A stretch of 64,000 nt of DNA, from the NCBI RefSeq assembly GCF_021021475.1, contig NZ_JAINWL010000002.1, positions 682,001 through 746,000 on the forward strand. Direction: 5' to 3'. Every line of letters begins with the position of its first letter. Within the stretch, counting starts at the first letter, position 1. A model generated the notes under the pieces. The model had not been told where the DNA came from, did not search any database, and saw only the letters and a program-made list of their open reading frames with translations. The position numbers and the translations under genes were made by a program. Positions 1-64,000 of the stretch are shown piece by piece. The DNA is from Citromicrobium bathyomarinum. GTDB taxonomy: Bacteria > Pseudomonadota > Alphaproteobacteria > Sphingomonadales > Sphingomonadaceae.

Positions 1-1422
1 ACCGACGTCAACCGGACCTCGATCCTCTCGGGGCGGGCCATCCTGCGCGCGCAGCTGGCACCGGCCTGGACGATCGACCTCATCGGCCTGGGCCAGACCA
101 CCCGCGCGCAGGACAGCCAGTACGTCACCCGCAACCAGCCCGGCTACGACAGCGCGGCGCGCGTGCGTGAAGGGTCCGATGCGGAGTACCTGCACGGCCA
201 GATAGTGGTCGATGGTCGCATCGGTGCGGTGCGTCTGCGGTCCTCTACCGCAATTGCCGATCAGACCCTGGAAGAACGCTACGATGCGTCGACCGAGCAG
301 GAACAGGAGCGGTTGTTCGTCCAGCGCAACGAAACGCGGATGATCGCGCACGAAACGCGCCTGTGGCAGCCGATCGATGACCGGTTCGGGTGGGTCGCGG
401 GGCTGAGCCTGGTCGACAACCGTACCCAGCTCAACCGCAGCCTGCAGCAGATGACGCTGCGCGCGGCCACCACCGGCGTGCTCAACACGGTGACGGAAGC
501 GACGATCTATGCGGAAGGGTCCTACCGCCTGCACGACAATCTGATCGCGACTCTCGGCGCTCGCTATTCGCTGGTGCGACTGGGCGGCAGTGCGGAAGAT
601 GTCTCTGCTGCGCTCGCGATCGAGCGCGCGGCGGTGACGGCGAAGCGGGACCAGTCGGCCTTTCTTCCATCGGCATCGCTGATGGCCCGGCTTGCGCCCG
701 AAACCAGCCTCTATCTTCGCTATCAGGAGGGCTTCCGTCCGGGCGGCCTTGCGATCGAGGGCGAATTCGTCCGCCGGTTCGATCGCGACGACGCGCAGAC
801 CTTCGAGGTCGGCATCCGCCACGGGCGAGCGGGCCGCGATCCCTTCGATCTGGCGCTCAACCTCTCGTACACGAGGTGGAACGACATCCAGGCCGATTTC
901 ATCGATGTGGCGGGGCTGCCCAGCACGGCCAATATCGGCGATGGCAGGGTGTGGACGATCAGCGCGAGCGCAGGCGTGTACCTTACGCCCGAACTGCGGC
1001 TGACGGGCGGTGCCAGCATCAATCGCAGTTCCATCGACGAGCCACCCTTCAACCTTATTCTTCTCACGGGGCGCACGTCCCACGTGCCCAATATCGCGGA
1101 GTTTTCCGGGCGGCTGGGGCTCGAATATTCCCGTCCGATCGGCGCAAGCCTCGATCTCGATGCACGCGCGTGGGCGAGCTATGTCGGCAAATCACGGCTG
1201 GGCATCGGCCCCGAACTTGGCGATCTGCAGGGGGACTATCTCGACAGCGGGCTGACGCTGCGGATCGGCAATGATCGGATCGGCGGCACGCTTTCGATCA
1301 CCAATCTGGCCGACGCGAAGGGCAACCGGTTCGCCTTGGGCACGCCGTTTGCGGTCGTCCGCGCGCAGGAAACCCCGCTGCGCCCGCGTACCATCCGGAT
1401 CGGCGTCGACTTCGCGTTCTAG
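1..1422 (+). CDS. TonB-dependent receptor, 3' fragment
   Basis: The reading frame is open from the first base, so the 5' part (signal peptide, plug domain) lies outside the window; 473 residues are visible. They have the alternating aromatic/polar strands of a TonB-dependent outer-membrane beta-barrel, including a family-typical strand segment YLRYQEGFRPGG and a C-terminal strand ending in aromatic Phe (VDFAF). Such receptors import ferric siderophores, cobalamin or glycans using TonB energy; the substrate cannot be read from this part. An internal ATG at 163 is not the start, since homologous-looking barrel sequence continues upstream of it. A 93-base gap separates it from the autotransporter gene. 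Confidence 0.85.
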   Translation, partial: TDVNRTSILSGRAILRAQLAPAWTIDLIGLGQTTRAQDSQYVTRNQPGYDSAARVREGSDAEYLHGQIVVDGRIGAVRLRSSTAIADQTLEERYDASTEQEQERLFVQRNETRMIAHETRLWQPIDDRFGWVAGLSLVDNRTQLNRSLQQMTLRAATTGVLNTVTEATIYAEGSYRLHDNLIATLGARYSLVRLGGSAEDVSAALAIERAAVTAKRDQSAFLPSASLMARLAPETSLYLRYQEGFRPGGLAIEGEFVRRFDRDDAQTFEVGIRHGRAGRDPFDLALNLSYTRWNDIQADFIDVAGLPSTANIGDGRVWTISASAGVYLTPELRLTGGASINRSSIDEPPFNLILLTGRTSHVPNIAEFSGRLGLEYSRPIGASLDLDARAWASYVGKSRLGIGPELGDLQGDYLDSGLTLRIGNDRIGGTLSITNLADAKGNRFALGTPFAVVRAQETPLRPRTIRIGVDFAF

Positions 1423-1515
1423 CGGCTTGGCCGGGCGCGCGAGATTTTTATCGACAGGACCAAGGCAAGTTCCCGTCGGCTCCGTCCTCCCGTCTGACTC
1501 AAGACGGAGGAATGC

Positions 1516-4500
1516 ATGTATCGTTATCTTCTGGCCGGAACCGCACTTGCAGCTTTGGCGGCGCCTGCGGCGGCTCAGACCACGGTCGACGCGAAGCGGA
1601 CGCAGCCGGTTCGTACCTCGCAGCTCAAGGATGGGGCGGGCGACGATGTAAAGGTGACCAAGAACGGTTCGATCGAGCTGACCAGCGGCTCGGGCATCGT
1701 CGTCGACAGCGATCACGATGCGACCAATGAAGGCAAGATCGTCGTCACGAATGTCGATGGCGGGAGCGGTATCGAGACGACCGGCGACCGGCAGTCCGAC
1801 ATCGTCAACACCGGGACGATCACGGTTGATGAAACCTACGAGCCGACCGATATCGACAACGACAAGGATCTCGATGGCCCCTTCGCGGTCGGCACCGACC
1901 GGGTGGGCATCCGTATCCGCGGCAATCTGACCGGTAACATCGTCAACTCGGGCAAGATCACCGTCGAAGGCAATGATTCTGCCGGCATCTGGGTCGCCGG
2001 TGTGGTGGACGGCAAGCTGGTTCACGATGGCGAGACCGTGGTTCTCGGCGATCGCAGCGTGAGTATCGACGTGCAGGACGTAACCGGCGACGTGCGGCTA
2101 GCCGGAACGGTGTCGGCGAAGGGCGAGGATGCGATCGCAGCGCGCTTCGCAGGCGATCTGGATGGCACTTTGGTAGTGCAGGGCACGATCGTGTCGACCG
2201 GCTACCGCGCGGTGACCGCGCCCGCCGATCTGAGCAAGCTCGACGATGACGATGTCCTCCAGGGAGGCAGCGCGATCGTTATCGAAGGCGACGTGGCCAA
2301 GGGCATCCGCTTCGCAGTACCGCCTGCCGATACCGACAAGGACGACCCCGACGAGGACAAGGACGGGATCGACGACGCGAAGGAAGGCAGCGCCAAGGTC
2401 GTCTCCTATGGTGCCGCGCCGGCAGTGGTGATCGGCGCTACCGACAGGGACATCGCGATCGGCGCTCTGCCTGCGACCGGGACCGGGTTCGGGATCATTG
2501 TCGACGGATCGATCGCGGGTCAGGGCGTATATAGCGGGATCGACGGAAACGGAATGGTCGTTGGCGGGCGCGGCGGCAATGTCACGATTGCCGGCGGGAT
2601 TGCCGTTAATGGTTCGATCGCCGCGAGCTCGATAGACAGCAATGCCACCGCACTGCGTCTGGGGGCGGGAGCTTCGACGGCCGAATTGCGTAACGCTGGC
2701 ACCATCTCCGCCTCGGGCGGAGGCAGAGATGCGACGCGCGCGACCGCAGTTTCGGTCGATGTCGGGGCGAACCTCCCCTATGTCCGCAATAGCGGGACGA
2801 TCAAGGCGACCGCTCTCAAGGATACGAGTACGGCAATCGCAATCGTCGATCGCAGCGGTACGCTGCGTCTGGTCGAGAACAGCGGCCAGATTATTGCCAG
2901 CGGCGCGAAGGCCGATACGGGCCGCAACATCGCGATCGATCTGACCGCCGTGGTCGCCGGTGCGACCGTGCGCCAGACGGTGGTCGGCTCTGGCGCAGAC
3001 GCGCCGGGTATCAAGGGCGACATCCTGTTCGGCAGCGGGGAAGACAGGCTCGAACTGCTCGACGGAACGGTCGCGGGCGATGTGTCGTTCGGCGCAGGGC
3101 TAGATCGGTTCGTGCTGTCGGGCGATGCGAGCTTTGCCGGGAAAGCGAGCTTCGGTGGTCAGGCCGACGAGCTGACCCTTTCTGGCACGTCGGGCTTCGC
3201 GGGCACGGCCGATTTCTCCGGCGGAGCAGGCAAGCTCACGCTGGCCGACAAGGCCCTGTTCAAAGGGCGTCTGGTCGGCAGCGAAAACCTGTCGGTCATG
3301 GTCAACGGCGGCGCGCTCGATCTGACTGGGCCCACCACTCTTTCGACACTTGCCGTCGGCGCGAACGGCGTGGTCGTCACCACGCTCAGCAAGGATCCGG
3401 CTGCAGGCAGCGGGATCACCGTGACCGGCAATGCCAGCTTTGCAGACGGTGCAAAACTCAAGCTGCGGCTGACCGATATTGCCGAGGCCGAAGGCATCTA
3501 CACCGTCATCGACGCGGGTACGCTGACAGGCGCTGGATCCCTGAAGCCGGACGTCGCGCTGGTCCCCTTCATGTACAAGGCGCAGCTTGCCGTGGATCAG
3601 GCTGCCGGTCTGGTGAAGGTGGATATCGACCGCAAGGCGACCGACGAACTCGGCCTCAACCGTGCGCAGACGACCGCCTATGATGCGCTTTACGCAGCTC
3701 TGGCCGAGGATGACGACGTTGCGGGCGTCTTCCTAGGCATCACCGAGAAAGACCCGTTTCGCGCCGCCGTCGCGCAGACCCTGCCCGATCACGCGGGCGG
3801 CGCGTTCGACGGCCTGAGCCTCGGCATCCGGACCTTCGCGCGGAGGCTCGCGGAGCCGCAGGGTCCGTTCGAACGCAAGGAGAAGCTGAGCATCGTGTTC
3901 GATGCGGCGGGGTGGGACTCGTCAAAGGATGAAGGAGACACCGCGCAATACGACCTCGACGGTCTGGGTTTCTCTGGCGGTGCCGAATTGCAGACGGGGC
4001 TCGGCACCGTCGGTGCCACGGCCACCTGGCTGTGGAACCGGCACGATACGCTGGCCGACAACAGCCTCATCTCCAACACCTACGAAGGCGCGCTGTACTG
4101 GCGCGGGAAATGGGGCGCGCTGTCCGGCTTCGCCCGAGGTTCCTACAGTTTCGCGAACTTCGATGGGGCGCGCTATTTCAACGGCAAGGACGGCGATCAG
4201 ACCGTCACTCGGACGATGGACGGCGAGTGGTCGGGCAACGCGACCAGCTTCATCGCGGGTGTCTCGCTCGAAGCCGGATCGCAGTTCTTCTTCTTCCGGC
4301 CGTCGGTAACGCTCGACTATATCCGCCTAAGCGAGGACGGCTATGTCGAGACCGGCGGCGAGGCACTGAATCTCACGGTTGAAGATCGGACCAGCGATGA
4401 ACTCGCGGTCAATGTCGGCAGTGCCGTCGGTGTCGATCTGCTCGGCATGCGCAGGCGCGACAAGAACTGGCTGCGGATCGAGGCGGAAGGAGGATGGCGT

Positions 4501-4716
4501 GAAATCCTCTCCGGCGAACTTGGCGCGACAACCGCCCGGTTCGGCGACGGCGACAGCTTTACTCTGACGCCCGAGGAGCGAACCAGCGGCTGGTTCGCGC
4601 GACTGCGCGGAGTGGGAGGCGATGCTTTCTACACCATCTCGGGCGAACTTTCAGCGGAGGAGCACAACGACCAGATCGGCTATGCGCTGCGAGCATCGGT
4701 CAGCTTCGCAATGTAG
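1516..4716 (+). CDS. Outer-membrane autotransporter (type V secretion) with beta-helix passenger
   Basis: 1066 residues. A Sec signal peptide ending in AAPAAAQT is followed by a long passenger (about residues 25-760) rich in short N/G/T/D repeats of the type 'NSGTI', as expected for a beta-helix, and a C-terminal autotransporter beta-barrel (about 790-1066) ending in SVSFAM. Two acidic inserts (near residues 112-122 and 270-290: DNDKDLDG, DTDKDDPDEDKDGIDD) resemble calcium-binding aspartate loops. The start is the ATG at 1516, preceded by a GGAGG-type ribosome site (ACGGAGG, about 1504-1510). The role is probably surface display or adhesion. A strong terminator follows, so it is probably a single-gene unit. 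Confidence 0.85.
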   Translation: MYRYLLAGTALAALAAPAAAQTTVDAKRTQPVRTSQLKDGAGDDVKVTKNGSIELTSGSGIVVDSDHDATNEGKIVVTNVDGGSGIETTGDRQSDIVNTGTITVDETYEPTDIDNDKDLDGPFAVGTDRVGIRIRGNLTGNIVNSGKITVEGNDSAGIWVAGVVDGKLVHDGETVVLGDRSVSIDVQDVTGDVRLAGTVSAKGEDAIAARFAGDLDGTLVVQGTIVSTGYRAVTAPADLSKLDDDDVLQGGSAIVIEGDVAKGIRFAVPPADTDKDDPDEDKDGIDDAKEGSAKVVSYGAAPAVVIGATDRDIAIGALPATGTGFGIIVDGSIAGQGVYSGIDGNGMVVGGRGGNVTIAGGIAVNGSIAASSIDSNATALRLGAGASTAELRNAGTISASGGGRDATRATAVSVDVGANLPYVRNSGTIKATALKDTSTAIAIVDRSGTLRLVENSGQIIASGAKADTGRNIAIDLTAVVAGATVRQTVVGSGADAPGIKGDILFGSGEDRLELLDGTVAGDVSFGAGLDRFVLSGDASFAGKASFGGQADELTLSGTSGFAGTADFSGGAGKLTLADKALFKGRLVGSENLSVMVNGGALDLTGPTTLSTLAVGANGVVVTTLSKDPAAGSGITVTGNASFADGAKLKLRLTDIAEAEGIYTVIDAGTLTGAGSLKPDVALVPFMYKAQLAVDQAAGLVKVDIDRKATDELGLNRAQTTAYDALYAALAEDDDVAGVFLGITEKDPFRAAVAQTLPDHAGGAFDGLSLGIRTFARRLAEPQGPFERKEKLSIVFDAAGWDSSKDEGDTAQYDLDGLGFSGGAELQTGLGTVGATATWLWNRHDTLADNSLISNTYEGALYWRGKWGALSGFARGSYSFANFDGARYFNGKDGDQTVTRTMDGEWSGNATSFIAGVSLEAGSQFFFFRPSVTLDYIRLSEDGYVETGGEALNLTVEDRTSDELAVNVGSAVGVDLLGMRRRDKNWLRIEAEGGWREILSGELGATTARFGDGDSFTLTPEERTSGWFARLRGVGGDAFYTISGELSAEEHNDQIGYALRASVSFAM

Positions 4717-4793
4717 CCGGGCCCCAAGGTGTCTGGGATGGGTTCGGCAACCGGTCTAAAACCGCAAGTCCCCTGATGGACCGATCGGACCCT

Positions 4794-4833
4794 GAACCCG
4801 GGCGTCTCACCGGACGCCCGGGTTCTTCTTTTT
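4794..4833 (+). terminator. Rho-independent terminator after the autotransporter gene
   Basis: A perfect 13-bp stem (4794-4806 paired with 4813-4825, arms GAACCCGGGCGTC / GACGCCCGGGTTC) with a 6-base loop, followed by a T-rich tail (TTCTTTTT). Confidence 0.93.
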
Positions 4834-4857
4834 CGCGAGCTTCCTCAACCACCCATT

Positions 4858-4880
4858 GCAATTGAGAATAGGTTTCATTA
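4858..4880 (+). promoter_or_regulatory. Candidate Fur-like iron-responsive operator
   Basis: An AT-rich segment containing AATTGAGAAT followed by a degenerate second half (AGGTTTCATT), about 35-55 bases before the siderophore receptor start. The left half resembles Fur box half-sites; the right half is poor. Placement before an iron-receptor operon supports it; this is inference. Confidence 0.4.
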
Positions 4881-4913
4881 GCGGGCGGTCAGATTGTGTT
4901 CAGGGAGCCAAAT

Positions 4914-7028
4914 GTGAAGCCAATTTTCGCCGCCACGACCGCAACGCTTGCACTGATTGCCGCGTCGCCCGCGTTCGCTCAGGATGATTCCGCCGAGACC
5001 GGCGATCCGGGGAATGGGAACGATGAGCGTACGATCGTCGTCACCGGCGCGCTGACCGATTTCGGAGCGACCAAGTCCGACACGCCGATCGTCGAGACCG
5101 CGCGCTCGATCTCGATCGAGACCGCGCAGGATTTCGATGAAAAAGGCGCGCAGTCGCTCGACGATGCGCTGACCTATTCGGCTGGCGTCACCGCCGAGCC
5201 CTTCGGTTTCTCGACCCGCGGCGACTTCGCCAAGGTCCGCGGGCTCGCCGCGCCCGAATATCGCGACAACCTCCAGTACCTGTTTGGATATTACAACACG
5301 ACCCGGCAGGACATCTACACGCTGGAGCAGGTGGAAGTGCTCAAAGGCCCGGCATCGGTGCTCTACGGTGCGGGTTCGCCCGGCGGCATCATCAATGTGG
5401 TCACCAAGCGCCCCAAGGGCGTGACCGAGGGTGAGGTGCGGCTCGACTACGGCAGCTTCGATCGCAAGCAGATCGCGACCGACATCAACATCGCCATCCC
5501 CGGTGCCGAAGACGAGGCACAGTTCCGCTTCGTCGGCCTGCTGCGCGATTCCGGCACCCAGATCGACGAGGTCGACGACAACAAGTTCGTCATCGCCCCG
5601 GCGCTGACCTTGCACCCGGCCTCGGGCACCGAGATCACGATCCTGGCCAATTATTCGGACCAGGATTCGGACACGGCGCACCAGTTCCTCCCTGTCACCG
5701 GCACCCTGCTGCCGTCGGCCAGCGGCGAGGAAATCGATCCTTACGAATACATGGGCGCGCCGGGCTTCAACGCTTACGACACCGAAAGCTTCGCGCTGAC
5801 CCTGATCCTCGAACAACAGCTGAGCGATGCGTTCTCCTTCGAGGCGGTCGGGCGCTACGTCGATTCCAAGGCCGATTATCGCCAGGCGTGGATCGCGTTT
5901 CAGGGCAATGGCGTGCCGCGCATCGACGCCAATGGCGACGGCGCATGGACCTTCTACCTGGCGGATAACCGGAGCGAACAGCTGGCGCTCGACGCACGCG
6001 TGCGCGGCGAGTTCAACACCGGGCCGATCCGGCACGAACTGCTGGTGGGCGTGCAGACGCAGGACGTCTTCACCGATTCCGATACCGCCTACGTGTTCAA
6101 CGCGGGCACGCTCAACGTCTTCAATCCGCAGTACACGAACGCCCCGACGGTCGAGCAAATCCGCGACTTGCAGGTCAACGGCCCGCGCAACTACGTCGAT
6201 TCGACCGGCTACTACATTTCCGACCAGATGAGCTGGGGCGCGCTAGTCGCCAACGCGGGAGTCCGGTTCGACGATGTGACCAACCGGGTCGAGAACGGAA
6301 CGACGCAGAAGGACGATGCGACCAGCCTGAGCTTCGGCCTGCTGTGGCGCGGTCCGGCGGGTATCTCTCCCTATGTCAGCTACGCGGAAAGCTTCGAGCC
6401 GGTCGTCGGGGTCGACAGGATCACCAGCAAGCAACTCAAGCCGCAGGAAGGCCGCCAGTACGAGGCCGGGATCAAGTGGCAGCCGACTGGCATCAACGCG
6501 CTGGTCACAGCGTCGGTCTTCGATATCGAGGTTTCCAACCTGCCCAATCCCGCCGCGCTGGCGGGGGCCGACAGCCAGCAGGAAGGCATCTCGAAGATCC
6601 GCGGTGCGGAGCTGGAAGCCAACGCGCTGATCGGCGGCCTGCGGATCGACGGCAACGTCACCTATCTGGATGCGGAAGATCCCAACGGGCTGCCGCTGAC
6701 CTCGATCTCCGACTGGCAGGCCTCGCTCTTCGCGCTCTACAATTTCACCGGCGCGCTGGAGGGGCTGAGCTTCGGCGGCGGCATCCGCTATGTCGGCGGG
6801 AACGAGAGCAACGGCATCTCGGCGATCACCAATAGCCTGCTGACCTACCGTGTGGACGGCCACACGGTAGGCGATCTGTCGCTCGGCTACGACTTCGACC
6901 GGTTCAGCCTGCGGATCACCGCGCGCAACGTGACGAACGAGGAATACTACTCGGTCTGCCTGGTGCGCGGCGACTGTTATCCGGGCGAGAAGCGCAGCAT
7001 CAACGGCTCGCTGACCGTCGCGTTCTGA
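4914..7028 (+). CDS. TonB-dependent siderophore receptor (FhuA/FoxA-like)
   Basis: About 704 residues from a GTG at 4914, chosen because it follows AGGGAG (4902-4907) with 6-base spacing and opens a clean signal peptide (VKPIFAATTATLALIAASPAFAQ). An in-frame GTG at 4896 would add six residues. A TonB-box-like stretch (TIVVTG) is followed by a plug domain with the family signature EVLKGPASVLYGAGSPGG and INVVTKRP, then a 22-strand barrel. The C-terminus has the Cys pair CLVRGDCYPGE typical of hydroxamate-siderophore receptors, and ends in Phe. It forms an operon with two inner-membrane genes, the next one overlapping by one base, which fits ferric-siderophore import and reductive release. Confidence 0.9.
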   Translation: MKPIFAATTATLALIAASPAFAQDDSAETGDPGNGNDERTIVVTGALTDFGATKSDTPIVETARSISIETAQDFDEKGAQSLDDALTYSAGVTAEPFGFSTRGDFAKVRGLAAPEYRDNLQYLFGYYNTTRQDIYTLEQVEVLKGPASVLYGAGSPGGIINVVTKRPKGVTEGEVRLDYGSFDRKQIATDINIAIPGAEDEAQFRFVGLLRDSGTQIDEVDDNKFVIAPALTLHPASGTEITILANYSDQDSDTAHQFLPVTGTLLPSASGEEIDPYEYMGAPGFNAYDTESFALTLILEQQLSDAFSFEAVGRYVDSKADYRQAWIAFQGNGVPRIDANGDGAWTFYLADNRSEQLALDARVRGEFNTGPIRHELLVGVQTQDVFTDSDTAYVFNAGTLNVFNPQYTNAPTVEQIRDLQVNGPRNYVDSTGYYISDQMSWGALVANAGVRFDDVTNRVENGTTQKDDATSLSFGLLWRGPAGISPYVSYAESFEPVVGVDRITSKQLKPQEGRQYEAGIKWQPTGINALVTASVFDIEVSNLPNPAALAGADSQQEGISKIRGAELEANALIGGLRIDGNVTYLDAEDPNGLPLTSISDWQASLFALYNFTGALEGLSFGGGIRYVGGNESNGISAITNSLLTYRVDGHTVGDLSLGYDFDRFSLRITARNVTNEEYYSVCLVRGDCYPGEKRSINGSLTVAF

Positions 7029-7606
7029 TGGCGGGCGATGCGTCGATGTGGCTTGCCAGCGCGCTCGCAATTGCGGGCGTGGCTGTGCTGCGGGTGTCGT
7101 GGGGGCGGGCGAAGCGCTCGCTCCCCCTCAACCTTGCAGGTTGGGCGGCGCTGATTGCGGCGCTGGCCGTCGCGGATCGCGCGGCAGGCGAGTGGGGCAT
7201 CACGGTCGCCATCCTCGTCGCGACCGGCGCGGCCTTCGTCGCGCTCGCATTCGCGGCCACCGGGAAGGTGCGGAAGGGCCGGGCGAAAGCGGTCCGCACG
7301 GTGCATCGCGGGAGCGACGAAGCGGCCGGGCCCCGCCGGTCCGGCTGGCTGACCTTTCTCATCACCGGCCCGCTGGCTCTCGCGGCCAGCCTGTTGCTGG
7401 CGCTCGCGGTGCGCGCGCTGATCGTGGCATCGGGTGGGGCCGAGGCGGACGGCAATGTCGCCGTGCTCGCCGTGGTCCCGCTCGCCTGGCCCATCCTTGC
7501 CTTCGCGCTGCTGATGATGTCGCGCCGCCGGGCCCAATTGGGCTGGGTGCTTGGCATCGCCGCGCTTTCCGCGCCGTTTCTCATGTTGCAGGGAGGCCCG
7601 GCATGA
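7028..7606 (+). CDS. Small inner-membrane protein of the siderophore operon
   Basis: 192 residues with four to five predicted membrane helices (about 8-22, 38-50, 58-78, 112-135, 148-190) and a basic cytoplasmic loop around residues 82-105. I do not recognise a named family. Its start codon overlaps the receptor stop by one base and its end overlaps the PepSY gene by four, so the three are almost certainly co-transcribed and translationally coupled. Membrane proteins of this size are often found between TonB siderophore receptors and PepSY proteins; an accessory role in iron uptake is inferred. Confidence 0.75.
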   Translation: MAGDASMWLASALAIAGVAVLRVSWGRAKRSLPLNLAGWAALIAALAVADRAAGEWGITVAILVATGAAFVALAFAATGKVRKGRAKAVRTVHRGSDEAAGPRRSGWLTFLITGPLALAASLLLALAVRALIVASGGAEADGNVAVLAVVPLAWPILAFALLMMSRRRAQLGWVLGIAALSAPFLMLQGGPA

Positions 7607-8925
7607 CCTTCGCATTCTCAAAGGACACCGTCCGCAAGGCGATCTCGGCCCACTCCGCGCTGGGTCTGGTGTGCTGCGCGTTGCTCTACCTCATTTGCGC
7701 CACCGGCACCGCCATCGTGCTGTACGAAGAGTTTCAGCGTCTCGAACAGCTCGACGCGCCCGAGATGATCGCCATCGCCCCCGCCAGCGTCCAGCGCGGG
7801 ATCGAAAACGTGCTGGCGAGCGAGAAAGGCAAGCCGGCAACGACGCACCTCTATGTCCACCTGCCGAGCGAGGCCCTGCCGCGCACGACGATCACCACCG
7901 ATACGCAGGCCGTGCATATCGATCGCCAGGGTGAAATCTTGGTCCCGGAAGAGAATGCGTGGGCCGAATTCCTGCTGGCGCTGCATTATCGGCTCAACCT
8001 GCCGGCGCTCTACGGCATGACGCTGGTCGGCCTGTTCGGCGCGATGATCGTGGCGCTCTCGGTCTCCGGCATTGTCGCCCATCCGCGCATTTTCCGCGAT
8101 GCCTTCCGCCTGCGCGCGCGCCGGGGGGACGATGTGGCGACGCTCGACTGGCACAACCGGCTGGCGGTCTGGACGCTGCCCTTCGCGCTGGCGATCGCGC
8201 TCACCGGGGCGATGATCGGGCTTTTCTACGTGTCGGGTGGCGCGGTGGCGGCTGCGGCCTATGGCGGCGACAGCGAAGCGGCGCTTGCCCCGGTGTTCGG
8301 CGGCGAGCCGGAAGGCGATGCGACCCCGGCGCCGGTGCCCGACGTCGCGCCCGCGCTTGCCTACATGGAGCGCGAATATCCCGAGGTGAATCCCTATTAC
8401 GTCATCCTGCATGATCCGGGGACTGCCGGTCAGCACGTGCAGGTGATCGCGGAACATCCGCGCCGGCTGATTTTCGGCGAGTACTACGCATTCTCCGCAG
8501 ACGGCGAATTTCGCGGCACGGTGGGCCTGGCCGACGGCACGGTGGGGCAGCAGGTTGCCGCTTCGATGTACAACCTGCACTTCGGCAATTTCGGCGGGCT
8601 GCCGGTCAAGATCGCCTATATCCTCTTCGGGCTGGCGCTGACCGTGGTGGTGGCAACCGGCACCTTCATCTGGTTCGACAAGCGGGAGCGGCGGGGCCAG
8701 CGCTCCACCTACCTGCGGGCCGCGTGGTGGGGGCTTGTGGCGGGTGTTCCGCTCGGCCTGGTGGCTACGCTTCTGGCACGTTTTGCGCTGGGCAACGGCG
8801 CGCCCTTCGTGGCGATCTTCTGGGTGGTCTGCCTGATCGCGATCGCTGGGCCGCTGCTGCTTGCCCGGCGGACCGGCGCGCCCGCCGGAGCCCGTGCCGG
8901 CAGAGTGAGGGTCGCCGAAGGCTGA
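7603..8925 (+). CDS. PepSY-associated transmembrane protein (putative siderophore-iron reductase)
   Basis: 440 residues from the ATG at 7603, which overlaps the preceding stop as ATGA. Membrane helices near residues 18-40, 140-165, 190-215, 345-370 and 385-425 enclose a periplasmic PepSY-type region. Conserved features include an early S/AHSALGL helix, HYRLNLP, LDWHNRLAVW and ASMYNLHFGNFGG, with membrane histidines suited to haem ligation. PepSY_TM proteins paired with siderophore receptors (for example FsrB- and PiuB-like proteins) are linked to iron reduction or release in the periplasm or inner membrane. It ends seven bases before the convergent cobyrinate synthase gene. Confidence 0.85.
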   Translation: MTFAFSKDTVRKAISAHSALGLVCCALLYLICATGTAIVLYEEFQRLEQLDAPEMIAIAPASVQRGIENVLASEKGKPATTHLYVHLPSEALPRTTITTDTQAVHIDRQGEILVPEENAWAEFLLALHYRLNLPALYGMTLVGLFGAMIVALSVSGIVAHPRIFRDAFRLRARRGDDVATLDWHNRLAVWTLPFALAIALTGAMIGLFYVSGGAVAAAAYGGDSEAALAPVFGGEPEGDATPAPVPDVAPALAYMEREYPEVNPYYVILHDPGTAGQHVQVIAEHPRRLIFGEYYAFSADGEFRGTVGLADGTVGQQVAASMYNLHFGNFGGLPVKIAYILFGLALTVVVATGTFIWFDKRERRGQRSTYLRAAWWGLVAGVPLGLVATLLARFALGNGAPFVAIFWVVCLIAIAGPLLLARRTGAPAGARAGRVRVAEG

Positions 8926-8932
8926 AGTGGGC

Positions 8933-10228
8933 CTAACTGTTCCGGAAGAGCGATGCCGCTGAGGCAATGTTCGATCTGAAATAGGAATGGACATAGCTCG
9001 CGCACAGCGATCCGTGCACGAATAGCGCTTCGGTGCGTCCGCCGTTGGGATTGCGGGTCTGGGCGAAGGGCGCGAGATCGGTCTCGATCCGCGAATAGTG
9101 AAAGCCGTGTCCGCGCAGCGTGCCGCCGGGCCACGGGCATTCCTGCAGGCCGAGACCGCCAAGGCGCGACTGCATGATAGTGCGGCCGGGCATAAGCCCC
9201 GCCATCGCGTGGGACTGTCCGTCGATCGTCTCCAGCTCCTGCGCACAGACCATCATGCCCCCGCATTCGGCCAGAATCGGCTTGCCCCGTTCGTGATGGG
9301 CCCGCAGCGCATCCAGAAACGCGCGGTTATTCGCCAGCGCTTCGGCATGGAGTTCGGGATAGCCGCCGGGCAGCCAGAGCGCATCGCAATCGGGCAGGGG
9401 GTCTCCGGCAAGCGGAGAGAAGAAATGGAGGTCCGCCCCTATTTCGCGAAGCACCACCAGATTGTCGGGATAAATGAAGGCGAAACAGGCATCGCGGGCG
9501 ATCGCGATGCGTTGTCCTTCGAGGTCCGCCGGAAGCGCGGCGTAATCGGCACCGGGGCTGAAGGTGACCGGCGGCGGCAGCTGGTCCACCTCGTCAGGAA
9601 GGCCTCGCGCGCAGGCCGCGATCCGTTCGTCCAGACCGGCGATCTCGTCCGCCATCAGCAGGCCGAGATGGCGTTCGGGCAGGGCGAATTCGGCGCTGCG
9701 CTCCACCGCGCCCAGCCATCGCACCGGCGGGCGCACGCTGTCTTCCAGCATGGCGGCATGGCGCGCGCTTCCCACGCGGTTGGCGATCGCGCCGTGCAGC
9801 GCAATATCGCTGCGATAGGTTGCCAGCCCGTGCACGATCGCGCCGAAGCTTTGCGCCATGGCCGAACCGTCGATCACCGCCAGCACCGGCAGGCCGAAGC
9901 GCGCGGCGATATCGGCAGCCGACGGATCGCCGTCGAACAGGCCCATAACGCCTTCGACCAGGATGACATCCGCCTCGCACGCCGCCTCGTAGAGCAGGCG
10001 GCGGCAATCATCCGCGCCCACCATGAACAGGTCGAGCGAGAGGACCGGATGCCCGCCCGCCCGCTCGAGGATCATCGGGTCGAGGAAGTCGGGCCCGCAC
10101 TTGAACACGCGCACCCGCAGGCCACGATCGCGGTAGCGGCGCGCGATGGCGGCAGTGATTGTGGTCTTGCCCTGTCCCGACGCGGGCGCGGCGACCAGCA
10201 GCGCGGGGCAGCGCGCGCTGCCGGTCAA
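8933..10228 (-). CDS. cobB: Cobyrinate a,c-diamide synthase (CobB/CbiA)
   Basis: 431 residues. The enzyme amidates the a and c side chains of cobyrinic acid using glutamine and ATP. The N-terminal dethiobiotin-synthetase-like ATPase has a P-loop (APASGQGKTT, residues 15-24) and the motif KCGPDFLDP; the C-terminal glutamine amidotransferase has the nucleophile in AECGGMM and the catalytic His in VHSYF. Translation begins at a TTG whose bases overlap the cobO stop (TTGA), so coupling to cobO is expected. It is the last gene of the leftward riboswitch-controlled arm. Confidence 0.93.
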   Translation of the reverse strand: MTGSARCPALLVAAPASGQGKTTITAAIARRYRDRGLRVRVFKCGPDFLDPMILERAGGHPVLSLDLFMVGADDCRRLLYEAACEADVILVEGVMGLFDGDPSAADIAARFGLPVLAVIDGSAMAQSFGAIVHGLATYRSDIALHGAIANRVGSARHAAMLEDSVRPPVRWLGAVERSAEFALPERHLGLLMADEIAGLDERIAACARGLPDEVDQLPPPVTFSPGADYAALPADLEGQRIAIARDACFAFIYPDNLVVLREIGADLHFFSPLAGDPLPDCDALWLPGGYPELHAEALANNRAFLDALRAHHERGKPILAECGGMMVCAQELETIDGQSHAMAGLMPGRTIMQSRLGGLGLQECPWPGGTLRGHGFHYSRIETDLAPFAQTRNPNGGRTEALFVHGSLCASYVHSYFRSNIASAASLFRNS

Positions 10229-10839
10229 AGATCGATGCCTTTCTGCGCGCGAACCCCTGCGCGAAAGGCATGCTTCACGTCGCGGATCGAGCTGACCGTG
10301 TCGGCGGCCTCGATGAAGTCATCATGCGCCGCGCGGCCCGTGATCACCACATGCTGCATCGGCGGCCGGGCCTCGATCGCGGGCATGATCTCTTCCAGCG
10401 AGAGATAGCGATAGGTGACCAGATAGGTCAGCTCGTCGAGCACCACGAGGTGGATTGACGGATCGGCGAGCGCCTCCTTCGCCTTCTCCCATCCCGCGCG
10501 GGCGGCGGCGATATCGCGGTCGCGGTTCTGCGTTTCCCAGGTGAAACCCTCGCCGCAGCGTTCCCAGCGCATGTTGGGGTCGCGAGCGAAATAGGCGCGC
10601 TCGCCCACTTCCTCCTTGCCCTTGATGAACTGGAACACCGCCGCCTTGTTACCATAGCCCAGCGTGCGCGCGACCATCCCGAAGGCGGAGGAGGACTTGC
10701 CCTTGCCGTTCCCGGTCAGGACCAGCAACAGGCCCTTGTCCTCCTGCGCAGCGGCGATGCGCTTGTCGACCACCGCCTTGTGCTTCGCTGTGCGGGCACG
10801 GTGACGGCGGTCGATCTCTTCCTTGTCGGTCTCGCTCAC
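10225..10839 (-). CDS. cobO: Cob(I)yrinic acid a,c-diamide adenosyltransferase
   Basis: 204 residues from a GTG at 10839 (VSETDKEE). It transfers the 5'-deoxyadenosyl group of ATP to cob(I)alamin precursors and belongs to the CobA/CobO/BtuR family. Seen: the P-loop TGNGKGKSSSAFG (about residues 41-53), the family segments FIKGKEEVGER and GEGFTWETQ, the Walker-B-like LVVLDELTY, and a C-terminal KHAFRAGVRAQKGID. Length is normal. It overlaps the upstream membrane-protein gene by four bases and cobB by four. The frame is open far upstream, but that extension does not resemble the family. Confidence 0.95.
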   Translation of the reverse strand: MSETDKEEIDRRHRARTAKHKAVVDKRIAAAQEDKGLLLVLTGNGKGKSSSAFGMVARTLGYGNKAAVFQFIKGKEEVGERAYFARDPNMRWERCGEGFTWETQNRDRDIAAARAGWEKAKEALADPSIHLVVLDELTYLVTYRYLSLEEIMPAIEARPPMQHVVITGRAAHDDFIEAADTVSSIRDVKHAFRAGVRAQKGIDL

Positions 10840-11441
10840 CGGGTGCTGTCCGGCACGCGCTGGCCCGTCAGGCTGCGCGCGGCGACATGCGCGACCACGG
10901 CGATGCCGGTCCAGCTCAGCGTCGCGATCAGCGTGCCGGGGAAATAGCGTTCGAGGCGGGGCAGCCAGCCGGCCAGGCTCGCATCGGGGAAATGTCCGCT
11001 CAGCGCATAGAACCCACCGCTGGAAAAGGCGTTGGAAACGAAGGCCGCACCCGCGACGATGGCGATCAGCGCGGGCAGATGCGCCAGCTTCACCTCGAGC
11101 TTGGCGGCGGCGAAGCGGCCCGCCAGCCACATCACGCCATAGGCGGGCAGCAGCATCCAGTAGGCAGGGGTGAAGCAGAAGCTCTCCCCACCCTCGACAC
11201 CGATCACCGCGAGATCGATCGCGAAGGCCAGCGCGAACAGCGCGGGGAAGGCGAGGCGCGGGCGAATGTAGAACCCGGCGACGAGGAAGCTGGCGAGGCT
11301 GGTTTCGGGCAGGTGCACGAATTCGCTGAGCGAATGCGGGCGGGTCGCCAGCATGACCACCCCAAGCGCAGCGAAGACGAGAATGTCGAACCGCCGGATT
11401 GTGTGATCGGACGGGACGGTGGTGGATAGATCGGACATCAT
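10836..11441 (-). CDS. Riboswitch-controlled membrane protein, possible cobalamin/cobalt uptake component
   Basis: About 201 residues with five to six membrane helices and a central segment GESFCFTPAYWMLLPAYGVMW. The start is ATG 11441 or the adjacent ATG 11438; AGGGAG in the leader favours 11438. The gene is the first after the leftward cobalamin riboswitch and is coupled to cobO, so a role in B12 or cobalt acquisition is very likely. Size, topology and a lone Cys in a membrane-edge motif are reminiscent of BtuM-type small B12 transporters, but I cannot confirm that family by eye. An alternative is a cobalt permease subunit. Confidence 0.75.
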   Translation of the reverse strand: MMSDLSTTVPSDHTIRRFDILVFAALGVVMLATRPHSLSEFVHLPETSLASFLVAGFYIRPRLAFPALFALAFAIDLAVIGVEGGESFCFTPAYWMLLPAYGVMWLAGRFAAAKLEVKLAHLPALIAIVAGAAFVSNAFSSGGFYALSGHFPDASLAGWLPRLERYFPGTLIATLSWTGIAVVAHVAARSLTGQRVPDSTR

Positions 11442-11654
11442 TGGACTCCCTTGAAGTTGCAACGATGCGTTGCCCGGAGCGGCCAGCCGGAAAGGCGAGG
11501 GCCACGGGACAGAAGGCCATGACCGGGGGCCATGGCGCACAAACAGGATCGCGAGTGCCGGATGACGGCCCTCCCTCTTCAACGCACACACAGGTGTCGT
11601 CCACCAAGGGATCGGACCCTCTTTCGACCGGTACATCCCGCCCGGGCGAAGAAC

Positions 11655-11846
11655 GACGGCAACGGGCCGGTTTCCTGACTTGCCGGTTCGACGCGATACC
11701 GCCGCCTTCTCGAAAGGGCAGGGTGCCCTTGCAATGGCGCGATGGCGGTCCGCTCACCGGTTACAGTTGCGGGAGCAGTGCCGGATTGGGCTGGCGTCGC
11801 CAGCCTGCCGGACTTCCCGATTAAGCCCTTGCGGGCACCCGTTACG
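11655..11846 (-). promoter_or_regulatory. Cobalamin (AdoCbl) riboswitch, leftward
   Basis: Read on the minus strand this segment has the conserved parts of a cobalamin riboswitch in order: GGTGCCCGCAAGGGC, then a GGGAA element, a variable hairpin, an AATCCGG segment, CTCCCGCAACTGT, and the B12 box AGTCAGGAAACCGGCC (about 11664-11679). It lies roughly 210 bases before the membrane-protein gene and should repress the arm containing that gene, cobO and cobB when adenosylcobalamin is abundant. Confidence 0.9.
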
Positions 11847-11944
11847 CCGCCCCTGATATGGAGGATCGGCAGCGCAGGCAAGGCTTCGCGGGTGCACAAC
11901 GGGCTTGCCACGCGCGCCGCCCCCGCATATCCGGCGGCCAAGCT

Positions 11945-12110
11945 TCAGGTTCCCCGAGAGGGGATTGAAAGGGAACGCGGTTCAAGACCGTGGCTGCCCC
12001 TGCAACTGTGAGCGGAGAGCCATCGGCCATTATGCCATTGGGGCGCGCAAGCGGCCCGAGAAGGCGGCCCGACCGGCATCGACCCGCGAGCCAGGAGACC
12101 TGCCTGACGC
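11945..12110 (+). promoter_or_regulatory. Cobalamin (AdoCbl) riboswitch, rightward
   Basis: The segment contains GGTTCCCCGAGAGGGG, a GGGAAC element, the core GCCCCTGCAACTGT, and a B12 box GAGCCAGGAGACCTGCC at 12088-12104, in the order expected for a class I-type cobalamin riboswitch. It precedes the BtuB-like receptor by about 180 bases and probably controls the whole rightward cob operon. Only about 100 bases separate it from the leftward riboswitch, so both promoters must lie in 11847-11944. Confidence 0.92.
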
Positions 12111-12293
12111 CGTCGTTCTTCGTCCGGACAGGGTGTGCCGGCCGAACGGGGTCTTCCTCGAGAAACGACAGCCATTGCCTCGTGCGGCGCGTGCCGGACG
12201 GGATGGCTGGTGCGTGCGCCTCGCGGTGTCTGTTCCCGTCATTCCCCTCGACACGATCCGCGCGGAGCGTCGTGTCACTTCTGGGGAATATTC

Positions 12294-14213
12294 ATGCCCG
12301 AAAACTATCGTATTTCCATCCTGGCGCTTGCCTCCGTTCTGTCGCTGTCCACCGCCGCCCACGCGGAAGATGCCGACGATACCATCGTCGTGTCTGCACT
12401 CAGGACGCCGGTCGAGACCGATCGCGTCTCATCTTCCGTTACCGTGCTCGACCTCGAGCGGATCGAGCAGGAACAGGCGATCGCGGTGTCCGACGTGCTG
12501 CTGCGTACGCCCGGTATCAGCCTGAGCCGCAATGGTGGCTACGGTACTGCCACCTCGCTGCGTGTGCGCGGGTCCGATCCGGGGCAGACCGTCCTCGTTG
12601 TCGACGGGATGCGGCTGGCCGACGCCTCCACCACCGATGGCGGGGCCGATTTCGGCAACCTGTTCGCCGACGATATCGAGCGGATCGAGATCCTGCGCGG
12701 GCCGCAGTCGATCCTGTGGGGCAGCAATGCCATCGGCGGCGTGGTCAACGTGCTCACGAACCGCCCAACCGCGCCACTGGAAGGCCGCGTCTCGATCGAG
12801 GGCGGATCGCGCAACACGCTGAATGCGCGTGCGGGTGTCGGCGGCAGCGGCAAGCTGCTCGACTGGCGGATTGCGGGCAGCACCTTCACCACCGACGGAA
12901 TCTCCGCGCGCACCAGCGGCACCGAGCGCGACGGGTTCGAGCGCCAGTCGGCCAGCGGCACGCTGACCGCCAGGATCGCCCCTACGCTCTCGGCCGACCT
13001 GCGCGGCTATTACTCGCATGGCAGCAATGATTTCGACGGGTTTTCAGGTGACAGCCGCGCTTTTGGCGTGACGCAGACCTGGGCGACTTATGCCGGGATC
13101 AATGCGACCGTGCTGGATGGACGGCTCGCCAACCGGGTCGCCTTCATCGAGACCCGGACCGACCGCGACAATTTCGATCCCGCAAGATCGGTCCGCACCA
13201 AGACCTTCGACGCGCAGGGGCGCACGCGGCGCTACGAATATCAGGGCGACCTGACGCTGTCCGACATGGTGCAGGTCTCCTTCGGGGCAGAGCGCGAGGA
13301 ACAGCGCATGCGCACCGCCTCCCCGCGCGACAATAACGCGCCGGTCGATGTGACCCGCGCGTGGGCGGACACGAATAGCCTGTATGCGCTGGCGCGCATC
13401 ACGCCGGTGGCCGGGCTGACGATCGACGGCGGGGTGCGCTACGACGATCACACGCGCTTTGGCGACAACACGGTGTTCAGCGCAGGCGCGAGCTTCGAGC
13501 CATGGAATGGCGGCACGCGGCTGCGGGCGAACTATTCCGAAGGCTTCAAGGCGCCATCGCTCTACCAGCTGTTCAGCCAGTATGGCTTCGCGGACCTCGA
13601 GCCCGAGCATGCCAAGGGCTGGGAAGCGGGGATCGAGCAGGATCTGCTGGATGAGCGTGTGACGTTCTCGGCGGTCTATTTCGAGCGCGACACCGACAAT
13701 CTGATCGATTTCGCCTACTGCCCGACCTCGGCCCCGCTGCCGCCGGAATGCTTCATTCCCGGCAGCGATGTGGAGCGCTTCGGCTATTACGCCAATATCG
13801 ACCAAAGCCATGCACGCGGTGTCGAAGTCGCGGGCGACGCACTGTTCGGACCGATCTTCGCGCGCGCCAATTTCAGCTGGGTCGAGGCCGAAGATCGCAC
13901 GGAGGGTTCCACCTTCGGCCAGCAATTGCCGCGCGTGCCGCAATACCTCGCCAATGCCGCGATCGGCTATCAGGCGCGGCAGGGCCATTCGCTGAGCATC
14001 GCGCTGCGCTATTCGGGCGAAAGCACGGACCGGGCGGGCGGCGATGTGCTTGACGAATACCTGCTGACCGATCTGCGCGGCGAGTTGCACGTGAGCGGGC
14101 CGCTGATACTTTATGGCCGGGTCGAGAACCTGTTCGACACCGACTACGCCACCGCCAAGGGATACGGCACGCTGGGCCGCAGCGTTTACATCGGCCTGAG
14201 GACACGGTTGTGA
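12294..14213 (+). CDS. btuB: TonB-dependent cobalamin receptor (BtuB-like)
   Basis: 639 residues from ATG 12294, preceded by a GGGGA ribosome site. Signal peptide ends near AAHAED. A TonB-box-like DTIVVSA is followed by a plug domain (DVLLRTPGISLSRNGG, RGSDPGQTVLVVDGMR, IEILRGPQSILWGSNAIGGVVNV) and a 22-strand barrel ending in YIGLRTRL. Length and the short plug match BtuB. The in-frame extension back to 12135 runs through the riboswitch leader and is not coding. The protein carries cobalamin or cobinamide across the outer membrane; its location behind a riboswitch and before cob genes supports this substrate. Confidence 0.93.
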   Translation: MPENYRISILALASVLSLSTAAHAEDADDTIVVSALRTPVETDRVSSSVTVLDLERIEQEQAIAVSDVLLRTPGISLSRNGGYGTATSLRVRGSDPGQTVLVVDGMRLADASTTDGGADFGNLFADDIERIEILRGPQSILWGSNAIGGVVNVLTNRPTAPLEGRVSIEGGSRNTLNARAGVGGSGKLLDWRIAGSTFTTDGISARTSGTERDGFERQSASGTLTARIAPTLSADLRGYYSHGSNDFDGFSGDSRAFGVTQTWATYAGINATVLDGRLANRVAFIETRTDRDNFDPARSVRTKTFDAQGRTRRYEYQGDLTLSDMVQVSFGAEREEQRMRTASPRDNNAPVDVTRAWADTNSLYALARITPVAGLTIDGGVRYDDHTRFGDNTVFSAGASFEPWNGGTRLRANYSEGFKAPSLYQLFSQYGFADLEPEHAKGWEAGIEQDLLDERVTFSAVYFERDTDNLIDFAYCPTSAPLPPECFIPGSDVERFGYYANIDQSHARGVEVAGDALFGPIFARANFSWVEAEDRTEGSTFGQQLPRVPQYLANAAIGYQARQGHSLSIALRYSGESTDRAGGDVLDEYLLTDLRGELHVSGPLILYGRVENLFDTDYATAKGYGTLGRSVYIGLRTRL

Positions 14214-14620
14214 CGCTGGCGCCTGCCAGCAGCGGCGCTTCTGTCGTCGTGTGCAGCACCTGCCGCCTGTCCGCCGATCGTCGCGAAGACGACGACGGTC
14301 AGCGCGGCGGCGCGCGCCTTGCGCAGGCGCTGCGCGAGGCACAGGGCGCGAGCGAGCGCTATGCCGACATCGCGATCGAGGAGATGCCCTGCCTGTTCGC
14401 GTGCCAGCGGCACTGTACCGTGCATGTGCGCGGGCCGGGCAAGATCGGCTATGTCCTGGGCGACTTCGCGCCCGACAGCGAGAGCGCCGAGGCGATCCTC
14501 GAATACACCGTGCATCACGCTGAAAGCGAGCACGGCAAGGTCGCCTATGCGAACTGGCCTGCAGGGGTGAAGGGCCACTTCATCGTGCGCGTCCCGCCCG
14601 AAGGGAACGTCGCGACATGA
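14210..14620 (+). CDS. DUF1636 family cysteine-rich protein
   Basis: 136 residues from a GTG that overlaps the receptor stop (GTGA). Cysteine motifs CSTCR (about residues 15-19) and CLFACQRHC (about 61-69) are typical of DUF1636, a small metal-binding or thioredoxin/ferredoxin-like family often encoded in cobalamin operons. Function is unproven; a role in metal handling for B12 synthesis is a reasonable inference from context. It overlaps cobT by four bases. Confidence 0.85.
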   Translation: MTLAPASSGASVVVCSTCRLSADRREDDDGQRGGARLAQALREAQGASERYADIAIEEMPCLFACQRHCTVHVRGPGKIGYVLGDFAPDSESAEAILEYTVHHAESEHGKVAYANWPAGVKGHFIVRVPPEGNVAT

Positions 14621-15633
14621 TCGCTTTCGCCGATCCCGCCGCGTTCTCCCACGCGCTCGCCACGTTGCCCTCGGCCGATCCGCAGGCGCGCGCCGCTGCG
14701 GCTGAGCGGCAGGCGGAGCTGACCAAACCGGCGGGTTCGCTCGGCAGGCTGGAGGAGATCGCGGTCTTCATGGCGGGCTGGCAGGGCACGCCCCGACCTA
14801 CGGCGGATCGGATCGATGTCGTGGTCTTCGCGGGCAATCACGGCTGCGCAGCGCAAGGCGTCAGCGCCTTTCCCATCGAAGTGACCGCACAGATGGTCGC
14901 GAACTTTGACCATGGCGGGGCAGCGATCAACGCGCTTAGCCATGCCTGCGGGGCGAGCCTCGCGGCGATCCCGCTCGACCTCAATGTGCCGACCGCCGAT
15001 ATTTCCCGCGCACCCGCGATGAGCGAGGCGGAATGCCTCGACGCGCTCAACCGGGGGGCGGCTGCGGTGCCGGAGGGATGCCAGCTGTTCGTTCCCGGCG
15101 AGATGGGGATCGGCAACACTACCCCTGCCGCTGCGTTGTGCGCCGCCGCGCTGGGCGGCGAGGCTGAGGCATGGGTGGGCAGGGGCACGGGCGTCGGCGA
15201 TGCGATCCTCGCCCGCAAGCGCGCGCTGGTGGAGGCTGCGCTGGCCCTGCATGGCACTGCATGCACAAATGCCTTTGAAACGCTGCGCCGGCTCGGCGGG
15301 CGCGAGATTGCGGCGATGGCGGGGGCGGTGCTCGCCGCGCGGCACAGGCGTATTCCGGTCATGCTCGACGGGTTCATCGGCTGCGCGGCCATTGCACCGC
15401 TCGCGGCAGAGGCACCAGGCATCGTCGATCACTGCCTCGCGGGGCATTGCTCTGCCGAGAATGCGCATGGTCGCCTGCTTGGCGCTCTTCGTCTTGAGCC
15501 GCTGCTCGCGCTCGATATGCGGCTCGGCGAAGGCTCCGGCGCGGCGGTGGCGGTGCAGATCGTCCGCTCCGCGCTGGCCGCGCATGAGCGGATGGCGACT
15601 TTTGCCGAGGCTGCGGTGGCAGGGGCGACATGA
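14617..15633 (+). CDS. cobT: Nicotinate-nucleotide--dimethylbenzimidazole phosphoribosyltransferase
   Basis: 338 residues, normal length. The enzyme activates the lower-ligand base to alpha-ribazole phosphate. Family motifs: LTKPAGSLGRLE, VFAGNHGCAAQGVSAFP, VPGEMGIGNTTPAAAL, GRGTGVGD, and LRLGEGSGAA with the expected catalytic Glu near the C-terminus. Coupled by ATGA-type overlap to both neighbours. Cytoplasmic, part of nucleotide-loop assembly with the following phosphatase and CobS. Confidence 0.96.
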   Translation: MIAFADPAAFSHALATLPSADPQARAAAAERQAELTKPAGSLGRLEEIAVFMAGWQGTPRPTADRIDVVVFAGNHGCAAQGVSAFPIEVTAQMVANFDHGGAAINALSHACGASLAAIPLDLNVPTADISRAPAMSEAECLDALNRGAAAVPEGCQLFVPGEMGIGNTTPAAALCAAALGGEAEAWVGRGTGVGDAILARKRALVEAALALHGTACTNAFETLRRLGGREIAAMAGAVLAARHRRIPVMLDGFIGCAAIAPLAAEAPGIVDHCLAGHCSAENAHGRLLGALRLEPLLALDMRLGEGSGAAVAVQIVRSALAAHERMATFAEAAVAGAT

Positions 15634-16205
15634 AGCCATTCGACCTCCACCTGCTGCGCCACGGCCCACCGCTGCGCACCGGGCTGATGCTGGGCCATCA
15701 TGACGAACCGGCGGCCCCGGGCGCGCATAGTGCGCTGATCGATCATGCGCAGGGTCTGGGCGCGGCAGAAGTGGTCTCATCGGACCTCAGCCGTGCAAGC
15801 GATGGCGCACGCGCGATTGCCGATGCCCGCGCGCTCCCGCTTCGGATCGATCCGCGCTGGAGGGAGCTCGATTTCGGCGTGTGGGACGGCAAGCCATCGG
15901 CTGCGCTGGCCCCCTGCCAGCTCAGGGATTTCTGGTCCGATCCCGATGCCAACCCGCCGCCCGACGGCGAGCGGTGGAGCGACCTTCGCAGCAGGATCCG
16001 CGATGCCATCGCCGAGCTTGAAAGCACCGCCATCGTGGTCTCGCATGCCGGGGCGATGCGCGCGGCGGTTTCGGTTCTCACCGGGCTCGACCATCGCGGT
16101 GTCTGGGCGTTCAACCTGCCCTATGGCGCGTTGCTCTCGATCCGCGTCTGGCGCGGCGAGGGGAGCGAACCGGCAAGCGGACAGATCGTGGGCCTGCGGA
16201 CATGA
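15630..16205 (+). CDS. Histidine phosphatase, probable alpha-ribazole phosphatase
   Basis: 191 residues. The phosphohistidine motif LLRHGPP is at residues 8-14, a second catalytic Glu in WRELDFGVWDG, and the distal His in VVSHAGAMRA, as in phosphoglycerate-mutase-like phosphatases. In cob operons such proteins (CobC of Salmonella nomenclature) dephosphorylate alpha-ribazole phosphate or adenosylcobalamin phosphate. The place between cobT and cobS supports this. Four-base overlaps on both sides. Confidence 0.88.
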   Translation: MKPFDLHLLRHGPPLRTGLMLGHHDEPAAPGAHSALIDHAQGLGAAEVVSSDLSRASDGARAIADARALPLRIDPRWRELDFGVWDGKPSAALAPCQLRDFWSDPDANPPPDGERWSDLRSRIRDAIAELESTAIVVSHAGAMRAAVSVLTGLDHRGVWAFNLPYGALLSIRVWRGEGSEPASGQIVGLRT

Positions 16206-16912
16206 AATCGCTCATCCTCGCCATCCAGTTCATGACCCGCGTGCCGCTCCCCGTGGTCGCCGCGAACATGCGCGATATGGCGGGTGCGATGCGCTGGTTT
16301 CCGCTGACAGGCGTGATCGTGGGGCTGGCGGTGTGGGGCGCGGTGTGGGCGGGCGGATTGGTCGACCCGCTGGTCGCGGGCGCGGCGGGGCTTATCGTCT
16401 GGGCGGTGATCACCGGCGCGCTTCACCTCGATGGCCTGGGCGACGTGGCCGATGCATCGGGCGGGGCGCACAAGGACGCCAGCCGGATCTCGGAGATTCT
16501 CGCCGATCCGCATATCGGCAGTTTCGGAGTGGTCGCCATCGGCTTGCAGCTATGCGCCAAGCTTGCGCTGCTTTCGGCGCTGTCGAGGGGCGACGCTCTC
16601 TGGGTGTTGCCCGCGATCTGCTGCATCGCCCGGATGGGCCCTCTGCTGTGGGCCAAGATCCTGCCGCCGCTGCACGAGGGCATGGGGACGCAGTTCGCGA
16701 GCGCGCTGCGCTGGTTCGATCTGACGGGCTGGATCATGATCGCCGCGGTCCTGTGCTGGCTTGCGCCCGCGTTTCTGGTGGCGATCCCAGCCATCGGGCT
16801 GTGGGCGCTCTGGGTCCGTTCACGCCTGGGCGGCATATCGGGCGACAGCCACGGCGCGGGGATCGAGATCGTCGAGACCCTGCTGCTGCTCGCCTGGCTC
16901 GCCGCATCATGA
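16202..16912 (+). CDS. cobS: Adenosylcobinamide-GDP ribazoletransferase (cobalamin synthase)
   Basis: 236 residues of polytopic membrane protein. It joins adenosylcobinamide-GDP to alpha-ribazole. Seen: the N-terminal family segment QFMTRVPLP, the metal-binding LHLDGLGDVADASGG (about residues 80-94), DPHIGSFGV, and a late GDSHGAG. Length is within the usual range. Overlaps both neighbours by four bases. Confidence 0.95.
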   Translation: MKSLILAIQFMTRVPLPVVAANMRDMAGAMRWFPLTGVIVGLAVWGAVWAGGLVDPLVAGAAGLIVWAVITGALHLDGLGDVADASGGAHKDASRISEILADPHIGSFGVVAIGLQLCAKLALLSALSRGDALWVLPAICCIARMGPLLWAKILPPLHEGMGTQFASALRWFDLTGWIMIAAVLCWLAPAFLVAIPAIGLWALWVRSRLGGISGDSHGAGIEIVETLLLLAWLAAS

Positions 16913-17892
16913 GCGGCGCGTTCGACTGGCATGGCGGCAGGCTCGACGACGCCTGCGCGCAGTTCGGCGGGACGAGGGAGGAGTGGCTCGACCTGTCGAC
17001 CGGGATCAATCCGTGCCCCTGGCCGGTGCCGGGCGATCTGGCACCCGACTGGCACGCCCTGCCCGATCCTTCCGCGCTGGTCCGGCTGGAGGGCGTGGCC
17101 GCGCAGTATTTCGGCGTCGATCCTTCGCTCTGCTGCGCGGTGCCGGGCAGCGAGATCGGGCTGCGGCTGATTGCCGCGATCCTCGGCCTGCCGGGGCGCT
17201 ATATCGAGCCGACCTATCGCACGCATGCCGCGATGTTTGCGGAGGCGCATTCGGTGGAAGCGCCCCGCGCCGACGACCCGGCGAATGCGCTGGTCATAGC
17301 CAATCCCAACAACCCCGATGGCCGCGTCACACCGCCCGCGATGCTGCGCGAATGGCTCGCGCTGGAGGAGGGGGCTGGTGGCTGGCTGATCGTGGACGAG
17401 GCTTTCGTCGACACCATGCCGCACCTCAGCATCGCGGCGCAAGTCGACCCTGCGCGACAGCTGATCGTGCTGCGATCCTTCGGCAAGTTCTTCGGGCTTG
17501 CGGGCGTGCGGCTGGGCTTCGCGATCGCGCCGCCGGACGTCATCTCCGCACTGCGCAACCTGCTGGGGGACTGGCCCTTTTCTGGCGCGGCACTCGCGAT
17601 CGGCGAGCGCGCCTATGCCGATAGCGCATGGATCGACGCGGCGCGCACGGCGCTTACCGCTCGCGCCGTGCAGTTCGACCGCATTCTGTCGCATCATGGC
17701 ATGGAGCCGCAGGGCGCGTCGCCGCTGTTCCGGCTCGTCCGTGCGGAAAACGCGGGCGCGCTGTTCGATCGCCTCGCCCGGCATCGCATCCTCACCCGGC
17801 CCTACGCCGATCGGCCCGACTGGTTGCGCTTCGGCGTCCCGGCGGACGAAGCGCAGATGCAGCGCGTTGCGAGGGCGCTGGGCGATGGCTGA
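16909..17892 (+). CDS. cobD: Threonine-phosphate decarboxylase-like PLP enzyme (CobD; CobC in Pseudomonas naming)
   Basis: 327 residues from ATG 16909 (MSGAFDWHGGRLDDA), overlapping cobS as ATGA. A fold-type I aminotransferase-family protein: LDLSTGINPCPWP at the N-terminus, NPNNPDGR, the DEAFVD Asp that contacts the PLP ring nitrogen, and RSFGKFFGLAGVRLGF with the PLP lysine. It makes aminopropanol phosphate for the cobinamide side chain. The frame extends upstream across cobS, but this is not the gene. Confidence 0.93.
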   Translation: MSGAFDWHGGRLDDACAQFGGTREEWLDLSTGINPCPWPVPGDLAPDWHALPDPSALVRLEGVAAQYFGVDPSLCCAVPGSEIGLRLIAAILGLPGRYIEPTYRTHAAMFAEAHSVEAPRADDPANALVIANPNNPDGRVTPPAMLREWLALEEGAGGWLIVDEAFVDTMPHLSIAAQVDPARQLIVLRSFGKFFGLAGVRLGFAIAPPDVISALRNLLGDWPFSGAALAIGERAYADSAWIDAARTALTARAVQFDRILSHHGMEPQGASPLFRLVRAENAGALFDRLARHRILTRPYADRPDWLRFGVPADEAQMQRVARALGDG

Positions 17893-18820
17893 TCCGGTGC
17901 TCGCCACCGCGATGGCGCTGGATGCGGCTTTCGGCTGGCCCGCCTGGCTCTACCGACGCGTGGGCCACCCCGTCGGCGGGGTTGCGCGGATCATCTCGGC
18001 AGGCGCGGACATGCTCAACCGGTCCCAATACAGCGCTTGGCAACGGCGGCTCGGCGGCATCGCGACCATGCTTGCGGTGATAGCGACTGCCGGTCTGCTC
18101 GCGTGGGCCGCACAAGCCTTCGTCCGACAGATGCTGGGTGACAACGGCTGGCCAGTCGTCGCGCTCCTCGCCTTTCCCGCCATCGCCCAGCGCAGCCTGA
18201 TCGACCATGTGCGTGCGGTGTCGAGCGCGCTCGCCGCAGGCGATCTCCCCACCGCGCGGCAGGCGGTGGCGATGATCGTGGGCCGCGATACGGCCGCTCT
18301 GGACGAAGCTGGCGTGGCGCGCGCCGCGATCGAGAGCTTGGCGGAAAGCTTTTGCGATGGTGTCATCGCGCCCATCTTCTGGTTCGCGGTGCTGGGCCTG
18401 CCCGGCATCTGGATGTTCAAGGCGATCAACACCGCCGACAGCATGATCGGCCATATCGAAGAGCCGTGGCGCGATTTCGGCTGGGCGGCCGCACGGATCG
18501 ACGATCTCGCGAATTTCGTGCCCGCGCGCCTCGCCGCGATCCTGATCTGCCTCGCTGGGCTTGGCGGCTGGCGCATCATGTGGTGCTACCATGCCCGCCA
18601 CGTCTCGCCCAATGCCGGTTGGCCCGAAGCGGCGATGGCAGGCGCTCTCGGCGTTCGCCTTGCCGGGCCGATCAGCTACGACGGGGTCGGGCATGACAAG
18701 CCCTTCATCGGCAGTGGCGGCGAGGCGACGCCCGGCGACCTTCGCAGGGCGATCCGGATCGTATCGCTTGCGTGGCTCATCACCCTCATGATTGCGGGAG
18801 CATTTGCATGGCTGGCCTGA
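17885..18820 (+). CDS. cbiB: Adenosylcobinamide-phosphate synthase (CbiB/CobD type)
   Basis: 311 residues from ATG 17885, eight bases inside the preceding gene. Integral membrane protein with the family segments HPVGGVARII, GRDTAALDEAGVARAAIESLAESFCDGVIAP, FKAINTADSMIGH and WPEAAMAGALGVRLAGP. It attaches aminopropanol phosphate to adenosylcobyric acid. Overlaps the next gene by 13 bases. Confidence 0.95.
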   Translation: MADPVLATAMALDAAFGWPAWLYRRVGHPVGGVARIISAGADMLNRSQYSAWQRRLGGIATMLAVIATAGLLAWAAQAFVRQMLGDNGWPVVALLAFPAIAQRSLIDHVRAVSSALAAGDLPTARQAVAMIVGRDTAALDEAGVARAAIESLAESFCDGVIAPIFWFAVLGLPGIWMFKAINTADSMIGHIEEPWRDFGWAAARIDDLANFVPARLAAILICLAGLGGWRIMWCYHARHVSPNAGWPEAAMAGALGVRLAGPISYDGVGHDKPFIGSGGEATPGDLRRAIRIVSLAWLITLMIAGAFAWLA

Positions 18821-20265
18821 TGCTGCAGGGGACAGGCTCCGACGTGGGCAAGTCGGTGCTGGTGGCGGGCCTGTGCCGCGCGCTCGCCAATCGCGGGATC
18901 GCGGTGCTGCCGTTCAAGCCGCAGAACATGTCCAACAATGCCGCCGTCACGCCCGACGGGGGCGAGATCGGCCGTGCGCAGGCGTTGCAGGCGGTGGCCG
19001 CGCGGGCGGAGCTGCATGTCGACATGAACCCCGTGCTGCTCAAGCCGCAAGCGGACCATACCTCGCAGGTCGTGGTCCATGGCAGGATGCGCGGCACGCT
19101 GGGTTCGGGATCGTTCAGGCAAGCGCGGGGTGCCCTGCTGGGCGAAGTGATGGAGAGCTATCGTCGGCTTTCGGCGCGGTGCGATATCGTGGTCGTCGAA
19201 GGCGCAGGCTCCCCGGCGGAGATCAACCTGCGCGCGGGCGACATCGCCAATATGGGCTTTGCACGTGCAGCCGGGGTGCCGGTCGTGCTGGTCGGCGATA
19301 TCGACCGCGGCGGCGTGATCGCGGCGCTGGCGGGCACGCGCGCCGTGATCGGCCCCGCCGATGCGGCGATGATCCACGGCTTCATCGTCAACAAGTTCCG
19401 CGGCGATCCCGCGCTGTTCACCGATGGCTACGCCGCCATAGAGCAGCTGACGCACTGGCGTGGCTATGGCGTGGTGCCGTGGCTGCCCAGGGCGCATCAT
19501 CTGCCGAGCGAGGATGCGGTCGTCCTCGAACGCGCAGGGGCCGCCAGCTCCGGCCCCAAACGCATCGCCTGCCCGATCCTGCCGCGCATCGCCAATTTCG
19601 ACGATCTCGATGCGCTGAAATCCGAACCCTCGGTCGAACTCGTGATGGTTCCGCCCGATACGCCGATCCCGGTGGTCGACATGATCGTGCTGCCCGGCTC
19701 CAAGGCGACCATCGCCGATCTCGCGTTCATCCGCGAGCAGGGCTGGCACATCGACATCGTCGCCCACCACCGGCGCGGCGGCGCGGTGCTGGGGGTTTGC
19801 GGCGGCTACCAGATGCTGGGCCGCTCGATCGACGATCCGCTCGGCATCGAAGGTGCGGCGGGGCGAGCGGAAGGTCTGGGACTGCTCGCTGTGGAAACCG
19901 TGCTGACCGGCGACAAGCGGGTGAGCCAGGTGCAGGGCAGGGCGCTCGACGCCGGGTTCGAGGGCTACGAAATCCACATCGGCCAGACCACCGGCCCCGA
20001 TACGACGCGCCCCTTTGCCATGCTGGGCGAAGGCCATGCGGACGGAGCGCGGAGCGCCGACGGCACGGTCATGGGGACCTATTGCCACGGCCTGTTGGAA
20101 TCGGGCCCCTTGCGCCGCGCACTGCTGGCGAAGATCGGCGCTCCCTCGCACGCGCAGCCTCACGCGGACCGCGTCGACGCCGCGCTTGAGGATATCGCGG
20201 CCACGCTGGAAGAGGCGCTCGACATCGACGGTCTCATCGCGCTCGCAGAGGAGAACGCCATATGA
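18808..20265 (+). CDS. cobQ: Cobyric acid synthase (CobQ/CbiP)
   Basis: 485 residues from ATG 18808 (MAGLMLQGTGSDVGKS). It amidates side chains b, d, e and g of adenosylcobyrinic acid a,c-diamide. N-terminal ATPase with P-loop GTGSDVGKS and PFKPQNMSNNA; D/GAGSPAEINLR; C-terminal glutamine amidotransferase with nucleophile Cys in GVCGGYQMLG and catalytic His in GTYCHG. The start at 18808 overlaps cbiB by 13 bases, and a start at 18772 would add 12 residues without family resemblance. Confidence 0.96.
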   Translation: MAGLMLQGTGSDVGKSVLVAGLCRALANRGIAVLPFKPQNMSNNAAVTPDGGEIGRAQALQAVAARAELHVDMNPVLLKPQADHTSQVVVHGRMRGTLGSGSFRQARGALLGEVMESYRRLSARCDIVVVEGAGSPAEINLRAGDIANMGFARAAGVPVVLVGDIDRGGVIAALAGTRAVIGPADAAMIHGFIVNKFRGDPALFTDGYAAIEQLTHWRGYGVVPWLPRAHHLPSEDAVVLERAGAASSGPKRIACPILPRIANFDDLDALKSEPSVELVMVPPDTPIPVVDMIVLPGSKATIADLAFIREQGWHIDIVAHHRRGGAVLGVCGGYQMLGRSIDDPLGIEGAAGRAEGLGLLAVETVLTGDKRVSQVQGRALDAGFEGYEIHIGQTTGPDTTRPFAMLGEGHADGARSADGTVMGTYCHGLLESGPLRRALLAKIGAPSHAQPHADRVDAALEDIAATLEEALDIDGLIALAEENAI

Positions 20266-20765
20266 CGAGCCTGCTGGTCCTGGGAGGCGCGCGCTCGGGC
20301 AAGAGCCGCTATGCGCAGCACCGCAGCGAAACGATCGACGGACGCCTCGCTTACATCGCGACGGCGGAAGCGCGCGACGAAGAGATGCACCAGCGGATCG
20401 ACCGTCACCGCGCAGATCGCGGCGAACGGTGGTTCACCATCGAGGCGCCGCTCGACCTGCCGGCTGCGATCGCGGAGGCGGATGTGAAGGCCGATGCAAT
20501 CCTCGTCGATTGCCTGACGCTGTGGCTGTCCAACCTCATTCTCGCCGATCTGCCGGTACCGGTCGACGCGCTCGAGCGTGCAATGAGCGAATGCCGTCAT
20601 CCGATCGCGCTGGTCGCGAACGAGGTTGGCTTCGGCATCGTGCCCCACAATGCCCTTGCCCGCCGCTTCCGGGACGAAGCGGGGAGGCTCCACCAGCGGA
20701 TTGCCGGCGTCGTGGACGAAGTCGTCCTGGTGGCGGCGGGGCTGCCGCTATCTCTGAAAGCATGA
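20262..20765 (+). CDS. cobU: Adenosylcobinamide kinase / adenosylcobinamide-phosphate guanylyltransferase
   Basis: 167 residues, usual length. P-loop LGGARSGKSRYAQ at residues 6-18; the guanylylation His lies in RIDRHRADR with the following ERWFTIEAPL; VDCLTLWLSN and NEVGFGIVP are family motifs. It makes adenosylcobinamide-GDP, the substrate of CobS. Last gene of the rightward cob operon, coupled by ATGA to cobQ. Confidence 0.95.
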   Translation: MTSLLVLGGARSGKSRYAQHRSETIDGRLAYIATAEARDEEMHQRIDRHRADRGERWFTIEAPLDLPAAIAEADVKADAILVDCLTLWLSNLILADLPVPVDALERAMSECRHPIALVANEVGFGIVPHNALARRFRDEAGRLHQRIAGVVDEVVLVAAGLPLSLKA

Positions 20766-20843
20766 GTCGCCAATGGCGTATTTCCGGCCGGGGAAAGGCT
20801 ACCTCACAGGCCGTGTTGTATAACCAGCGGGCATAGGAGCCGG

Positions 20844-20861
20844 AAAATGGCGGAGACGGAG
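20844..20861. repeat. Direct repeat copy A, tRNA-3'-end-like (putative att remnant)
   Basis: AAAATGGCGGAGACGGAG, repeated exactly at 26407-26424 in the same orientation. On the minus strand it reads as the acceptor/T-arm end of a serine-type tRNA (CTCCGTCTCCGCCA), a common target of site-specific integrases. No complete tRNA gene is present at either copy. Confidence 0.6.
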
Positions 20862-20993
20862 CGGTTCTGCCTTCTCGTCCAAGTATTTTCTACGCAGGGT
20901 CACTCAAGCCGATGCGCTCGATATTTCACTTTGGTCGCTTCGGTCGACGGCACTGCGGGTCGACGTGTTGCGCGGTGTCAGGTCTTGAAGCCG

Positions 20994-22016
20994 CTAGGAG
21001 GTGCGCAATTCGGTGAGTTTCTTTTCCCACATCAGCGCATGTTCGATGATCTTGTCGAGATTGTCGTAACGCGGCGTCCACGGAACGGTCGCGCGCAGCA
21101 GCGAACTGTCGGCCACGAGCATTGCCGGGTCGCCCGCGCGGCGCTCGCCAAAGACGCGTTCGATCTGGCCTCCCGTCACCCGGTCGACCGCGTCGAGCAC
21201 TTCGAGCACGGAGAACCCGCGTCCGTAGCCGCAATTCATCGTCAGCGATCGTTCCGGCTCGGCGATCAGCGCATCGAGCGCCAGCACATGCGCGGCCGCC
21301 AGATCGCTGACATGGATATAGTCGCGCACGCCGGTGCCGTCGGGCGTGTCGTAATCGGTCCCGAACACGCTCACCGCATCGCGCTTGCCCAGCGCGGCTT
21401 CGACCGCGACCTTGATCAGGTGTGTCGCTCCCGCGGTCGACTGCCCGGTGCGCGCTTGCGGATCGGCCCCGGCCACGTTGAAATAGCGCAGCGCGCAGAA
21501 GTTGATCGGATGGGCATGGGCGGTATCCGCAAGCATCTGCTCGGTCATCAGCTTGGACCAGCCATAGGGGTTGATCGGCACGGTCGGCGTCTGCTCCGTC
21601 ACCGGCGAGACATCGGGCACGCCGTACGTGGCGGCAGTGGAGCTGAACAGGATATGCGGCACGCCAGCCGCCACCGCAGCCTCGATCAGGCCACGGCTCT
21701 TCACCGTATTGTTTTCGTAATACCACAATGGCTTGGCAACAGATTCAGGCACGATGATCGAGCCTGCAAAGTGCATCACAGCCCCTTTGCCATCGCCCAT
21801 GCCCTGTTCGGCAAAGACACGTGCGAGCAGATCGCGGTCGGCGATATCGCCTTCGTAGAAAGGGACGTCCTCAGGTACCGCGAAGCGGAAGCCGGTCGAA
21901 AGGTTGTCGATCACCGCCACCGGGCGGCCGGCGTCGCGCAGCGCGTGAACGGCGTGGCTACCGATATAGCCTGCACCGCCGGTTACGAGGGTGGGGCTTT
22001 TATCCATTCTCTCCAT
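20994..22016 (-). CDS. galE: UDP-glucose 4-epimerase
   Basis: 340 residues (331 if the second ATG at 22007 is used). It interconverts UDP-glucose and UDP-galactose. Short-chain dehydrogenase fold with NAD motif VTGGAGYIGSHAVHAL, catalytic Ser in LFSSTAATYG, the YGWSKLMTE Tyr-x3-Lys, and FCALRYFNVAGADP. Convergent with cobU and next to a decayed polysaccharide-export gene, so a role in exopolysaccharide precursor supply is plausible. Full length and apparently intact. Confidence 0.95.
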   Translation of the reverse strand: MERMDKSPTLVTGGAGYIGSHAVHALRDAGRPVAVIDNLSTGFRFAVPEDVPFYEGDIADRDLLARVFAEQGMGDGKGAVMHFAGSIIVPESVAKPLWYYENNTVKSRGLIEAAVAAGVPHILFSSTAATYGVPDVSPVTEQTPTVPINPYGWSKLMTEQMLADTAHAHPINFCALRYFNVAGADPQARTGQSTAGATHLIKVAVEAALGKRDAVSVFGTDYDTPDGTGVRDYIHVSDLAAAHVLALDALIAEPERSLTMNCGYGRGFSVLEVLDAVDRVTGGQIERVFGERRAGDPAMLVADSSLLRATVPWTPRYDNLDKIIEHALMWEKKLTELRTS

Positions 22017-22551
22017 GGGTTCTCAAATACGTCCACTTGGGATCAGATCAAGCGAAGCCTCTATTCACAATACCTATGCAGATTCGTTAATTCATCGCGG
22101 TCGGTTTGTTTCAACCATTCTCGTCTTTCTCGACCGTTGCACTCCGCAATGCCGATTTCGGGCACGATGCGGGTTCGGGCTTCAATCCCGGGGGTCGATG
22201 GTGCCTCGAGGGCTTGCAATTGATTGTTTTTAAGGGATGGTTTACCATCTTTCCTCGAAACCGGAGCGCTACGCAGCGGGTCTTTCCAAGCGAGGCCAGA
22301 TATCTTCTGACTTGCGAATTGAATCTCAATTACTGTGCTGCCTGGGGCTCTTACGCGCTCGGGACAGAGCGATTTCTTGAATGCCACTATTTGGAAAAAT
22401 CGGCGTGAGGCGGCTATTGGAAGAAGAGGACCGCGCGCGTTCGTAGACCTTAGCATCGGCGGGCTTGCTGAAGGTCCTCGCCTAATGGTTCGGAAACCGC
22501 TGCCCTGTACCAATCTAGAAGACCTAAAGTTTGGAAATACCATGGAAGATC
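22017..22551. other. Intergenic region with no recognisable gene
   Basis: 535 bases between divergently oriented galE and the GAF gene, noticeably more AT-rich in places. It should hold both promoters. A short palindrome AATTGA-ATC-TCAATT lies at 22317-22331. Open frames here lack conserved features and ribosome sites; I see no RNA gene. Confidence 0.5.
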
Positions 22552-23037
22552 GTGAAAAAAAAGCGCCTGCAGACGCTCCACGGCTACCGTTTGCTCGACA
22601 CCCCGCCCGAGCCGGAATTCGATGATGTCGTAAGGCGGGCCGCAGAGCGCTTCGGCACCCCGATTGCGCTCATGTCGCTGGTCGACGCCGACAGGCGGTG
22701 GTTCAAGGCGAAGGTCGGCCTCGATGTCGACGAGACGCCGCGCTCGGTCGCATTCTGTGCCTATGCCATTCAGGGCGATGACGTGATGGTGGTGGAAGAT
22801 GCCAGGGACGACGAGCGTTTCAGCCGCAATCCTCTGGTCCTCGATGATCCATCGATCCGCTTCTACGCGGGCGCTCCGGTGACCGCAGAAGGTGGAGACA
22901 AGCTGGGCACGATCTGCATCATCGATCGCAAGCCGAGGCATGATTTCAGCGAGGCGGACAGGGAAGCCCTGACCAAACTGGCGGCTGAAGTCAGCCGGAT
23001 GCTGGGATCGGCCAAAGAAATGGCCCGCTCCGGCTAG
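22552..23037 (+). CDS. GAF-domain sensory protein
   Basis: 161 residues from a GTG at 22552, preceded by GGAAG (22544-22548); an in-frame TTG at 22531 is an alternative. Nearly the entire protein is one GAF domain of the stand-alone type: YRLLDTPPEPEFDDVVRRAAERFG, ISLVDADRRWFK-like IALMSLVDADRRWFKAKVG, FCAYAI and FYAGAPV, LGTICIID. Such domains bind small ligands or chromophores, or act in phosphorelay networks. Its stop is three bases before a MASE1 gene remnant, with which it was probably co-transcribed. Confidence 0.85.
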   Translation: MKKKRLQTLHGYRLLDTPPEPEFDDVVRRAAERFGTPIALMSLVDADRRWFKAKVGLDVDETPRSVAFCAYAIQGDDVMVVEDARDDERFSRNPLVLDDPSIRFYAGAPVTAEGGDKLGTICIIDRKPRHDFSEADREALTKLAAEVSRMLGSAKEMARSG

Positions 23038-23040
23038 GAC

Positions 23041-23622
23041 ATGAGCGGTAGCGCATCCATCCGCGCAGGCAGAGCATCGGGTCCGTTGATTTGGGGCGGG
23101 CTGCTGGCCAGGCTCCCGGTGCAAATCCTCGGCCTTGCGCTGGGATATGCCCTGCTCGGCTGGATCGGCCAGCAGCTGGCACCGCCGCCCGGCTTTGCTT
23201 CGCTCATCTGGCCGGCAGCGGGGCTCTCCATCGCGGCTATCACTGCTCTGGGCTACCGTGTCTGGCCGGGCGTGTTTTTGGGCGCGTGGTGCGTCAATGC
23301 GCTCGCGGCTGGTTCGGGCGAGCTTCAAGCCGATGTGACCGTGGCGCTCGATGCCACTTTGATCGCGACCGGGTCGACCCTGCAGGCCCTTCTGGGGGCT
23401 TACTGGATAAGGAGCCGCGCGGGTTTCCCGCTCAAGCTGGAGGGGCCGCGAGAACTCGTGCGGCTTCTCCTGTTGGTCGGCCCGTTCACCTGTCTTGTCG
23501 GCGCCACCGTCGGAACGGCGACGCTCTTCGCGAGCGGCGTCGTGGCGCAGAGCAACCTGATCAACTTCTGGCTGCGCTGGTGGGGCGGCGACATGGGCGG
23601 CGTTCTGATTGTCGTCCCGCTT
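23041..23622 (+). pseudogene. 5' remnant of a MASE1-domain membrane sensor
   Basis: About 194 residues of an N-terminal MASE1 membrane sensor: APPPGFASLIWPAAGLSIAA, GYRVWPGVFLGAWCVN, and FWLRWWGGDMGGVLIVVPLL. At about 23617-23627 homology stops abruptly and the next sequence is the antisense of a polysaccharide-export gene. The remaining frame (to 23781) is Arg/Ala-rich shadow sequence. The output domain (usually histidine kinase or diguanylate cyclase) is missing, so this is most likely a truncated gene. An assembly error cannot be excluded. Confidence 0.75.
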
Positions 23623-23938
23623 CTTCGTCGCCCAGCAGGCTCAGCGTCAGCCTGTCGCCCGGAGACAGGGGAGATGTGCGCGCGAGGAATTCCTCGGGCC
23701 GCGCCCGGCGCAGCGTGTCGAGCTCGCGCGGCGCGCGCCAGTCGCAGGTCGGGGCACCGCGCGCGTCCGGCGCGGCCATGACCCAGTCGCCTTCGGGGTG
23801 GCCGCTGGTGCGCCCCAGGTCCTGGCCAGGCAGCCACGCGGAACCGGAAATGTTGGCCGGGGCAGGGCCCGACACGCAGGCACCCAGCGAAGCCGCCATT
23901 GCAAGCACGGAAATGCGGCGATTGAAATTGAAAGACAT
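23620..23938 (-). pseudogene. 5' remnant of a polysaccharide-export outer-membrane lipoprotein (Wza-like)
   Basis: The start is ATG at 23938. A type II signal peptide (RRISVLAMAASLGACVSG, lipobox LGAC) is followed by about 70 residues and the beginning of a poly-export domain, LSPGDRLTLSLLGDEE. Homologues continue with a strand of the type 'GEYVVD', but here the sequence switches into the antisense of the MASE1 gene. The gene is therefore truncated after about 105 residues. A candidate sigma-54 promoter is about 40 bases upstream of its start. Confidence 0.72.
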
Positions 23939-23975
23939 CGAACCTGACCCTCTGGATTGCATTTGGGCCAGATGT

Positions 23976-23991
23976 TTCAAGGAGCGTGCCA
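23976..23991 (-). promoter_or_regulatory. Candidate sigma-54 promoter for the export-lipoprotein remnant
   Basis: On the minus strand TGGCACG (23991-23985), four bases, then TTGAA (23980-23976). The -24 element is a perfect match to sigma-54 consensus; the -12 element has GA instead of the conserved GC, which weakens it. Spacing is correct, and the predicted start would be about 25 bases before the ATG at 23938. Confidence 0.55.
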
Positions 23992-24044
23992 GATGGCGCG
24001 CATCCCCGGTTTTGGGCGATCGGAGGGGGCTTCAGTTGCGCCTT

Positions 24045-24100
24045 TCGCATTTTGCGAGGGTGCATCTTCGCAATTTGCAAAGGCGTTTCGCATTATGCAT
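24045..24100. promoter_or_regulatory. Three tandem palindromic activator sites between divergent sigma-54 promoters
   Basis: Three copies of a TCGCA-N3-TGCRW box: TCGCATTTTGCGA (24045-24057, perfect palindrome), TCGCAATTTGCAA (24068-24080) and TCGCATTATGCAT (24088-24100). Starts are 23 and 20 bases apart, about two helical turns. They lie 68-117 bases upstream of the rightward predicted start and 88-131 upstream of the leftward one, the usual distance for enhancer-binding proteins. The likely ligand is the sigma-54 activator encoded at 24741. Confidence 0.65.
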
Positions 24101-24141
24101 CGGCCAATGGCCAGGATGCACGCTTTTCCGTCGCTCAAAAC

Positions 24142-24157
24142 CGGCACGCATCTTGCT
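24142..24157 (+). promoter_or_regulatory. Candidate sigma-54 promoter for the haem-NO-binding/activator genes
   Basis: CGGCACGCATCTTGCT matches the consensus TGGCACG-N4-TTGCW except for the first base, with the GG (24143-24144) and GC (24155-24156) dinucleotides exactly ten bases apart. Predicted transcription start is near 24168, about 40 bases before the TTG start at 24209. Because the operon encodes a sigma-54 activator, autoregulation is implied. Confidence 0.7.
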
Positions 24158-24208
24158 CCTGTAAATGCGTTCGCGCGAAAGCGCTCTCCGCTGAGACAGG
24201 AGCTTCCG

Positions 24209-24741
24209 TTGAAAGGCCTTATATTTTCCGAACTCATTCGCTTTATGGAAGAAAAGCAGAACCCACTATTCGTGGAGCAGGTAATCGCCGCGGCGGACCT
24301 GCCTAACGATGCTGCATTTTCCCGCATTGGCGTGTATCCCACAGCGCATGCATTGCTTCTCGTGGGGGCTGCGTCGCAATTATCGGGTATTCCGGTTGCC
24401 GCTCTGTGCGAGGAATTCGGCACATACCTGTTCGGGCGCTTCAATATTCTCTACCCTGAGATCATGTCGTCCTATTCCACCGCCGAAAGCCTGCTCGAAC
24501 ATGTCGCGGGCACATCCACGAGGATGTGAAGGTGCTCTATCCCGACGCCACTCCTCCCGAAGTGACCATGAGGACGCAGGACGACCAGTGCATCGTCGAA
24601 TATCGGTCGCACCGTCCTCTGGCGCATATTGCATGCGGTCTGATCCGGGGGTGTCTCGACCACTTCGGTGACGAGCGAAAGATCGAATGGGTCAACTGTA
24701 GCGAGAGCGGCGACGCCGCCACATTCAGGATTGCGGCATAA
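24209..24741 (+). pseudogene. Haem NO-binding (HNOB/H-NOX-related) protein, frameshifted
   Basis: Start TTG at 24209, preceded by AGGAG (24198-24202). The first frame gives about 100 residues (LKGLIFSELIRFMEEKQN, YPTAHALLLVGAASQLSG, EEFGTYLFGRF) and then stops at 24529. The second frame, open to 24741, carries HIHEDVKVLYPDATPPE and IVEYRSHRPLAHIACGLI. Together they make one full HNOB domain with the YxSxR haem-propionate motif and the His that should ligate haem. One missing base near the G run at 24508-24510 explains the break, just before the ligand His. True mutation and sequencing error are both possible. It overlaps the response-regulator gene by one base. Confidence 0.78.
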
Positions 24742-26239
24742 TGGCAAACTCTGTTCTGATCGTCGAAGACAGCGCCTCCATCGCGCTCGGTTATGCGGCG
24801 CAGTTGCAAAGCGCCGGGCACAAGGTGGATGTCGCCGAGACTCTGGCCGACACGAAGGTCGCTCTGCGTCGCGGGGATTTCGATGTCGTGCTGCTCGACC
24901 TGCAATTGCCCGACGGCAATGGCATGGACCTTATGGGCGGCAATTCGTCCGACGATAAGCCGCTCCCTGCCTTCATCATCGTCACGGCGGACGGCTCTCT
25001 TGCCCGCGCAATCGATGCGATGCGGTTGGGTGCTTACGATTTCCTGGTCAAACCCGTGGCCGGCGAACGGCTGCTGACCACGGTGCGCAACGCCGCCGAA
25101 CGGGGGCGACCCGCGCGAAAGGCACAGGCGCCCAAGCGCGCGGACACCGCAAACGGCTATCACGGCTTCATCGGCAAATCGCCTGCCATGCTGCAGGTGT
25201 ACGACGCGATCGAGAATATCGCGAGTTCCAAGGCGACAGTCTTCGTTACCGGAGAGAGCGGCACGGGCAAGGAGGTGACTGCCGAAGCGATCCACGCCGC
25301 AGGCGCGCGCAGCAATGGCCCCTTCGTGGCGATCAATTGCGGCGCTATTCCCGAGAGTCTGCTGGAGTCCGAGCTGTTCGGCCATGTGAAAGGTGCCTTT
25401 ACCGGCGCGGTCGAAAACCGGATCGGCGCTGCCAAGGCGGCCGATGGCGGCACATTGTTTCTCGACGAAATCTGTGAAATGGAGCTGAAGCTGCAGGTCA
25501 AACTGCTGCGTTTCCTGCAAACCGCGACCGTCCAGCCGGTCGGGTCGAGCCGGTCGACGTGCGGATCGTGTGCGCGACCAATCGCGACCCGATTGCCGAA
25601 GTGGCGGCGGGCCGGTTCCGCGAAGACCTTTTCTATCGCCTGAATGTCATCCCGCTCGAACTGCCGCCGCTGCGCGCGCGCGGAAAGGACGTGCAGTTGA
25701 TTGCCGAGCAATTCATGGCCCGCTTCGGCAAGGAAGAAGGGCGCGAGCTGACGGCATTGAGCGAAGAAAGCCGCGCCGCGCTGTACGAACATCCGTGGCC
25801 GGGTAACGTCCGCGAGTTGCAGAACACCGTCCGCCGCGCCGTGGTCGTCGGGTCCGGCCCGACCCTGGATCTTGCATTGCAGCGGAATCCCGGCGCATCC
25901 GTCCAGCAGGTAGCGCTTGCCGGTCATGCCGGTCCTGATGTCACCATGCCGAGCCCGCTCGACGCTGACAGGCAACCTGCGCGGCACGACGTGTGGGAAG
26001 GGATGACGCTAGATCAGATCGAGCGGATGGCGATTCACGCAGCGATCAAGCGTTGCGATGGAAATATCACCAAGGCGGCGAAGACGCTCGATGTCAGCCC
26101 CTCGACCGTCTACCGCAAGCTGGAAAAATGGGGGGGCAGCGATCGATTGAGCGGTCGCGGGTTCGCGATATTGCTTCAGCTGGCGGGCAACCGCGTGCGC
26201 GGATCGCTCGCGCGCGCGCCTGCTTGTTCGCCATTTTGA
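24741..26239 (+). pseudogene. Sigma-54-dependent response regulator (NtrC family), frameshifted
   Basis: Receiver domain (residues 1-120; VVLLDLQLPDGNG phospho-Asp), AAA+ domain with Walker A GESGTGKE, the sigma-54 contact motif GAFTGA and Walker B GGTLFLDEI, then a frame break near 25541-25556. The other frame resumes at VDVRIVCATNRD and continues through RFREDLFYRLNVIPL and WPGNVRELQNT to a Fis-type helix-turn-helix (NITKAAKTLDVSPSTVYRKL). The missing sequence is consistent with loss of one copy of a 10-base tandem repeat (CGGGTCGAGC). If real, the product lacks part of the AAA+ domain and the DNA-binding domain. It was probably the regulator of the palindromes at 24045-24100. Confidence 0.8.
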
Positions 26240-26652
26240 TGCGAGAATATCGAACGCTGGAAATCAGAGGGTATGCAGGCGCATAATAGGGCACGGCGAC
26301 CACTGTTTTCCCCCATCCGGTCTGTCCACGGGACGAGGGGGGGGGGGCGAACCCCGCAAGGGTCCAGCATTTTCGCGGCTTTGGAAGGTTCTAGGCCGAT
26401 AAAGCCAAAATGGCGGAGACGGAGGGATTCGACCTAAGGCGTCAAGCCTATGATTTTACAAGTTGGATATGGCCTGCGATCTCCATAATACCCCGTGCGC
26501 TACCCCGCTCTTTTGAGGAGATCTTTAAATCAGAGCGGTCTACGGACCGTATACGCGTTTGCCTTCGCTAATACCCCTTACGCCCAGTATTCTCCCGTTC
26601 GAGGTTTTGGAAGCGCTTTCGGAAAACTCCGCGTCGCGTGCGATCCTACGAG
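26240..26652. other. Non-coding junction with poly-G tract at the edge of the defence island
   Basis: 413 bases without a credible gene. It contains an 11-G homopolymer at 26337-26347, the second copy of the direct repeat (26407-26424), and beyond it AT-richer sequence unlike the flanking genes. The change in character marks the left edge of the acquired region. No integrase remnant is recognisable. Confidence 0.5.
26407..26424. repeat. Direct repeat copy B, tRNA-3'-end-like (putative att remnant)
   Basis: Exact copy of the 18 bases at 20844-20861. Here the resemblance to the reverse complement of a tRNA 3' end extends a little further (GGATTCGA at 26423-26430, complementary to a T-loop), then is lost. 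This is expected for an attachment-site duplicate left by an integrase. Confidence 0.62.
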
Positions 26653-29589
26653 TCAGCCCATGGTTCGAAGGCCTGCTAGAATGGAGATGGCCGGAGGTTC
26701 ATCAACCTGTAGTGCGCCGCCCCTGTAAGCATTGATCAACGCTAACGCTTCTTCCATGCACATCTCGAGCGACATGCACTGTCGCTCAAGAGCAGCCACC
26801 TGCCCCAGCCATAGTTCTTCCGGTACGCCCTCTGGTCGGCCTGCTCTGCGACGCTCTGCGGCTAATTCGCGGTTTCGAAGTTCTGCAGAATAGCTGGCAG
26901 CAGTTTGCGCTGCGATGATTTCCAGTCGGCTTGCAGCCTGCTGGCGTGCCGTTTTGTGGAAATCCTTGCTGACCTTGGCCACGTGCATCCCATTCTCTGC
27001 TTCCCATCTCTCTGCCAGATCCCTGCTGACAACTGGCTGGGTTGCGGCCTTTCCTCGGGCCGCTGCTTTGCCGTCTTCAGCAAACGGCTGAAGGCATGCC
27101 TCGACTTCTTCCCGAGTCAGACTCCGATAGCCATCGCTCGATTGCGCAGCGCCGGACAGAACCAGCTGCGCCGGTGTCGAAAGCCGGACGGCCCGTTGGA
27201 TTGCCTGCCAATGGCTTCTCAGAGCCTTCCGATCCTCTAGCAGTTGTGTGCGTTGAGCTTCGGTCGGTGTAGTTTTGAGCAGCTTTTGTGCTGAGACTGA
27301 CCAGAGCTCAGGAATAAAAGAGTCCGGAAACGGATCAAAAAGGGTCGCTGTCAGGAAGACATTGCCACCCACAGCAAGAGCAGAGTGACCCTCGGGGAGC
27401 ATGACGATCATCTGCACCGTGTGTTGTTCTCTGCCGAAGCTCGTTTCCGCAATTGCCCGGTATCCGGCGACTAGGGCATCGAAAATGTCGTTCCCGTTAT
27501 CGATGAAATGAAGCGGTCGCCCAGTATCTTCACCTTGGTCGGTCAATACCGATCGGCGAGGGGGAGAAGCCATGTCAGCACGACGCAAGATGCAGGGCAC
27601 GTGATCCGCCATCCATCGGTCAGTACCGACCCCAGGCAAAAGAAAAGGGCTTTCAGCTGCCCGGTTTTTCTCAGTTCGCGGATACCAGAGCGTCCGGAAC
27701 ACGTAGCTGTCAGACTTGTCTTTCCTCACGTCGACATCGAAATCAGAGGCCTTGCTCATGAGTTTGAGCCAAGATCCGATTGCCCGCTCTTTCTTCGCGA
27801 CAGGATCTCGGCCCTGCACATCGAGCGCGAGAGGCCTGTTCTCGCCTACGTTCTGAACCCAGATATCGGACAGATTCCGAGCTTCATCTGCCATCTCGGA
27901 AACTTCCTGCCTGAAAGTGCTGGGCAGACTTTGTTCGGTCTCGGCGAGCTTTGGGATGTCGGCCGGTATCCGGCCAGCAATAGCCGCTCGAGCCAGAAGT
28001 TCCTGCACGTCCTCAAGCTGTCCCGGTGACAAGGGTGGTAATGGCGATCCAAAGACACCCATGGCGTCCATGCAGTCTGCAACCGCGGCTTCCTGCGACC
28101 CTTCGACCAAGATTCTCCAGATATCTACCCAACGCTGCCCATCTCGGTCAGCACTCCCCCCATTCAGTCGATCAATGCGCCCGATCAGCTGGTCTATGCT
28201 GTCAATTTCCCAAGGAAGAGCGTAAAAAATGATACTGCTCGAGACCTGATGCAGGTTGAGACCCGCCTGCACCCAGTCACCGACCAGCAACAGGCGGCTT
28301 TCCCCCGAGTTGAGCGGTGCCAGTGTCGCCTGCATCTCTCGAAGATTCGCCACTCTGTCCTCTTGGCCCGCAGATGGCCGGCGCAGTATGGAGATTGCAT
28401 CATCAAGTTCAGGAAAATATCGAGGAAGGGCCGCAACCAGCATCTCGATCGTCGGGTTGTCGCCGCAGACGATAACGAACTTCCGATCCGGTTTCCTAGC
28501 CCATTGGTCGGCTAGGATGTCGAGAAGCGCGGAAAGTCGTGAATCTCCCGGGTCATCTAGGGTAAGCTGGCGGGCTGCAGAGGCGACCATTCCAAGCTGG
28601 TCGCCGCGCTCGGCGACATCACCAAGTACGGAACGTGCAGCCCGTGCACTTCGCTGCAATGACTTCGCCGCAGTCCAGTGAGGGCCCTCGAAACCAGACC
28701 TCGGATCCGTGTTGCCTACCAGTTCAAGTGCGATCTCGGACCTGAGCCGCTCATGCTGCAGTGGTTGGACACGAACCACATGATTCCGTCTTCGCGGGAG
28801 CCGATCGCTCCAGTCTCTCCTGCTGTTCCGGATGATACGCCTTCCAGCAGCGTACTGCGCTTGTACGACCGGCAGGGGTTGATCGTCATCCTCCAGTGCC
28901 GCCATGCCGCTGGCCTCGCGATCCGCGAGGAGCTCGTCGATTGTCCTCTCCTCAAATCTCGCGAGCTTTGCAAGCTCTGGCTCCAAAATGTGCATGAGCG
29001 GATTTCGCCAAGTCACGTCAGCAAGACGAGGTGTCGCCGAAAGTACCAGCACCTGCCGAAATCCTTCCGTAAGCTGGGAGATCGTCTGTACGGTCTCGCG
29101 CGGCATCGTCTGGGGTTCGTCGATAATGATAAGATCGAAGATCTGGCTGTCAGCCTGGAAGAGCAATGTGCCTTCTTCATCCCTGACAGTGAGATCACCG
29201 GCCCGGACGAGAGTGATCGGCGGCAGATTTGCCTTATCGAAATCCGACTCTCCGACCAAGGCGGGCATAACGTGCCCTTTTGTCCAGCACTCATCCTGCC
29301 ACTGTGAAAGAAGGTGGCCGGGAAGCACCACCAAGGTCTTGTGACTGGGGTCTTGGAACCTGAGGGCGTTGATGACCATGAGGGCCTGAACCGTCTTCCC
29401 GAGGCCGACTTCATCACTGATCAGGTGACGTATGCGAAACTCGCCGAGTAGCTTGCGAACGGTGGCGAGCTGATGCGGAAGTGGATCCGCGGCAACGCCA
29501 AGCGCGCCGCACAGTCCCTCGCTTAGCGCAAAGGCGTGCATGCGCCATGCACCCACGCAATTCACGAATCTCAAGTATGGATCGTTCAT
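26653..29589 (-). CDS. SNF2/RapA-family helicase, DrmD-like
   Basis: 978 residues. The N-terminal ATPase lobe has SDEVGLGKT (Walker A, residues 58-66), QWQDE, the Walker B box as DEPQ (157-160) where SNF2 proteins usually have DEAH, and LSATPR (183-188). The C-terminal lobe has GLNL (443-446) and DQLIGRIDR (466-474). The last 500 residues are less conserved and partly charged coiled-coil. The RapA-like lobe order and context beside drmA/drmB suggest DrmD, the SNF2 helicase of class 1 DISARM; identity with DrmD needs a profile search. Start ATG overlaps the stop of the 987-residue gene (ATGA), so the two are co-expressed leftward. Confidence 0.8.
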   Translation of the reverse strand: MNDPYLRFVNCVGAWRMHAFALSEGLCGALGVAADPLPHQLATVRKLLGEFRIRHLISDEVGLGKTVQALMVINALRFQDPSHKTLVVLPGHLLSQWQDECWTKGHVMPALVGESDFDKANLPPITLVRAGDLTVRDEEGTLLFQADSQIFDLIIIDEPQTMPRETVQTISQLTEGFRQVLVLSATPRLADVTWRNPLMHILEPELAKLARFEERTIDELLADREASGMAALEDDDQPLPVVQAQYAAGRRIIRNSRRDWSDRLPRRRNHVVRVQPLQHERLRSEIALELVGNTDPRSGFEGPHWTAAKSLQRSARAARSVLGDVAERGDQLGMVASAARQLTLDDPGDSRLSALLDILADQWARKPDRKFVIVCGDNPTIEMLVAALPRYFPELDDAISILRRPSAGQEDRVANLREMQATLAPLNSGESRLLLVGDWVQAGLNLHQVSSSIIFYALPWEIDSIDQLIGRIDRLNGGSADRDGQRWVDIWRILVEGSQEAAVADCMDAMGVFGSPLPPLSPGQLEDVQELLARAAIAGRIPADIPKLAETEQSLPSTFRQEVSEMADEARNLSDIWVQNVGENRPLALDVQGRDPVAKKERAIGSWLKLMSKASDFDVDVRKDKSDSYVFRTLWYPRTEKNRAAESPFLLPGVGTDRWMADHVPCILRRADMASPPRRSVLTDQGEDTGRPLHFIDNGNDIFDALVAGYRAIAETSFGREQHTVQMIVMLPEGHSALAVGGNVFLTATLFDPFPDSFIPELWSVSAQKLLKTTPTEAQRTQLLEDRKALRSHWQAIQRAVRLSTPAQLVLSGAAQSSDGYRSLTREEVEACLQPFAEDGKAAARGKAATQPVVSRDLAERWEAENGMHVAKVSKDFHKTARQQAASRLEIIAAQTAASYSAELRNRELAAERRRAGRPEGVPEELWLGQVAALERQCMSLEMCMEEALALINAYRGGALQVDEPPAISILAGLRTMG

Positions 29590-32549
29590 GACATGACCGT
29601 TTCAGGCAGATCTCTGGCGGTAAGCCGCCATCTCAATGTGACATAGCGCACGGCACGGGCTGTCTGAGGATCTGACACAGCACGAGCGAGAGCGTCAGCC
29701 CAGTTCTCGTCTGCAACCACTTGCGCTGGCGATAGCCAGAACTGGAGCAGAGCGCGAATTTCGGTCCTGCCCATCCATCTGAAGCCGGGCCTCCTGAAGC
29801 TGTCGACATGACAACTGTCGAGCAGATCAACCAGATCGTCCTGCGTGAGATCACCATATGATGCGCCGACCAGCGTGTCCCAGCGCCGTGCCGGAAGTAT
29901 CTGTGATCGGAACATTGGTAGAGTTGTGATCTCGCTTGCTTCCTTGAGAGCGGAAAGCCAGACATGGGGCAGCCTGCTCATATCGGGTTCCTCAAAGGTC
30001 TCGAGGCCATGATCTTCATGATATCTGCGCAGGTCGTCATACGCATCGATAACAGCCATATCGAGATCAGCTGCAGTCTCGTCGCTCCATTCGGCAATGG
30101 CTTGGTCCAGATCAGGGAGTTCAAGCCGTAGTCGCTCTAGGAGAAAAGTGTTCAGCCGGGTCTGATCGGATCGGTTCGTAATCGGTGGCAGCTCGTTCCC
30201 TCTCGTCAACCATCGTCTCCCCGCGCAATTGAGCAGCGCTCCGTGAGACGTGAGAATGGAGAGATCTAGTTTGGCCTCCTGTTCAAACCATGGATCGCCG
30301 CACAGAATTTGTATCAATGCAGCATCAAGTTCCTCGGCTATCAGCTTTCGCTTCCAGTCACCGACCGCGTTGCTGCAGCTTGCCAGACGCCAGGCGACTG
30401 ACGCGCGCGCAAGGTCCCCTATTCCGGGCATCTCAGAACTACCGGATGCCTCACGAATGACTGGCGGGACCCTGCACTGCTCGGGGGCAATCGAGTTCCG
30501 ATTTCCGATCAGCACAAGACCTGAGCTGAGAGCTTCGTGGTCGCTTGCATCCGGCATGACAAGACGCAGGTCTGACATCCCGTTCCACTGGCCTCGCGGC
30601 AGGGGAGAATCAGCTGTCGCACACAAAGACCCCACTGGTGTGGATGACCCGTCTTCGGTCGACCACAATTCGGTGACAGGGTCGAAGAGCCGACGGTTGA
30701 TCGGCGGCGGCAGGTCGACGAGCATTGCGCGGAACCCATCCACTTCCACCCGCAACCTAGCGGTGGCTAGCCCGACCTGCTCCGATATCAGATGCGATCT
30801 GATTTCGTGCAGGATTCCGGAGCTTCCACGGATGAGACAGGGCACACGTTCCAGAACTCCGTGGGCGTCAACCGGGGGGCGGCCTGATGCGGATAGTCGC
30901 ATACGAACAGGCACATTCTCCAACGCGACGGGGGCAGTGATGCGAACCGAAAGATTACCACTCTCGAGATCGGCTATGGTGGGTGATAACGGGTCGACGA
31001 ATATTTCTGCCCGCTCTGTCTCTGGAGCCTCGACCACCTCGAACTCGATCGTGCCTGCGTCCCCGCCGATGTCTTCGATCGAATGTTCGCCCGGTTGCGG
31101 CTCGAAGACCCACCAGGTCCGCTCGCCAAACCGATCGAACTTCGAAGGGGCGCGTTCCGCGTCAAGCCTCAGAGGAGCGTTAGGAACCTCTGTCGAAGCC
31201 ATTACGCCGAAACCTGCAGCGAACTTCGCAATTTCACCGGGTAGTGGAAGACCCAGAACCCTTAAGCCCGAACGGGCTGAAGAAACGTGAAAACCAGCAT
31301 TCCTCAACAGTTCCGCATCGGCTTTGTCATCGGTCGAAAGCCAGTGGAACTCGGGTGTCTCGTCGTCGACGGAAGCTCCCCATCTTATAACCTGCGATCC
31401 GGTGGGGATTCGTTCACCCGGGAAGACAGCAAAAGCCTCTACGCCCCCGGCACCAACGAGAAAGTAGGACGCGACCTTCGGCTGCAGAGCGGAAAGCAAC
31501 CTTTCACTGGCATCATCTTCCTGTGCTCTCGTGCCTTCCCGGCGGAGCGGGCTTTGGGGCAAGCTGGTCGGGGCACCGATCGCCATTGAACCACCAAAGA
31601 GAAAAAAGTGGAGGTCGACCGCTCTATCGGAGCCAATCGCCCTGATCCTGTCTCCAGCGCATCGCAATAGGATCGTCACTTCTTCTCTCACCTCGGTCGA
31701 GAGAACCGGCCCTCGGATGAGCACCGTTGTCGGTGTCTGCTCCATCAGGGAAAGAACGAAACGCGCCGGTGGTATATCGGTTACGGCTTTCGCCCTGCGT
31801 TCCGTGATGCGTCGGGCCTCCCGGATTGCAATGGAAGAGGCGGCGTCCTTTCGCAGATCGTGATCGATGCGAGCCAGTATCTCGTCTGAAAGCCAGCCTG
31901 CCGACCCCGGATAAAGGAGCCGTCTGGTCACCTCAGTCGCGGTATCGGCCTCATGAAGCCAGTTCTCGAACCTGCGGCCAGCCTGGCCTGCAGCAACCTG
32001 GACGAGGTATCGATAGAGCGCGTCAGGGTCTTTCCCAGAGAAACCCGCACGGAGCGCCTGTTGCAAAGCTCGGGCTAGCTGAGGCTGCAGCTCGAGCGGG
32101 ACCAGTGCATTGGCAATTGGCCAAGCGATCAGCGGGAAATGGAGCTCCCATGGACTCTTTCCCGGTCTCGCTATTGCATTCTCGCGATGGGCAACCTCGA
32201 AAAGGCGGACGAGCCCCGAGCGGAAACCGCTTCCGGCGGCAACATGGAGATCCTGTTCGATGACGGGCCAGAAATCGGTGCCCGTTCCCCGATAGCGATA
32301 TCCTACCTCTGCGGTTGCCGCGAGCAGCGGCAGATAGCACCAGTTCCACTGCGGACTGGAGAGACCAGGATCGAGTTCGAGCTGCCGTCGCAGCAGGTTT
32401 CTCAGGTTCGATAATTGTTCGGCATTCCGGCCGTGTTCGATCATGAATACGGGAAATTCGCCGCGATAAGCCGAAAGTTCTGCAATGTGATCGCCGATTT
32501 CGCGATGTTCTTCTTTCAGGGATGCAAACGCCGGCATTGTTGCTTTCAA
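29586..32549 (-). CDS. Large uncharacterised defence-island protein (987 residues)
   Basis: I do not recognise a family. Residues 1-260 look mainly helical, 260-620 beta-rich with Ig-like or barrel-like strand patterns (VRITAPVALENVPVRMRLSASGRPP), and 690-987 again helical with many Trp/Leu. I see no P-loop, nuclease, methylase or phospholipase-D motif. It is first in a two-gene leftward unit with the SNF2 helicase (four-base overlap) and divergent from the UvrD/drmAB unit. A structural, DNA-loading or sensor partner of the helicase is the simplest inference. The codon composition is like the rest of the island. Confidence 0.8.
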   Translation of the reverse strand: MKATMPAFASLKEEHREIGDHIAELSAYRGEFPVFMIEHGRNAEQLSNLRNLLRRQLELDPGLSSPQWNWCYLPLLAATAEVGYRYRGTGTDFWPVIEQDLHVAAGSGFRSGLVRLFEVAHRENAIARPGKSPWELHFPLIAWPIANALVPLELQPQLARALQQALRAGFSGKDPDALYRYLVQVAAGQAGRRFENWLHEADTATEVTRRLLYPGSAGWLSDEILARIDHDLRKDAASSIAIREARRITERRAKAVTDIPPARFVLSLMEQTPTTVLIRGPVLSTEVREEVTILLRCAGDRIRAIGSDRAVDLHFFLFGGSMAIGAPTSLPQSPLRREGTRAQEDDASERLLSALQPKVASYFLVGAGGVEAFAVFPGERIPTGSQVIRWGASVDDETPEFHWLSTDDKADAELLRNAGFHVSSARSGLRVLGLPLPGEIAKFAAGFGVMASTEVPNAPLRLDAERAPSKFDRFGERTWWVFEPQPGEHSIEDIGGDAGTIEFEVVEAPETERAEIFVDPLSPTIADLESGNLSVRITAPVALENVPVRMRLSASGRPPVDAHGVLERVPCLIRGSSGILHEIRSHLISEQVGLATARLRVEVDGFRAMLVDLPPPINRRLFDPVTELWSTEDGSSTPVGSLCATADSPLPRGQWNGMSDLRLVMPDASDHEALSSGLVLIGNRNSIAPEQCRVPPVIREASGSSEMPGIGDLARASVAWRLASCSNAVGDWKRKLIAEELDAALIQILCGDPWFEQEAKLDLSILTSHGALLNCAGRRWLTRGNELPPITNRSDQTRLNTFLLERLRLELPDLDQAIAEWSDETAADLDMAVIDAYDDLRRYHEDHGLETFEEPDMSRLPHVWLSALKEASEITTLPMFRSQILPARRWDTLVGASYGDLTQDDLVDLLDSCHVDSFRRPGFRWMGRTEIRALLQFWLSPAQVVADENWADALARAVSDPQTARAVRYVTLRWRLTARDLPETVMS

Positions 32550-32733
32550 TTCAAACGCGGCTTTTTCGGGGGTATTCCAAAAAGGCGGTTGCCCCTAATC
32601 GCCCTATCGGCAACATACTGACCCACAGATATGAGGCAGGTCAACATCGATCTGTTGCCGCATAATGTTAAAATTGTTAACTTTTTGGTGTCGGGTGGCA
32701 ACAGGCTTGCATGATTATTCGGAACTGCGTCGC

Positions 32734-35037
32734 ATGGCAGATCTTGTGCGAAGTTTCGTGCATGCGCGCAAGTCAGCCAGCGTCGCAGAAATCAGCGAAT
32801 GGGCGAGGCAATTTCTGGAGCGGGGGCCGAATACCGGCCTCGATGCACGACTGGATGCGACGATCAATCTACTGTGCACGACGGGTGATGTCGGCTTCGG
32901 CAGCATACGGAACGAACGTGTGCTGTTTTCCTTGGCAGAGCGGATCATAAAGCTCCCCGACGGCAGATCGATTGCTTTGGGCGATCACGGGATGCCTATG
33001 GAAGCGAACCAGGATGCGCTTTTCCCGGAAGCCGGTGCTCCCCCTACGCACAGTCTGCTTGAATATCTTCAGGAGCTCGATGACGCGCCACCTCCTCGGA
33101 TCGGCAGGCCGCTATCGCCGGCGGGCAAGTGGTCGGAACAAAAGGCAATTCCAAGGGAACTCTCCCGGGCCCTTGCACTTTGCGGCAAATTCGACCCGGT
33201 CACTCTCGAATGGTCCACGAGCAAGGCAAACGCCGATTTTCTCAGCGAATGGTTCGGCGCACTTCACGATACTGAGCCACGAGCAGACCCGGCGGGATTT
33301 GATGACAAGCAGGAAGAGGCAGTCGGGGTTCCGGCCTCTGGAAGGATGATAATCGAGGCGGGCCCCGGATCGGGAAAGACCTTTGTCGCATGCACGCGGG
33401 TTGCATCGCTTGTCGAACGCGAAGAGGCCATCCCGTCGCGGATTCTCGTCCTGAGTTTCACGCGCGTTGCCGTCGCGGAATTGCGCGACCGGATATCGAC
33501 ATTTTCTCATGGATCAGGAAGAACGGCGTCGGTCCACATCCGTACCTTCGATGCTTTCGCCTCGCGCCTGCTCGCGATTGCCGGAATACCGGCCAAGGGC
33601 GAACATGACGCGAGCATCCGTGCGGCCACCCGCATTCTCCAGAGTCGCGATCCGCTGGTTCTCGATGTCGTTGATCGCTTCGAGCATGTTGTCATCGATG
33701 AGGCACAGGATCTCGTCGGCGATCGCCATTCTTTCTGCGAGGCGCTCGTAAATGCCCTTCACCCAAGTTGCGGAGTCACCGTTCTGGGTGATCCGGCTCA
33801 GGCGATCTACGGGTACCAGGCTAACGACCCTGACGCGGCCTCATTCATCGAGGTTATTCGTGATAGGCCGGATTTCGCGATCTTGCGCCTTGACCGCGAC
33901 CACCGGACACGGTCGGCTCCCTTGCGTGAAATGTTCGCAGGCTGTCGCGAAAGACTGCTGGTACCGGAGCCCGATCCGAAAGCACGATATTTCGACATCC
34001 GAGAGCGTATTCAGGCAGCTGCCGTCGAAAGCGGATTAACCAGCTTTTCCGGCCACGCATCGACAACCCGTGGCCTAATCCTGACCCGAACGCGTCGCTC
34101 TCTACTCACCGTGGCCGAGACCTTGCGGTCTCAGGGCCGTGCATTCCGCATGCGTGTGCCGGACCGGCCTCTGCATGTCGAGGCTTGGATCGGTGCGACG
34201 CTAGGCGGCCTGCCCGGCAAAGAGAGAATTTCCCGCGATGGCTTTCTCGCCCTGTTTGAAGACCTCACGCCTTCCTGCGGGCGGGATGCCCTCGAATGCT
34301 GGCAAATTCTTCAAGATCTTGACGGATCGATTGGCGAACATGTCGTCGTCTCGAACATAGCGGAAGCTCTAGAGGACCCGCCTCTTGGAATTGTGCGCGA
34401 GCATGAAGGTAGTGCAGGACCCCTGCTGTCCACGATCCACGCAATCAAGGGGCGGGAAAGCGACCGCGTACTTCTGCTTCTGACACGGGCTCCGTCTGCG
34501 GAAGACGTCGACTGGGACGAGGAAGCGAGGGCGCTGTATGTCGGGGCGACGCGTGCGTCCGCCGAGCTGCGTACGGCATGGATTTCCCCTTCCAAGTACT
34601 ATCGAACCGGTCAGCCGGAACGATACTGGGCACCGCGAGCGAATTACAGAATGCTTGAGATCGGCCTCGATGGCGACCTATTAACGTGGAGCGAACTTTC
34701 GAAGAAAGGACTGCTCGACAATCCTCGAGCTACCATTGCTGGGATCTGGTCTGCGGCAGGCGCATCGGCTCCAATCCGGGCCGTCCGCGACCGGGATGGA
34801 AATTACCTGCTGTTCGCTAATGACGGGGAACCTCCCGCGCTGGGCTGCCTTTCCGGGGCCTTCATAGAGGCCATGGGCACAATCATTCAGGCAACCGGAG
34901 ATGACGCCGGCCCTGAGGCGGTTGACGGCATCATGGTCTCTGGCGCCACGACCGTTGTCTCCAGCGGGCTAGCTGGGAATTTACCTCCTATCGGGCTTAT
35001 GCCCTTGCTTAGTGGCTTCTGCAGGATCGATCGCTGA
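32734..35037 (+). CDS. UvrD/Rep-like superfamily 1 helicase of the defence island
   Basis: 767 residues from ATG 32734 (MADLVRSF); an upstream in-frame ATG at 32665 has no ribosome site. The first 200 residues are unassigned. The helicase core has the P-loop EAGPGSGKTFVA (about 206-217), LVLSFTRVAVAELRDR, motif II VIDEAQDLVGDR (about 320), GDPAQAIYGYQ, LDRDHRTR, and a C-terminal STIHAIKGRESDRVLLL with LYVGATRAS. All UvrD-type motifs look intact. It starts the rightward unit that continues with drmA-like 26 bases later. Confidence 0.88.
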   Translation: MADLVRSFVHARKSASVAEISEWARQFLERGPNTGLDARLDATINLLCTTGDVGFGSIRNERVLFSLAERIIKLPDGRSIALGDHGMPMEANQDALFPEAGAPPTHSLLEYLQELDDAPPPRIGRPLSPAGKWSEQKAIPRELSRALALCGKFDPVTLEWSTSKANADFLSEWFGALHDTEPRADPAGFDDKQEEAVGVPASGRMIIEAGPGSGKTFVACTRVASLVEREEAIPSRILVLSFTRVAVAELRDRISTFSHGSGRTASVHIRTFDAFASRLLAIAGIPAKGEHDASIRAATRILQSRDPLVLDVVDRFEHVVIDEAQDLVGDRHSFCEALVNALHPSCGVTVLGDPAQAIYGYQANDPDAASFIEVIRDRPDFAILRLDRDHRTRSAPLREMFAGCRERLLVPEPDPKARYFDIRERIQAAAVESGLTSFSGHASTTRGLILTRTRRSLLTVAETLRSQGRAFRMRVPDRPLHVEAWIGATLGGLPGKERISRDGFLALFEDLTPSCGRDALECWQILQDLDGSIGEHVVVSNIAEALEDPPLGIVREHEGSAGPLLSTIHAIKGRESDRVLLLLTRAPSAEDVDWDEEARALYVGATRASAELRTAWISPSKYYRTGQPERYWAPRANYRMLEIGLDGDLLTWSELSKKGLLDNPRATIAGIWSAAGASAPIRAVRDRDGNYLLFANDGEPPALGCLSGAFIEAMGTIIQATGDDAGPEAVDGIMVSGATTVVSSGLAGNLPPIGLMPLLSGFCRIDR

Positions 35038-35063
35038 GGACCGCATGGATCGGGAAATATGAA

Positions 35064-38000
35064 ATGGTAGAAGCACGTGATATCCTGGTCGCAAGAATGC
35101 GGACGGACCTGATCGGGCCAAGTGAAACTTCCGAAATCATAAGCGACCGACCCACCGATCGGTACCTGACGGGAATTCTGTTCCCGCCAAGGACTGGGGC
35201 CTCGCCTGAAGAAGACGATGAAGCAGCCGATGCTGACGATGCTGAATTCTCGGGCACTTCTCTAGATAGTGTAAAGGCTGCATCGACGTTTCGGCCAAGT
35301 TCGGCCGGCCTCTCCTTTGCCGTTCGGCCTACCGTTTCTGAAGCGTCACTAGACATCGTCATTGAGGCCGCACGTTATCGGGCGGTGGACACGGAAGGCT
35401 CAGAGGAACCACGGGCGCAGAACCGACGCGCCAAGCTCTGGCAGCGTATGCCTCTAAGAGCAGGGATAACCCTAAACCTTTCGAATCCTGAGGCAGTCGG
35501 CCACGAACCGATCAGCCTCGCCGAAAAGGGAATTGCTGACGCCAGCCTGCATGTCCGCATTGCACGCTGGGCCGAAATCCTCCTTGTGACTGTCGCCCTG
35601 ACGAACGATGCCAAACCAGCGAAGACACATAGCCGGCAGGCAAACGAGGAGGCTGCACTCTTTCAGGTTAGCCTCTCCGTGACCTGTCAGGAGGGCTGCC
35701 GTTTCACACCCAAACCGGACCGATCGGGCCATGCGGAAGCTGATGACGATGCGAGAGCCTCAGCGCTCCTTTATCGCGATGTCCGACAGTGGGCTGTGGG
35801 CCACACCTGCTCCGCAGTGTGGGATGAGGCCGAAGATGCGACGGTCGGGAAGCTTTCCTCGAGTTGGTTACCGGAAACAACCGTACATTTAGTTAGCGCT
35901 GCCGGCGACGTCGAATTCGGCGAAACTGAGAGCAGGAAGGCACTAGACGCCGGATGGCTCGCGAATGAATCCGAAGAAGGATTAGCGGCTGGACTGCTGG
36001 CCTTCATCGATGCGTACTCTCAATGGATCGAAAAGAATGAAGCGACTTTCGACACCTTGCCGAAAGAATCTGTCGAGCAGGCGAAGATCCACCTGACCCG
36101 CTGTCGTGAGGCCGAGCAGCGCATGCGCCGTGGCGTGTCGCTGTTGCGGGAAGACGCTCAGGTTCTCGCTGCTTTTCGGATGGCCAATGCGGCGATGGCT
36201 CTTCAGTATTCCTGGAGGGAGGAACCGGACCCGCCGAAGCTTTCATGGCGCCCTTTCCAGCTCGGCTTTGCGCTGCTCTGCCTCGAGTCAATCGCCGACG
36301 ACGAGTCTCCGGATCGCGAGACAATGGACCTCTTGTGGTTCCCGACAGGCGGCGGCAAGACCGAAGCCTATCTGCTGCTTACGGCGTTCACCGCCTTCCT
36401 TCGCCGTCTGCGCGCGGAAGGGGCAATGTCTGGAGCAGGTGTAACGGTTTTCATGCGTTACACCTTGCGCCTTCTGACCATTCAGCAGTTCGAGCGCGCG
36501 GCTGCGCTGATAAGTGCCTGTGAACTGGTCAGGCTGGGGGAGGAACCTGCAGGCTCGGCCGAGGTGCCAGATCATTTCCGCTCCGATATGCCGATATCGC
36601 TCGGCCTTTGGGTCGGCGAGGGTGCAACGCCCAACTCGGTCAAGGCCGCAGAAATGGCGCTCGAGACGGAAAGCGACAATTCTCCGGCGCAGCTAAAGAA
36701 CTGCCCCTGCTGCCATCAGGAGCTGACATGGGACCTGTCTTCCGACAGAAAGCGCGTGGAAGTGTCCTGCAAGTCGGCGAGTTGCAGGCTTGCCGATTGC
36801 CTGCCCACACTGCCGGTCTGGACCGTGGATGAGGACGTCTACCGTGCACAGCCGACTCTTCTGATCGGAACGGTCGACAAGTTTGCCCAACTGGTTCGCA
36901 ACCAGGCGAGCGGGCGTCTTTTCGGAATCGGCACCGAGGCTGATCCGCCATCGATGGTGATCCAGGACGAATTGCATCTCATTTCGGGGCCGCTTGGCAG
37001 TCTCACAGGGCTCTACGAAGCCGCTGTCGATGAGATGTGTCGCAACAAGTCAGGTCGTCGCGCCAAGATCCTGGGCTCTACAGCAACAATAAGACGCGCC
37101 GAGGATCAGATCAGCGCGCTCTTCGATAGGCGTTCCTTCCAGTTTCCTCCACCCGGCCTTTCACACAGGAACTCGGGTTTCGCCGTCGAGGACCGGGAAG
37201 CACCTGGCCGACACTACGTCGGGGTTACGACTGTAGGTCGGTCCGCAAAATTTGCGCAGCAAGCCGTCGCTGCTTCCCTGCTGCAGTCTGCCGGAGATCC
37301 CGGAATCTCGGATGTTGTGCGAAACGGATACTGGACACTGGTCAACTATTTCAATTCGCTACGTGAGCTCGGAGGGGCGCTCTCGCTCATGCGAGATGAC
37401 GTCGATCGGACAATAAGCGACTATTGTTCGCGGCGACCCGGTGAAATTGAACGGGAGGCGGGCACCCAGATCGAACTGACCAGTCGAGTACGGTCCAGCG
37501 AAATACCCGGCTTCCTGAAGGATCTGGAACGTGGCTGGGATGACCCCGACCACATCGATGTAGTCCTCGCCAGCAACATGATCTCTGTCGGGATGGACGT
37601 GTCGCGTCTTGGCCTGATGCTGGTGAATGGTCAGCCCAAGACGATCGCGGAGTACATTCAAGCCACGAGCCGTGTCGGGCGCAGTCGCAGCTTCCCAGGT
37701 CTCGTCGTGACACTATTCAACGCAGCCAAGTCCAGAGACCGAAGTCGATACGAGACCTTCTCAACATGGCATCGCAGTCTCTATCGGGATGTCGAGGCGA
37801 CCAGCGTGACGCCGTTCGCACCGCGCGCTCGTGATCGGGCTCTTCATGCGCCCTACGTCGCGCTGGTAAGGCACCTCATCGAGGGCATGGAAGATCCCTC
37901 GAAGATCGTCGATCACCAGCACGAGGCCGAAGCGCTGCTCGAACGGATAGTGGAGCGCATCCAGCGCATCGATGCGCAGGAAGCGGCGGCAGCTCGAGAA

Positions 38001-38225
38001 CAGTTGAATTCATTCTTGGACGACTGGTTCGACCGGGATGGTCTGAAGGACTACTGGCTGGACTATGGCGACGCACTTCTCACCTCGGCAGAAGCGGCTG
38101 CGGAGAGGGGCAATCGGGCTCGGTTTGCGGGGCAGCGTCCGACGCCCAACTCGATGCGCTCGGTTGAAGCCTCGACCGCCTTCGTATTGCTCGAAGGCGT
38201 GCGCCAGGAAGGCAACAGACGATGA
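35064..38225 (+). CDS. drmA: DISARM-type helicase DrmA
   Basis: 1053 residues. The helicase core is characteristic of DrmA: LLWFPTGGGKTEAYL (Walker A, about 424-438), a four-Cys zinc motif (CPCCHQ ... CKSASC, about 551-575), IQDELHLISGPLGSLTGLYE (motif II DELH, about 632-650), GSTATIRRAEDQ, and the C-terminal motifs SNMISVGMDVSRLGLM and QATSRVGRS (about 865). The N-terminal 400 residues are a family-specific region. In DISARM, DrmA and DrmB form a DNA-engaging complex. The next gene overlaps by four bases. Identification is from motif pattern and the DrmB neighbour. Confidence 0.9.
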   Translation: MVEARDILVARMRTDLIGPSETSEIISDRPTDRYLTGILFPPRTGASPEEDDEAADADDAEFSGTSLDSVKAASTFRPSSAGLSFAVRPTVSEASLDIVIEAARYRAVDTEGSEEPRAQNRRAKLWQRMPLRAGITLNLSNPEAVGHEPISLAEKGIADASLHVRIARWAEILLVTVALTNDAKPAKTHSRQANEEAALFQVSLSVTCQEGCRFTPKPDRSGHAEADDDARASALLYRDVRQWAVGHTCSAVWDEAEDATVGKLSSSWLPETTVHLVSAAGDVEFGETESRKALDAGWLANESEEGLAAGLLAFIDAYSQWIEKNEATFDTLPKESVEQAKIHLTRCREAEQRMRRGVSLLREDAQVLAAFRMANAAMALQYSWREEPDPPKLSWRPFQLGFALLCLESIADDESPDRETMDLLWFPTGGGKTEAYLLLTAFTAFLRRLRAEGAMSGAGVTVFMRYTLRLLTIQQFERAAALISACELVRLGEEPAGSAEVPDHFRSDMPISLGLWVGEGATPNSVKAAEMALETESDNSPAQLKNCPCCHQELTWDLSSDRKRVEVSCKSASCRLADCLPTLPVWTVDEDVYRAQPTLLIGTVDKFAQLVRNQASGRLFGIGTEADPPSMVIQDELHLISGPLGSLTGLYEAAVDEMCRNKSGRRAKILGSTATIRRAEDQISALFDRRSFQFPPPGLSHRNSGFAVEDREAPGRHYVGVTTVGRSAKFAQQAVAASLLQSAGDPGISDVVRNGYWTLVNYFNSLRELGGALSLMRDDVDRTISDYCSRRPGEIEREAGTQIELTSRVRSSEIPGFLKDLERGWDDPDHIDVVLASNMISVGMDVSRLGLMLVNGQPKTIAEYIQATSRVGRSRSFPGLVVTLFNAAKSRDRSRYETFSTWHRSLYRDVEATSVTPFAPRARDRALHAPYVALVRHLIEGMEDPSKIVDHQHEAEALLERIVERIQRIDAQEAAAAREQLNSFLDDWFDRDGLKDYWLDYGDALLTSAEAAAERGNRARFAGQRPTPNSMRSVEASTAFVLLEGVRQEGNRR

Positions 38226-40036
38226 AGTTGATTGGCAAGATCCGCCGCAGCCAGGTCCTTTCGAACGGTCCGGGTGCGATCATTGATTTCCGCGGAGACA
38301 GCGGAGCCCCGCTGTCAGTCGTTGCTGCAGGACTTGAAACCTGGGACAGGATGTCTGCCAAGCCCGGCCTCCTCAATGAGCAGCGCATCAGTCACGAGCC
38401 GCTGCAGGCGCGGCTGAATGTCCGAGGATTCCGTCTCCCACCGGTCGGAGACGAGAAGGTCGGTAACTCGAGCAGACCGCGCTTCGTGCCTGCATACCGT
38501 TTCCCGGACTGGCACGTCTGCCCGAAATGCTATCGGCTGCAGCGGAGCCGGTTTTGGAGTTCCGAACTCGACCGGCCAGAACTTTACTGTGCCGAGTGTT
38601 CAACTGGTCGCGGACGGCGCGCCAGGAAATCGTTCGTGGTTCCGGTCCGCTTCGTGGTCACCTGTGCCTCGGGACATCTTCAGGACTTTCCATGGGCGTC
38701 GTGGCCTCGCCACAATTCTGCCTGCACCCGTAAGCGGCCGCTCAAGCTCATCGGGAAAGGGGCCGGTCTGAAGGGACTTCGGGTCCATTGCACGGAATGC
38801 CTGGAGGAGAGAGATCTGGATGGGGCTCTCTCTCCCGGAGCTCTTGGCAAGATTTCGTGCGAAGGCCGTTCTCCCTGGCTGCAAACAGAGCCGACCGGAT
38901 GTGCAAACGAACCTGTCGCGATCCAGCGCGGTGCATCCAACGCCTATTTCCCTGTGGTAGCGTCAGCTCTCGATGTTCCGCCGTTCGGAGGAACGTTCCG
39001 GGATTGGCTCGACGAATTCTGGGCCGACCTGACAAGCCTCGCCGATCGGGCACAGGTTCCTGATTACGTCAGAAAAAAGATCCACCCCTACTGGCCAGAC
39101 CAGACGGTTAGCGCCGAGCAGCTGTCGTCGAAGATTCTCACTCTCCTCCACATACTTGACGACGACGGCAGCGATCTTCGCGTCAATGAGCACCTCATGC
39201 TCTGCTCTGGTGGCAGCAAGGACGAACACTTCCCGGAATTCCGGATCGTGCCGCAGGATCCACCTACACAATTCCTAGGCCTGTTCGATCATGTGGTGTC
39301 GGTCGAACGTCTCCGGGAGGTGCGGGCTCTGAGAGGTTTCACGCGGCTCAGCCCCGCTGAAAGTGCAGGAAGTGCCTTGATCGCTCAGTTGTCAGAGACT
39401 GCCTTGAACTGGCTGCCGGCAATCGAGGTGCGTGGCGAAGGAATATTCCTCGAGTTTAACGGGCAACGGGTCATGGAATGGGAACAGATACCTTCCGTGG
39501 TCGCTCGAGCCCGCACTGCTCACGAGGCTGCCGAGCGCAGCTGGCGTGAGCACAACGGCGACGAGCGTCCGTTCCCGATGACGATCTCGCCGAGGTTTCT
39601 TCTGGCCCATACAACGGCACATGCTCTCGTTGAGCAACTTTCGCTGGATAGCGGATACTCGACAGCTTCCATACGTGAGCGGCTCTACGTGTCCGAGGGA
39701 CTCGATGGCATGTGCGGATTTCTGCTCTACACATCTGCACCGGACGCCGACGGGACCCTCGGCGGACTTTCGCGCAAGGGTCGATCGCGGGAGTTGGTTT
39801 CCATCCTCTCTGGAGCACTGCACGGTCTGGAGTGGTGCTCCGCCGATCCGCTTTGCGGTAGCGGAATCCTGACTCTTTCAGAGGGTTCGGGCTCCGCCGC
39901 ATGCCATTCGTGCTGCTTTCTTCCGGAAACATCCTGCGAACACTTCAATCGCCATCTCGACAGGGCGATGCTGGTGGGAACACCGCAAGCACCCGAGATC
40001 GGCTACTTCAACGCACTCCTGAAAAAGAAGGTCTAG
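38222..40036 (+). CDS. drmB: DISARM-type DUF1998 protein DrmB
   Basis: 604 residues beginning KIRRSQVLSNGPGAIIDFRG, a typical DrmB opening. A zinc-finger region (CPKCYRLQ ... CAEC, about 99-125; CASGHLQDFPW) is followed by a long middle region and a C-terminal DUF1998 domain (about 456-600) with HTTAHALVEQL, LYTSAPDADGTLGGL and the Cys cluster CSADPLC ... CHSCC ... CEHFNRHLDR. DrmB partners DrmA. Coupled to drmA (ATGA) and one base before the next gene. Confidence 0.92.
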   Translation: MKLIGKIRRSQVLSNGPGAIIDFRGDSGAPLSVVAAGLETWDRMSAKPGLLNEQRISHEPLQARLNVRGFRLPPVGDEKVGNSSRPRFVPAYRFPDWHVCPKCYRLQRSRFWSSELDRPELYCAECSTGRGRRARKSFVVPVRFVVTCASGHLQDFPWASWPRHNSACTRKRPLKLIGKGAGLKGLRVHCTECLEERDLDGALSPGALGKISCEGRSPWLQTEPTGCANEPVAIQRGASNAYFPVVASALDVPPFGGTFRDWLDEFWADLTSLADRAQVPDYVRKKIHPYWPDQTVSAEQLSSKILTLLHILDDDGSDLRVNEHLMLCSGGSKDEHFPEFRIVPQDPPTQFLGLFDHVVSVERLREVRALRGFTRLSPAESAGSALIAQLSETALNWLPAIEVRGEGIFLEFNGQRVMEWEQIPSVVARARTAHEAAERSWREHNGDERPFPMTISPRFLLAHTTAHALVEQLSLDSGYSTASIRERLYVSEGLDGMCGFLLYTSAPDADGTLGGLSRKGRSRELVSILSGALHGLEWCSADPLCGSGILTLSEGSGSAACHSCCFLPETSCEHFNRHLDRAMLVGTPQAPEIGYFNALLKKKV

Positions 40037-40037
40037 A

Positions 40038-41687
40038 ATGGCCCGAATGTACCCCGGAACGCTGCCCGAGCACGTCCTCAAGAACCCAAAGCTCTCATCG
40101 GAAATTCGGGTCTACAATACCATCCGCGATCGGCTGCCTGCGGGCTATCGATGCTACTATTCCCGCTCGTGGCATGCTGCTGACGGAGATGGCGGTGAAT
40201 TCGACGGTGAAGCCGACTTCATCGTGTCGCATCGAGAGAACGGCCTTCTTTTCCTCGAGGTGAAGGGAGGGAGGGTAAGTTGTCGAGAGTCGGATAATCA
40301 GTGGCTCACCACCGACAGGGACGATTTCACGTTCAAGATCACAAGCCCTGTTACTCAGGCGATGAGGAGCAAGCATCATTTCCTCAAGCGCCTCAAGGAC
40401 CGCATCGGCAATCGCTACATCCGTGCTCGCCACGGAGTGATACTCCCCGGCAGTACGCGTCCCGTGCGTGCTCTTGCAGCAGATGCACCGCACGAGATCG
40501 TGGCATTCGGCAACGATATGGCGGAACTTGATCGATGGATCGTGCGCCGCATGTCCGGCATTAGCGATGATCGCGAAGTGCCATTGGGCATGGATGGTGA
40601 GCGGGCACTCCAAGAAATCTTGGCGGGTCATTTCGAACTGCAGGCTCACATCGGTTGCAGTCTTGCCGATGACGCGGTCGAAATTGAGCGACTCACCAGT
40701 GAGCAGGCTTGGATTCTCGACTCACTCGACCACAACCGGCAGCTCGCGATCACGGGTGGCGCGGGGGCGGGGAAGACTGTCCTTGCAATCGAGGCTGCCG
40801 TACGTTCGGCCGCCAGCGGGCGCCGAACCCTGCTGACATGCTTCAATGTGCCACTTGCGAACCATCTAAAGAAGATCTGTCCAGAGAACCCCAATCTCGT
40901 CATCGCGGGGTTCCACTCGTTGTGCGGCAGCCTGTCGGCACAGGCCGGCCTAGACATCCCAGGCCGGCAGGATGCAGACTTCTTTCAGGAAGTCCTGCCG
41001 AACGCCTTGGTAGAGGCCGTCGATCGGATGACCGCCCTACGTTTTGATACGGTGATCGTCGACGAGGGACAGGATTTCGCGGATTCGTGGCTCGATGCTC
41101 TCCGCCTGACATTGAGCGACATGGATACAGGTCGCTTCTATGTGTTCTACGATGACAATCAGCGCCTCTACTCTCATGAGGGCAGTTTCCTGTCAGCATT
41201 ACCGCAGTCAGTGATTCCCCTTTCCCGAAATCTTCGCAACACCCGACGGATCCATGCTGTCATGGCGAAATGGTACGAGGGAAGCAGGTCCACGCCCGCA
41301 GGACCTGAAGGCGAGCCTGTTGCGATACACGAATGCAGGACTGGAGAGCAGGCACTGAAGGTGGTCATGGACAGAATCAGGATGCTGACAAGTTCGGACC
41401 AGCTTAAGCCGGACGATATCGCGGTTCTGGATGCATCTGGGAAGGTGGCACTAACTGAGAGGATTGCCGGGGTAAGCGCCTGCCGCGCAGACAAGGTCGC
41501 CTCGAATTCCGTGATTTTCGATACCGTACTTCGCTTCAAGGGCCTATCCCGCCCCTGTGTGTTCCTGATCGGCATCGAAGGATTGAGAGATCCGGAGAAC
41601 ATCTATGTCGCGACAAGCCGCGCCAACGTTCTACTGGAGGTTGCCGGACACCCCGACGACATCGCTCGGATAATGTGTTCGAGTTAG
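40038..41687 (+). CDS. NERD-nuclease / UvrD-like helicase fusion
   Basis: 549 residues. The N-terminal NERD domain carries a restriction-nuclease-like core with conserved Glu, Asp and Lys: GEADFIV (about 56-62) and FLEVKGG (about 71-77). A superfamily 1 helicase follows, with P-loop ITGGAGAGKT (about 236-245), VDEGQDFADSW (about 340-350), SRNLRNTRRIH and a C-terminal VATSRANVLLEVAG. It starts one base after drmB, so it belongs to the same unit. In this locus it may supply the nuclease activity that DrmC-like phospholipase-D proteins would provide; that is inference. Confidence 0.88.
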   Translation: MARMYPGTLPEHVLKNPKLSSEIRVYNTIRDRLPAGYRCYYSRSWHAADGDGGEFDGEADFIVSHRENGLLFLEVKGGRVSCRESDNQWLTTDRDDFTFKITSPVTQAMRSKHHFLKRLKDRIGNRYIRARHGVILPGSTRPVRALAADAPHEIVAFGNDMAELDRWIVRRMSGISDDREVPLGMDGERALQEILAGHFELQAHIGCSLADDAVEIERLTSEQAWILDSLDHNRQLAITGGAGAGKTVLAIEAAVRSAASGRRTLLTCFNVPLANHLKKICPENPNLVIAGFHSLCGSLSAQAGLDIPGRQDADFFQEVLPNALVEAVDRMTALRFDTVIVDEGQDFADSWLDALRLTLSDMDTGRFYVFYDDNQRLYSHEGSFLSALPQSVIPLSRNLRNTRRIHAVMAKWYEGSRSTPAGPEGEPVAIHECRTGEQALKVVMDRIRMLTSSDQLKPDDIAVLDASGKVALTERIAGVSACRADKVASNSVIFDTVLRFKGLSRPCVFLIGIEGLRDPENIYVATSRANVLLEVAGHPDDIARIMCSS

Positions 41688-42116
41688 GCTATAAAGAGCT
41701 GAGAAGGCGGCCCCTCAAGGGTCTGCTTACCGGGAAGTTCCAAGCATTTCTTTGCCAAAGGTTTTCCGGAGGACCTTTCAAGGCGTCCCCCGCTTTTAGG
41801 ACAATACCTCGGTAGTGAGTGGGATAGTCGCTCGAGGATGACTTGGCGTATTGCCGGCAAGGCCGGTTGCGGACGAGGACCGAAGACATTTTTCCACCGC
41901 GCCAGTGAGCCTTCGGGATTGCAAGAAGGGGTAAGCCTTTAATGACATCAAGGCATGGCGGTGAAGCCTGGTCCAAGATCATGTGACACAACACGTAGCT
42001 AAACGGCATGCCCGCCACGACTGTGGACGGCGGAGATACAAAACAGGAACAAAACCTTGCTTGGCGGGACTCTGTGTGCCACGATGTCATTCCCTGACCC
42101 AGCAATGGAGAGCCCT
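41688..42116. other. Spacer between the DrmAB unit and the restriction-modification genes
   Basis: 429 bases with no gene I can support. A minus-strand frame of 138 codons covers most of it but has no family resemblance and a Ser/Pro/Arg composition. The promoter of the methyltransferase should lie in the last 150 bases. Confidence 0.45.
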
Positions 42117-43355
42117 ATGGCCGAAGCGCCCTTCCTGTTTGCATCCGATCTCCACAAGGCGGGGCTTGATCCCGATACCGCTGCTGGAGAGCTTGGCGTT
42201 TCGCCGCGACAAGTGAAGCGGTATATTGCCGGCGACTGCGATGTACCGAAGCTGGTGCGCGAGCGCGTGCGCGACCTTGCTGTGGCCCGGCGCAGGAAGC
42301 CGCAGGCCAAGGCGGCATTCCGCTTCATCGATCTGTTCGCCGGGATTGGCGGAATGCGCCTCGGTTTCGAAGCCATCGGCGGACAGTGTGTCTTCACCAG
42401 TGAATGGGATCGCTTCTCGCAGAAGACCTATCTGCACAATTTTCCCGATGGCGATGATCACGTGTTTGCAGGAGACATCCGTCCTTTCGGAGAGAGCCCC
42501 TCGCTCATTCCGGAATTCGATGTGCTGCTTGCAGGCTTTCCCTGCCAGCCCTTCTCTCTCGCTGGGGTCTCAAAGAAGAATTCCCTAGGTAGAGCCCATG
42601 GGTTTGCCTGTGAGGCTCAGGGTAACCTATTCTTCGAGATCGCCCGCATCATCGATCATCACCGTCCGGCCGCCTTCCTGCTCGAGAACGTGAAGAACCT
42701 GCAGTCGCATGATGGCGGGCGGACATTCGAGGTGATCCGCGAGACGCTGACGAAGGACCTTGGCTACAATATCGATTTCAGGGTGATCAGTTCGGCGCCC
42801 TTCGTTCCGCAGAAACGGCAGCGCATCTTCATCGTGGGTTTCCGCGAGGACGTGAAGTTCAGCTTTGCCGACTTCGCGAAAATGCTCCCCCCCGAAGAGG
42901 AATGGCCGACGCTCGGCTCGATCCTCCAGTCGCATAACGAGATCGATGCGAAATACACGCTGACGCCAAAATTGTGGGACTATCTCCAAGCTTACCGAAA
43001 AAAGCACGAGAAAGCGGGCAACGGTTTCGGATTCACGAGCCATACGCCTGATGATGTCGCCCGCACGCTTTCGGCCCGCTATCATAAGGACGGTTCGGAA
43101 ATCCTGATTGAGCAGAAAGGCACGCGCCCGCGACGACTCACCCCGACCGAATGCGCCCGGCTGATGGGCTTCGAGCGCGACGGGCGGGACTGGATCATCC
43201 CAGTGTCCGATACCCAAGCCTATCGCCAGTTCGGCAATGCGGTCGTCGTACCGGTCATCGAGGCGATCGCACGGTACATGAAACCTTCGCTTGATCGCGC
43301 GCTCGAGCTGGAGAAGGCGAGCCTGCACGGAAGGCAGTTGGCCGAAGTTGCCTGA
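42117..43355 (+). CDS. dcm: DNA cytosine-5 methyltransferase, Dcm-like
   Basis: 412 residues from ATG 42117, preceded by GGAG (42107-42110). The N-terminus (about 5-60) is helix-turn-helix-like (TAAGELGVSPRQVKRYIAGD). The catalytic part has FIDLFAGIGGMRLGFE (motif I), GFPCQPFS (motif IV, Cys143), LLENVKNL, PQKRQRIFIVGF, a target-recognition region, RRLTPTECARLMGF and YRQFGNAVVVPVI. Similarity in layout to Dcm (CCWGG) and the adjacent Vsr and MvaI/BcnI-like genes imply CCWGG or a related target. It could serve either the restriction enzyme or, as DrmMII does, a DISARM locus. Confidence 0.92.
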   Translation: MAEAPFLFASDLHKAGLDPDTAAGELGVSPRQVKRYIAGDCDVPKLVRERVRDLAVARRRKPQAKAAFRFIDLFAGIGGMRLGFEAIGGQCVFTSEWDRFSQKTYLHNFPDGDDHVFAGDIRPFGESPSLIPEFDVLLAGFPCQPFSLAGVSKKNSLGRAHGFACEAQGNLFFEIARIIDHHRPAAFLLENVKNLQSHDGGRTFEVIRETLTKDLGYNIDFRVISSAPFVPQKRQRIFIVGFREDVKFSFADFAKMLPPEEEWPTLGSILQSHNEIDAKYTLTPKLWDYLQAYRKKHEKAGNGFGFTSHTPDDVARTLSARYHKDGSEILIEQKGTRPRRLTPTECARLMGFERDGRDWIIPVSDTQAYRQFGNAVVVPVIEAIARYMKPSLDRALELEKASLHGRQLAEVA

Positions 43356-43827
43356 CGTCGTGGATGCCATGACCCGCAGCCGGATGATGTCCGCCATAAG
43401 AGCGCGCGACACAAAACCGGAGATGCTTATCCGCTCTGGTCTTCACCGCATGGGCTATCGCTTTCGCCTGCACGAGAAGCGACTACCGGGAAAACCGGAT
43501 CTCGTTTTTCCTTCCCGGAATGCGGCAATCGAGGTACGCGGCTGTTTCTGGCACGGGCATGACTGCCACCTGTTCCGTTGGCCCGCTACGCGACGGAAAT
43601 TCTGGCAGGAAAAGATTGCCGACAATATCGCGCGCGATGTCCGCAACAGGGAAGCGCTGCTGAAAGCGGACTGGCGCTTGGCAGAGGTATGGGAATGCCA
43701 GCTGAAAGGGCGTGAAAAGCTTCCCGTTCAAGACGTACTAGAACGCCTTGCAGAGTTTCTGGACGGGGAGGACAGGCACAGCGTCATCGGAAAGGATCAG
43801 ACTGTTGCAGTTTGCGAAGATGCATAG
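43348..43827 (+). CDS. vsr: Very-short-patch mismatch endonuclease
   Basis: 159 residues from a TTG at 43348 that overlaps the methyltransferase end (GTG 43360 is an alternative). Vsr nicks beside T:G mismatches arising from deaminated 5-methylcytosine. Motifs: MMSAIRARDTKPE, LPGKPDLVF with the catalytic Asp, AAIEVRGCFWHGHDCH with zinc and active-site residues, and FWQEKIADNIARD. The C-terminal 31 bases overlap the convergent restriction gene. Confidence 0.93.
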   Translation: MPDVVDAMTRSRMMSAIRARDTKPEMLIRSGLHRMGYRFRLHEKRLPGKPDLVFPSRNAAIEVRGCFWHGHDCHLFRWPATRRKFWQEKIADNIARDVRNREALLKADWRLAEVWECQLKGREKLPVQDVLERLAEFLDGEDRHSVIGKDQTVAVCEDA

Positions 43828-45140
43828 AGCTGCTGCATTGCCTCTGGAAGTCGCGAGGAGTTAATCCGCCACTGTGGGCGCGGTTTGGTCTTGCCATCAG
43901 CATATATCGTGTGTGCGGGATCGTAGAAAACTAGGCCCGAGGCGATCCCGCGCAGCAGTCTAAATACATCTGTCCCGGCACCAGTGACCCAAGTCGGACC
44001 ATAGGCGTATTCGTTTCCTCCGCGTTCGCCGATTCTGCATTTAGCTGGAATGTAGAGCGCGTTCGCGTGTTTCGCATTCCAGCAGTTGGCAAGCTTGTCG
44101 ATCGACCACCCTGCCGCGATTGTTCCATCGTCCGCATCGAACAGTTCGACGCCAATGCGGTTCTCGGCATCGAATGTGCCGGTGGTGGGATCGTACCCTG
44201 TTACGCGCATAGCGAGGCCCGTGCCCGTGCAGGTCTCGCCGGCGCGGTGCAGCCCGACAAACCGGTGCGTTCCATCGCCTTTCAGGCTTGGCCGGCCAAA
44301 TCGCTCCATAAACTCACGGAAGCTGTGCTCGCCTTCAAAGCCGTAGTCTGCAACTGGGGTCATCAAACTAATCCGGCTGCCCGAATATGATTTGATTTCA
44401 AAGCCGTGGGCATCGGGCTTCTTGTCCGCATTGGCGACCACACCGAGTAACGCCTCGAGCGTGTAACCGCCGCCCTGATTACCGGTGAAAGGCTTGACCC
44501 CGCTCGGTTTCATAATTCGTGACCAATGCCAGCCCTGCCTCACGATCGCTGAAATCTCACGGTGCAGAATGGTAGCCGGATCCTCGAAGCCAGTCTGGTC
44601 GACGAGCAGGATCTGCAGCACGCCGCTCGAGGATACGAAGGGAAGTTCGGGGAATGCGCGGACAAGCGAGTCCTCGCGCTCTGTCAAAATGAGACCCAGA
44701 ACCGTCCCGTCACGCCCTGTTCCCAAAACGAGGACACGCTGGCCGTATGCCCTCTGGTTTTCGCGGCGCAGCGCATCAGGAGGGTTGGTGCAGTCCCTCA
44801 GGAAGCCCGACATCCGGACCTCTGGGTACTGGAAATAGTCGATGATCTTTGTGTGCGGCGCCTTAAAACGCTCGCCCGACCTGCTCAGCCAAGCGAAATT
44901 CAGCTTCGCCTCGATGATCGGCTGTCCGGCTTTTGACCTGCGCTTCTGAGTGCTGGTACTGCCTTCGCGGAATGACAGTCTTGCGGGGAATAGGTTGATG
45001 AGACCTGGCAGCTGGCTGCCGAAATAGATCTGGTTCTTCTCGTTGTCCTGCTTCTCGCTCAGCTTCTTGATATAAGCTGTGCGTACTCCTTCGCGCTCGA
45101 GAAACGCACGCAATTGACTGATATCTATGAAACCGGCCAT
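43797..45140 (-). CDS. MvaI/BcnI-family type II restriction endonuclease
   Basis: 447 residues. The pattern AKLNFAWLSRSGERFKAPHTKI, a central GGGYTLEALLGVVANADKKPDAHGFEIKSYS with the D..E.K nuclease core, and a C-terminal LRGIASGLVFYDPAHTIY fits this family. MvaI cuts CCWGG and BcnI CCSGG; which applies here cannot be read from sequence alone. A long N-terminal region (about 200 residues) precedes the catalytic part. Convergent with vsr, giving a compact modification/repair/restriction cassette. Confidence 0.85.
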   Translation of the reverse strand: MAGFIDISQLRAFLEREGVRTAYIKKLSEKQDNEKNQIYFGSQLPGLINLFPARLSFREGSTSTQKRRSKAGQPIIEAKLNFAWLSRSGERFKAPHTKIIDYFQYPEVRMSGFLRDCTNPPDALRRENQRAYGQRVLVLGTGRDGTVLGLILTEREDSLVRAFPELPFVSSSGVLQILLVDQTGFEDPATILHREISAIVRQGWHWSRIMKPSGVKPFTGNQGGGYTLEALLGVVANADKKPDAHGFEIKSYSGSRISLMTPVADYGFEGEHSFREFMERFGRPSLKGDGTHRFVGLHRAGETCTGTGLAMRVTGYDPTTGTFDAENRIGVELFDADDGTIAAGWSIDKLANCWNAKHANALYIPAKCRIGERGGNEYAYGPTWVTGAGTDVFRLLRGIASGLVFYDPAHTIYADGKTKPRPQWRINSSRLPEAMQQLYASSQTATV

Positions 45141-45200
45141 TTTTTGCTGGTATCGCGTGATAAGCGGCAGGGATAGGGGGCTAATCTTGAGTGCAACACG

Positions 45201-45446
45201 ATGGCAGTCGGATTGTTGCTAGAAAAGGAGCTGGCGGCGCTTGCAGCGCTGGCCCAAGATCATGAACTTCCGCCATCCCTAATTCAGCCGGTCCCGGCGC
45301 GCGAGTTGCTACACTGCCTGCTTGTCGACGAGGTTGTCGATGCGATCGGCGCGCTAGATTTTGGTATGCCCCTAGGACGTCGAGTGACGAGGGTTCCGAA
45401 GGCTGGCTTCTTGAAGGTTGCCCCTAAAGCAGACAATCTTCCATAG
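45201..45446 (+). CDS. Short doubtful frame, possible gene remnant
   Basis: 81 codons, Leu/Ala-rich (LLLEKELAALAALAQDHEL), no clear ribosome site and no recognised domain. It sits in a 512-base gap (45141-45652) that otherwise holds only the divergent promoters of the restriction gene and the next gene. Listed so that the gap is accounted for. Confidence 0.25.
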   Translation: MAVGLLLEKELAALAALAQDHELPPSLIQPVPARELLHCLLVDEVVDAIGALDFGMPLGRRVTRVPKAGFLKVAPKADNLP

Positions 45447-45652
45447 ACCCAATATCGGTCACGGCCTTGTGTATGCTATGCGGCCATGATCGATGATTGA
45501 ATTTCCCTCAAGAACAAGGAAGCTGATTGGGCATAAATTCTGTTCGAGGAAGACAGTCGTAGCATTCCGATTTAGCTTCCACGAAACCGACCGCTTTGGC
45601 TATGCGGGAAAAAATTTCTAAAACCCTTCGTATATCAACGGAGGCAAGAGAA

Positions 45653-46498
45653 ATGGACGGAGTAGACAACGGTCTCGATTGCTCAGAAGAATCCGAGCAT
45701 CAGGCAAACGAGAAAGGTGGGGCCGAGGGTAAGCCCGAACCTCCCAAGAATGGTCAACGGTCACGCAAAGTCCTGTCCAAGGCCGAGCGCGAGCGTCGCC
45801 AAAAAGTGCGGCTCGCCAATCAGTTTCCAAACGGACCGGAAGCCAGGGAGTTGGCCAGCATGGAGAAACCCATGCCCGCCAGCCTGCGTGATAGGATCCG
45901 TCGTGGCGGCAAGTATGAACTCTGGTCGGAGGCGTTCAGCTGGTTGGCCGCCGACTTGCACCGCAAGGCCCGAAACGGCGCGCAGTTCTATCCCAAGCTC
46001 GTGGTCAAGAAATTGCGCGCTGCCTACCCTCTTCTCAACCTGCACGCCGACGAGGTCAGCTGGCTCGAAGGATGGATCAGCTACCTCGGACAGTTCAGGA
46101 CCAAATTGCGGTCCGGCGGGACCTATGGCCCCGGCACCGACTTTCTCGTGGCGCTGAATGCCGAGCTCGACGTCTTCGATCATATCGACAGCTTCGATAG
46201 CGTTTCAGATGACGGCGAGAACCATGAGGTCTCGTCCACCGAGTTTGCACAGCCGTCCATCAACGATCTGCCGACTAGCCCTCGCGAGATGCCCTTCACG
46301 TTCACCGAGCTAAGCTCTTCGACCGCGAAGACTTTCTGGCGCGCTTATTGGAAGTCCAATGATATCGAAGCCATCCGAGAGGCTGGTCATGTACTCGCCT
46401 CGGACCCATGGGCCAGAGGCGAAATGGAGAGGCTCGGCGAAGAGGCCGAGACCTTTTTCGTTCAGACGATGGCGAAGCTCGGGATCCCCATGTCATGA
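45653..46498 (+). CDS. Hypothetical protein of the mobilisable region
   Basis: 281 residues from ATG 45653, chosen for the GGAGG site at 45640-45644. The N-terminal 60 residues are charged and low-complexity; the rest is helical (LWSEAFSWLAADLHRKA, WLEGWISYLGQFRTKLRSGGTYGPGTDFL). No family is recognised. It lies just upstream of a candidate transfer origin and mobilisation genes, and proteins in that position are often element-specific regulators or transfer accessories. Confidence 0.7.
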   Translation: MDGVDNGLDCSEESEHQANEKGGAEGKPEPPKNGQRSRKVLSKAERERRQKVRLANQFPNGPEARELASMEKPMPASLRDRIRRGGKYELWSEAFSWLAADLHRKARNGAQFYPKLVVKKLRAAYPLLNLHADEVSWLEGWISYLGQFRTKLRSGGTYGPGTDFLVALNAELDVFDHIDSFDSVSDDGENHEVSSTEFAQPSINDLPTSPREMPFTFTELSSSTAKTFWRAYWKSNDIEAIREAGHVLASDPWARGEMERLGEEAETFFVQTMAKLGIPMS

Positions 46499-46537
46499 GA
46501 AGCTCTGGCGAAAGGGGTATAGCCGTTAAGCAGGATG

Positions 46538-46617
46538 GGGGCGGAATGTCCGCCCCTGCCAACATCGTGTCGCTGCGCTTCGTGACGTTGGGTTTTTGGG
46601 CCGTCGCACGTCGTGCG
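46538..46617. other. Candidate origin of transfer (oriT) hairpins
   Basis: Two perfect inverted repeats in the gap before the mobilisation genes: GGGGCGGA-ATG-TCCGCCCC (46538-46556) and CGCACG-T-CGTGCG (46605-46617). Position directly upstream of an accessory mobilisation gene and relaxase is where oriT is usually found. The first hairpin could instead be a terminator, though no T-run follows. Confidence 0.45.
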
Positions 46618-46637
46618 CCGAACAGGGACCGTGCGCG

Positions 46638-47123
46638 ATGAAAGAGCCTAAAACCGGCGGTAGCGGTCAGAAATTCGCGACTACGGTCTATTGGGAAAGC
46701 GAGGAGCAGAGGCAGCGGGTAGAGAACGCCGCGCGCGGGAATGTATCTCAATATGTGCGCGAACGTGTGCTGTTCGACGAGGGGTATGCAGATCCGCGCC
46801 ATGATGTCGCGGCGCGGCTTATGCGGCTGGCCGACGAATTGTCCGGCGAACTGCATGCCGCAGGAGATCTCGTGCGGGCGCTCACGGCTTTGCGACAGGA
46901 TCGTCATGCATTGCCGGCGCATGCACACAACCCTGCCATCGAGAGGGTCGAGCGTGAGGTAGAAGCGCTCATCTCGCGGCTACTGGAAAGCCACCAGCAC
47001 CGCGTCGACCTGTCGCAGGAGCTGATCGCAGCGATCGCCAGCTACAGCGAGGCCTGCGCGGACTGGGAGGTCCGGCAGAACCGTGCCGCCACCCGCCAGA
47101 AGCGCGGGAGGGCAAGCGGGTGA
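46638..47123 (+). CDS. Plasmid mobilisation accessory protein (MobC-like)
   Basis: 161 residues from ATG 46638 (MKEPKTGGSG). The N-terminal part TTVYWESEEQRQRVENAARGNVSQYVRERVLF resembles ribbon-helix-helix relaxosome proteins; the C-terminal half is helical and probably coiled-coil. It overlaps the relaxase start by four bases. Expected role: binding oriT and helping the relaxase nick it. Identification rests on fold pattern and neighbour. Confidence 0.75.
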   Translation: MKEPKTGGSGQKFATTVYWESEEQRQRVENAARGNVSQYVRERVLFDEGYADPRHDVAARLMRLADELSGELHAAGDLVRALTALRQDRHALPAHAHNPAIERVEREVEALISRLLESHQHRVDLSQELIAAIASYSEACADWEVRQNRAATRQKRGRASG

Positions 47124-49852
47124 TCATCAAGATCTGGCGCTATGCCATCGCGCAGGACGGCAAGGGGAGCCGCCCACGCACGTCCCAGAAGAGCGCGTTC
47201 GATATAGTCTATGGTTGCGGCAGCTATATCAACGGGCTCGAGATCAAGCGCGTGCATAGGGATGCCTACGAGGAGGCTATGATCGAGTCCGACTTCGTGT
47301 CCGATGCGACGCGGGCGGCCTCCTATATCGTGCGTGAAGACGACCACGATGTGATCGGTTCCGCGAGCCATGGGCTTGGCGATGGAGATACGCTGGCAAA
47401 GATCCAGCGGCTGGCGGTCGCCGCAGCTGCAGCCGGCCTCGATCATTTTTACCACTATACTTGGTCGCACCGGAACGGCGAGGTCTTCGAGCCGCACAGG
47501 CTCGCCCGGCAGAACCGAACGATCCGTCATGTGCTCGAGGTATCGGGCTGCCCTTCTCTGGAAGCCTATCACCGCGAGAAGCGTGGCGCCCAACAGAACG
47601 AGACCCAAGTCCATGGTCATGGCAACCTGCTGTCGGTCGATGCCAAGGGCAAAGGCCAGCCGCTTGCCGATGGCTGGTTCAAGGAAGCTGCACAGGTGGC
47701 GATCGCTGTGGTGGAGCGCGATGACGAGCTGCGCCCGGAGCCGCTGCGACGCTATATCGCCACCGAGGAAGGCGTATTCGCATTTCTGACCGGAACGCAG
47801 GTTGCTGATCGCACGGGTAGCATCCTCCGCTCCAAGGACAAAAGCCGCGTGGATCGCAAAGGCAATCCGAGGCCCGATGGCGGGCTGATGAAACGTGTGC
47901 GCAAAGAGCACGACGCGATACTTGCATCGAACGAAGCCCCGCAAGGGATCGAGCCCGGCACACCCTGGTCGCTTCAGCGCTATGTTCAGGTCGTGGTGGC
48001 ACCGCGGATCAAACAATCGGACGACTGGCAGGAAACCCATCGCTCGCTTGCGCCCCTTGGCATCCGCTATGTGAAGGTGGGCAATACGGGCCGCTTGGAG
48101 GCGATCGGTCCGGACTTACAGCCGACCGGCGAATGGGTGGGCGCAGGCGATGCCTATGCGAATGCCGCGCTCGGCAAGCTTGCAAATCGCTTCAAGGCCA
48201 AATTCGAAGCGCCGAAGGAGAAGCTCGATTTTCGCCCCCTGACAATGCCGGTGTTTAACCGTCCACCGGAGGAGACTGCAGCCGCAAAGATCGACCGTGA
48301 TGCACGCGCTAAACAGGAAGCCGCGGATCTCAAGCCTGAGATCGCGAGGATCGAGGACCTCCTATCGAAGGACGACAAGCGGAGGCGCCAGAGGATCAAG
48401 GATGCCAAGCTCGGCCACAGGCACAATGCGGCGGTCACCGAGCAGGCATTGCGAAGGCGTTCGGAAGAAGCCATGGTCCGCGAGTTCGCGATTGCCAAGG
48501 GAGCAAAGCGGGCGAGGAAGCGGTCCGACAAAGCGGAGGCAAGGAGCAAGAAGGTCAGGGGCTGGCAAGCTGTGCGCCTTATCATCTGGGGCCACCTTCG
48601 GCTTGGCAAGGACCGGAATAAGGCACCACGCGATCTGGAGAAGCGTTACGAAATCAGGCGCGTCGACAATGAAGTCCAGTACTGGCTCCGGAGAACCTCG
48701 GGCGAACTGACCATCGCGTTCGTCGAGACCGACAATCTCGTTACAGTTAGGCAGACAAGCCGGCGGGCGAATATCGACGCGCTCCGGATCGCACAGGACA
48801 AATACACACGGGTGCGCATTGCCGGCACGCAGCGCGCCATCCTCGACACAATCAGGATAGCAGCAGAGCTCGGCATCGTTTTGGAAGACGACCAGGCTGA
48901 CAAGGGCAAGGCACATCTCGATGCGATCGCAAGTGGGTCGACTGTCTCCATCCACGATACCTCACTGCGTTTTCATGCGACACAAGATGACCGGCGCCGG
49001 TCTAGACAGGCTGCCAGGCAGTATCGCGAAAAGGGTGTCGATCTGCAAACGGGGCTCGCACGCCCTGCGCTTGGCATCGGCCTGGAGGATTTGGTCGCGG
49101 GATATCTGCAGCGCGACCCGACGCGTTCGATCGTAAAAGGCGACGATCCGATATTGCTCGAGGCGCGGCGCAAGCTCGACGAGGACATCGATCACGATAA
49201 GCTCTTCCTCGCTTCATCACGATACCATCGCGAGTTTGTCGGTCAGGAATTTCGTTTCCTCGATGACACAAATTTGGTCCGGGCGTTCGGTTCCGCTCCA
49301 GAAGTCCTGGTCGATCGGGAGGTCCAGAACAGGCTGAGAGCGATTGAGGCGATCCAGCTCGACAAACGCCGGATGATTGCTGCCGCACTCGCTTGCGGGC
49401 GTGCAACAATCGTCGATGGCGAACTTGACATGGAAGACCGACAGTATCCATGGGCCAGGGATTTCTGGAGAGCTCAGCGCAGCGATCCTACCTTTCATCG
49501 GTTGATCCACGTAGCCTACGTCAGACCCGATCGCTTCATATATGATCCCGGGCTGCAGCCTGGTGAGGCAACACGAAAACGCGCGATGCTTGAAGGCGAC
49601 CATCTCCTCGTCAAAAGCATCGAACGCGAGCTGACCCGTCAAAGACAGGGAACGTTCGGACCCACGCCCGAAAAGAAACATGAGGGCCCGTCAGGTTTGC
49701 CAGAGCCGACTTCGCCCGGCAAAGGTCAAATGTTGGATAGCGAACGTCCGTCTTCGCATCAGGAACGCGGAGCCGTACCGGACAAGACTGGCGCAGAGCG
49801 AAGTCGCAGCCCATATCCAGTGGACCACGGCGGACAAGGCGTGGAGAGATGA
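47120..49852 (+). CDS. Relaxase / mobilisation nuclease
   Basis: 910 residues. The N-terminal 200 residues have relaxase-type features: FYHYTWSHRNGEVFEPHR followed by QVHGHGNLLSVDA, giving the metal-binding His pair, and early Tyr residues suited to DNA nicking. A very basic region at about 430-490 and a C-terminal domain (about 500-860) that repeats 'LPD7-like' helical segments follow; the last 60 residues are disordered and Pro/Gly-rich. It is coupled to the MobC-like gene. It would nick oriT and lead DNA transfer using a helper conjugation system, since no mating-pair genes are visible. Confidence 0.78.
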   Translation: MIIKIWRYAIAQDGKGSRPRTSQKSAFDIVYGCGSYINGLEIKRVHRDAYEEAMIESDFVSDATRAASYIVREDDHDVIGSASHGLGDGDTLAKIQRLAVAAAAAGLDHFYHYTWSHRNGEVFEPHRLARQNRTIRHVLEVSGCPSLEAYHREKRGAQQNETQVHGHGNLLSVDAKGKGQPLADGWFKEAAQVAIAVVERDDELRPEPLRRYIATEEGVFAFLTGTQVADRTGSILRSKDKSRVDRKGNPRPDGGLMKRVRKEHDAILASNEAPQGIEPGTPWSLQRYVQVVVAPRIKQSDDWQETHRSLAPLGIRYVKVGNTGRLEAIGPDLQPTGEWVGAGDAYANAALGKLANRFKAKFEAPKEKLDFRPLTMPVFNRPPEETAAAKIDRDARAKQEAADLKPEIARIEDLLSKDDKRRRQRIKDAKLGHRHNAAVTEQALRRRSEEAMVREFAIAKGAKRARKRSDKAEARSKKVRGWQAVRLIIWGHLRLGKDRNKAPRDLEKRYEIRRVDNEVQYWLRRTSGELTIAFVETDNLVTVRQTSRRANIDALRIAQDKYTRVRIAGTQRAILDTIRIAAELGIVLEDDQADKGKAHLDAIASGSTVSIHDTSLRFHATQDDRRRSRQAARQYREKGVDLQTGLARPALGIGLEDLVAGYLQRDPTRSIVKGDDPILLEARRKLDEDIDHDKLFLASSRYHREFVGQEFRFLDDTNLVRAFGSAPEVLVDREVQNRLRAIEAIQLDKRRMIAAALACGRATIVDGELDMEDRQYPWARDFWRAQRSDPTFHRLIHVAYVRPDRFIYDPGLQPGEATRKRAMLEGDHLLVKSIERELTRQRQGTFGPTPEKKHEGPSGLPEPTSPGKGQMLDSERPSSHQERGAVPDKTGAERSRSPYPVDHGGQGVER

Positions 49853-50167
49853 GCCATCTCATACTGCTGATCCTTGGCATAGAGCGCGTGATCTCCAAAC
49901 CCGATACCCGCCATGCAGCGGATGCGGCATCTCGCCACGTGCAGTATCGCTCGAGGTTCGATGCGCGACGATGGCCGACAACGAGCAGCAGACCTCCCAT
50001 TCGCTGGATTCGCTCCATGACGAAGGCAGAACCGAGCGACCCGCATCCTTTCGAAGCGTGATTGTTTGCCGGCCGCCAAAGAGGCGGTCGGCTCCACGAA
50101 AGCTATCGCCAGCGAATGCAGCGAGTTTCGCTCTATTCGCTGACCAGCGAATGAAAGGAATTGTCAC
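49853..50167. other. Intergenic region after the relaxase gene
   Basis: 315 bases. A 70-codon frame starting at 49849 overlaps the relaxase stop but has an Arg/Ser-rich shadow-like composition and no conserved feature. The promoter of the KfrA-like gene is expected near 50080-50155; GAAAGGAATTGTCAC (50154-50168) includes its ribosome site. Confidence 0.4.
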
Positions 50168-50827
50168 ATGAAAACAAGCGATGAATGGAATACGCAGGCA
50201 GCCGTCGACCGGGTGGCGGACCAGCTGCTGAAGGAGGCAGGCGGCGACCTAGCACTCGTCAATGGAAATCGTATCGCCACGAACCTTGGTATGGCTCGCG
50301 CCAACCAGTCAATCTACACCAAGCTCGACGACTGGAAGAACCGCAAGCGCGAAGAAGGCCGGCAACATATGGGCGACGCGCCGGCGGACCTTAGGAACGC
50401 TGTGGCAGAACGCCTGAAGGTGGTCGGCGATGATGTACTCGATCTCGTCACGGGTCTTGCCGGCATGGCCGTGGCTCAGGACCGGGCGAAAGCGGCCAAG
50501 ACTGAAGCGCTCTTGCGTGATCGGATTTCCAAGCTGGAAGCCGAGATCGCCGAGATGAAGGAAGCCGTGGAGATTGGCGAACTCAAGCATGCCGCCACTA
50601 TTGATGAACTCGATCAGGAGCGAGCGCAGGCTGCTGCCTCAGCGTTGCGGGCCGAGCGGGCCGAGGCGAAGCTGGAAGAACTGCGCTGCCAGTATGACAG
50701 ACTGCTGGCCTCCCTGAGGCTTGCGCAAGCAGGCGGCAGGCCCCTGCCGATTGAGGCGGACCGCAAGCGAGCTTGTGAAATCCCTGCACCTGCGGTCGAT
50801 ATGTCAAGATATGACTACCAGGACTGA
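50168..50827 (+). CDS. KfrA-like DNA-binding coiled-coil protein
   Basis: 219 residues. The N-terminal helix-turn-helix-like domain (about 8-60: AAVDRVADQLLKEAGGDLALVNGN, LDDWKNRKR) matches the KfrA N-terminal domain of plasmid maintenance proteins, and residues 95-200 form an alanine-rich coiled coil. KfrA proteins bind their own promoter and help plasmid segregation. This suggests the region derives from a plasmid or integrative mobilisable element. A strong terminator follows the gene. Confidence 0.82.
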   Translation: MKTSDEWNTQAAVDRVADQLLKEAGGDLALVNGNRIATNLGMARANQSIYTKLDDWKNRKREEGRQHMGDAPADLRNAVAERLKVVGDDVLDLVTGLAGMAVAQDRAKAAKTEALLRDRISKLEAEIAEMKEAVEIGELKHAATIDELDQERAQAAASALRAERAEAKLEELRCQYDRLLASLRLAQAGGRPLPIEADRKRACEIPAPAVDMSRYDYQD

Positions 50828-50849
50828 CATGGCGGTCCGAAAGGATTTC

Positions 50850-50877
50850 GGGGCGGCCGGAAGGCCGCCCCTTTTTT
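50850..50877 (+). terminator. Rho-independent terminator after the KfrA-like gene
   Basis: Perfect 9-bp stem GGGGCGGCC (50850-50858) with GGCCGCCCC (50863-50871), GGAA loop, followed by six T. Confidence 0.96.
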
Positions 50878-51047
50878 ATGACCGCACCGGGAAAAGAGCC
50901 CCCAGCCGTGCTCGCCAAGGCTGTCAGGGGAAGGTTGAAATACTGAAGGGAAGAGCTGCCGGATTGGAACCGGCAGGTGGAAAGGAAAAGGTTGCGAAGA
51001 GCGCAGCCTGCGCCTCGCCGGTTTCACGAATACGGAGAAACCGAGTT

Positions 51048-51938
51048 ATGAAATCCCGTTATCACAGCTGCCGCCTTGAGCGCGCCGCACGACTGCTCGA
51101 CAGTCACGCCGACTATCAGGTTATAAGGCGCGTTCCTGCGCCGTTTCCGCACATGGAAGGAAACCGACCGCCCGACGATACCGTGTGCGTGGCGCTCGTC
51201 GATGTCGAGACGACCTCGCTCGATCCTGCAAGCGGCGAAATCATCGAACTGGCCATCGAGCTCGTCTTTGTCTCGCAAGAGGGCGAAGTCGAAGCGCAGC
51301 TCGGGCCATGGTCCTGGCTAAATGATCCGGGAGAACCCCTGACACCGGAGATCTGCTCGATCACCGGCTTGTGCGATGACGACCTGCTCGGTCAGGCGAT
51401 CGACGACCGAAAGGTGCGCGCGCTCATCGGAAGGGCGGACTGGCTGTGCGCGCACAATGCGCGCTTCGACGTTCAGTGGATCGACCGGCGCTATCCCGAA
51501 TTTGCCGACAGCAAGTGGGCTTGCAGCTGCTCGGAAATTGCCTGGGCGGACCTTGGCTTCGAAGGCCGCAGCCAATCCTTCCTGCTCGCCCAACATGGCC
51601 TGTTCGGAAGAGCCCACCGGGCCGGCGATGACGTTTGGAGCTTGCTCCAGCTATTGCAGCAGCGTCGACCGGATCCGCACAGCGGACAGGTGCGTTCGCA
51701 TTTTGCTCGGCTGATCGAGCGCGCCGCGCAGCCAAGCGTAAAGCTCTCAGCAAATGGTGCGCCCTATGCCGCCAAGGACGAGCTCAAAGCCCGCGGCTAC
51801 AGATGGAACGCGCGCGAGCGGGTATGGAGCAAACTCTTCGACCTCTCCGATGTCGCACAAGAGAAAGCCTGGTTCTGGGAAAAGGCCCTGCCGCAGCCGA
51901 CCTCGCAGACGGTTACGGCAGTCGAGCGTCATCGCTGA
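51048..51938 (+). CDS. DnaQ-like 3'-5' exonuclease
   Basis: 296 residues from ATG 51048, with GGAG at 51034-51037. DEDDh exonuclease motifs: VALVDVETTSLDP (Asp52, Glu54), WLCAHNARFDVQW, and HRAGDDVW with the catalytic His and Asp. The C-terminal 70 residues (AAKDELKARGYRWNARERVWSK) resemble a small domain found next to exonuclease modules in element-borne proteins. It probably acts in DNA processing for the element. The 220-base gap upstream holds a terminator and a GC-rich leader. Confidence 0.88.
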   Translation: MKSRYHSCRLERAARLLDSHADYQVIRRVPAPFPHMEGNRPPDDTVCVALVDVETTSLDPASGEIIELAIELVFVSQEGEVEAQLGPWSWLNDPGEPLTPEICSITGLCDDDLLGQAIDDRKVRALIGRADWLCAHNARFDVQWIDRRYPEFADSKWACSCSEIAWADLGFEGRSQSFLLAQHGLFGRAHRAGDDVWSLLQLLQQRRPDPHSGQVRSHFARLIERAAQPSVKLSANGAPYAAKDELKARGYRWNARERVWSKLFDLSDVAQEKAWFWEKALPQPTSQTVTAVERHR

Positions 51939-51966
51939 CTCCAAACTTCAACAACAATCCAATTTT

Positions 51967-51998
51967 GCGAAAGGCCCGCCAGCGTGCGGGCCTTTCGC
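51967..51998. terminator. Perfect 13-bp hairpin between exonuclease genes
   Basis: GCGAAAGGCCCGC (51967-51979) pairs fully with 51986-51998 across a 6-base loop. There is no T-run on either strand, though the sequence upstream has TTTT; it may be a bidirectional or Rho-assisted terminator. Confidence 0.55.
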
Positions 51999-52025
51999 GT
52001 TCTCCCCTCGAAAGGTATTTTCGCA

Positions 52026-52928
52026 ATGAGCCCTTCCACCCAGACCTGCCTTGGCCAATGGGCTGAGGATGCTCGCTTGTTCGCATCGCGTCCGGGCGAG
52101 GATAACGATACTGCACTGACACTTATCGTTGTCGACTTCGAATACAGATATGATCGCGACCGGCACACCGGCTACAAGATTGCCGAAGGCAAGGCGGCCG
52201 AGCCGAAAATTCGCTGGTGCTTTCACCGCGTCGCCGCGGTTAGCTGGATAGTTCTGCGGTTCGTTCCCGGCAAGACTGTGCCGGAGATCGAAGAGCCGGT
52301 CGTATTGACGGCAGAGACCAGAAGCGAGAAGCAAATGGTCGAAGCATTCTTCGATGCGTGCCGGGCGCAGCCCGAGGGGCTCGTCACCAGCTGGGGCGGC
52401 GAAGCCAAGGACTTTGCCGCTCTGCGAGCGGCAGCCATGATGCATTCGCTCGTCGTGCCCGTACAATTGGTGGACCTTCACCCCCACAGCCGCCAGCGCA
52501 TCGATCTATGCCAGACGAGTTCGGCGGCCGCTCCAAGCGTGCACCTGCCCGAGTTTGCAGCCGCTCTGGCTATCCCGAACAAGCCCAGCCCTTCCGAAGA
52601 CATCGGACCGATGGTCGAGAACGAAGAATGGGAGAAGGTGAGCGAGCAGGTCCTCGCCGACGTCGTCACCACCACGGTCATTGCACTTTTGCAACTGTCC
52701 AGCCTGGGGCAGGTCACGATCAACCGCGCGATGACCGTGCAGGCACTTTCGGAGCGTTTGCAACGAAGCGTTCCGCAGTCGCAATTCTGCACAAGGACAT
52801 TCGCACCCTGGGCTCGTGCCCGGCACGCGGAGGCAGGATTGCGGGGGGCGATCTACCGCGCGCCGCTTGCCACCGGCTTCGTCTCTTCGAAACGGCTGCG
52901 CACGAAAGTCGAAGGAGAACCCGCATGA
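52026..52928 (+). CDS. Predicted PolB-type 3'-5' exonuclease-fold protein
   Basis: 300 residues from ATG 52026. LIVVDFEYRYD supplies the first Asp/Glu pair of an exonuclease-like fold, EGLVTSWGGEAKDFAALRAAA a plausible second motif (with Gly where Asn is common), and PVQLVDLHPHSRQRIDL a third region with Asp. This resembles predicted exonucleases related to the proofreading domain of DNA polymerase B. Catalytic competence is uncertain. It follows the DnaQ-like gene and the 13-bp hairpin. Confidence 0.65.
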   Translation: MSPSTQTCLGQWAEDARLFASRPGEDNDTALTLIVVDFEYRYDRDRHTGYKIAEGKAAEPKIRWCFHRVAAVSWIVLRFVPGKTVPEIEEPVVLTAETRSEKQMVEAFFDACRAQPEGLVTSWGGEAKDFAALRAAAMMHSLVVPVQLVDLHPHSRQRIDLCQTSSAAAPSVHLPEFAAALAIPNKPSPSEDIGPMVENEEWEKVSEQVLADVVTTTVIALLQLSSLGQVTINRAMTVQALSERLQRSVPQSQFCTRTFAPWARARHAEAGLRGAIYRAPLATGFVSSKRLRTKVEGEPA

Positions 52929-53027
52929 CCTGACAATATTGCTCTACAGCACCTTGGATATCGGGCGCAGCAGCGCCTCACCGTGTCCTCCACCTCCCTC
53001 ATTTCCTCTCCAACAAAGGTACCCATC

Positions 53028-53062
53028 GGCCGCTCGTCCACCCCGGACAGCGGCCATTTTTA
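53028..53062 (+). terminator. Rho-independent terminator
   Basis: Stem GGCCGCT with AGCGGCC and inner GTCC with GGAC (one bulged C), loop ACCCC, then ATTTTTAT. It ends transcription about 100 bases after the exonuclease-fold gene and just before the next gene's ribosome site (AAAGGA). Confidence 0.88.
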
Positions 53063-53080
53063 TACCGAAAGGAATTATTA

Positions 53081-53767
53081 ATGCCCAAGCAGAAACCTGG
53101 TCGCGCCGTCGCGCCGTTTAAGTCGAACACCAACCTCGCCAAACCGTCCCAGCGCTTTGCCGTTGGCGATACCGAAATCCACCCCCTACAGTTGTATCGC
53201 AACCTCGAACGCCATCCGCGCGGGGCGGGCCCGTGGACGGGGGAACCTGATAAGCTCGCTTGGGTGGATGCCAGGACGGGTATGTCCTGCATCATCCTGC
53301 GACAAGCCAACGGGACGCTGGGCGGTTATGTAGCTGTCGCACCAAACCACCCGCTTTGGGGCTTCGCTTACGATGCGATCCCTGCCGAGCTCGACATTTC
53401 GGCGCATCGCGGTCTCGACTATTCCGAGTCCTGCCGTGAATATGAACGTGAATCGATCGCGATCTGTCATGTGAGCGAACGGCGGCGCAGCGGTCGCACA
53501 CATCCGGGGGGCGGCGAGTGGAACAAGTCGGGTGACAACACTTGGTGGTTCGGTTTTGGTTGCGACAAGCCCGGCGATCTCGTTCCCCATGGCTACAAGC
53601 CGCCGCGCCACCGCGAGGATGGCGAGGTCTATCGCACGATCGATTACGTCTACGAGGAGACCTGCGCACTGGCGCGCGCGCTCAATGCGTTGGACGATGG
53701 CTGCGCACCCTCTAGCGGAGTGCCACTCGCGCCCCGTGCAACCGATACCACACCGGACAAGGCATGA
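53081..53767 (+). CDS. Conserved mobile-element hypothetical protein
   Basis: 228 residues, start supported by AAAGGA seven bases upstream. Features: GGYVAVAPNHPLWGFAYDAI, HRGLDYSESCREYE, ICHVSE and WWFGFGCDKPGDLVPHG, a pattern I associate with hypothetical proteins widespread in alphaproteobacterial plasmids and integrative elements. The conserved Cys/His/Trp residues suggest a compact, possibly metal-binding fold; function is unknown. Overlaps the next gene by four bases. Confidence 0.75.
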   Translation: MPKQKPGRAVAPFKSNTNLAKPSQRFAVGDTEIHPLQLYRNLERHPRGAGPWTGEPDKLAWVDARTGMSCIILRQANGTLGGYVAVAPNHPLWGFAYDAIPAELDISAHRGLDYSESCREYERESIAICHVSERRRSGRTHPGGGEWNKSGDNTWWFGFGCDKPGDLVPHGYKPPRHREDGEVYRTIDYVYEETCALARALNALDDGCAPSSGVPLAPRATDTTPDKA

Positions 53768-54573
53768 GGGAGGCAGTCATGGACAACATCCCTTACGCCG
53801 AAAAGCGAAACCCCCGCCTGCCTTGGGGTTATTGGCTCGTTGCATCCGAAGATGGCGAGGAGCTTCGCGACGAGCACGGCAACGCTTGGGATAGCGTGCG
53901 CGACTATCTGTGGACCGACCGGCTTCGCATGGGACCTCACCCTGCCAATGCTATCGAAGCCCAGCTGGAATTCCTGTTGGCAGTCCTCGTTGCGATCGAT
54001 CGCAGGGTGGTGAAGACGGAAGAGCGGGTTCGCGACCTTTTCGACGGCCTTTGGCACCTGCAGGCGTTCTACGCTTATTGGCTGGAAGGCGTTGGGCTTA
54101 CGTCCAACAATCGCGTCGAGGATTTGACCCACGAGGGTCGAGCCGTGCTCGTCATGCTCGCATCGACCCGCAGTGCAGGATCGGCGCCCCTGCCGATCGG
54201 TCTGCCCACCCTCACGCCGCGCATCGGCCTCGACCAAGGTGAGAACAGGGAGGAACGCGAGCGCGTGCTTGCGGTGCAGGAAGCGTTCGCCCGCGAACTG
54301 CCCTACCGCTTTGTCCGTGAAGCAATTGCGGATCGGCCCGGCATCAAGTTGATGGGCGCCCAGCTCGGCAACAACATTCCGCTCACACGGGTCTTGTGGT
54401 CGATGTCATTCCCTGACGAGCACGCGCGGGACCGGATGTTCGCCTGGCTCGCTCACCGTCTCGATCGCTGGGGGGATTGGGGAGAGCTCGCTGCTCATAA
54501 GAATGCGCAGGCCTTGAGCGATCACCTGCTGCAGCTGGCCTTTGCGGATCGGCCGGCACTCACCGATCCCTAA
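53764..54573 (+). CDS. Hypothetical protein
   Basis: 269 residues; ATG 53764 overlaps the previous stop as ATGA, with a second Met at 53779 (MDNIPYAEK) possible. Mostly helical with many charged residues (LEFLLAVLVAIDRRVVKTEERVRDLFDGLWHL shortened pattern of amphipathic helices). No family, membrane segment or catalytic motif is recognised. Coupling to the preceding gene implies a joint role. Confidence 0.68.
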   Translation: MREAVMDNIPYAEKRNPRLPWGYWLVASEDGEELRDEHGNAWDSVRDYLWTDRLRMGPHPANAIEAQLEFLLAVLVAIDRRVVKTEERVRDLFDGLWHLQAFYAYWLEGVGLTSNNRVEDLTHEGRAVLVMLASTRSAGSAPLPIGLPTLTPRIGLDQGENREERERVLAVQEAFARELPYRFVREAIADRPGIKLMGAQLGNNIPLTRVLWSMSFPDEHARDRMFAWLAHRLDRWGDWGELAAHKNAQALSDHLLQLAFADRPALTDP

Positions 54574-54665
54574 GAGAGTCGATTCATCTCAGCACCTTAC
54601 CACCCATCTTTGCGGACGGCATTCGAACGGGATGCCGCCCGTTGACGCATTCAGGAACCACCAAC

Positions 54666-55253
54666 ATGCGCAATCGCATCATCAAAACCATCCCAGAGCG
54701 CATGGTCGTCCTTTCGATCCTACCACCTCCACACGCATTCGAGCCCTTGCGTCCGTTCGGGTTCGGTGCATTCGTCTGCGCCCGATATGGCCATTCCGAA
54801 GCAAAGTTTACGTTGTATGTGCAAGGCTATGGCGCGGGCTACGATTCACAACGCATACGCTGCGACATCCACGCTCTCTTTACGCCCGAGACCCAAGCCC
54901 TAATCTGCACGCCCGGTCAGCCTCACGCCCGAGATCACCGGATCGCCAAAGCGCAGTTCCCATCGTCGTTCTTCGATCTCGTACCGCGCGCCGGGCTTTT
55001 ATCGAATGTGTTTGCAGTTGTGCCGCGGGATATCCTTGCGCATTCGGCGGCCATTGGGAGACTGGCTCTTTCAAGTGCCGATCCATCGCCCCTGCAAAGG
55101 GTCAGTCAGCTCGGCAGCGAAGCACAAGCCGCGTGGGTCTACTGGATGTTCAAGTCGTGCTCGCCGCACCTGCGGCGCAGCTTGCTCGCCGGTCACGCGG
55201 CTTGGCAAGCAATCGAGCGCGCAAGAAAGTCGACTGCAAGAGTTCAACGCTAA
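54666..55253 (+). CDS. Hypothetical protein
   Basis: 195 residues from ATG 54666 (MRNRIIKTIPERMVV). It contains FGAFVCARYGHSEAKFTLY and a C-terminal helical part rich in Ser/Ala/Arg. No recognised domain and only a weak ribosome site. An overlapping longer frame from 54542 is Arg/Pro/Ser-rich and looks like a shadow. Coding status is likely but not certain. Confidence 0.5.
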   Translation: MRNRIIKTIPERMVVLSILPPPHAFEPLRPFGFGAFVCARYGHSEAKFTLYVQGYGAGYDSQRIRCDIHALFTPETQALICTPGQPHARDHRIAKAQFPSSFFDLVPRAGLLSNVFAVVPRDILAHSAAIGRLALSSADPSPLQRVSQLGSEAQAAWVYWMFKSCSPHLRRSLLAGHAAWQAIERARKSTARVQR

Positions 55254-55642
55254 CTTGGGTAGCGCATCACGCGCCCCCCCTTTTTTGCATCCACATTCGC
55301 CTCACCAAAATCGGGTCACGCGCGATGATCAGACCCAAAACAGCCCATTGGGATGATGCATGTATTTATCGGCGTTAACCATCAAAATGCGGTTCTTGAA
55401 AAATATGCCTTTAATATTCGGCCACTTGTGCCGATATCGGTAGCGAGCGTGTCCATATGTCCTGCCAGTATGCAGGATATTACGAAGCCTTTTTGTGGGC
55501 GCTCCGGCCGAGAGTGGATGAGCCACGGATTCGGCAACCCGAAATTTGAACCACAGGAGAGATGCGTCTGCGACGCATTTGCCCTCGCGCACTGGCCTTC
55601 CAGAGAGAGGAAGCGCGTGGGGACCACAAAAAGGATCGAGAA
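55254..55642. other. Intergenic region, no gene seen
   Basis: 389 bases, more AT-rich than the surroundings around 55370-55500. Frames on both strands lack conserved features. It should contain the promoter of the gene starting at 55643. Confidence 0.45.
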
Positions 55643-56140
55643 ATGGTTGCATACAAGAACTCCCCGCTGAACCTCGAAGCGGCTCACAAATACGTGACAG
55701 CGCTTGGCGCGATGATCGCCAACTCAGCCCCTCGTGAACTTTCGAACCCCAGGGAGGCAGCTCTCATTGCAGTCCCTGAAGGCAGGGAGCTCGAACTTCA
55801 TAAGGAAGGCTACACGCGCGAAAGGGACGTGATTGCGATCGCATTTCGTCCCGGAAAGGAAAGCGAAGGCCCAACAAACATCGCAATCTACGAGCGCCTC
55901 AACAACAAGGTCAGGGTCAACCCGCGCTGTTCGCCCTGGTATTCCCCGCATCCCCGGCTCTTCATGGTCGCCTCGCACGAGGATGAGATCGGATACGGTT
56001 ACAGCGATGCGCGTCTAGTCCGCATCGGCCCTGTTCCTCGCAAAGACTTCGAGCTTCGCCTCAAGCAAGGCGAAGCAGAGCTTCACCGTGCCGCGAAGAT
56101 CGCGAAGGATCTCGTTTCCAACCCCTTCCTGCGGCGGTGA
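55643..56140 (+). CDS. Hypothetical protein
   Basis: 165 residues from ATG 55643, with AAGGA at 55631-55635. Contains an acidic/basic mix with EAALIAVPEGRELELHKEG and YSPHPRLFMVASHEDEIGYG; no recognised family. The start chosen removes an Arg-rich upstream stretch. Followed after 58 bases by another hypothetical gene in the same direction. Confidence 0.62.
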   Translation: MVAYKNSPLNLEAAHKYVTALGAMIANSAPRELSNPREAALIAVPEGRELELHKEGYTRERDVIAIAFRPGKESEGPTNIAIYERLNNKVRVNPRCSPWYSPHPRLFMVASHEDEIGYGYSDARLVRIGPVPRKDFELRLKQGEAELHRAAKIAKDLVSNPFLRR

Positions 56141-56198
56141 GGAGCGCGAACATGTGTACACCCAATAACCGCCTGCCTTCATTGCGGAGGCAGGAGTC

Positions 56199-57224
56199 AT
56201 GAAGAACTGGAACGCAGATGACGGCAAGGAAAACGCACCAAGGAGGGTTTTGGACCTCTTGGACGCAATTGAGGGTGAGCTCTCCCGCGACCAATGGCGG
56301 AGAACCAAGGTTCTCTCTATTTTCATCGATGACGCAGATCACAGCTGCGAAGTTGAACTTGAACTGGCGCCATATGTGGTGCTTCTGGTTTACTATGGCC
56401 CGGACCACGATGACTGGGATGACGGTTGGGACCATGATACCGAGACCCTAGATGTCGTCGGTGCCGCCGGTCTCGTTGCGGGTTGGGTCGACTACTATAC
56501 TGAAATGAGTCTCGCCAAGTTGGCGGACCGCATGGTCACCACCCAGCGTCGGTTGCAGATACTCTCCGAGCGGTGGTCTTCGCAGGGGAACCCCGTCGAA
56601 TTCGTGGATCTCAAAATTGTGCGTGCGCGAAGCTTTCTCTGCCATCAATTCATCCCGGTGATCGCGAGATATCGGGCACTGGACGATCATTTGAACATGG
56701 CAATTCGTGAAGTCCAAGCGGATTCGTTGAACGAAATTCTCGACACCTATGCTTTCGACGCATTATCGCCGGAAAGGGCCGAAGCCGCGAGAACTCTCGC
56801 CGGCCTTGGTGCGCATGGTTGGATCGACAAGCTTGCCATCAACGCCATACGACTTGAGCACGATGTAGCGGACTTCCTAAAATCTGGAAAGCTATACCGG
56901 GCCCATCATTTCGCGCCTCCGCAGTTGATTGTTTTCGACGGTCACGTTCGCGCAAGTGGCTGGGATGAGGGCAGCCGAAATTTTTCGTGGCGATATGACA
57001 CCGTGAAGGTCATGGAAAAGTCGCTGCCCGAAGCGATTTTGCATTCGCTTCGCGGGCAGCCGATCACGGATGTTATCGAACACCCTATTCTCACTCCAGA
57101 ATTGACCATTACGCGGGCTTGGGTTGAGCGGGAGTACGATTGGCAAAACCTGATGATTGAGTTCAAGCAACCCCGGTTTCTATTTAACCGATCCACCGGT
57201 CGCGTTTGGGCCGAGGACAGCTAA
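56199..57224 (+). CDS. Hypothetical protein, last gene of the mobilisable region
   Basis: 341 residues, ribosome site AGGAG just upstream. Acidic N-terminal part with GPDHDDWDDGWDHDTETLD, then LVAGWVDYYTEMSLAKLADRM and a helical middle. No membrane segment or known catalytic motif. Its codon and base use are less GC-biased than the genes to its right, as in much of the 45-57 kb region. The stop is immediately followed by a dispersed repeat at 57225 that is otherwise found only to the right. Confidence 0.68.
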   Translation: MKNWNADDGKENAPRRVLDLLDAIEGELSRDQWRRTKVLSIFIDDADHSCEVELELAPYVVLLVYYGPDHDDWDDGWDHDTETLDVVGAAGLVAGWVDYYTEMSLAKLADRMVTTQRRLQILSERWSSQGNPVEFVDLKIVRARSFLCHQFIPVIARYRALDDHLNMAIREVQADSLNEILDTYAFDALSPERAEAARTLAGLGAHGWIDKLAINAIRLEHDVADFLKSGKLYRAHHFAPPQLIVFDGHVRASGWDEGSRNFSWRYDTVKVMEKSLPEAILHSLRGQPITDVIEHPILTPELTITRAWVEREYDWQNLMIEFKQPRFLFNRSTGRVWAEDS

Positions 57225-57251
57225 TGGGCCGATAGCGGACCGTCCGCTCTT
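57225..57251. repeat. Dispersed repeat copy 1 with perfect palindrome
   Basis: Begins TGGGCCGATAGC and includes the perfect palindrome AGCGGAC-C-GTCCGCT (57234-57248). Similar copies are at 58161 and 63977. Confidence 0.6.
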
Positions 57252-57315
57252 GGCCTCACATTCGGCAATATAGACATCCACGGGCCCATAAGTCGGTGCG
57301 AGGCGTTACCATTAC

Positions 57316-58107
57316 ATGACCATGCACCACACGCGCACGGGGCGCGGAAAACCCCTTCTCCTTGTCCACGGACTGGGGGCAACCTGCGGCTCGTGGGACA
57401 CGATCTCGCCTGCGCTTTCCCAAGCCAGGGAGGTAATCGCCGTGGACCTGCCCGGCCACGGGCAGACACCCGAAGAGACCGATAGCGGCACGTTCGACGG
57501 ACTTGCGCGCAGTCTGGACAGCTGGCTCCGCACCGAAAATCTCATCGGGGTCGATATGGTGGGTAGCTCGTTGGGCGCTCGACTGGTGCTTGAGATGGCG
57601 CGGCGCGGCCAATCGGGTGCGGTCGTCGCACTGGACCCGGGCGGATTCTGGCATGGGTGGGAGCGGACGTTCTTCAAAGCCACCATAACGCCATCGATTG
57701 CCCTGGTTCGCGCGCTGCGACCGGCGCTTTCTGCCATCACCGGAAATGTCGCAGGGCGAACAGCGCTGATGGCCCAGCTCTCAGCGAGGCCTTGGGCGCT
57801 CAACCCGGCATTCGTCGCGCGCGAGCTGAAATCATTGGCTGATACGCGCACCGTCAATTCGCTTGTGAAGGACCTCGCCAACGGCGCAATGCAAAAGGGC
57901 CCCGCAAACACGGCTGCGCCGGTCGTCATCGGCTGGGGACGCAAGGATCGGCTGTGCCTACCGCGGCAGGCGGATCGCGCGATGAAAGCCTTCCCCGAAG
58001 CGACGCTGCACTGGTTCGAGCGTAGCGGACACTTCCCGATGTGGGATCAGCCAGAGGAAACGGTCCGCGTGGTTCTGGATGCAACGAGCATCTCGCAATC
58101 GAAATAA
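57316..58107 (+). CDS. Alpha/beta-hydrolase
   Basis: 263 residues. LLLVHGLGATCGSW forms the oxyanion-hole loop, VGSSLGARLVLEMA the nucleophile elbow (Ser in GSSLG), GWGRKDRLC the acid region and RSGHFPMWDQP the catalytic His. Family members hydrolyse esters, lactones or C-C bonds; the substrate cannot be assigned. It stands alone between two repeats and is probably the first backbone gene to the right of the mobilisable region. Confidence 0.9.
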   Translation: MTMHHTRTGRGKPLLLVHGLGATCGSWDTISPALSQAREVIAVDLPGHGQTPEETDSGTFDGLARSLDSWLRTENLIGVDMVGSSLGARLVLEMARRGQSGAVVALDPGGFWHGWERTFFKATITPSIALVRALRPALSAITGNVAGRTALMAQLSARPWALNPAFVARELKSLADTRTVNSLVKDLANGAMQKGPANTAAPVVIGWGRKDRLCLPRQADRAMKAFPEATLHWFERSGHFPMWDQPEETVRVVLDATSISQSK

Positions 58108-58160
58108 TACTGCAACTGAGCGGTTAGCAAAGGGGCTAATCCCACTGTAAGGTCGTCTAT

Positions 58161-58187
58161 TGGGCCGTTAGCAGCATTTCCGCTTCT
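58161..58187. repeat. Dispersed repeat copy 2
   Basis: Begins TGGGCCGTTAGC and ends with TCCGCTTCT, matching the layout of copies at 57225 and 63977. It lies in the 179-base gap between the hydrolase and fixJ, which are convergent. Confidence 0.6.
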
Positions 58188-58286
58188 AGTAGTAGTTGAA
58201 GCGAAGCCGACAATCGGCATACTCAGGAAAGGCTGTCAGGTTAAGGCGCTAGTCTCCGGTATGTAAGTGCGTGGTCCGCCTGCAGT

Positions 58287-58910
58287 TCAGGAAAGACGCG
58301 CGATCGTGACCATCCGCACCAGGTCTGACAGGGTCTTCGCCTGCAGTTTCATCATGGCGTTGGCCCTGTAAACCTCGACAGTTCGCGGACTGATGTCGTG
58401 GTCGAACGCAATCATCTTGTTGGCCTTGCCTTCCACCAGGCCCTCGACAACGTCGCGCTCTCGCCCGGACAAAAGCGAAAGGCGCGCCTCGATCTCGCGG
58501 CGTTCCTCGGCTGCAGCATCGCCTTCCGCCTTTTCCGACAAAGCCCGGTGGATTGCCGAGATGATGGTGTCGTCCTCGAACGGCTTTTCGATGAAATCCG
58601 AGGCACCCGCCTTCATGGCTTCGATCGCCATGGGAACGTCAGCGTGTCCGGTAATCACGATTACAGGAACCGAAGGGTCAGTCTGCTTCACGTGCCGGGT
58701 CAGGTCTACGCCGCCCATGCCGGGCATACGAACATCGGTGATGATACAGGCACTTTTCAGCGGCGGAGAGGAATCGAGGAATTCGTCGCCCGAGGCGAAT
58801 GAACGGACCCGGACGCCGGCAACGTCCAGGAGGAATTCCAGCGATCTGCGCGCGCTCTCGTCGTCGTCGATCACATAGACGATAGAATTTTCCAGCGCCT
58901 TACTGTCCAT
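58287..58910 (-). CDS. fixJ: FixJ-family response regulator
   Basis: 207 residues. Receiver domain with DDD (15-17), phospho-Asp59 in [25 protein letters not shown] and the conserved Lys in FIEKPFED; then a LuxR-type helix-turn-helix ([42 protein letters not shown]). It would be phosphorylated by the adjacent FixL and activate transcription under low oxygen. The ATG overlaps the FixL end by 11 bases, so the two are co-translated. Confidence 0.94.
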
Positions 58911-60447
58911 CGTGGAGGTCCTCCTTCGTCACTGCCTGCACCGTGAAGCCGAACGTGGCCCCTCCTGCGGGAAAGGGGGCTGCAAAGATCTTCCCGCCGT
59001 GAGCCTCGATGATCGTGCGCGATATGGAAAGACCCACGCCCATGCCAGTCCGCTTCGTGGTGATGAACGGCTGGAAAAGGCGATCGGCCACTTCGGGGTC
59101 GATGCCCGGCCCCGTGTCGCTCACCACGACCTTTGCAAGGCCGGCTTCGTCAGGGCCTATCGTGATCGTCAGGGCACGGTCCGTCGAGGGGGACTCTGCC
59201 ATCGCATCGACAGCGTTGCGCACTAGATTGAGAACGACCTGCTGAACCTGGATCCTGTCGACGAGCACCAGGTCGATGGCGGGATCGAGGTCATATGTCA
59301 CACGGATTCCGTGTTCCTTCGCTCCGACCAAGGCCAATGCGGAGGCTTCCTCTACCAGTTGTGGCAGGTTCTCGATCGTCCTTTCGGTCTCTCCCCGGGA
59401 AACGAAGTCGCGAAGCCTTCGGATGATTTCGCCTGCGCGCAGCGCCTGCTCCGAAGCCTTACCGATCGCATCCGATACCCGGTCCAGCGGGGCATCCTCG
59501 CGCTCCAGCAGCATGCGGCTGCCCCGCAGGTAATTGGCAATGGCGGAGAGCGGCTGGTTGATCTCGTGCGCGAGTGCCGATGCCATTTCGCCAAGGGCCG
59601 TGAGGCGAGAAATGTGGACGAGTTCGCTCTGGAGCTCCTGAAGCCGCGCCTCCGCCTCCTGCCGCTCCGTCAGGTCGCGGATGAAGCCCGTGAAATAGCG
59701 CTGCCCTTCGGCCTGCATTTCGCCCACCGCCAATTCGATGGGAAGGGTTGAGCCGTCCTTTCTCTGGCCCACCACGATGCGTCCCTTGCCGATGATCCGC
59801 CGTTCGCCAGTTCGGTAATAGCGTTCCAAGTACCCATCATGCGCCGCGCGATAGGGTTCGGGCATCAGCACGCTGACGTTCTGTCCTATCACCTCGCGCG
59901 CCGTCCATGCGAACATCCTTTCCGCAGTCGGACTGAACTCGCGGATAAGACCCGCTTCATCGATCACAACCATGGCATCGGGAACTGTATCCAGGATCGA
60001 GCGCAGGTGGGCTTCTCGGCTCGCGATGCCTAGGGCCGCCGCCTCAGTCTCGATCCGCGCGCGCTGGAACCACTCGCCTCCGATTGCCACAGCAATCCCG
60101 ATCACCACGAATGTCGCGGCCGCAATCATGCTTCCGCTCTCGACGGGGCCGCTGACCCGATCGCAGGCGAGCCCCGCCAGTGCGCCGGCTAGAGCGGCAA
60201 AGGTTCCGGCGCGAAATCCCGACAGCGCGCTGGCGACAACCACGCCGGGGACGAAGAAGATGAAAGTGGCACGCTGGCCGAGTTCTTCGGCGAAGATCAG
60301 CCGGACGGCGACGGCAAAGCCGATGGCCAGCAGAGCCACCAGCGTCGCCTGCATGAAGGACAGCCGCGGGAGGAAGCGACTGGCAAAGCTCTGACCGGGC
60401 ACCTCCGGTAAGGCCCTTAGGGGAGTGGTCGTAGGGTGATTATCCAA
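58900..60447 (-). CDS. fixL: Oxygen-sensing histidine kinase FixL (haem-PAS)
   Basis: 515 residues. An N-terminal membrane part of DUF4118/KdpD type (about 30-125) is followed by a PAS domain (about 140-265) with the FixL haem-pocket pattern: [16 protein letters not shown] places the proximal His at 203, and [15 protein letters not shown] carries the signalling Arg at 223. HisKA has His294 in [10 protein letters not shown]; the ATPase has [18 protein letters not shown] and [12 protein letters not shown]. It probably controls alternative oxidase, encoded divergently 82 bases away. The haem assignment is from residues seen, not from experiment. Confidence 0.93.
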
Positions 60448-60529
60448 ATTTCGCGTTTCCGTTCATCAGCATAGATGGGGGGCATCGGCGGCGCTTCCTG
60501 ATCAATGGCCGCCGGATGGAGAAGTTTCA

Positions 60530-61219
60530 ATGAATGCACCCCTCATCGACCTCGGCATCCACCACCATCCGCGTGGTATTTCGGACAAGATCGCATTCGG
60601 CTTTACGAAAGCCCTGCGCTGGACCGCCGACACGTTCTTTGCCGAACGTTACGGCCACCGCGCCGTCGTGCTCGAAACCGTCGCCGCCGTGCCGGGAATG
60701 GTCGGGGCCACGATCAACCACCTCGCCTGTCTGCGCCGCATGTGCGACGACAAGGGCTGGATCAAGACGCTCATGGACGAAGCTGAAAACGAGCGTATGC
60801 ACCTGATGACCTTCATCGAGGTGTCCAAGCCGACGGTTTTCGAGCGCGCCGTGATCATAGGCGTGCAATGGGTCTTCTACCTCTTCTTCTTCGCACTCTA
60901 TCTCGTCAGCTCCAAGACCGCGCACCGCGTGGTGGGCTACTTCGAGGAAGAAGCGGTCATCAGCTACACGCATTACCTCGCCGAGATCGACGAGGGTCGC
61001 AGCGAAAACGTGCCTGCCCCTGAGATCGCCAAGCGATACTGGGGTCTTCCCGATGCCGCGACGCTGCGCGACGTGGTGCTCGTTGTCCGCGCGGACGAAG
61101 CCCATCACCGCGACGTAAACCACGGCTTCGCGAACGAGCTCGCCGGTCTGCCGGTGGGGACCATTGCGCAATGCCCGCCGCACGTCACGCTCGAGCCGAA
61201 CTGGAAACAGGCTGCCTGA
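60530..61219 (+). CDS. aox: Alternative oxidase (ubiquinol oxidase, di-iron)
   Basis: 229 residues. It reduces oxygen to water with ubiquinol, without proton pumping, and is insensitive to cyanide and nitric oxide. All iron-ligand motifs are present: [12 protein letters not shown] (Glu49), [10 protein letters not shown] (83-92), YFEEEAV (137-143) and [12 protein letters not shown] (187-198). Bacterial members are uncommon. Divergent from fixLJ, which suggests oxygen-dependent control; I see no perfect FNR/FixK box in the 82-base gap. Membrane-surface enzyme. Confidence 0.95.
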
Positions 61220-61251
61220 TCTCGGGCGCTTGGCGAGGAGGAGGACGGATC

Positions 61252-61587
61252 GTGGCCGAAACCTGCACGATACAGTTGCTGGTCGATGACCCGTCCGTCC
61301 TCGCCGCGCTCAGTTTCTCGCTTTCGATCGACGGGTTTCAGATCGGCGAGAGCGCGCAGGAAGCTTTCGTCATCGACGAGGGATACGGCAGCGACGGTGT
61401 GAAGGTCCTCGAGGAGATGCGCGCGCAAGGAAACAAAGCGCTGGCGATCGTCATCGCCACCCATCCCAGCCGCCTGCTGCGTAACCGCATTGCAGGCTGC
61501 GATGCCGTCCTGATCGAGAAGCCTCTGATGGGGGACGAGATCAGCCGAACGCTCACAGCCCTCCGCAATCCCCTGAAAGTCGCATGA
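61252..61587 (+). CDS. Stand-alone receiver-like protein
   Basis: 111 residues from a GTG at 61252, preceded by a GAGGAGGA ribosome site. It resembles a response-regulator receiver domain: LLVDDPSVLAAL (acidic pair), a possible phospho-Asp in FVIDEGYGSDG, the Thr of VIATHPSR and Lys in LIEKPLMGDE. No output domain follows. The region around the putative phospho-Asp is divergent, so it may be phosphate-independent or a FixL/FixJ modulator. Confidence 0.75.
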   Translation: MAETCTIQLLVDDPSVLAALSFSLSIDGFQIGESAQEAFVIDEGYGSDGVKVLEEMRAQGNKALAIVIATHPSRLLRNRIAGCDAVLIEKPLMGDEISRTLTALRNPLKVA

Positions 61588-61588
61588 C

Positions 61589-61927
61589 ATGAAACCCGAT
61601 CAATTGCCCGCCCTCAAAAGCTACAAGACCACGCCGACCTTCACGCAGGACAGCGTGCCCGCCGGCCTGCTGGCCGACCATTCGACCAAGGAAGGCGTCT
61701 GGGGCCTGATCCACGTATCGCGGGGGAAGCTGCGCTACTGCGTAACCGATCCGCGGCGCGAAAATGAGGAGCGTATTCTCGAACCTGGCAGCACGGCAGG
61801 AGTGGTCGAGCCCACGATCGTTCACCGGGTCGAACCACTTGGCCCCGTCGAATTTCACGTCGAATTCCTGCGCGCACCGGACGACCTCGGCATAGCCCGG
61901 ACCCCGGAGAAGGGAGGCGAGGCATGA
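61589..61927 (+). CDS. DUF1971 cupin-like protein (YeaR/TehB-like domain)
   Basis: 112 residues. Starts with LKSYKTTPTFTQDSVPAGLLADHSTKEGVWGLI and has LRYCVTDP and GVVEPTIVHRVEP, typical of DUF1971. The E. coli member YeaR belongs to a nitrate/nitric-oxide-induced pair; bacterial copies often sit beside haemoglobins. It overlaps the truncated haemoglobin gene by four bases, so they are co-expressed. Confidence 0.88.
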   Translation: MKPDQLPALKSYKTTPTFTQDSVPAGLLADHSTKEGVWGLIHVSRGKLRYCVTDPRRENEERILEPGSTAGVVEPTIVHRVEPLGPVEFHVEFLRAPDDLGIARTPEKGGEA

Positions 61928-62406
61928 CAGTCGATTCAGCCGCCGAGTCCAGGACTCATGTCCGACGCAAGCGCGAGGAAAAGCGCGCTGAAGCCCACCG
62001 CATCGGCATCGACGCATCGTTCATCGACCACATCGTCGAGGCTTTCTACGCGAAGATCCGCGATGACGATCTACTGGGGCCAATCTTTGCAGAGCGGATC
62101 AGCGACTGGCCGCCACATCTCGCCCGGATGAAAGCGTTCTGGCGATCAGTACTTCACAACAGCGGAGAGTTCTCTGGCAATCCCATGCTGAAGCATCTGG
62201 CGATACCCGGACTACAGCTCGAGCACTTCGAGCGCTGGCTGAACCTCTTCTACGAGACGCTGCGGGAGGCCGAAAGTCATCCCGCCGCCACCGAGCTGGT
62301 CGGGACCCGCGCGCGGATGATCGCCGACAGCTTGCTTACTGCCATCACCATGCGCCGCGAAGGCTTGTCCGGAGGGCGCGCAGGAAAGGATCTACCCTAT
62401 GTCTGA
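61924..62406 (+). CDS. Group III truncated haemoglobin
   Basis: 160 residues with a roughly 30-residue N-terminal extension. Globin features: FIDHIVEAFYAKIRDDDLLGPIFAERI, WPPHLARMKAFWRSVL, MLKHLAIPGLQLEHFERWLNLF with the proximal His in EHFERW. Group III truncated globins bind oxygen or nitric oxide, often in microaerobic or nitrosative-stress contexts. Neighbours (DUF1971, alternative oxidase) support a nitric-oxide-tolerance role. Confidence 0.93.
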   Translation: MTVDSAAESRTHVRRKREEKRAEAHRIGIDASFIDHIVEAFYAKIRDDDLLGPIFAERISDWPPHLARMKAFWRSVLHNSGEFSGNPMLKHLAIPGLQLEHFERWLNLFYETLREAESHPAATELVGTRARMIADSLLTAITMRREGLSGGRAGKDLPYV

Positions 62407-62866
62407 TGCCGCTCTCCGCACGCCTGCCCTCGAAGCGCAGCCTGAATTCCGGAAGGATGTCTCGGTCCTTTCCGTTCCGAATGAGGCGAACGACAACGAA
62501 AATCTTGCCCTCCGTCAGCAGTCCGAGGCACGGATGTTCGAACTGCCGAGGGCCATTTGGATCTCGATGATCGGAAGCTATGCGGTTTTCTTGGCGGCTC
62601 TGCTGGGCGCGACAGGCGGAAACAGGGCGGCATTCGCCATCGTGATATCGGTGGTCTATATCGCCATGTTTTTCGGCGTGGCGCGCGTCATGCTCGGTCA
62701 GTCGAACCCGCAGCCGACAAGTCCGCTGGATCGATCGGGCGGCAAGCTCCAGAGCCTTTACGGGCCGCTCGGCCGACTGGAAGTCTATACACAGGTGCTG
62801 GTCGTTCCCTTCGCGGTAGCGGCCTTTGGGATTGCCATCAGTGTCATCGCCGCGCTGGTCTTCTGA
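62399..62866 (+). CDS. Small membrane protein of the oxidase/globin cluster
   Basis: 155 residues, with a hydrophilic N-terminus (1-50) and three predicted membrane helices (about 52-72, 77-98 and 132-154). No recognised family. It overlaps the globin gene by eight bases, which implies co-translation. Confidence 0.78.
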   Translation: MSDAALRTPALEAQPEFRKDVSVLSVPNEANDNENLALRQQSEARMFELPRAIWISMIGSYAVFLAALLGATGGNRAAFAIVISVVYIAMFFGVARVMLGQSNPQPTSPLDRSGGKLQSLYGPLGRLEVYTQVLVVPFAVAAFGIAISVIAALVF

Positions 62867-62899
62867 TCATTGCCAGGCAGCAGAAACGAGGAGACGACT

Positions 62900-63040
62900 A
62901 TGCTTTGCCCGGAATGCGGCGAACCGGCTCCACCGGGCCCGTTCGACACCCGCTCCTGCGCCCTGCGGCCCTCTGCGCGGCCTACCGGCTTGGCGGCACG
63001 TTTCACGCAGATGCTGCGCAGGCTGACGAGGCTATGCTGA
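62900..63040 (+). CDS. 46-residue zinc-ribbon-like peptide
   Basis: Starts at ATG 62900 with a good ribosome site (GAGGAG, about 62888-62893). MLCPECGEPAPPGP gives a CPxC knuckle and a lone later Cys (RSCALRP), and the C-terminus is basic (QMLRRLTRLC). It follows the membrane-protein gene by 33 bases in the same direction. Small and unconfirmed, but the CxxC start and ribosome site favour a real gene. Confidence 0.5.
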   Translation: MLCPECGEPAPPGPFDTRSCALRPSARPTGLAARFTQMLRRLTRLC

Positions 63041-63061
63041 CGAACAGCGGAGACGAAAGCT

Positions 63062-63763
63062 TTAGCGCTCCACGATCTCGCGCCGCGCCACGTGCCGGTT
63101 CACTTCCCTCAAGAATGCGTCGAGATCGTCGATATCGACATCGAGGACCTCGTCCCAGTCGGCAAGCACGTCCTCGATATCACTGCGTGTATGAGAACAA
63201 CGGACCAAAGCCGGATTGCTGGCGGGAGGCGGCGCACGGTGAGGCCAGGAATGGCCGGTGAGGTTGTTGTAGATCATTCCGACAAGAGCAAGAGTCAGCA
63301 CGTTTGCGGTAATCGGCAAGAGGTAGGCCCAGGTCCAGGCTTCTCCTCCGGCAGCGCCGAGCGCGCACAGGAGAGCGCAGGCACCTCCGGGGGGATGGAG
63401 ACAGCGCGTGAAGGTCATCACAGCGATCGCCACGCCAACGGCGAGACCGGGAGCAAGCATCGCGGACCCTGTATACATTCCGATGCCAATGCCGATGGCA
63501 GCCGAAATGAGGTTTCCGCCAACTACCGACCAGGGCTGAGCCAACGGACTTGCCGGTACCGCAAAGACGAGCACCGCCGACGCCCCCAGCGGAGCCACGA
63601 CCCAGGGCAGAGCGGCACTCTTCGATCCGAGCAGCAGCCATGTCACAACCGCCGAGAGAATGATCGCCAGCGCAGCCCCAAGCGCGCCGCGCAGCCACCC
63701 GAGATGACCCCGCATGTCTTGTGGCAAGAGTGCCGACGAATGAGAAACGAGAGCCTTGAGCAA
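63062..63763 (-). CDS. HPP-family integral membrane protein
   Basis: 233 residues. Four membrane helices between about 24 and 165, with the signature FTRCLHPPGGACALL that names the HPP family, and a charged C-terminal tail (DIEDVLADWDEVLDVDIDDLDAFLREVN shortened by acidic repeats). Some HPP proteins are implicated in nitrite transport. Convergent with the oxidase/globin cluster; an association with nitrogen-oxide handling is possible but inferred. The 237 bases upstream (to 64000) hold its promoter and the third repeat copy and no other gene. Confidence 0.88.
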   Translation of the reverse strand: MLKALVSHSSALLPQDMRGHLGWLRGALGAALAIILSAVVTWLLLGSKSAALPWVVAPLGASAVLVFAVPASPLAQPWSVVGGNLISAAIGIGIGMYTGSAMLAPGLAVGVAIAVMTFTRCLHPPGGACALLCALGAAGGEAWTWAYLLPITANVLTLALVGMIYNNLTGHSWPHRAPPPASNPALVRCSHTRSDIEDVLADWDEVLDVDIDDLDAFLREVNRHVARREIVER

Positions 63764-63976
63764 AACCTGAATTAATCCCGACTTGAAACGTGCGGTAGCC
63801 CCATGCCGGACCTGGCCCGTTTCTTCATCAAGGAATTCATCCTCAAGTTTAAAGTTTTCCTAGTGTTCCTACCCAAGCTCCTCGGCAATCGTATCGGTGT
63901 TTGTGAGGTCTGCTATTGGATAAGCCATCTACCGGCCAAAATGCGCCCACTAGGGGGTTCATAAACTGGCAGAAAC

Positions 63977-64000
63977 TGGGCCGTTAACTGTCGGTCCGCT
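63977..64000. repeat. Dispersed repeat copy 3, cut by the window end
   Basis: TGGGCCGTTAAC followed by TCCGCT at the last bases; same layout as the copies at 57225 and 58161. Confidence 0.5.

Follow-up and report, generated by a model that had tools for sequence, protein, structure and literature searches.

What kind of system is encoded by the divergent six-gene set at positions 26653–41687 of the window (the whole 64,000-nucleotide stretch of Citromicrobium bathyomarinum DNA that was analyzed)? In the preliminary description, the set was considered DISARM-related and non-canonical, which was supported, and all of the genes named there were confirmed as open reading frames at their given coordinates. 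One strand carries protein X and an SNF2 translocase; the other carries a quartet comprising a UvrD-like helicase, DrmA, DrmB and a NERD-nuclease/helicase. The two units are separated by an intergenic region of 127 nt (32538–32664). The X and SNF2 genes overlap by 4 nt, as do those of DrmA and DrmB, and there are gaps of 26 nt between UvrD and DrmA and of 1 nt between DrmB and NERD. The GC fraction of the locus is 0.586, compared to 0.665 in the left flank; that of the right flank is about equal to the locus (0.604).

Both drmA and drmB are clearly present, as had been claimed. DrmA (35064–38225, + strand, 1053 aa), a YprA-type SF2 helicase, scored 703 bits against the PADLOC DrmA model and 918.5 bits against NF038325, slightly below the curated equivalog cut-off of 950. 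DrmB (38222–40036, + strand, 604 aa), which features an MZB/DUF1998 zinc cluster, scored 466.9 bits against NF038324 (cut-off 240). The two proteins matched those of the solved Serratia DrmAB complex (7s9v) with E-values of 2e-141 and 6.6e-80, respectively. Because the DrmA alignment begins at residue 137 of its Serratia counterpart, the window protein was taken to be devoid of the EVE-like N-terminal part; the acidic stretch at the trigger-loop position is also shorter. The UvrD/GajB-like SF1 helicase (32665–35037, + strand, 790 aa; Pfam UvrD-helicase, 3.1e-28) has an N-terminal region of ca. 210 aa of unknown fold that is absent or short in L041, L042 and L049. The final gene of the quartet (40038–41687, + strand) encodes a 549-aa protein in which a NERD nuclease domain is fused to an SF1 helicase (Pfam NERD, 2.1e-6; PADLOC RTasNERD-Hel, 7.8e-53), and it stands at the position that DrmC has in L043 and L051.

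The second gene of the X-SNF2 pair (26653–29589, − strand) encodes an SNF2/RapA-like translocase of 978 aa (Pfam SNF2-rel_dom, 3.7e-11). An SNF2 protein is thus present as described, but the name “DrmD-like” given to it rests on an NCBIfam score of 63.5 bits, where the cut-off is 610, and it was not accepted as a true DrmD. The DpdE model scored higher (122.9 bits) and also fell far below its cut-off (500); the match to an ArmA-type helicase from an E. coli plasmid was at 24% (2e-18). Motif patterns were found in the SNF2, UvrD, DrmA, NERD and methylase proteins. Two such patterns were without match in Vsr, although its family match is clear.

Protein X (29586–32537, − strand) had been described as 987 residues long, which is the length of the frame from a TTG at 32549; translation more likely begins at the ATG at 32537, which yields 983 aa. 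The protein is predicted to have a helical N-terminal part, a strand-rich center with Ig-like domains and a helical C-terminal part. Its AF2 model had a pLDDT of 81 and a pTM of 0.54, and the Ig-like matches lay at residues 421–682. The protein had been assigned to no known family, and it had no family match in three libraries (PADLOC, Pfam and NCBIfam). However, a relative was located between DruA and DruD: X aligned over ca. residues 3–760 with the proteins of L068 and L014 (hhalign, 99.6% and 99.7%). In Nitrosococcus watsonii, the order of this Druantia type I-like operon is DruA, a 955-aa protein, DruD and DruE. Comparison of X with the Druantia I-like protein gave an E-value of 5e-24 between profiles, 119–136 bits in hmmsearch and 5e-10 to 3e-4 in reverse tblastn. 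Judged by these comparisons of sequence, X and the protein that lies between DruA and DruD are distantly homologous. The PADLOC models, DruC among them, matched neither X nor the Nitrosococcus protein; the DruC model had no match in one record and 398 genomes of the phylum, where the controls were equally without match. A search for DruE DNA in E. coli genomes was unproductive.

Other relationships for X were also considered. Kinship with DrmE was set aside: neither X nor the UvrD-like protein matched Pfam DrmE_C, and X gave E-values above 0.3 with five DrmE-like or DrmE-positioned proteins, a comparison to be read with the fact that the models can miss DrmE family members, since none of them recognizes the DrmE-positioned protein of L047. 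A sequence relationship to DruH (one protein, from an E. coli plasmid) was rejected (hmmsearch E of 0.15; hhalign E of 0.23, probability 0.3%), as was one to YjiT (hmmsearch E of 0.53; hhalign E of 0.032, probability 1.6%). A search of viral contigs with the single X protein produced no match, and a search with the X alignment matched one contig.

The preliminary description had let its case depend on whether the six genes recur in other genomes. In a scan of a genome collection, the six-gene layout was shared by 14 of 23 X loci, another layout was present in six, and contig ends cut the remaining three; the set is conserved in a number of alphaproteobacteria, and the loci of architecture A have a divergent arrangement of the same kind. 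This recurrence of the six genes favors a real unit. X is followed by SNF2 in all 23 loci. On contigs that were long enough (20 loci), the pair always adjoins a NERD-helicase and a set of the YprA-type helicase kind, which is DrmA/DrmB in 14 cases and a giant helicase in six; L028 has its NERD gene on a different contig from the remainder of the set. Pairwise distances of X were correlated with those of SNF2, UvrD, DrmA and DrmB (r of 0.989, 0.985, 0.983 and 0.951, respectively; 14 loci with L027 left out, 0 of 2000 permutations in each case). In the DrmA tree, the quartet proteins form a clade (100/100), and six class 1 rows fall outside of it; its position next to class 1 has weak support (86/76), and the branches are long.

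The locus was read, with rather more confidence than doubt, as one six-gene defense system made of two modules. This reading was adopted because of the shared layout, the constant X-SNF2 pairing and the distances of X that track those of SNF2, UvrD, DrmA and DrmB; because X matches the Druantia I-like protein and DrmA and DrmB match the solved complex; and because of the DrmA clade of the quartet and the motifs in the four ATPases and NERD. Homologues on plasmids and a GC content lower than that of the left flank, though about that of the right, were also counted in its favor. The system is probably a modular chimera of DISARM and Druantia that targets DNA and acts against phages. Module 1 would consist of X and SNF2, with the X side related to Druantia type I, and module 2 (the quartet) would be a core of the DISARM type that brings a nuclease of its own.

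The two modules also occur in other company. In the other layout, X-SNF2 pairs with DruE/DruD-like genes (the DruE1-like protein of L010 scored 1528 bits). The quartet is found without X in Rhizobium rhizogenes, Shinella and one further genome with an interrupted DrmB frame; where X is lacking, the quartet can be preceded by a type III restriction-modification pair or by a Dcm/Vsr group. In one genome (L027), the quartet was naturally swapped. A bolder proposal, to which we would give a little less than even weight, is that the locus represents an undescribed class of defense whose two halves cooperate and are subject to natural exchange: a sensor module related to Druantia (X-SNF2) and an effector module derived from DISARM (UvrD-DrmA-DrmB-NERD). 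The other front ends would then be type III restriction-modification or Dcm/AAA/DUF2357/Vsr, and the other back ends DruE/DruD/NERD. The separate occurrences and the swap in L027 would also be expected if X-SNF2 and the quartet were two independent defense systems residing in one island. Against that are the 20 loci in which X-SNF2 lies beside a YprA-type helicase set and a NERD-helicase, and the agreement of the distances between modules (r of 0.95–0.99 without L027); independence of the two is unlikely.

Could the locus instead be DISARM of an ordinary kind that has lost DrmC or exchanged it for another protein, with X a known subunit that evolves fast? The clear DrmA and DrmB are in keeping with this, and so is one of the companion genes. 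Downstream of the quartet are a Dcm-type C5-cytosine methylase (42057–43355, + strand; Pfam, 3.3e-80; PADLOC MTase_II, 1e-149, and DrmMII, 6e-125), a Vsr mismatch endonuclease (43291–43827, + strand) and an MvaI/BcnI-family restriction enzyme (43797–45140, − strand; Pfam, 2.2e-25). A C5 methylase is a trait of class 2 DISARM. Of 17 loci, 12 have one no more than 5 kb away, and the end at which it lies varies (distances were worked out by hand from the NERD or SNF2 genes, partly from match ends instead of gene ends). Of 14 related genomes, one (L019) has an N6/N4 methylase (PF01555) at most 5 kb from the NERD gene. Among the loci whose layouts were compared, a relative of MvaI/BcnI adjoins the six-gene set in the Rhizobium copies L008 and L016 and in no others. 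The Dcm/Vsr/MvaI group is a variable companion, and a constant place for it in the system was rejected. A merely incidental C5 methylase was likewise rejected because of its proximity in those 12 loci (whole-genome positions); it is a frequent, not a fixed, companion.

Neither drmC nor drmE was found in the locus, in agreement with the preliminary description. DrmC had no match among the nine locus proteins in PADLOC, Pfam or NCBIfam (for three of the nine, among the best 25 PADLOC families), and two PLD-helicase models matched the SNF2 protein solely in its SNF2 part. No DrmMI adenine methylase was present among the nine, and no DrmE was found in the locus with models that can miss it, as L047 illustrates. 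Among six fetched class 1-type loci, whose gene tables are incomplete, drmC is annotated in L043 and L051 and not in L044, L045, L050 or L054; since DrmC also appears non-essential (PMC9142583), its absence discriminates weakly, less than the preliminary description took it to, and the four loci without the annotation favor an ordinary variant. On the other side, X matches the Druantia-associated protein and neither the three libraries nor the five DrmE-like or DrmE-positioned proteins, the SNF2 score is far below the DrmD cut-off, and the DrmA clade leaves out the class 1 rows. An ordinary variant is thus rather improbable. Because DrmC, DrmE and DrmMI were not found in it and its SNF2 protein falls well short of the DrmD cut-offs, the locus is not canonical DISARM; a DISARM core with a Druantia-related module describes it better than the mixture of traits from the two classes that had been suggested.

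A DNA-repair or plasmid-maintenance role in place of defense is very improbable: YprA-type helicases do also work in repair (PMC12458937), but the genes have a sparse and patchy distribution, often adjoin restriction-modification genes and are found on plasmids. Among 396 genomes of the order, X is present in 4, including that of the window and two of the other layout; among 385 genomes of the class, 5, including that of the window, have DrmA at an E-value of up to 1e-100. A search for DrmA in phage records was unproductive.

For the two-module system, the following working is proposed. Serratia DrmAB is inactive until a free single-stranded 5′ end is met (PMC9142583), and the homologous window proteins would be held inactive until they encounter one, for instance on phage or plasmid DNA that is entering the cell or being replicated. 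X, with its Ig-like center, may serve as a sensor or docking subunit coupled to the SNF2 translocase. The UvrD-like helicase could widen the DNA opening, and the PD-(D/E)XK nuclease of the NERD-SF1 helicase fusion would cut the DNA, replacing the phospholipase D nuclease DrmC. Where it adjoins, the C5-cytosine methylase may mark self DNA.

The combination of a DISARM helicase core with a large Druantia-related protein suggests that defenses are built from swappable modules, and DISARM and Druantia would be linked by a shared subunit other than a helicase. The unnamed Druantia-associated protein is placed in a wider family, with an architecture now predicted, and the NERD nuclease becomes a possible cutter in DISARM-type systems without DrmC. 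The natural swap and the alternative pairings make it testable whether DrmAB is a general engine directed by interchangeable sensors. If the exchange of halves is real, DrmAB would be a plug-in DNA-processing engine, and the front end would set the choice of target.

No description of this gene set was found in the literature searched, and its resemblances to known systems are partial. Like DISARM, it has a split DrmA and DrmB core in the same order, an SNF2 translocase and, often, a nearby C5 methylase; unlike DISARM, the UvrD-like and NERD-helicase proteins share the window operon with DrmAB, X is added, and DrmA is without the N-terminal ca. 136 residues of its Serratia counterpart. TALON also joins a YprA helicase to a NERD nuclease, but it includes TPR-CSD and TBP genes, its YprA protein resembles that of ARMADA, and it is largely confined to Chloroflexota (PMC12458937). 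ARMADA type II likewise brings together an SNF2/BrxHII-like helicase, a YprA helicase and a GajB-like UvrD helicase, whereas its fused YprA-DUF1998-Vsr protein and PglX-like methylase are absent from the window locus; its ArmD has a RelE-like domain (PMC12458937). DruH of Druantia type III resembles X in having helical ends around Ig-like domains (PMC13192584); given the lack of sequence homology to the one DruH compared, the likeness is one of domain plan. Druantia type I differs in that DruA (PF14236; PMC7251935), DruD and DruE are not part of the window locus (PF14236 had no match among the nine proteins), and a split DrmA/DrmB stands in place of DruE. It is with the Druantia type I-like operon of Nitrosococcus watsonii, through the protein between DruA and DruD, that X shares its homology.

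Six genes at window positions 26653-41687 form two divergent units spaced 127 nt apart. On the minus strand, the gene for a 983-residue protein (X; ATG at 32537) shares 4 nt with that for an SNF2 translocase; together they are termed module 1. The plus strand carries module 2, a DISARM-type core or "quartet" in the order UvrD-like helicase, DrmA, DrmB and NERD-nuclease/helicase, with gaps of 26, -4 and 1 nt. A Dcm-type methylase, Vsr and an MvaI/BcnI-family enzyme are located 369 nt downstream. The genome measures 3.2 Mb, and the window belongs to its contig 6. To the left (24741-26239), a sigma-54 response regulator seemingly occupies two overlapping frames, one with the receiver and most of the AAA domain, the next with the AAA end and HTH; a pseudogene or an error in the sequence may explain this. 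To the right (47120-52928), a 910-residue protein (LPD7 domain just sub-threshold) and two exonuclease-like proteins look like mobile-element cargo.

The drmA-like and drmB-like genes of the preliminary description were borne out: both products were clear in PADLOC and NCBIfam (DrmA slightly below the NCBIfam cut-off), and both matched the Serratia complex 7s9v (2e-141 for DrmA, 6.6e-80 for DrmB). Class 1 DrmA is described in the available text of PMC12458937 as having an N-terminal EVE-like part; residue 5 of the window DrmA aligned to Serratia residue 137, so the window protein lacks that part. Where Serratia DrmA has its trigger loop (residues 176-232, according to the available text of PMC9142583), the window protein has a shorter acidic stretch. 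The UvrD protein resembles GajB and begins with a region of ca. 210 residues that is absent or short in three relatives, and the NERD-helicase matched RTasNERD-Hel (7.8e-53) and Pfam NERD. The SNF2 protein had been called DrmD-like; it is a translocase of the RapA/DpdE/DrmD/ArmA type, but it scored far below the DpdE and DrmD cut-offs. All four ATPases and the NERD domain carry the expected motif patterns.

One scan of a genome collection returned 23 X loci, and SNF2 followed X in every one. In 14 of the 23, the quartet lay divergently on the other side of X-SNF2 (architecture A), so that the six genes recur together; NERD was on another contig in L028, its frame was split in L025, and in L027 it was cut in the compared stretch and whole in the genome. 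Six of the 23 had architecture B, in which X-SNF2 is followed, in convergent orientation, by a protein of ca. 320 residues (recognized by BLAST in five of the six), a NERD-helicase and a giant YprA helicase. Contig ends cut three of the 23. Architecture A was also present on one contig of a viral collection. A plasmid search found X in six records, which include plasmids of Rhizobium and Azospirillum that carry all six genes; in the Azospirillum record, the SNF2 gene spans the record start. The six-gene system is rare. With the window genome counted, 4 of 396 genomes from the order had X, and 5 of 385 from the class had DrmA (E up to 1e-100). The other three X genomes of the order comprised one locus cut by a contig end, one of layout B and one Druantia-like case (L014). 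In Rhizobium leguminosarum RCAM0626 (L016), a near copy of the L008 locus has X, UvrD, DrmA, DrmB and NERD each in pieces, from either inactivation or sequencing errors.

Co-variation of the modules was assessed from pairwise distances of X, SNF2, UvrD, DrmA and DrmB across 15 architecture A loci (the window, L008, L017-L024, L026, L027, L029, L031 and L040; L009, L016, L025 and L028 were omitted). X correlated with SNF2 at r = 0.99, with UvrD at 0.81 (reached by 0 of 2000 permutations), with DrmA at 0.63 (3 of 2000) and with DrmB at 0.56 (10 of 2000). Upon removal of L027, the values rose to 0.985, 0.983 and 0.951 for UvrD, DrmA and DrmB, respectively (0 of 2000 each). This locus, from Paracoccus sp. 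JM45, shares 95-96% identity with L018 in X and SNF2. Its DrmA and DrmB share 85% and 93% identity, respectively, with their counterparts in Shinella L049, where a type III methylase/restriction pair precedes the quartet in place of X-SNF2. A tandem pair of UvrD-like frames is found at L027 positions 5414-9846; the first is apparently a junction at the module swap point, with an L018-like start and an L049-like remainder. At L049 (Shinella sp. PSBB067, 3998-19714), the quartet comes directly after a WYL regulator, a methylase of type III kind and a restriction helicase, a type III restriction-modification front end on the same quartet.

Other partners were also encountered. The quartet occurs without X after Dcm-AAA-DUF2357-Vsr in Rhizobium rhizogenes and, with DrmB interrupted, after a Dcm gene in another genome. 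In Tsukamurella, a DrmD-type helicase takes the place of NERD after UvrD-DrmA-DrmB. A tree of 31 DrmA proteins united those of the quartet (20 rows, the window among them) in a clade with 100/100 support that left out the six class 1 rows; the placement of this clade beside class 1 was weak (86/76). The available text of PMC13316683 describes DruE of a Druantia III as replaceable, which may bear on modularity. Separately, L062, L064 and L065 have a DISARM-like order of C5 methylase, unknown protein of ca. 900-1100 residues, NERD-type helicase, DrmA and DrmB; L062 and L065 have related versions of the unknown protein. On a 33-kb Photobacterium plasmid (L046, 9983-17749), DrmA-DrmB precedes an SF1 helicase and an unknown 483-residue protein; a similar helicase comes after DrmB in L063.

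A C5 methylase (PF00145) was encoded in 14/14 architecture A scan genomes, but its presence alone says little because 10/14 control genomes had one too. It lay within 5 kb of one locus end in nine of the 14 (L017, L018, L019, L020, L021, L024, L025, L028 and L031), with distances taken from NERD positions and locus layouts; in L018, L020, L021 and L028, the convergent methylase match ended 172-173 nt from that of NERD. None was within 5 kb in L022, L023, L026, L027 and L029; in L026 and L027, the contig ends less than 5 kb away. Adding the window, L008 and L009 gave 12 of 17 loci. The end, orientation and type of the nearby enzyme all varied. N6/N4 methylases (PF01555) occurred in 14/14 of these genomes vs. 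11/14 controls, and within 5 kb of NERD only in L019 (1/14). Methylases accumulate in defense islands; C5 methylase proximity is therefore only suggestive of a link to the locus. These data weaken a purely methylase-free reading and, equally, one that makes Dcm essential to the system.

According to the available text of PMC9142583, DrmAB is opened by single-stranded DNA with a 5' overhang, methylation is proposed to repress DISARM, and DrmC is seemingly non-essential. In the window locus, the NERD-helicase would be the nuclease, UvrD and SNF2 would act as DNA motors, and X might decide when or where this engine acts. Among six class 1-type loci with incomplete gene tables, drmC was annotated in two (L043 and L051) and lacked annotation in four (L044, L045, L050 and L054), which weakens any special meaning of its absence here.

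For known systems, the DISARM class and Druantia type I definitions are those reportedly first published by Ofir (2018) and Doron (2018). The Tsukamurella plasmid array (L042, 8795-29120) has DISARM and ARMADA-like parts side by side: Dcm, a RelA/SpoT-domain protein, UvrD, DrmA, DrmB, a DrmD-type helicase, a gene annotated as a methylase subunit and a Zn-binding-domain gene. No description of the window gene set was found in the available text of open-licence PMC literature on DISARM, Druantia and ARMADA. The portion of PMC12458937 available reports many uncharacterized classes in the DISARM-like clade, among which the window locus may well fall, and a DISARM-like cassette beside McrBC; that of PMC10270631 concerns a different DISARM-like association (ShdA).

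X had been assigned to no known family. This held for PADLOC, Pfam and NCBIfam, and at E up to 1 no Pfam family was matched by more than two of 24 X-family members, but a homologue stands in a Druantia setting. Nitrosococcus watsonii (L068) has the order DruA (by annotation), a 955-residue protein, DruD (490 bits) and DruE (2068 bits), and X and the 955-residue protein are, judged by sequence comparison, homologues. BLASTP gave 2e-14 across X residues 22-256; the X-family HMM scored 118.8 bits on this protein and 135.7 on that of L014, a more distant relative of X from genome G224, and hhalign gave 99.6% and 99.7%, respectively, over about residues 3-760. In a search of the X profile against 4,421 frames of the compared loci, the 25 weakest matches listed (E up to 0.1) came only from X loci and the Druantia-like L014 (= L005), L067 and L068. 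Reverse tblastn of the Nitrosococcus protein against plasmids recovered the X genes of Rhizobium, Azospirillum and Leisingera, at E values from 5e-10 to 3e-4. Directly after the L014 relative come DruD, with a clear match (582 bits), and a giant helicase that shares 34% identity with its counterpart in the architecture B locus L010; the L010 helicase is itself DruE1-like (1528 bits); the small architecture B protein weakly matched DruD in L010 (1.3e-5), L032 (0.0074) and L034 (0.0025). In the Druantia I-like locus of Sinorhizobium medicae plasmid pMl4 (L067), the X relative occupies two frames; DruD is present as well, and the helicase region contains an IS3 transposase gene. Druantia type I has five genes, of which DruB, DruC and DruD are without family or known function in the available text of PMC7251935; PADLOC models, that for DruC included, did not match the 955-residue protein.
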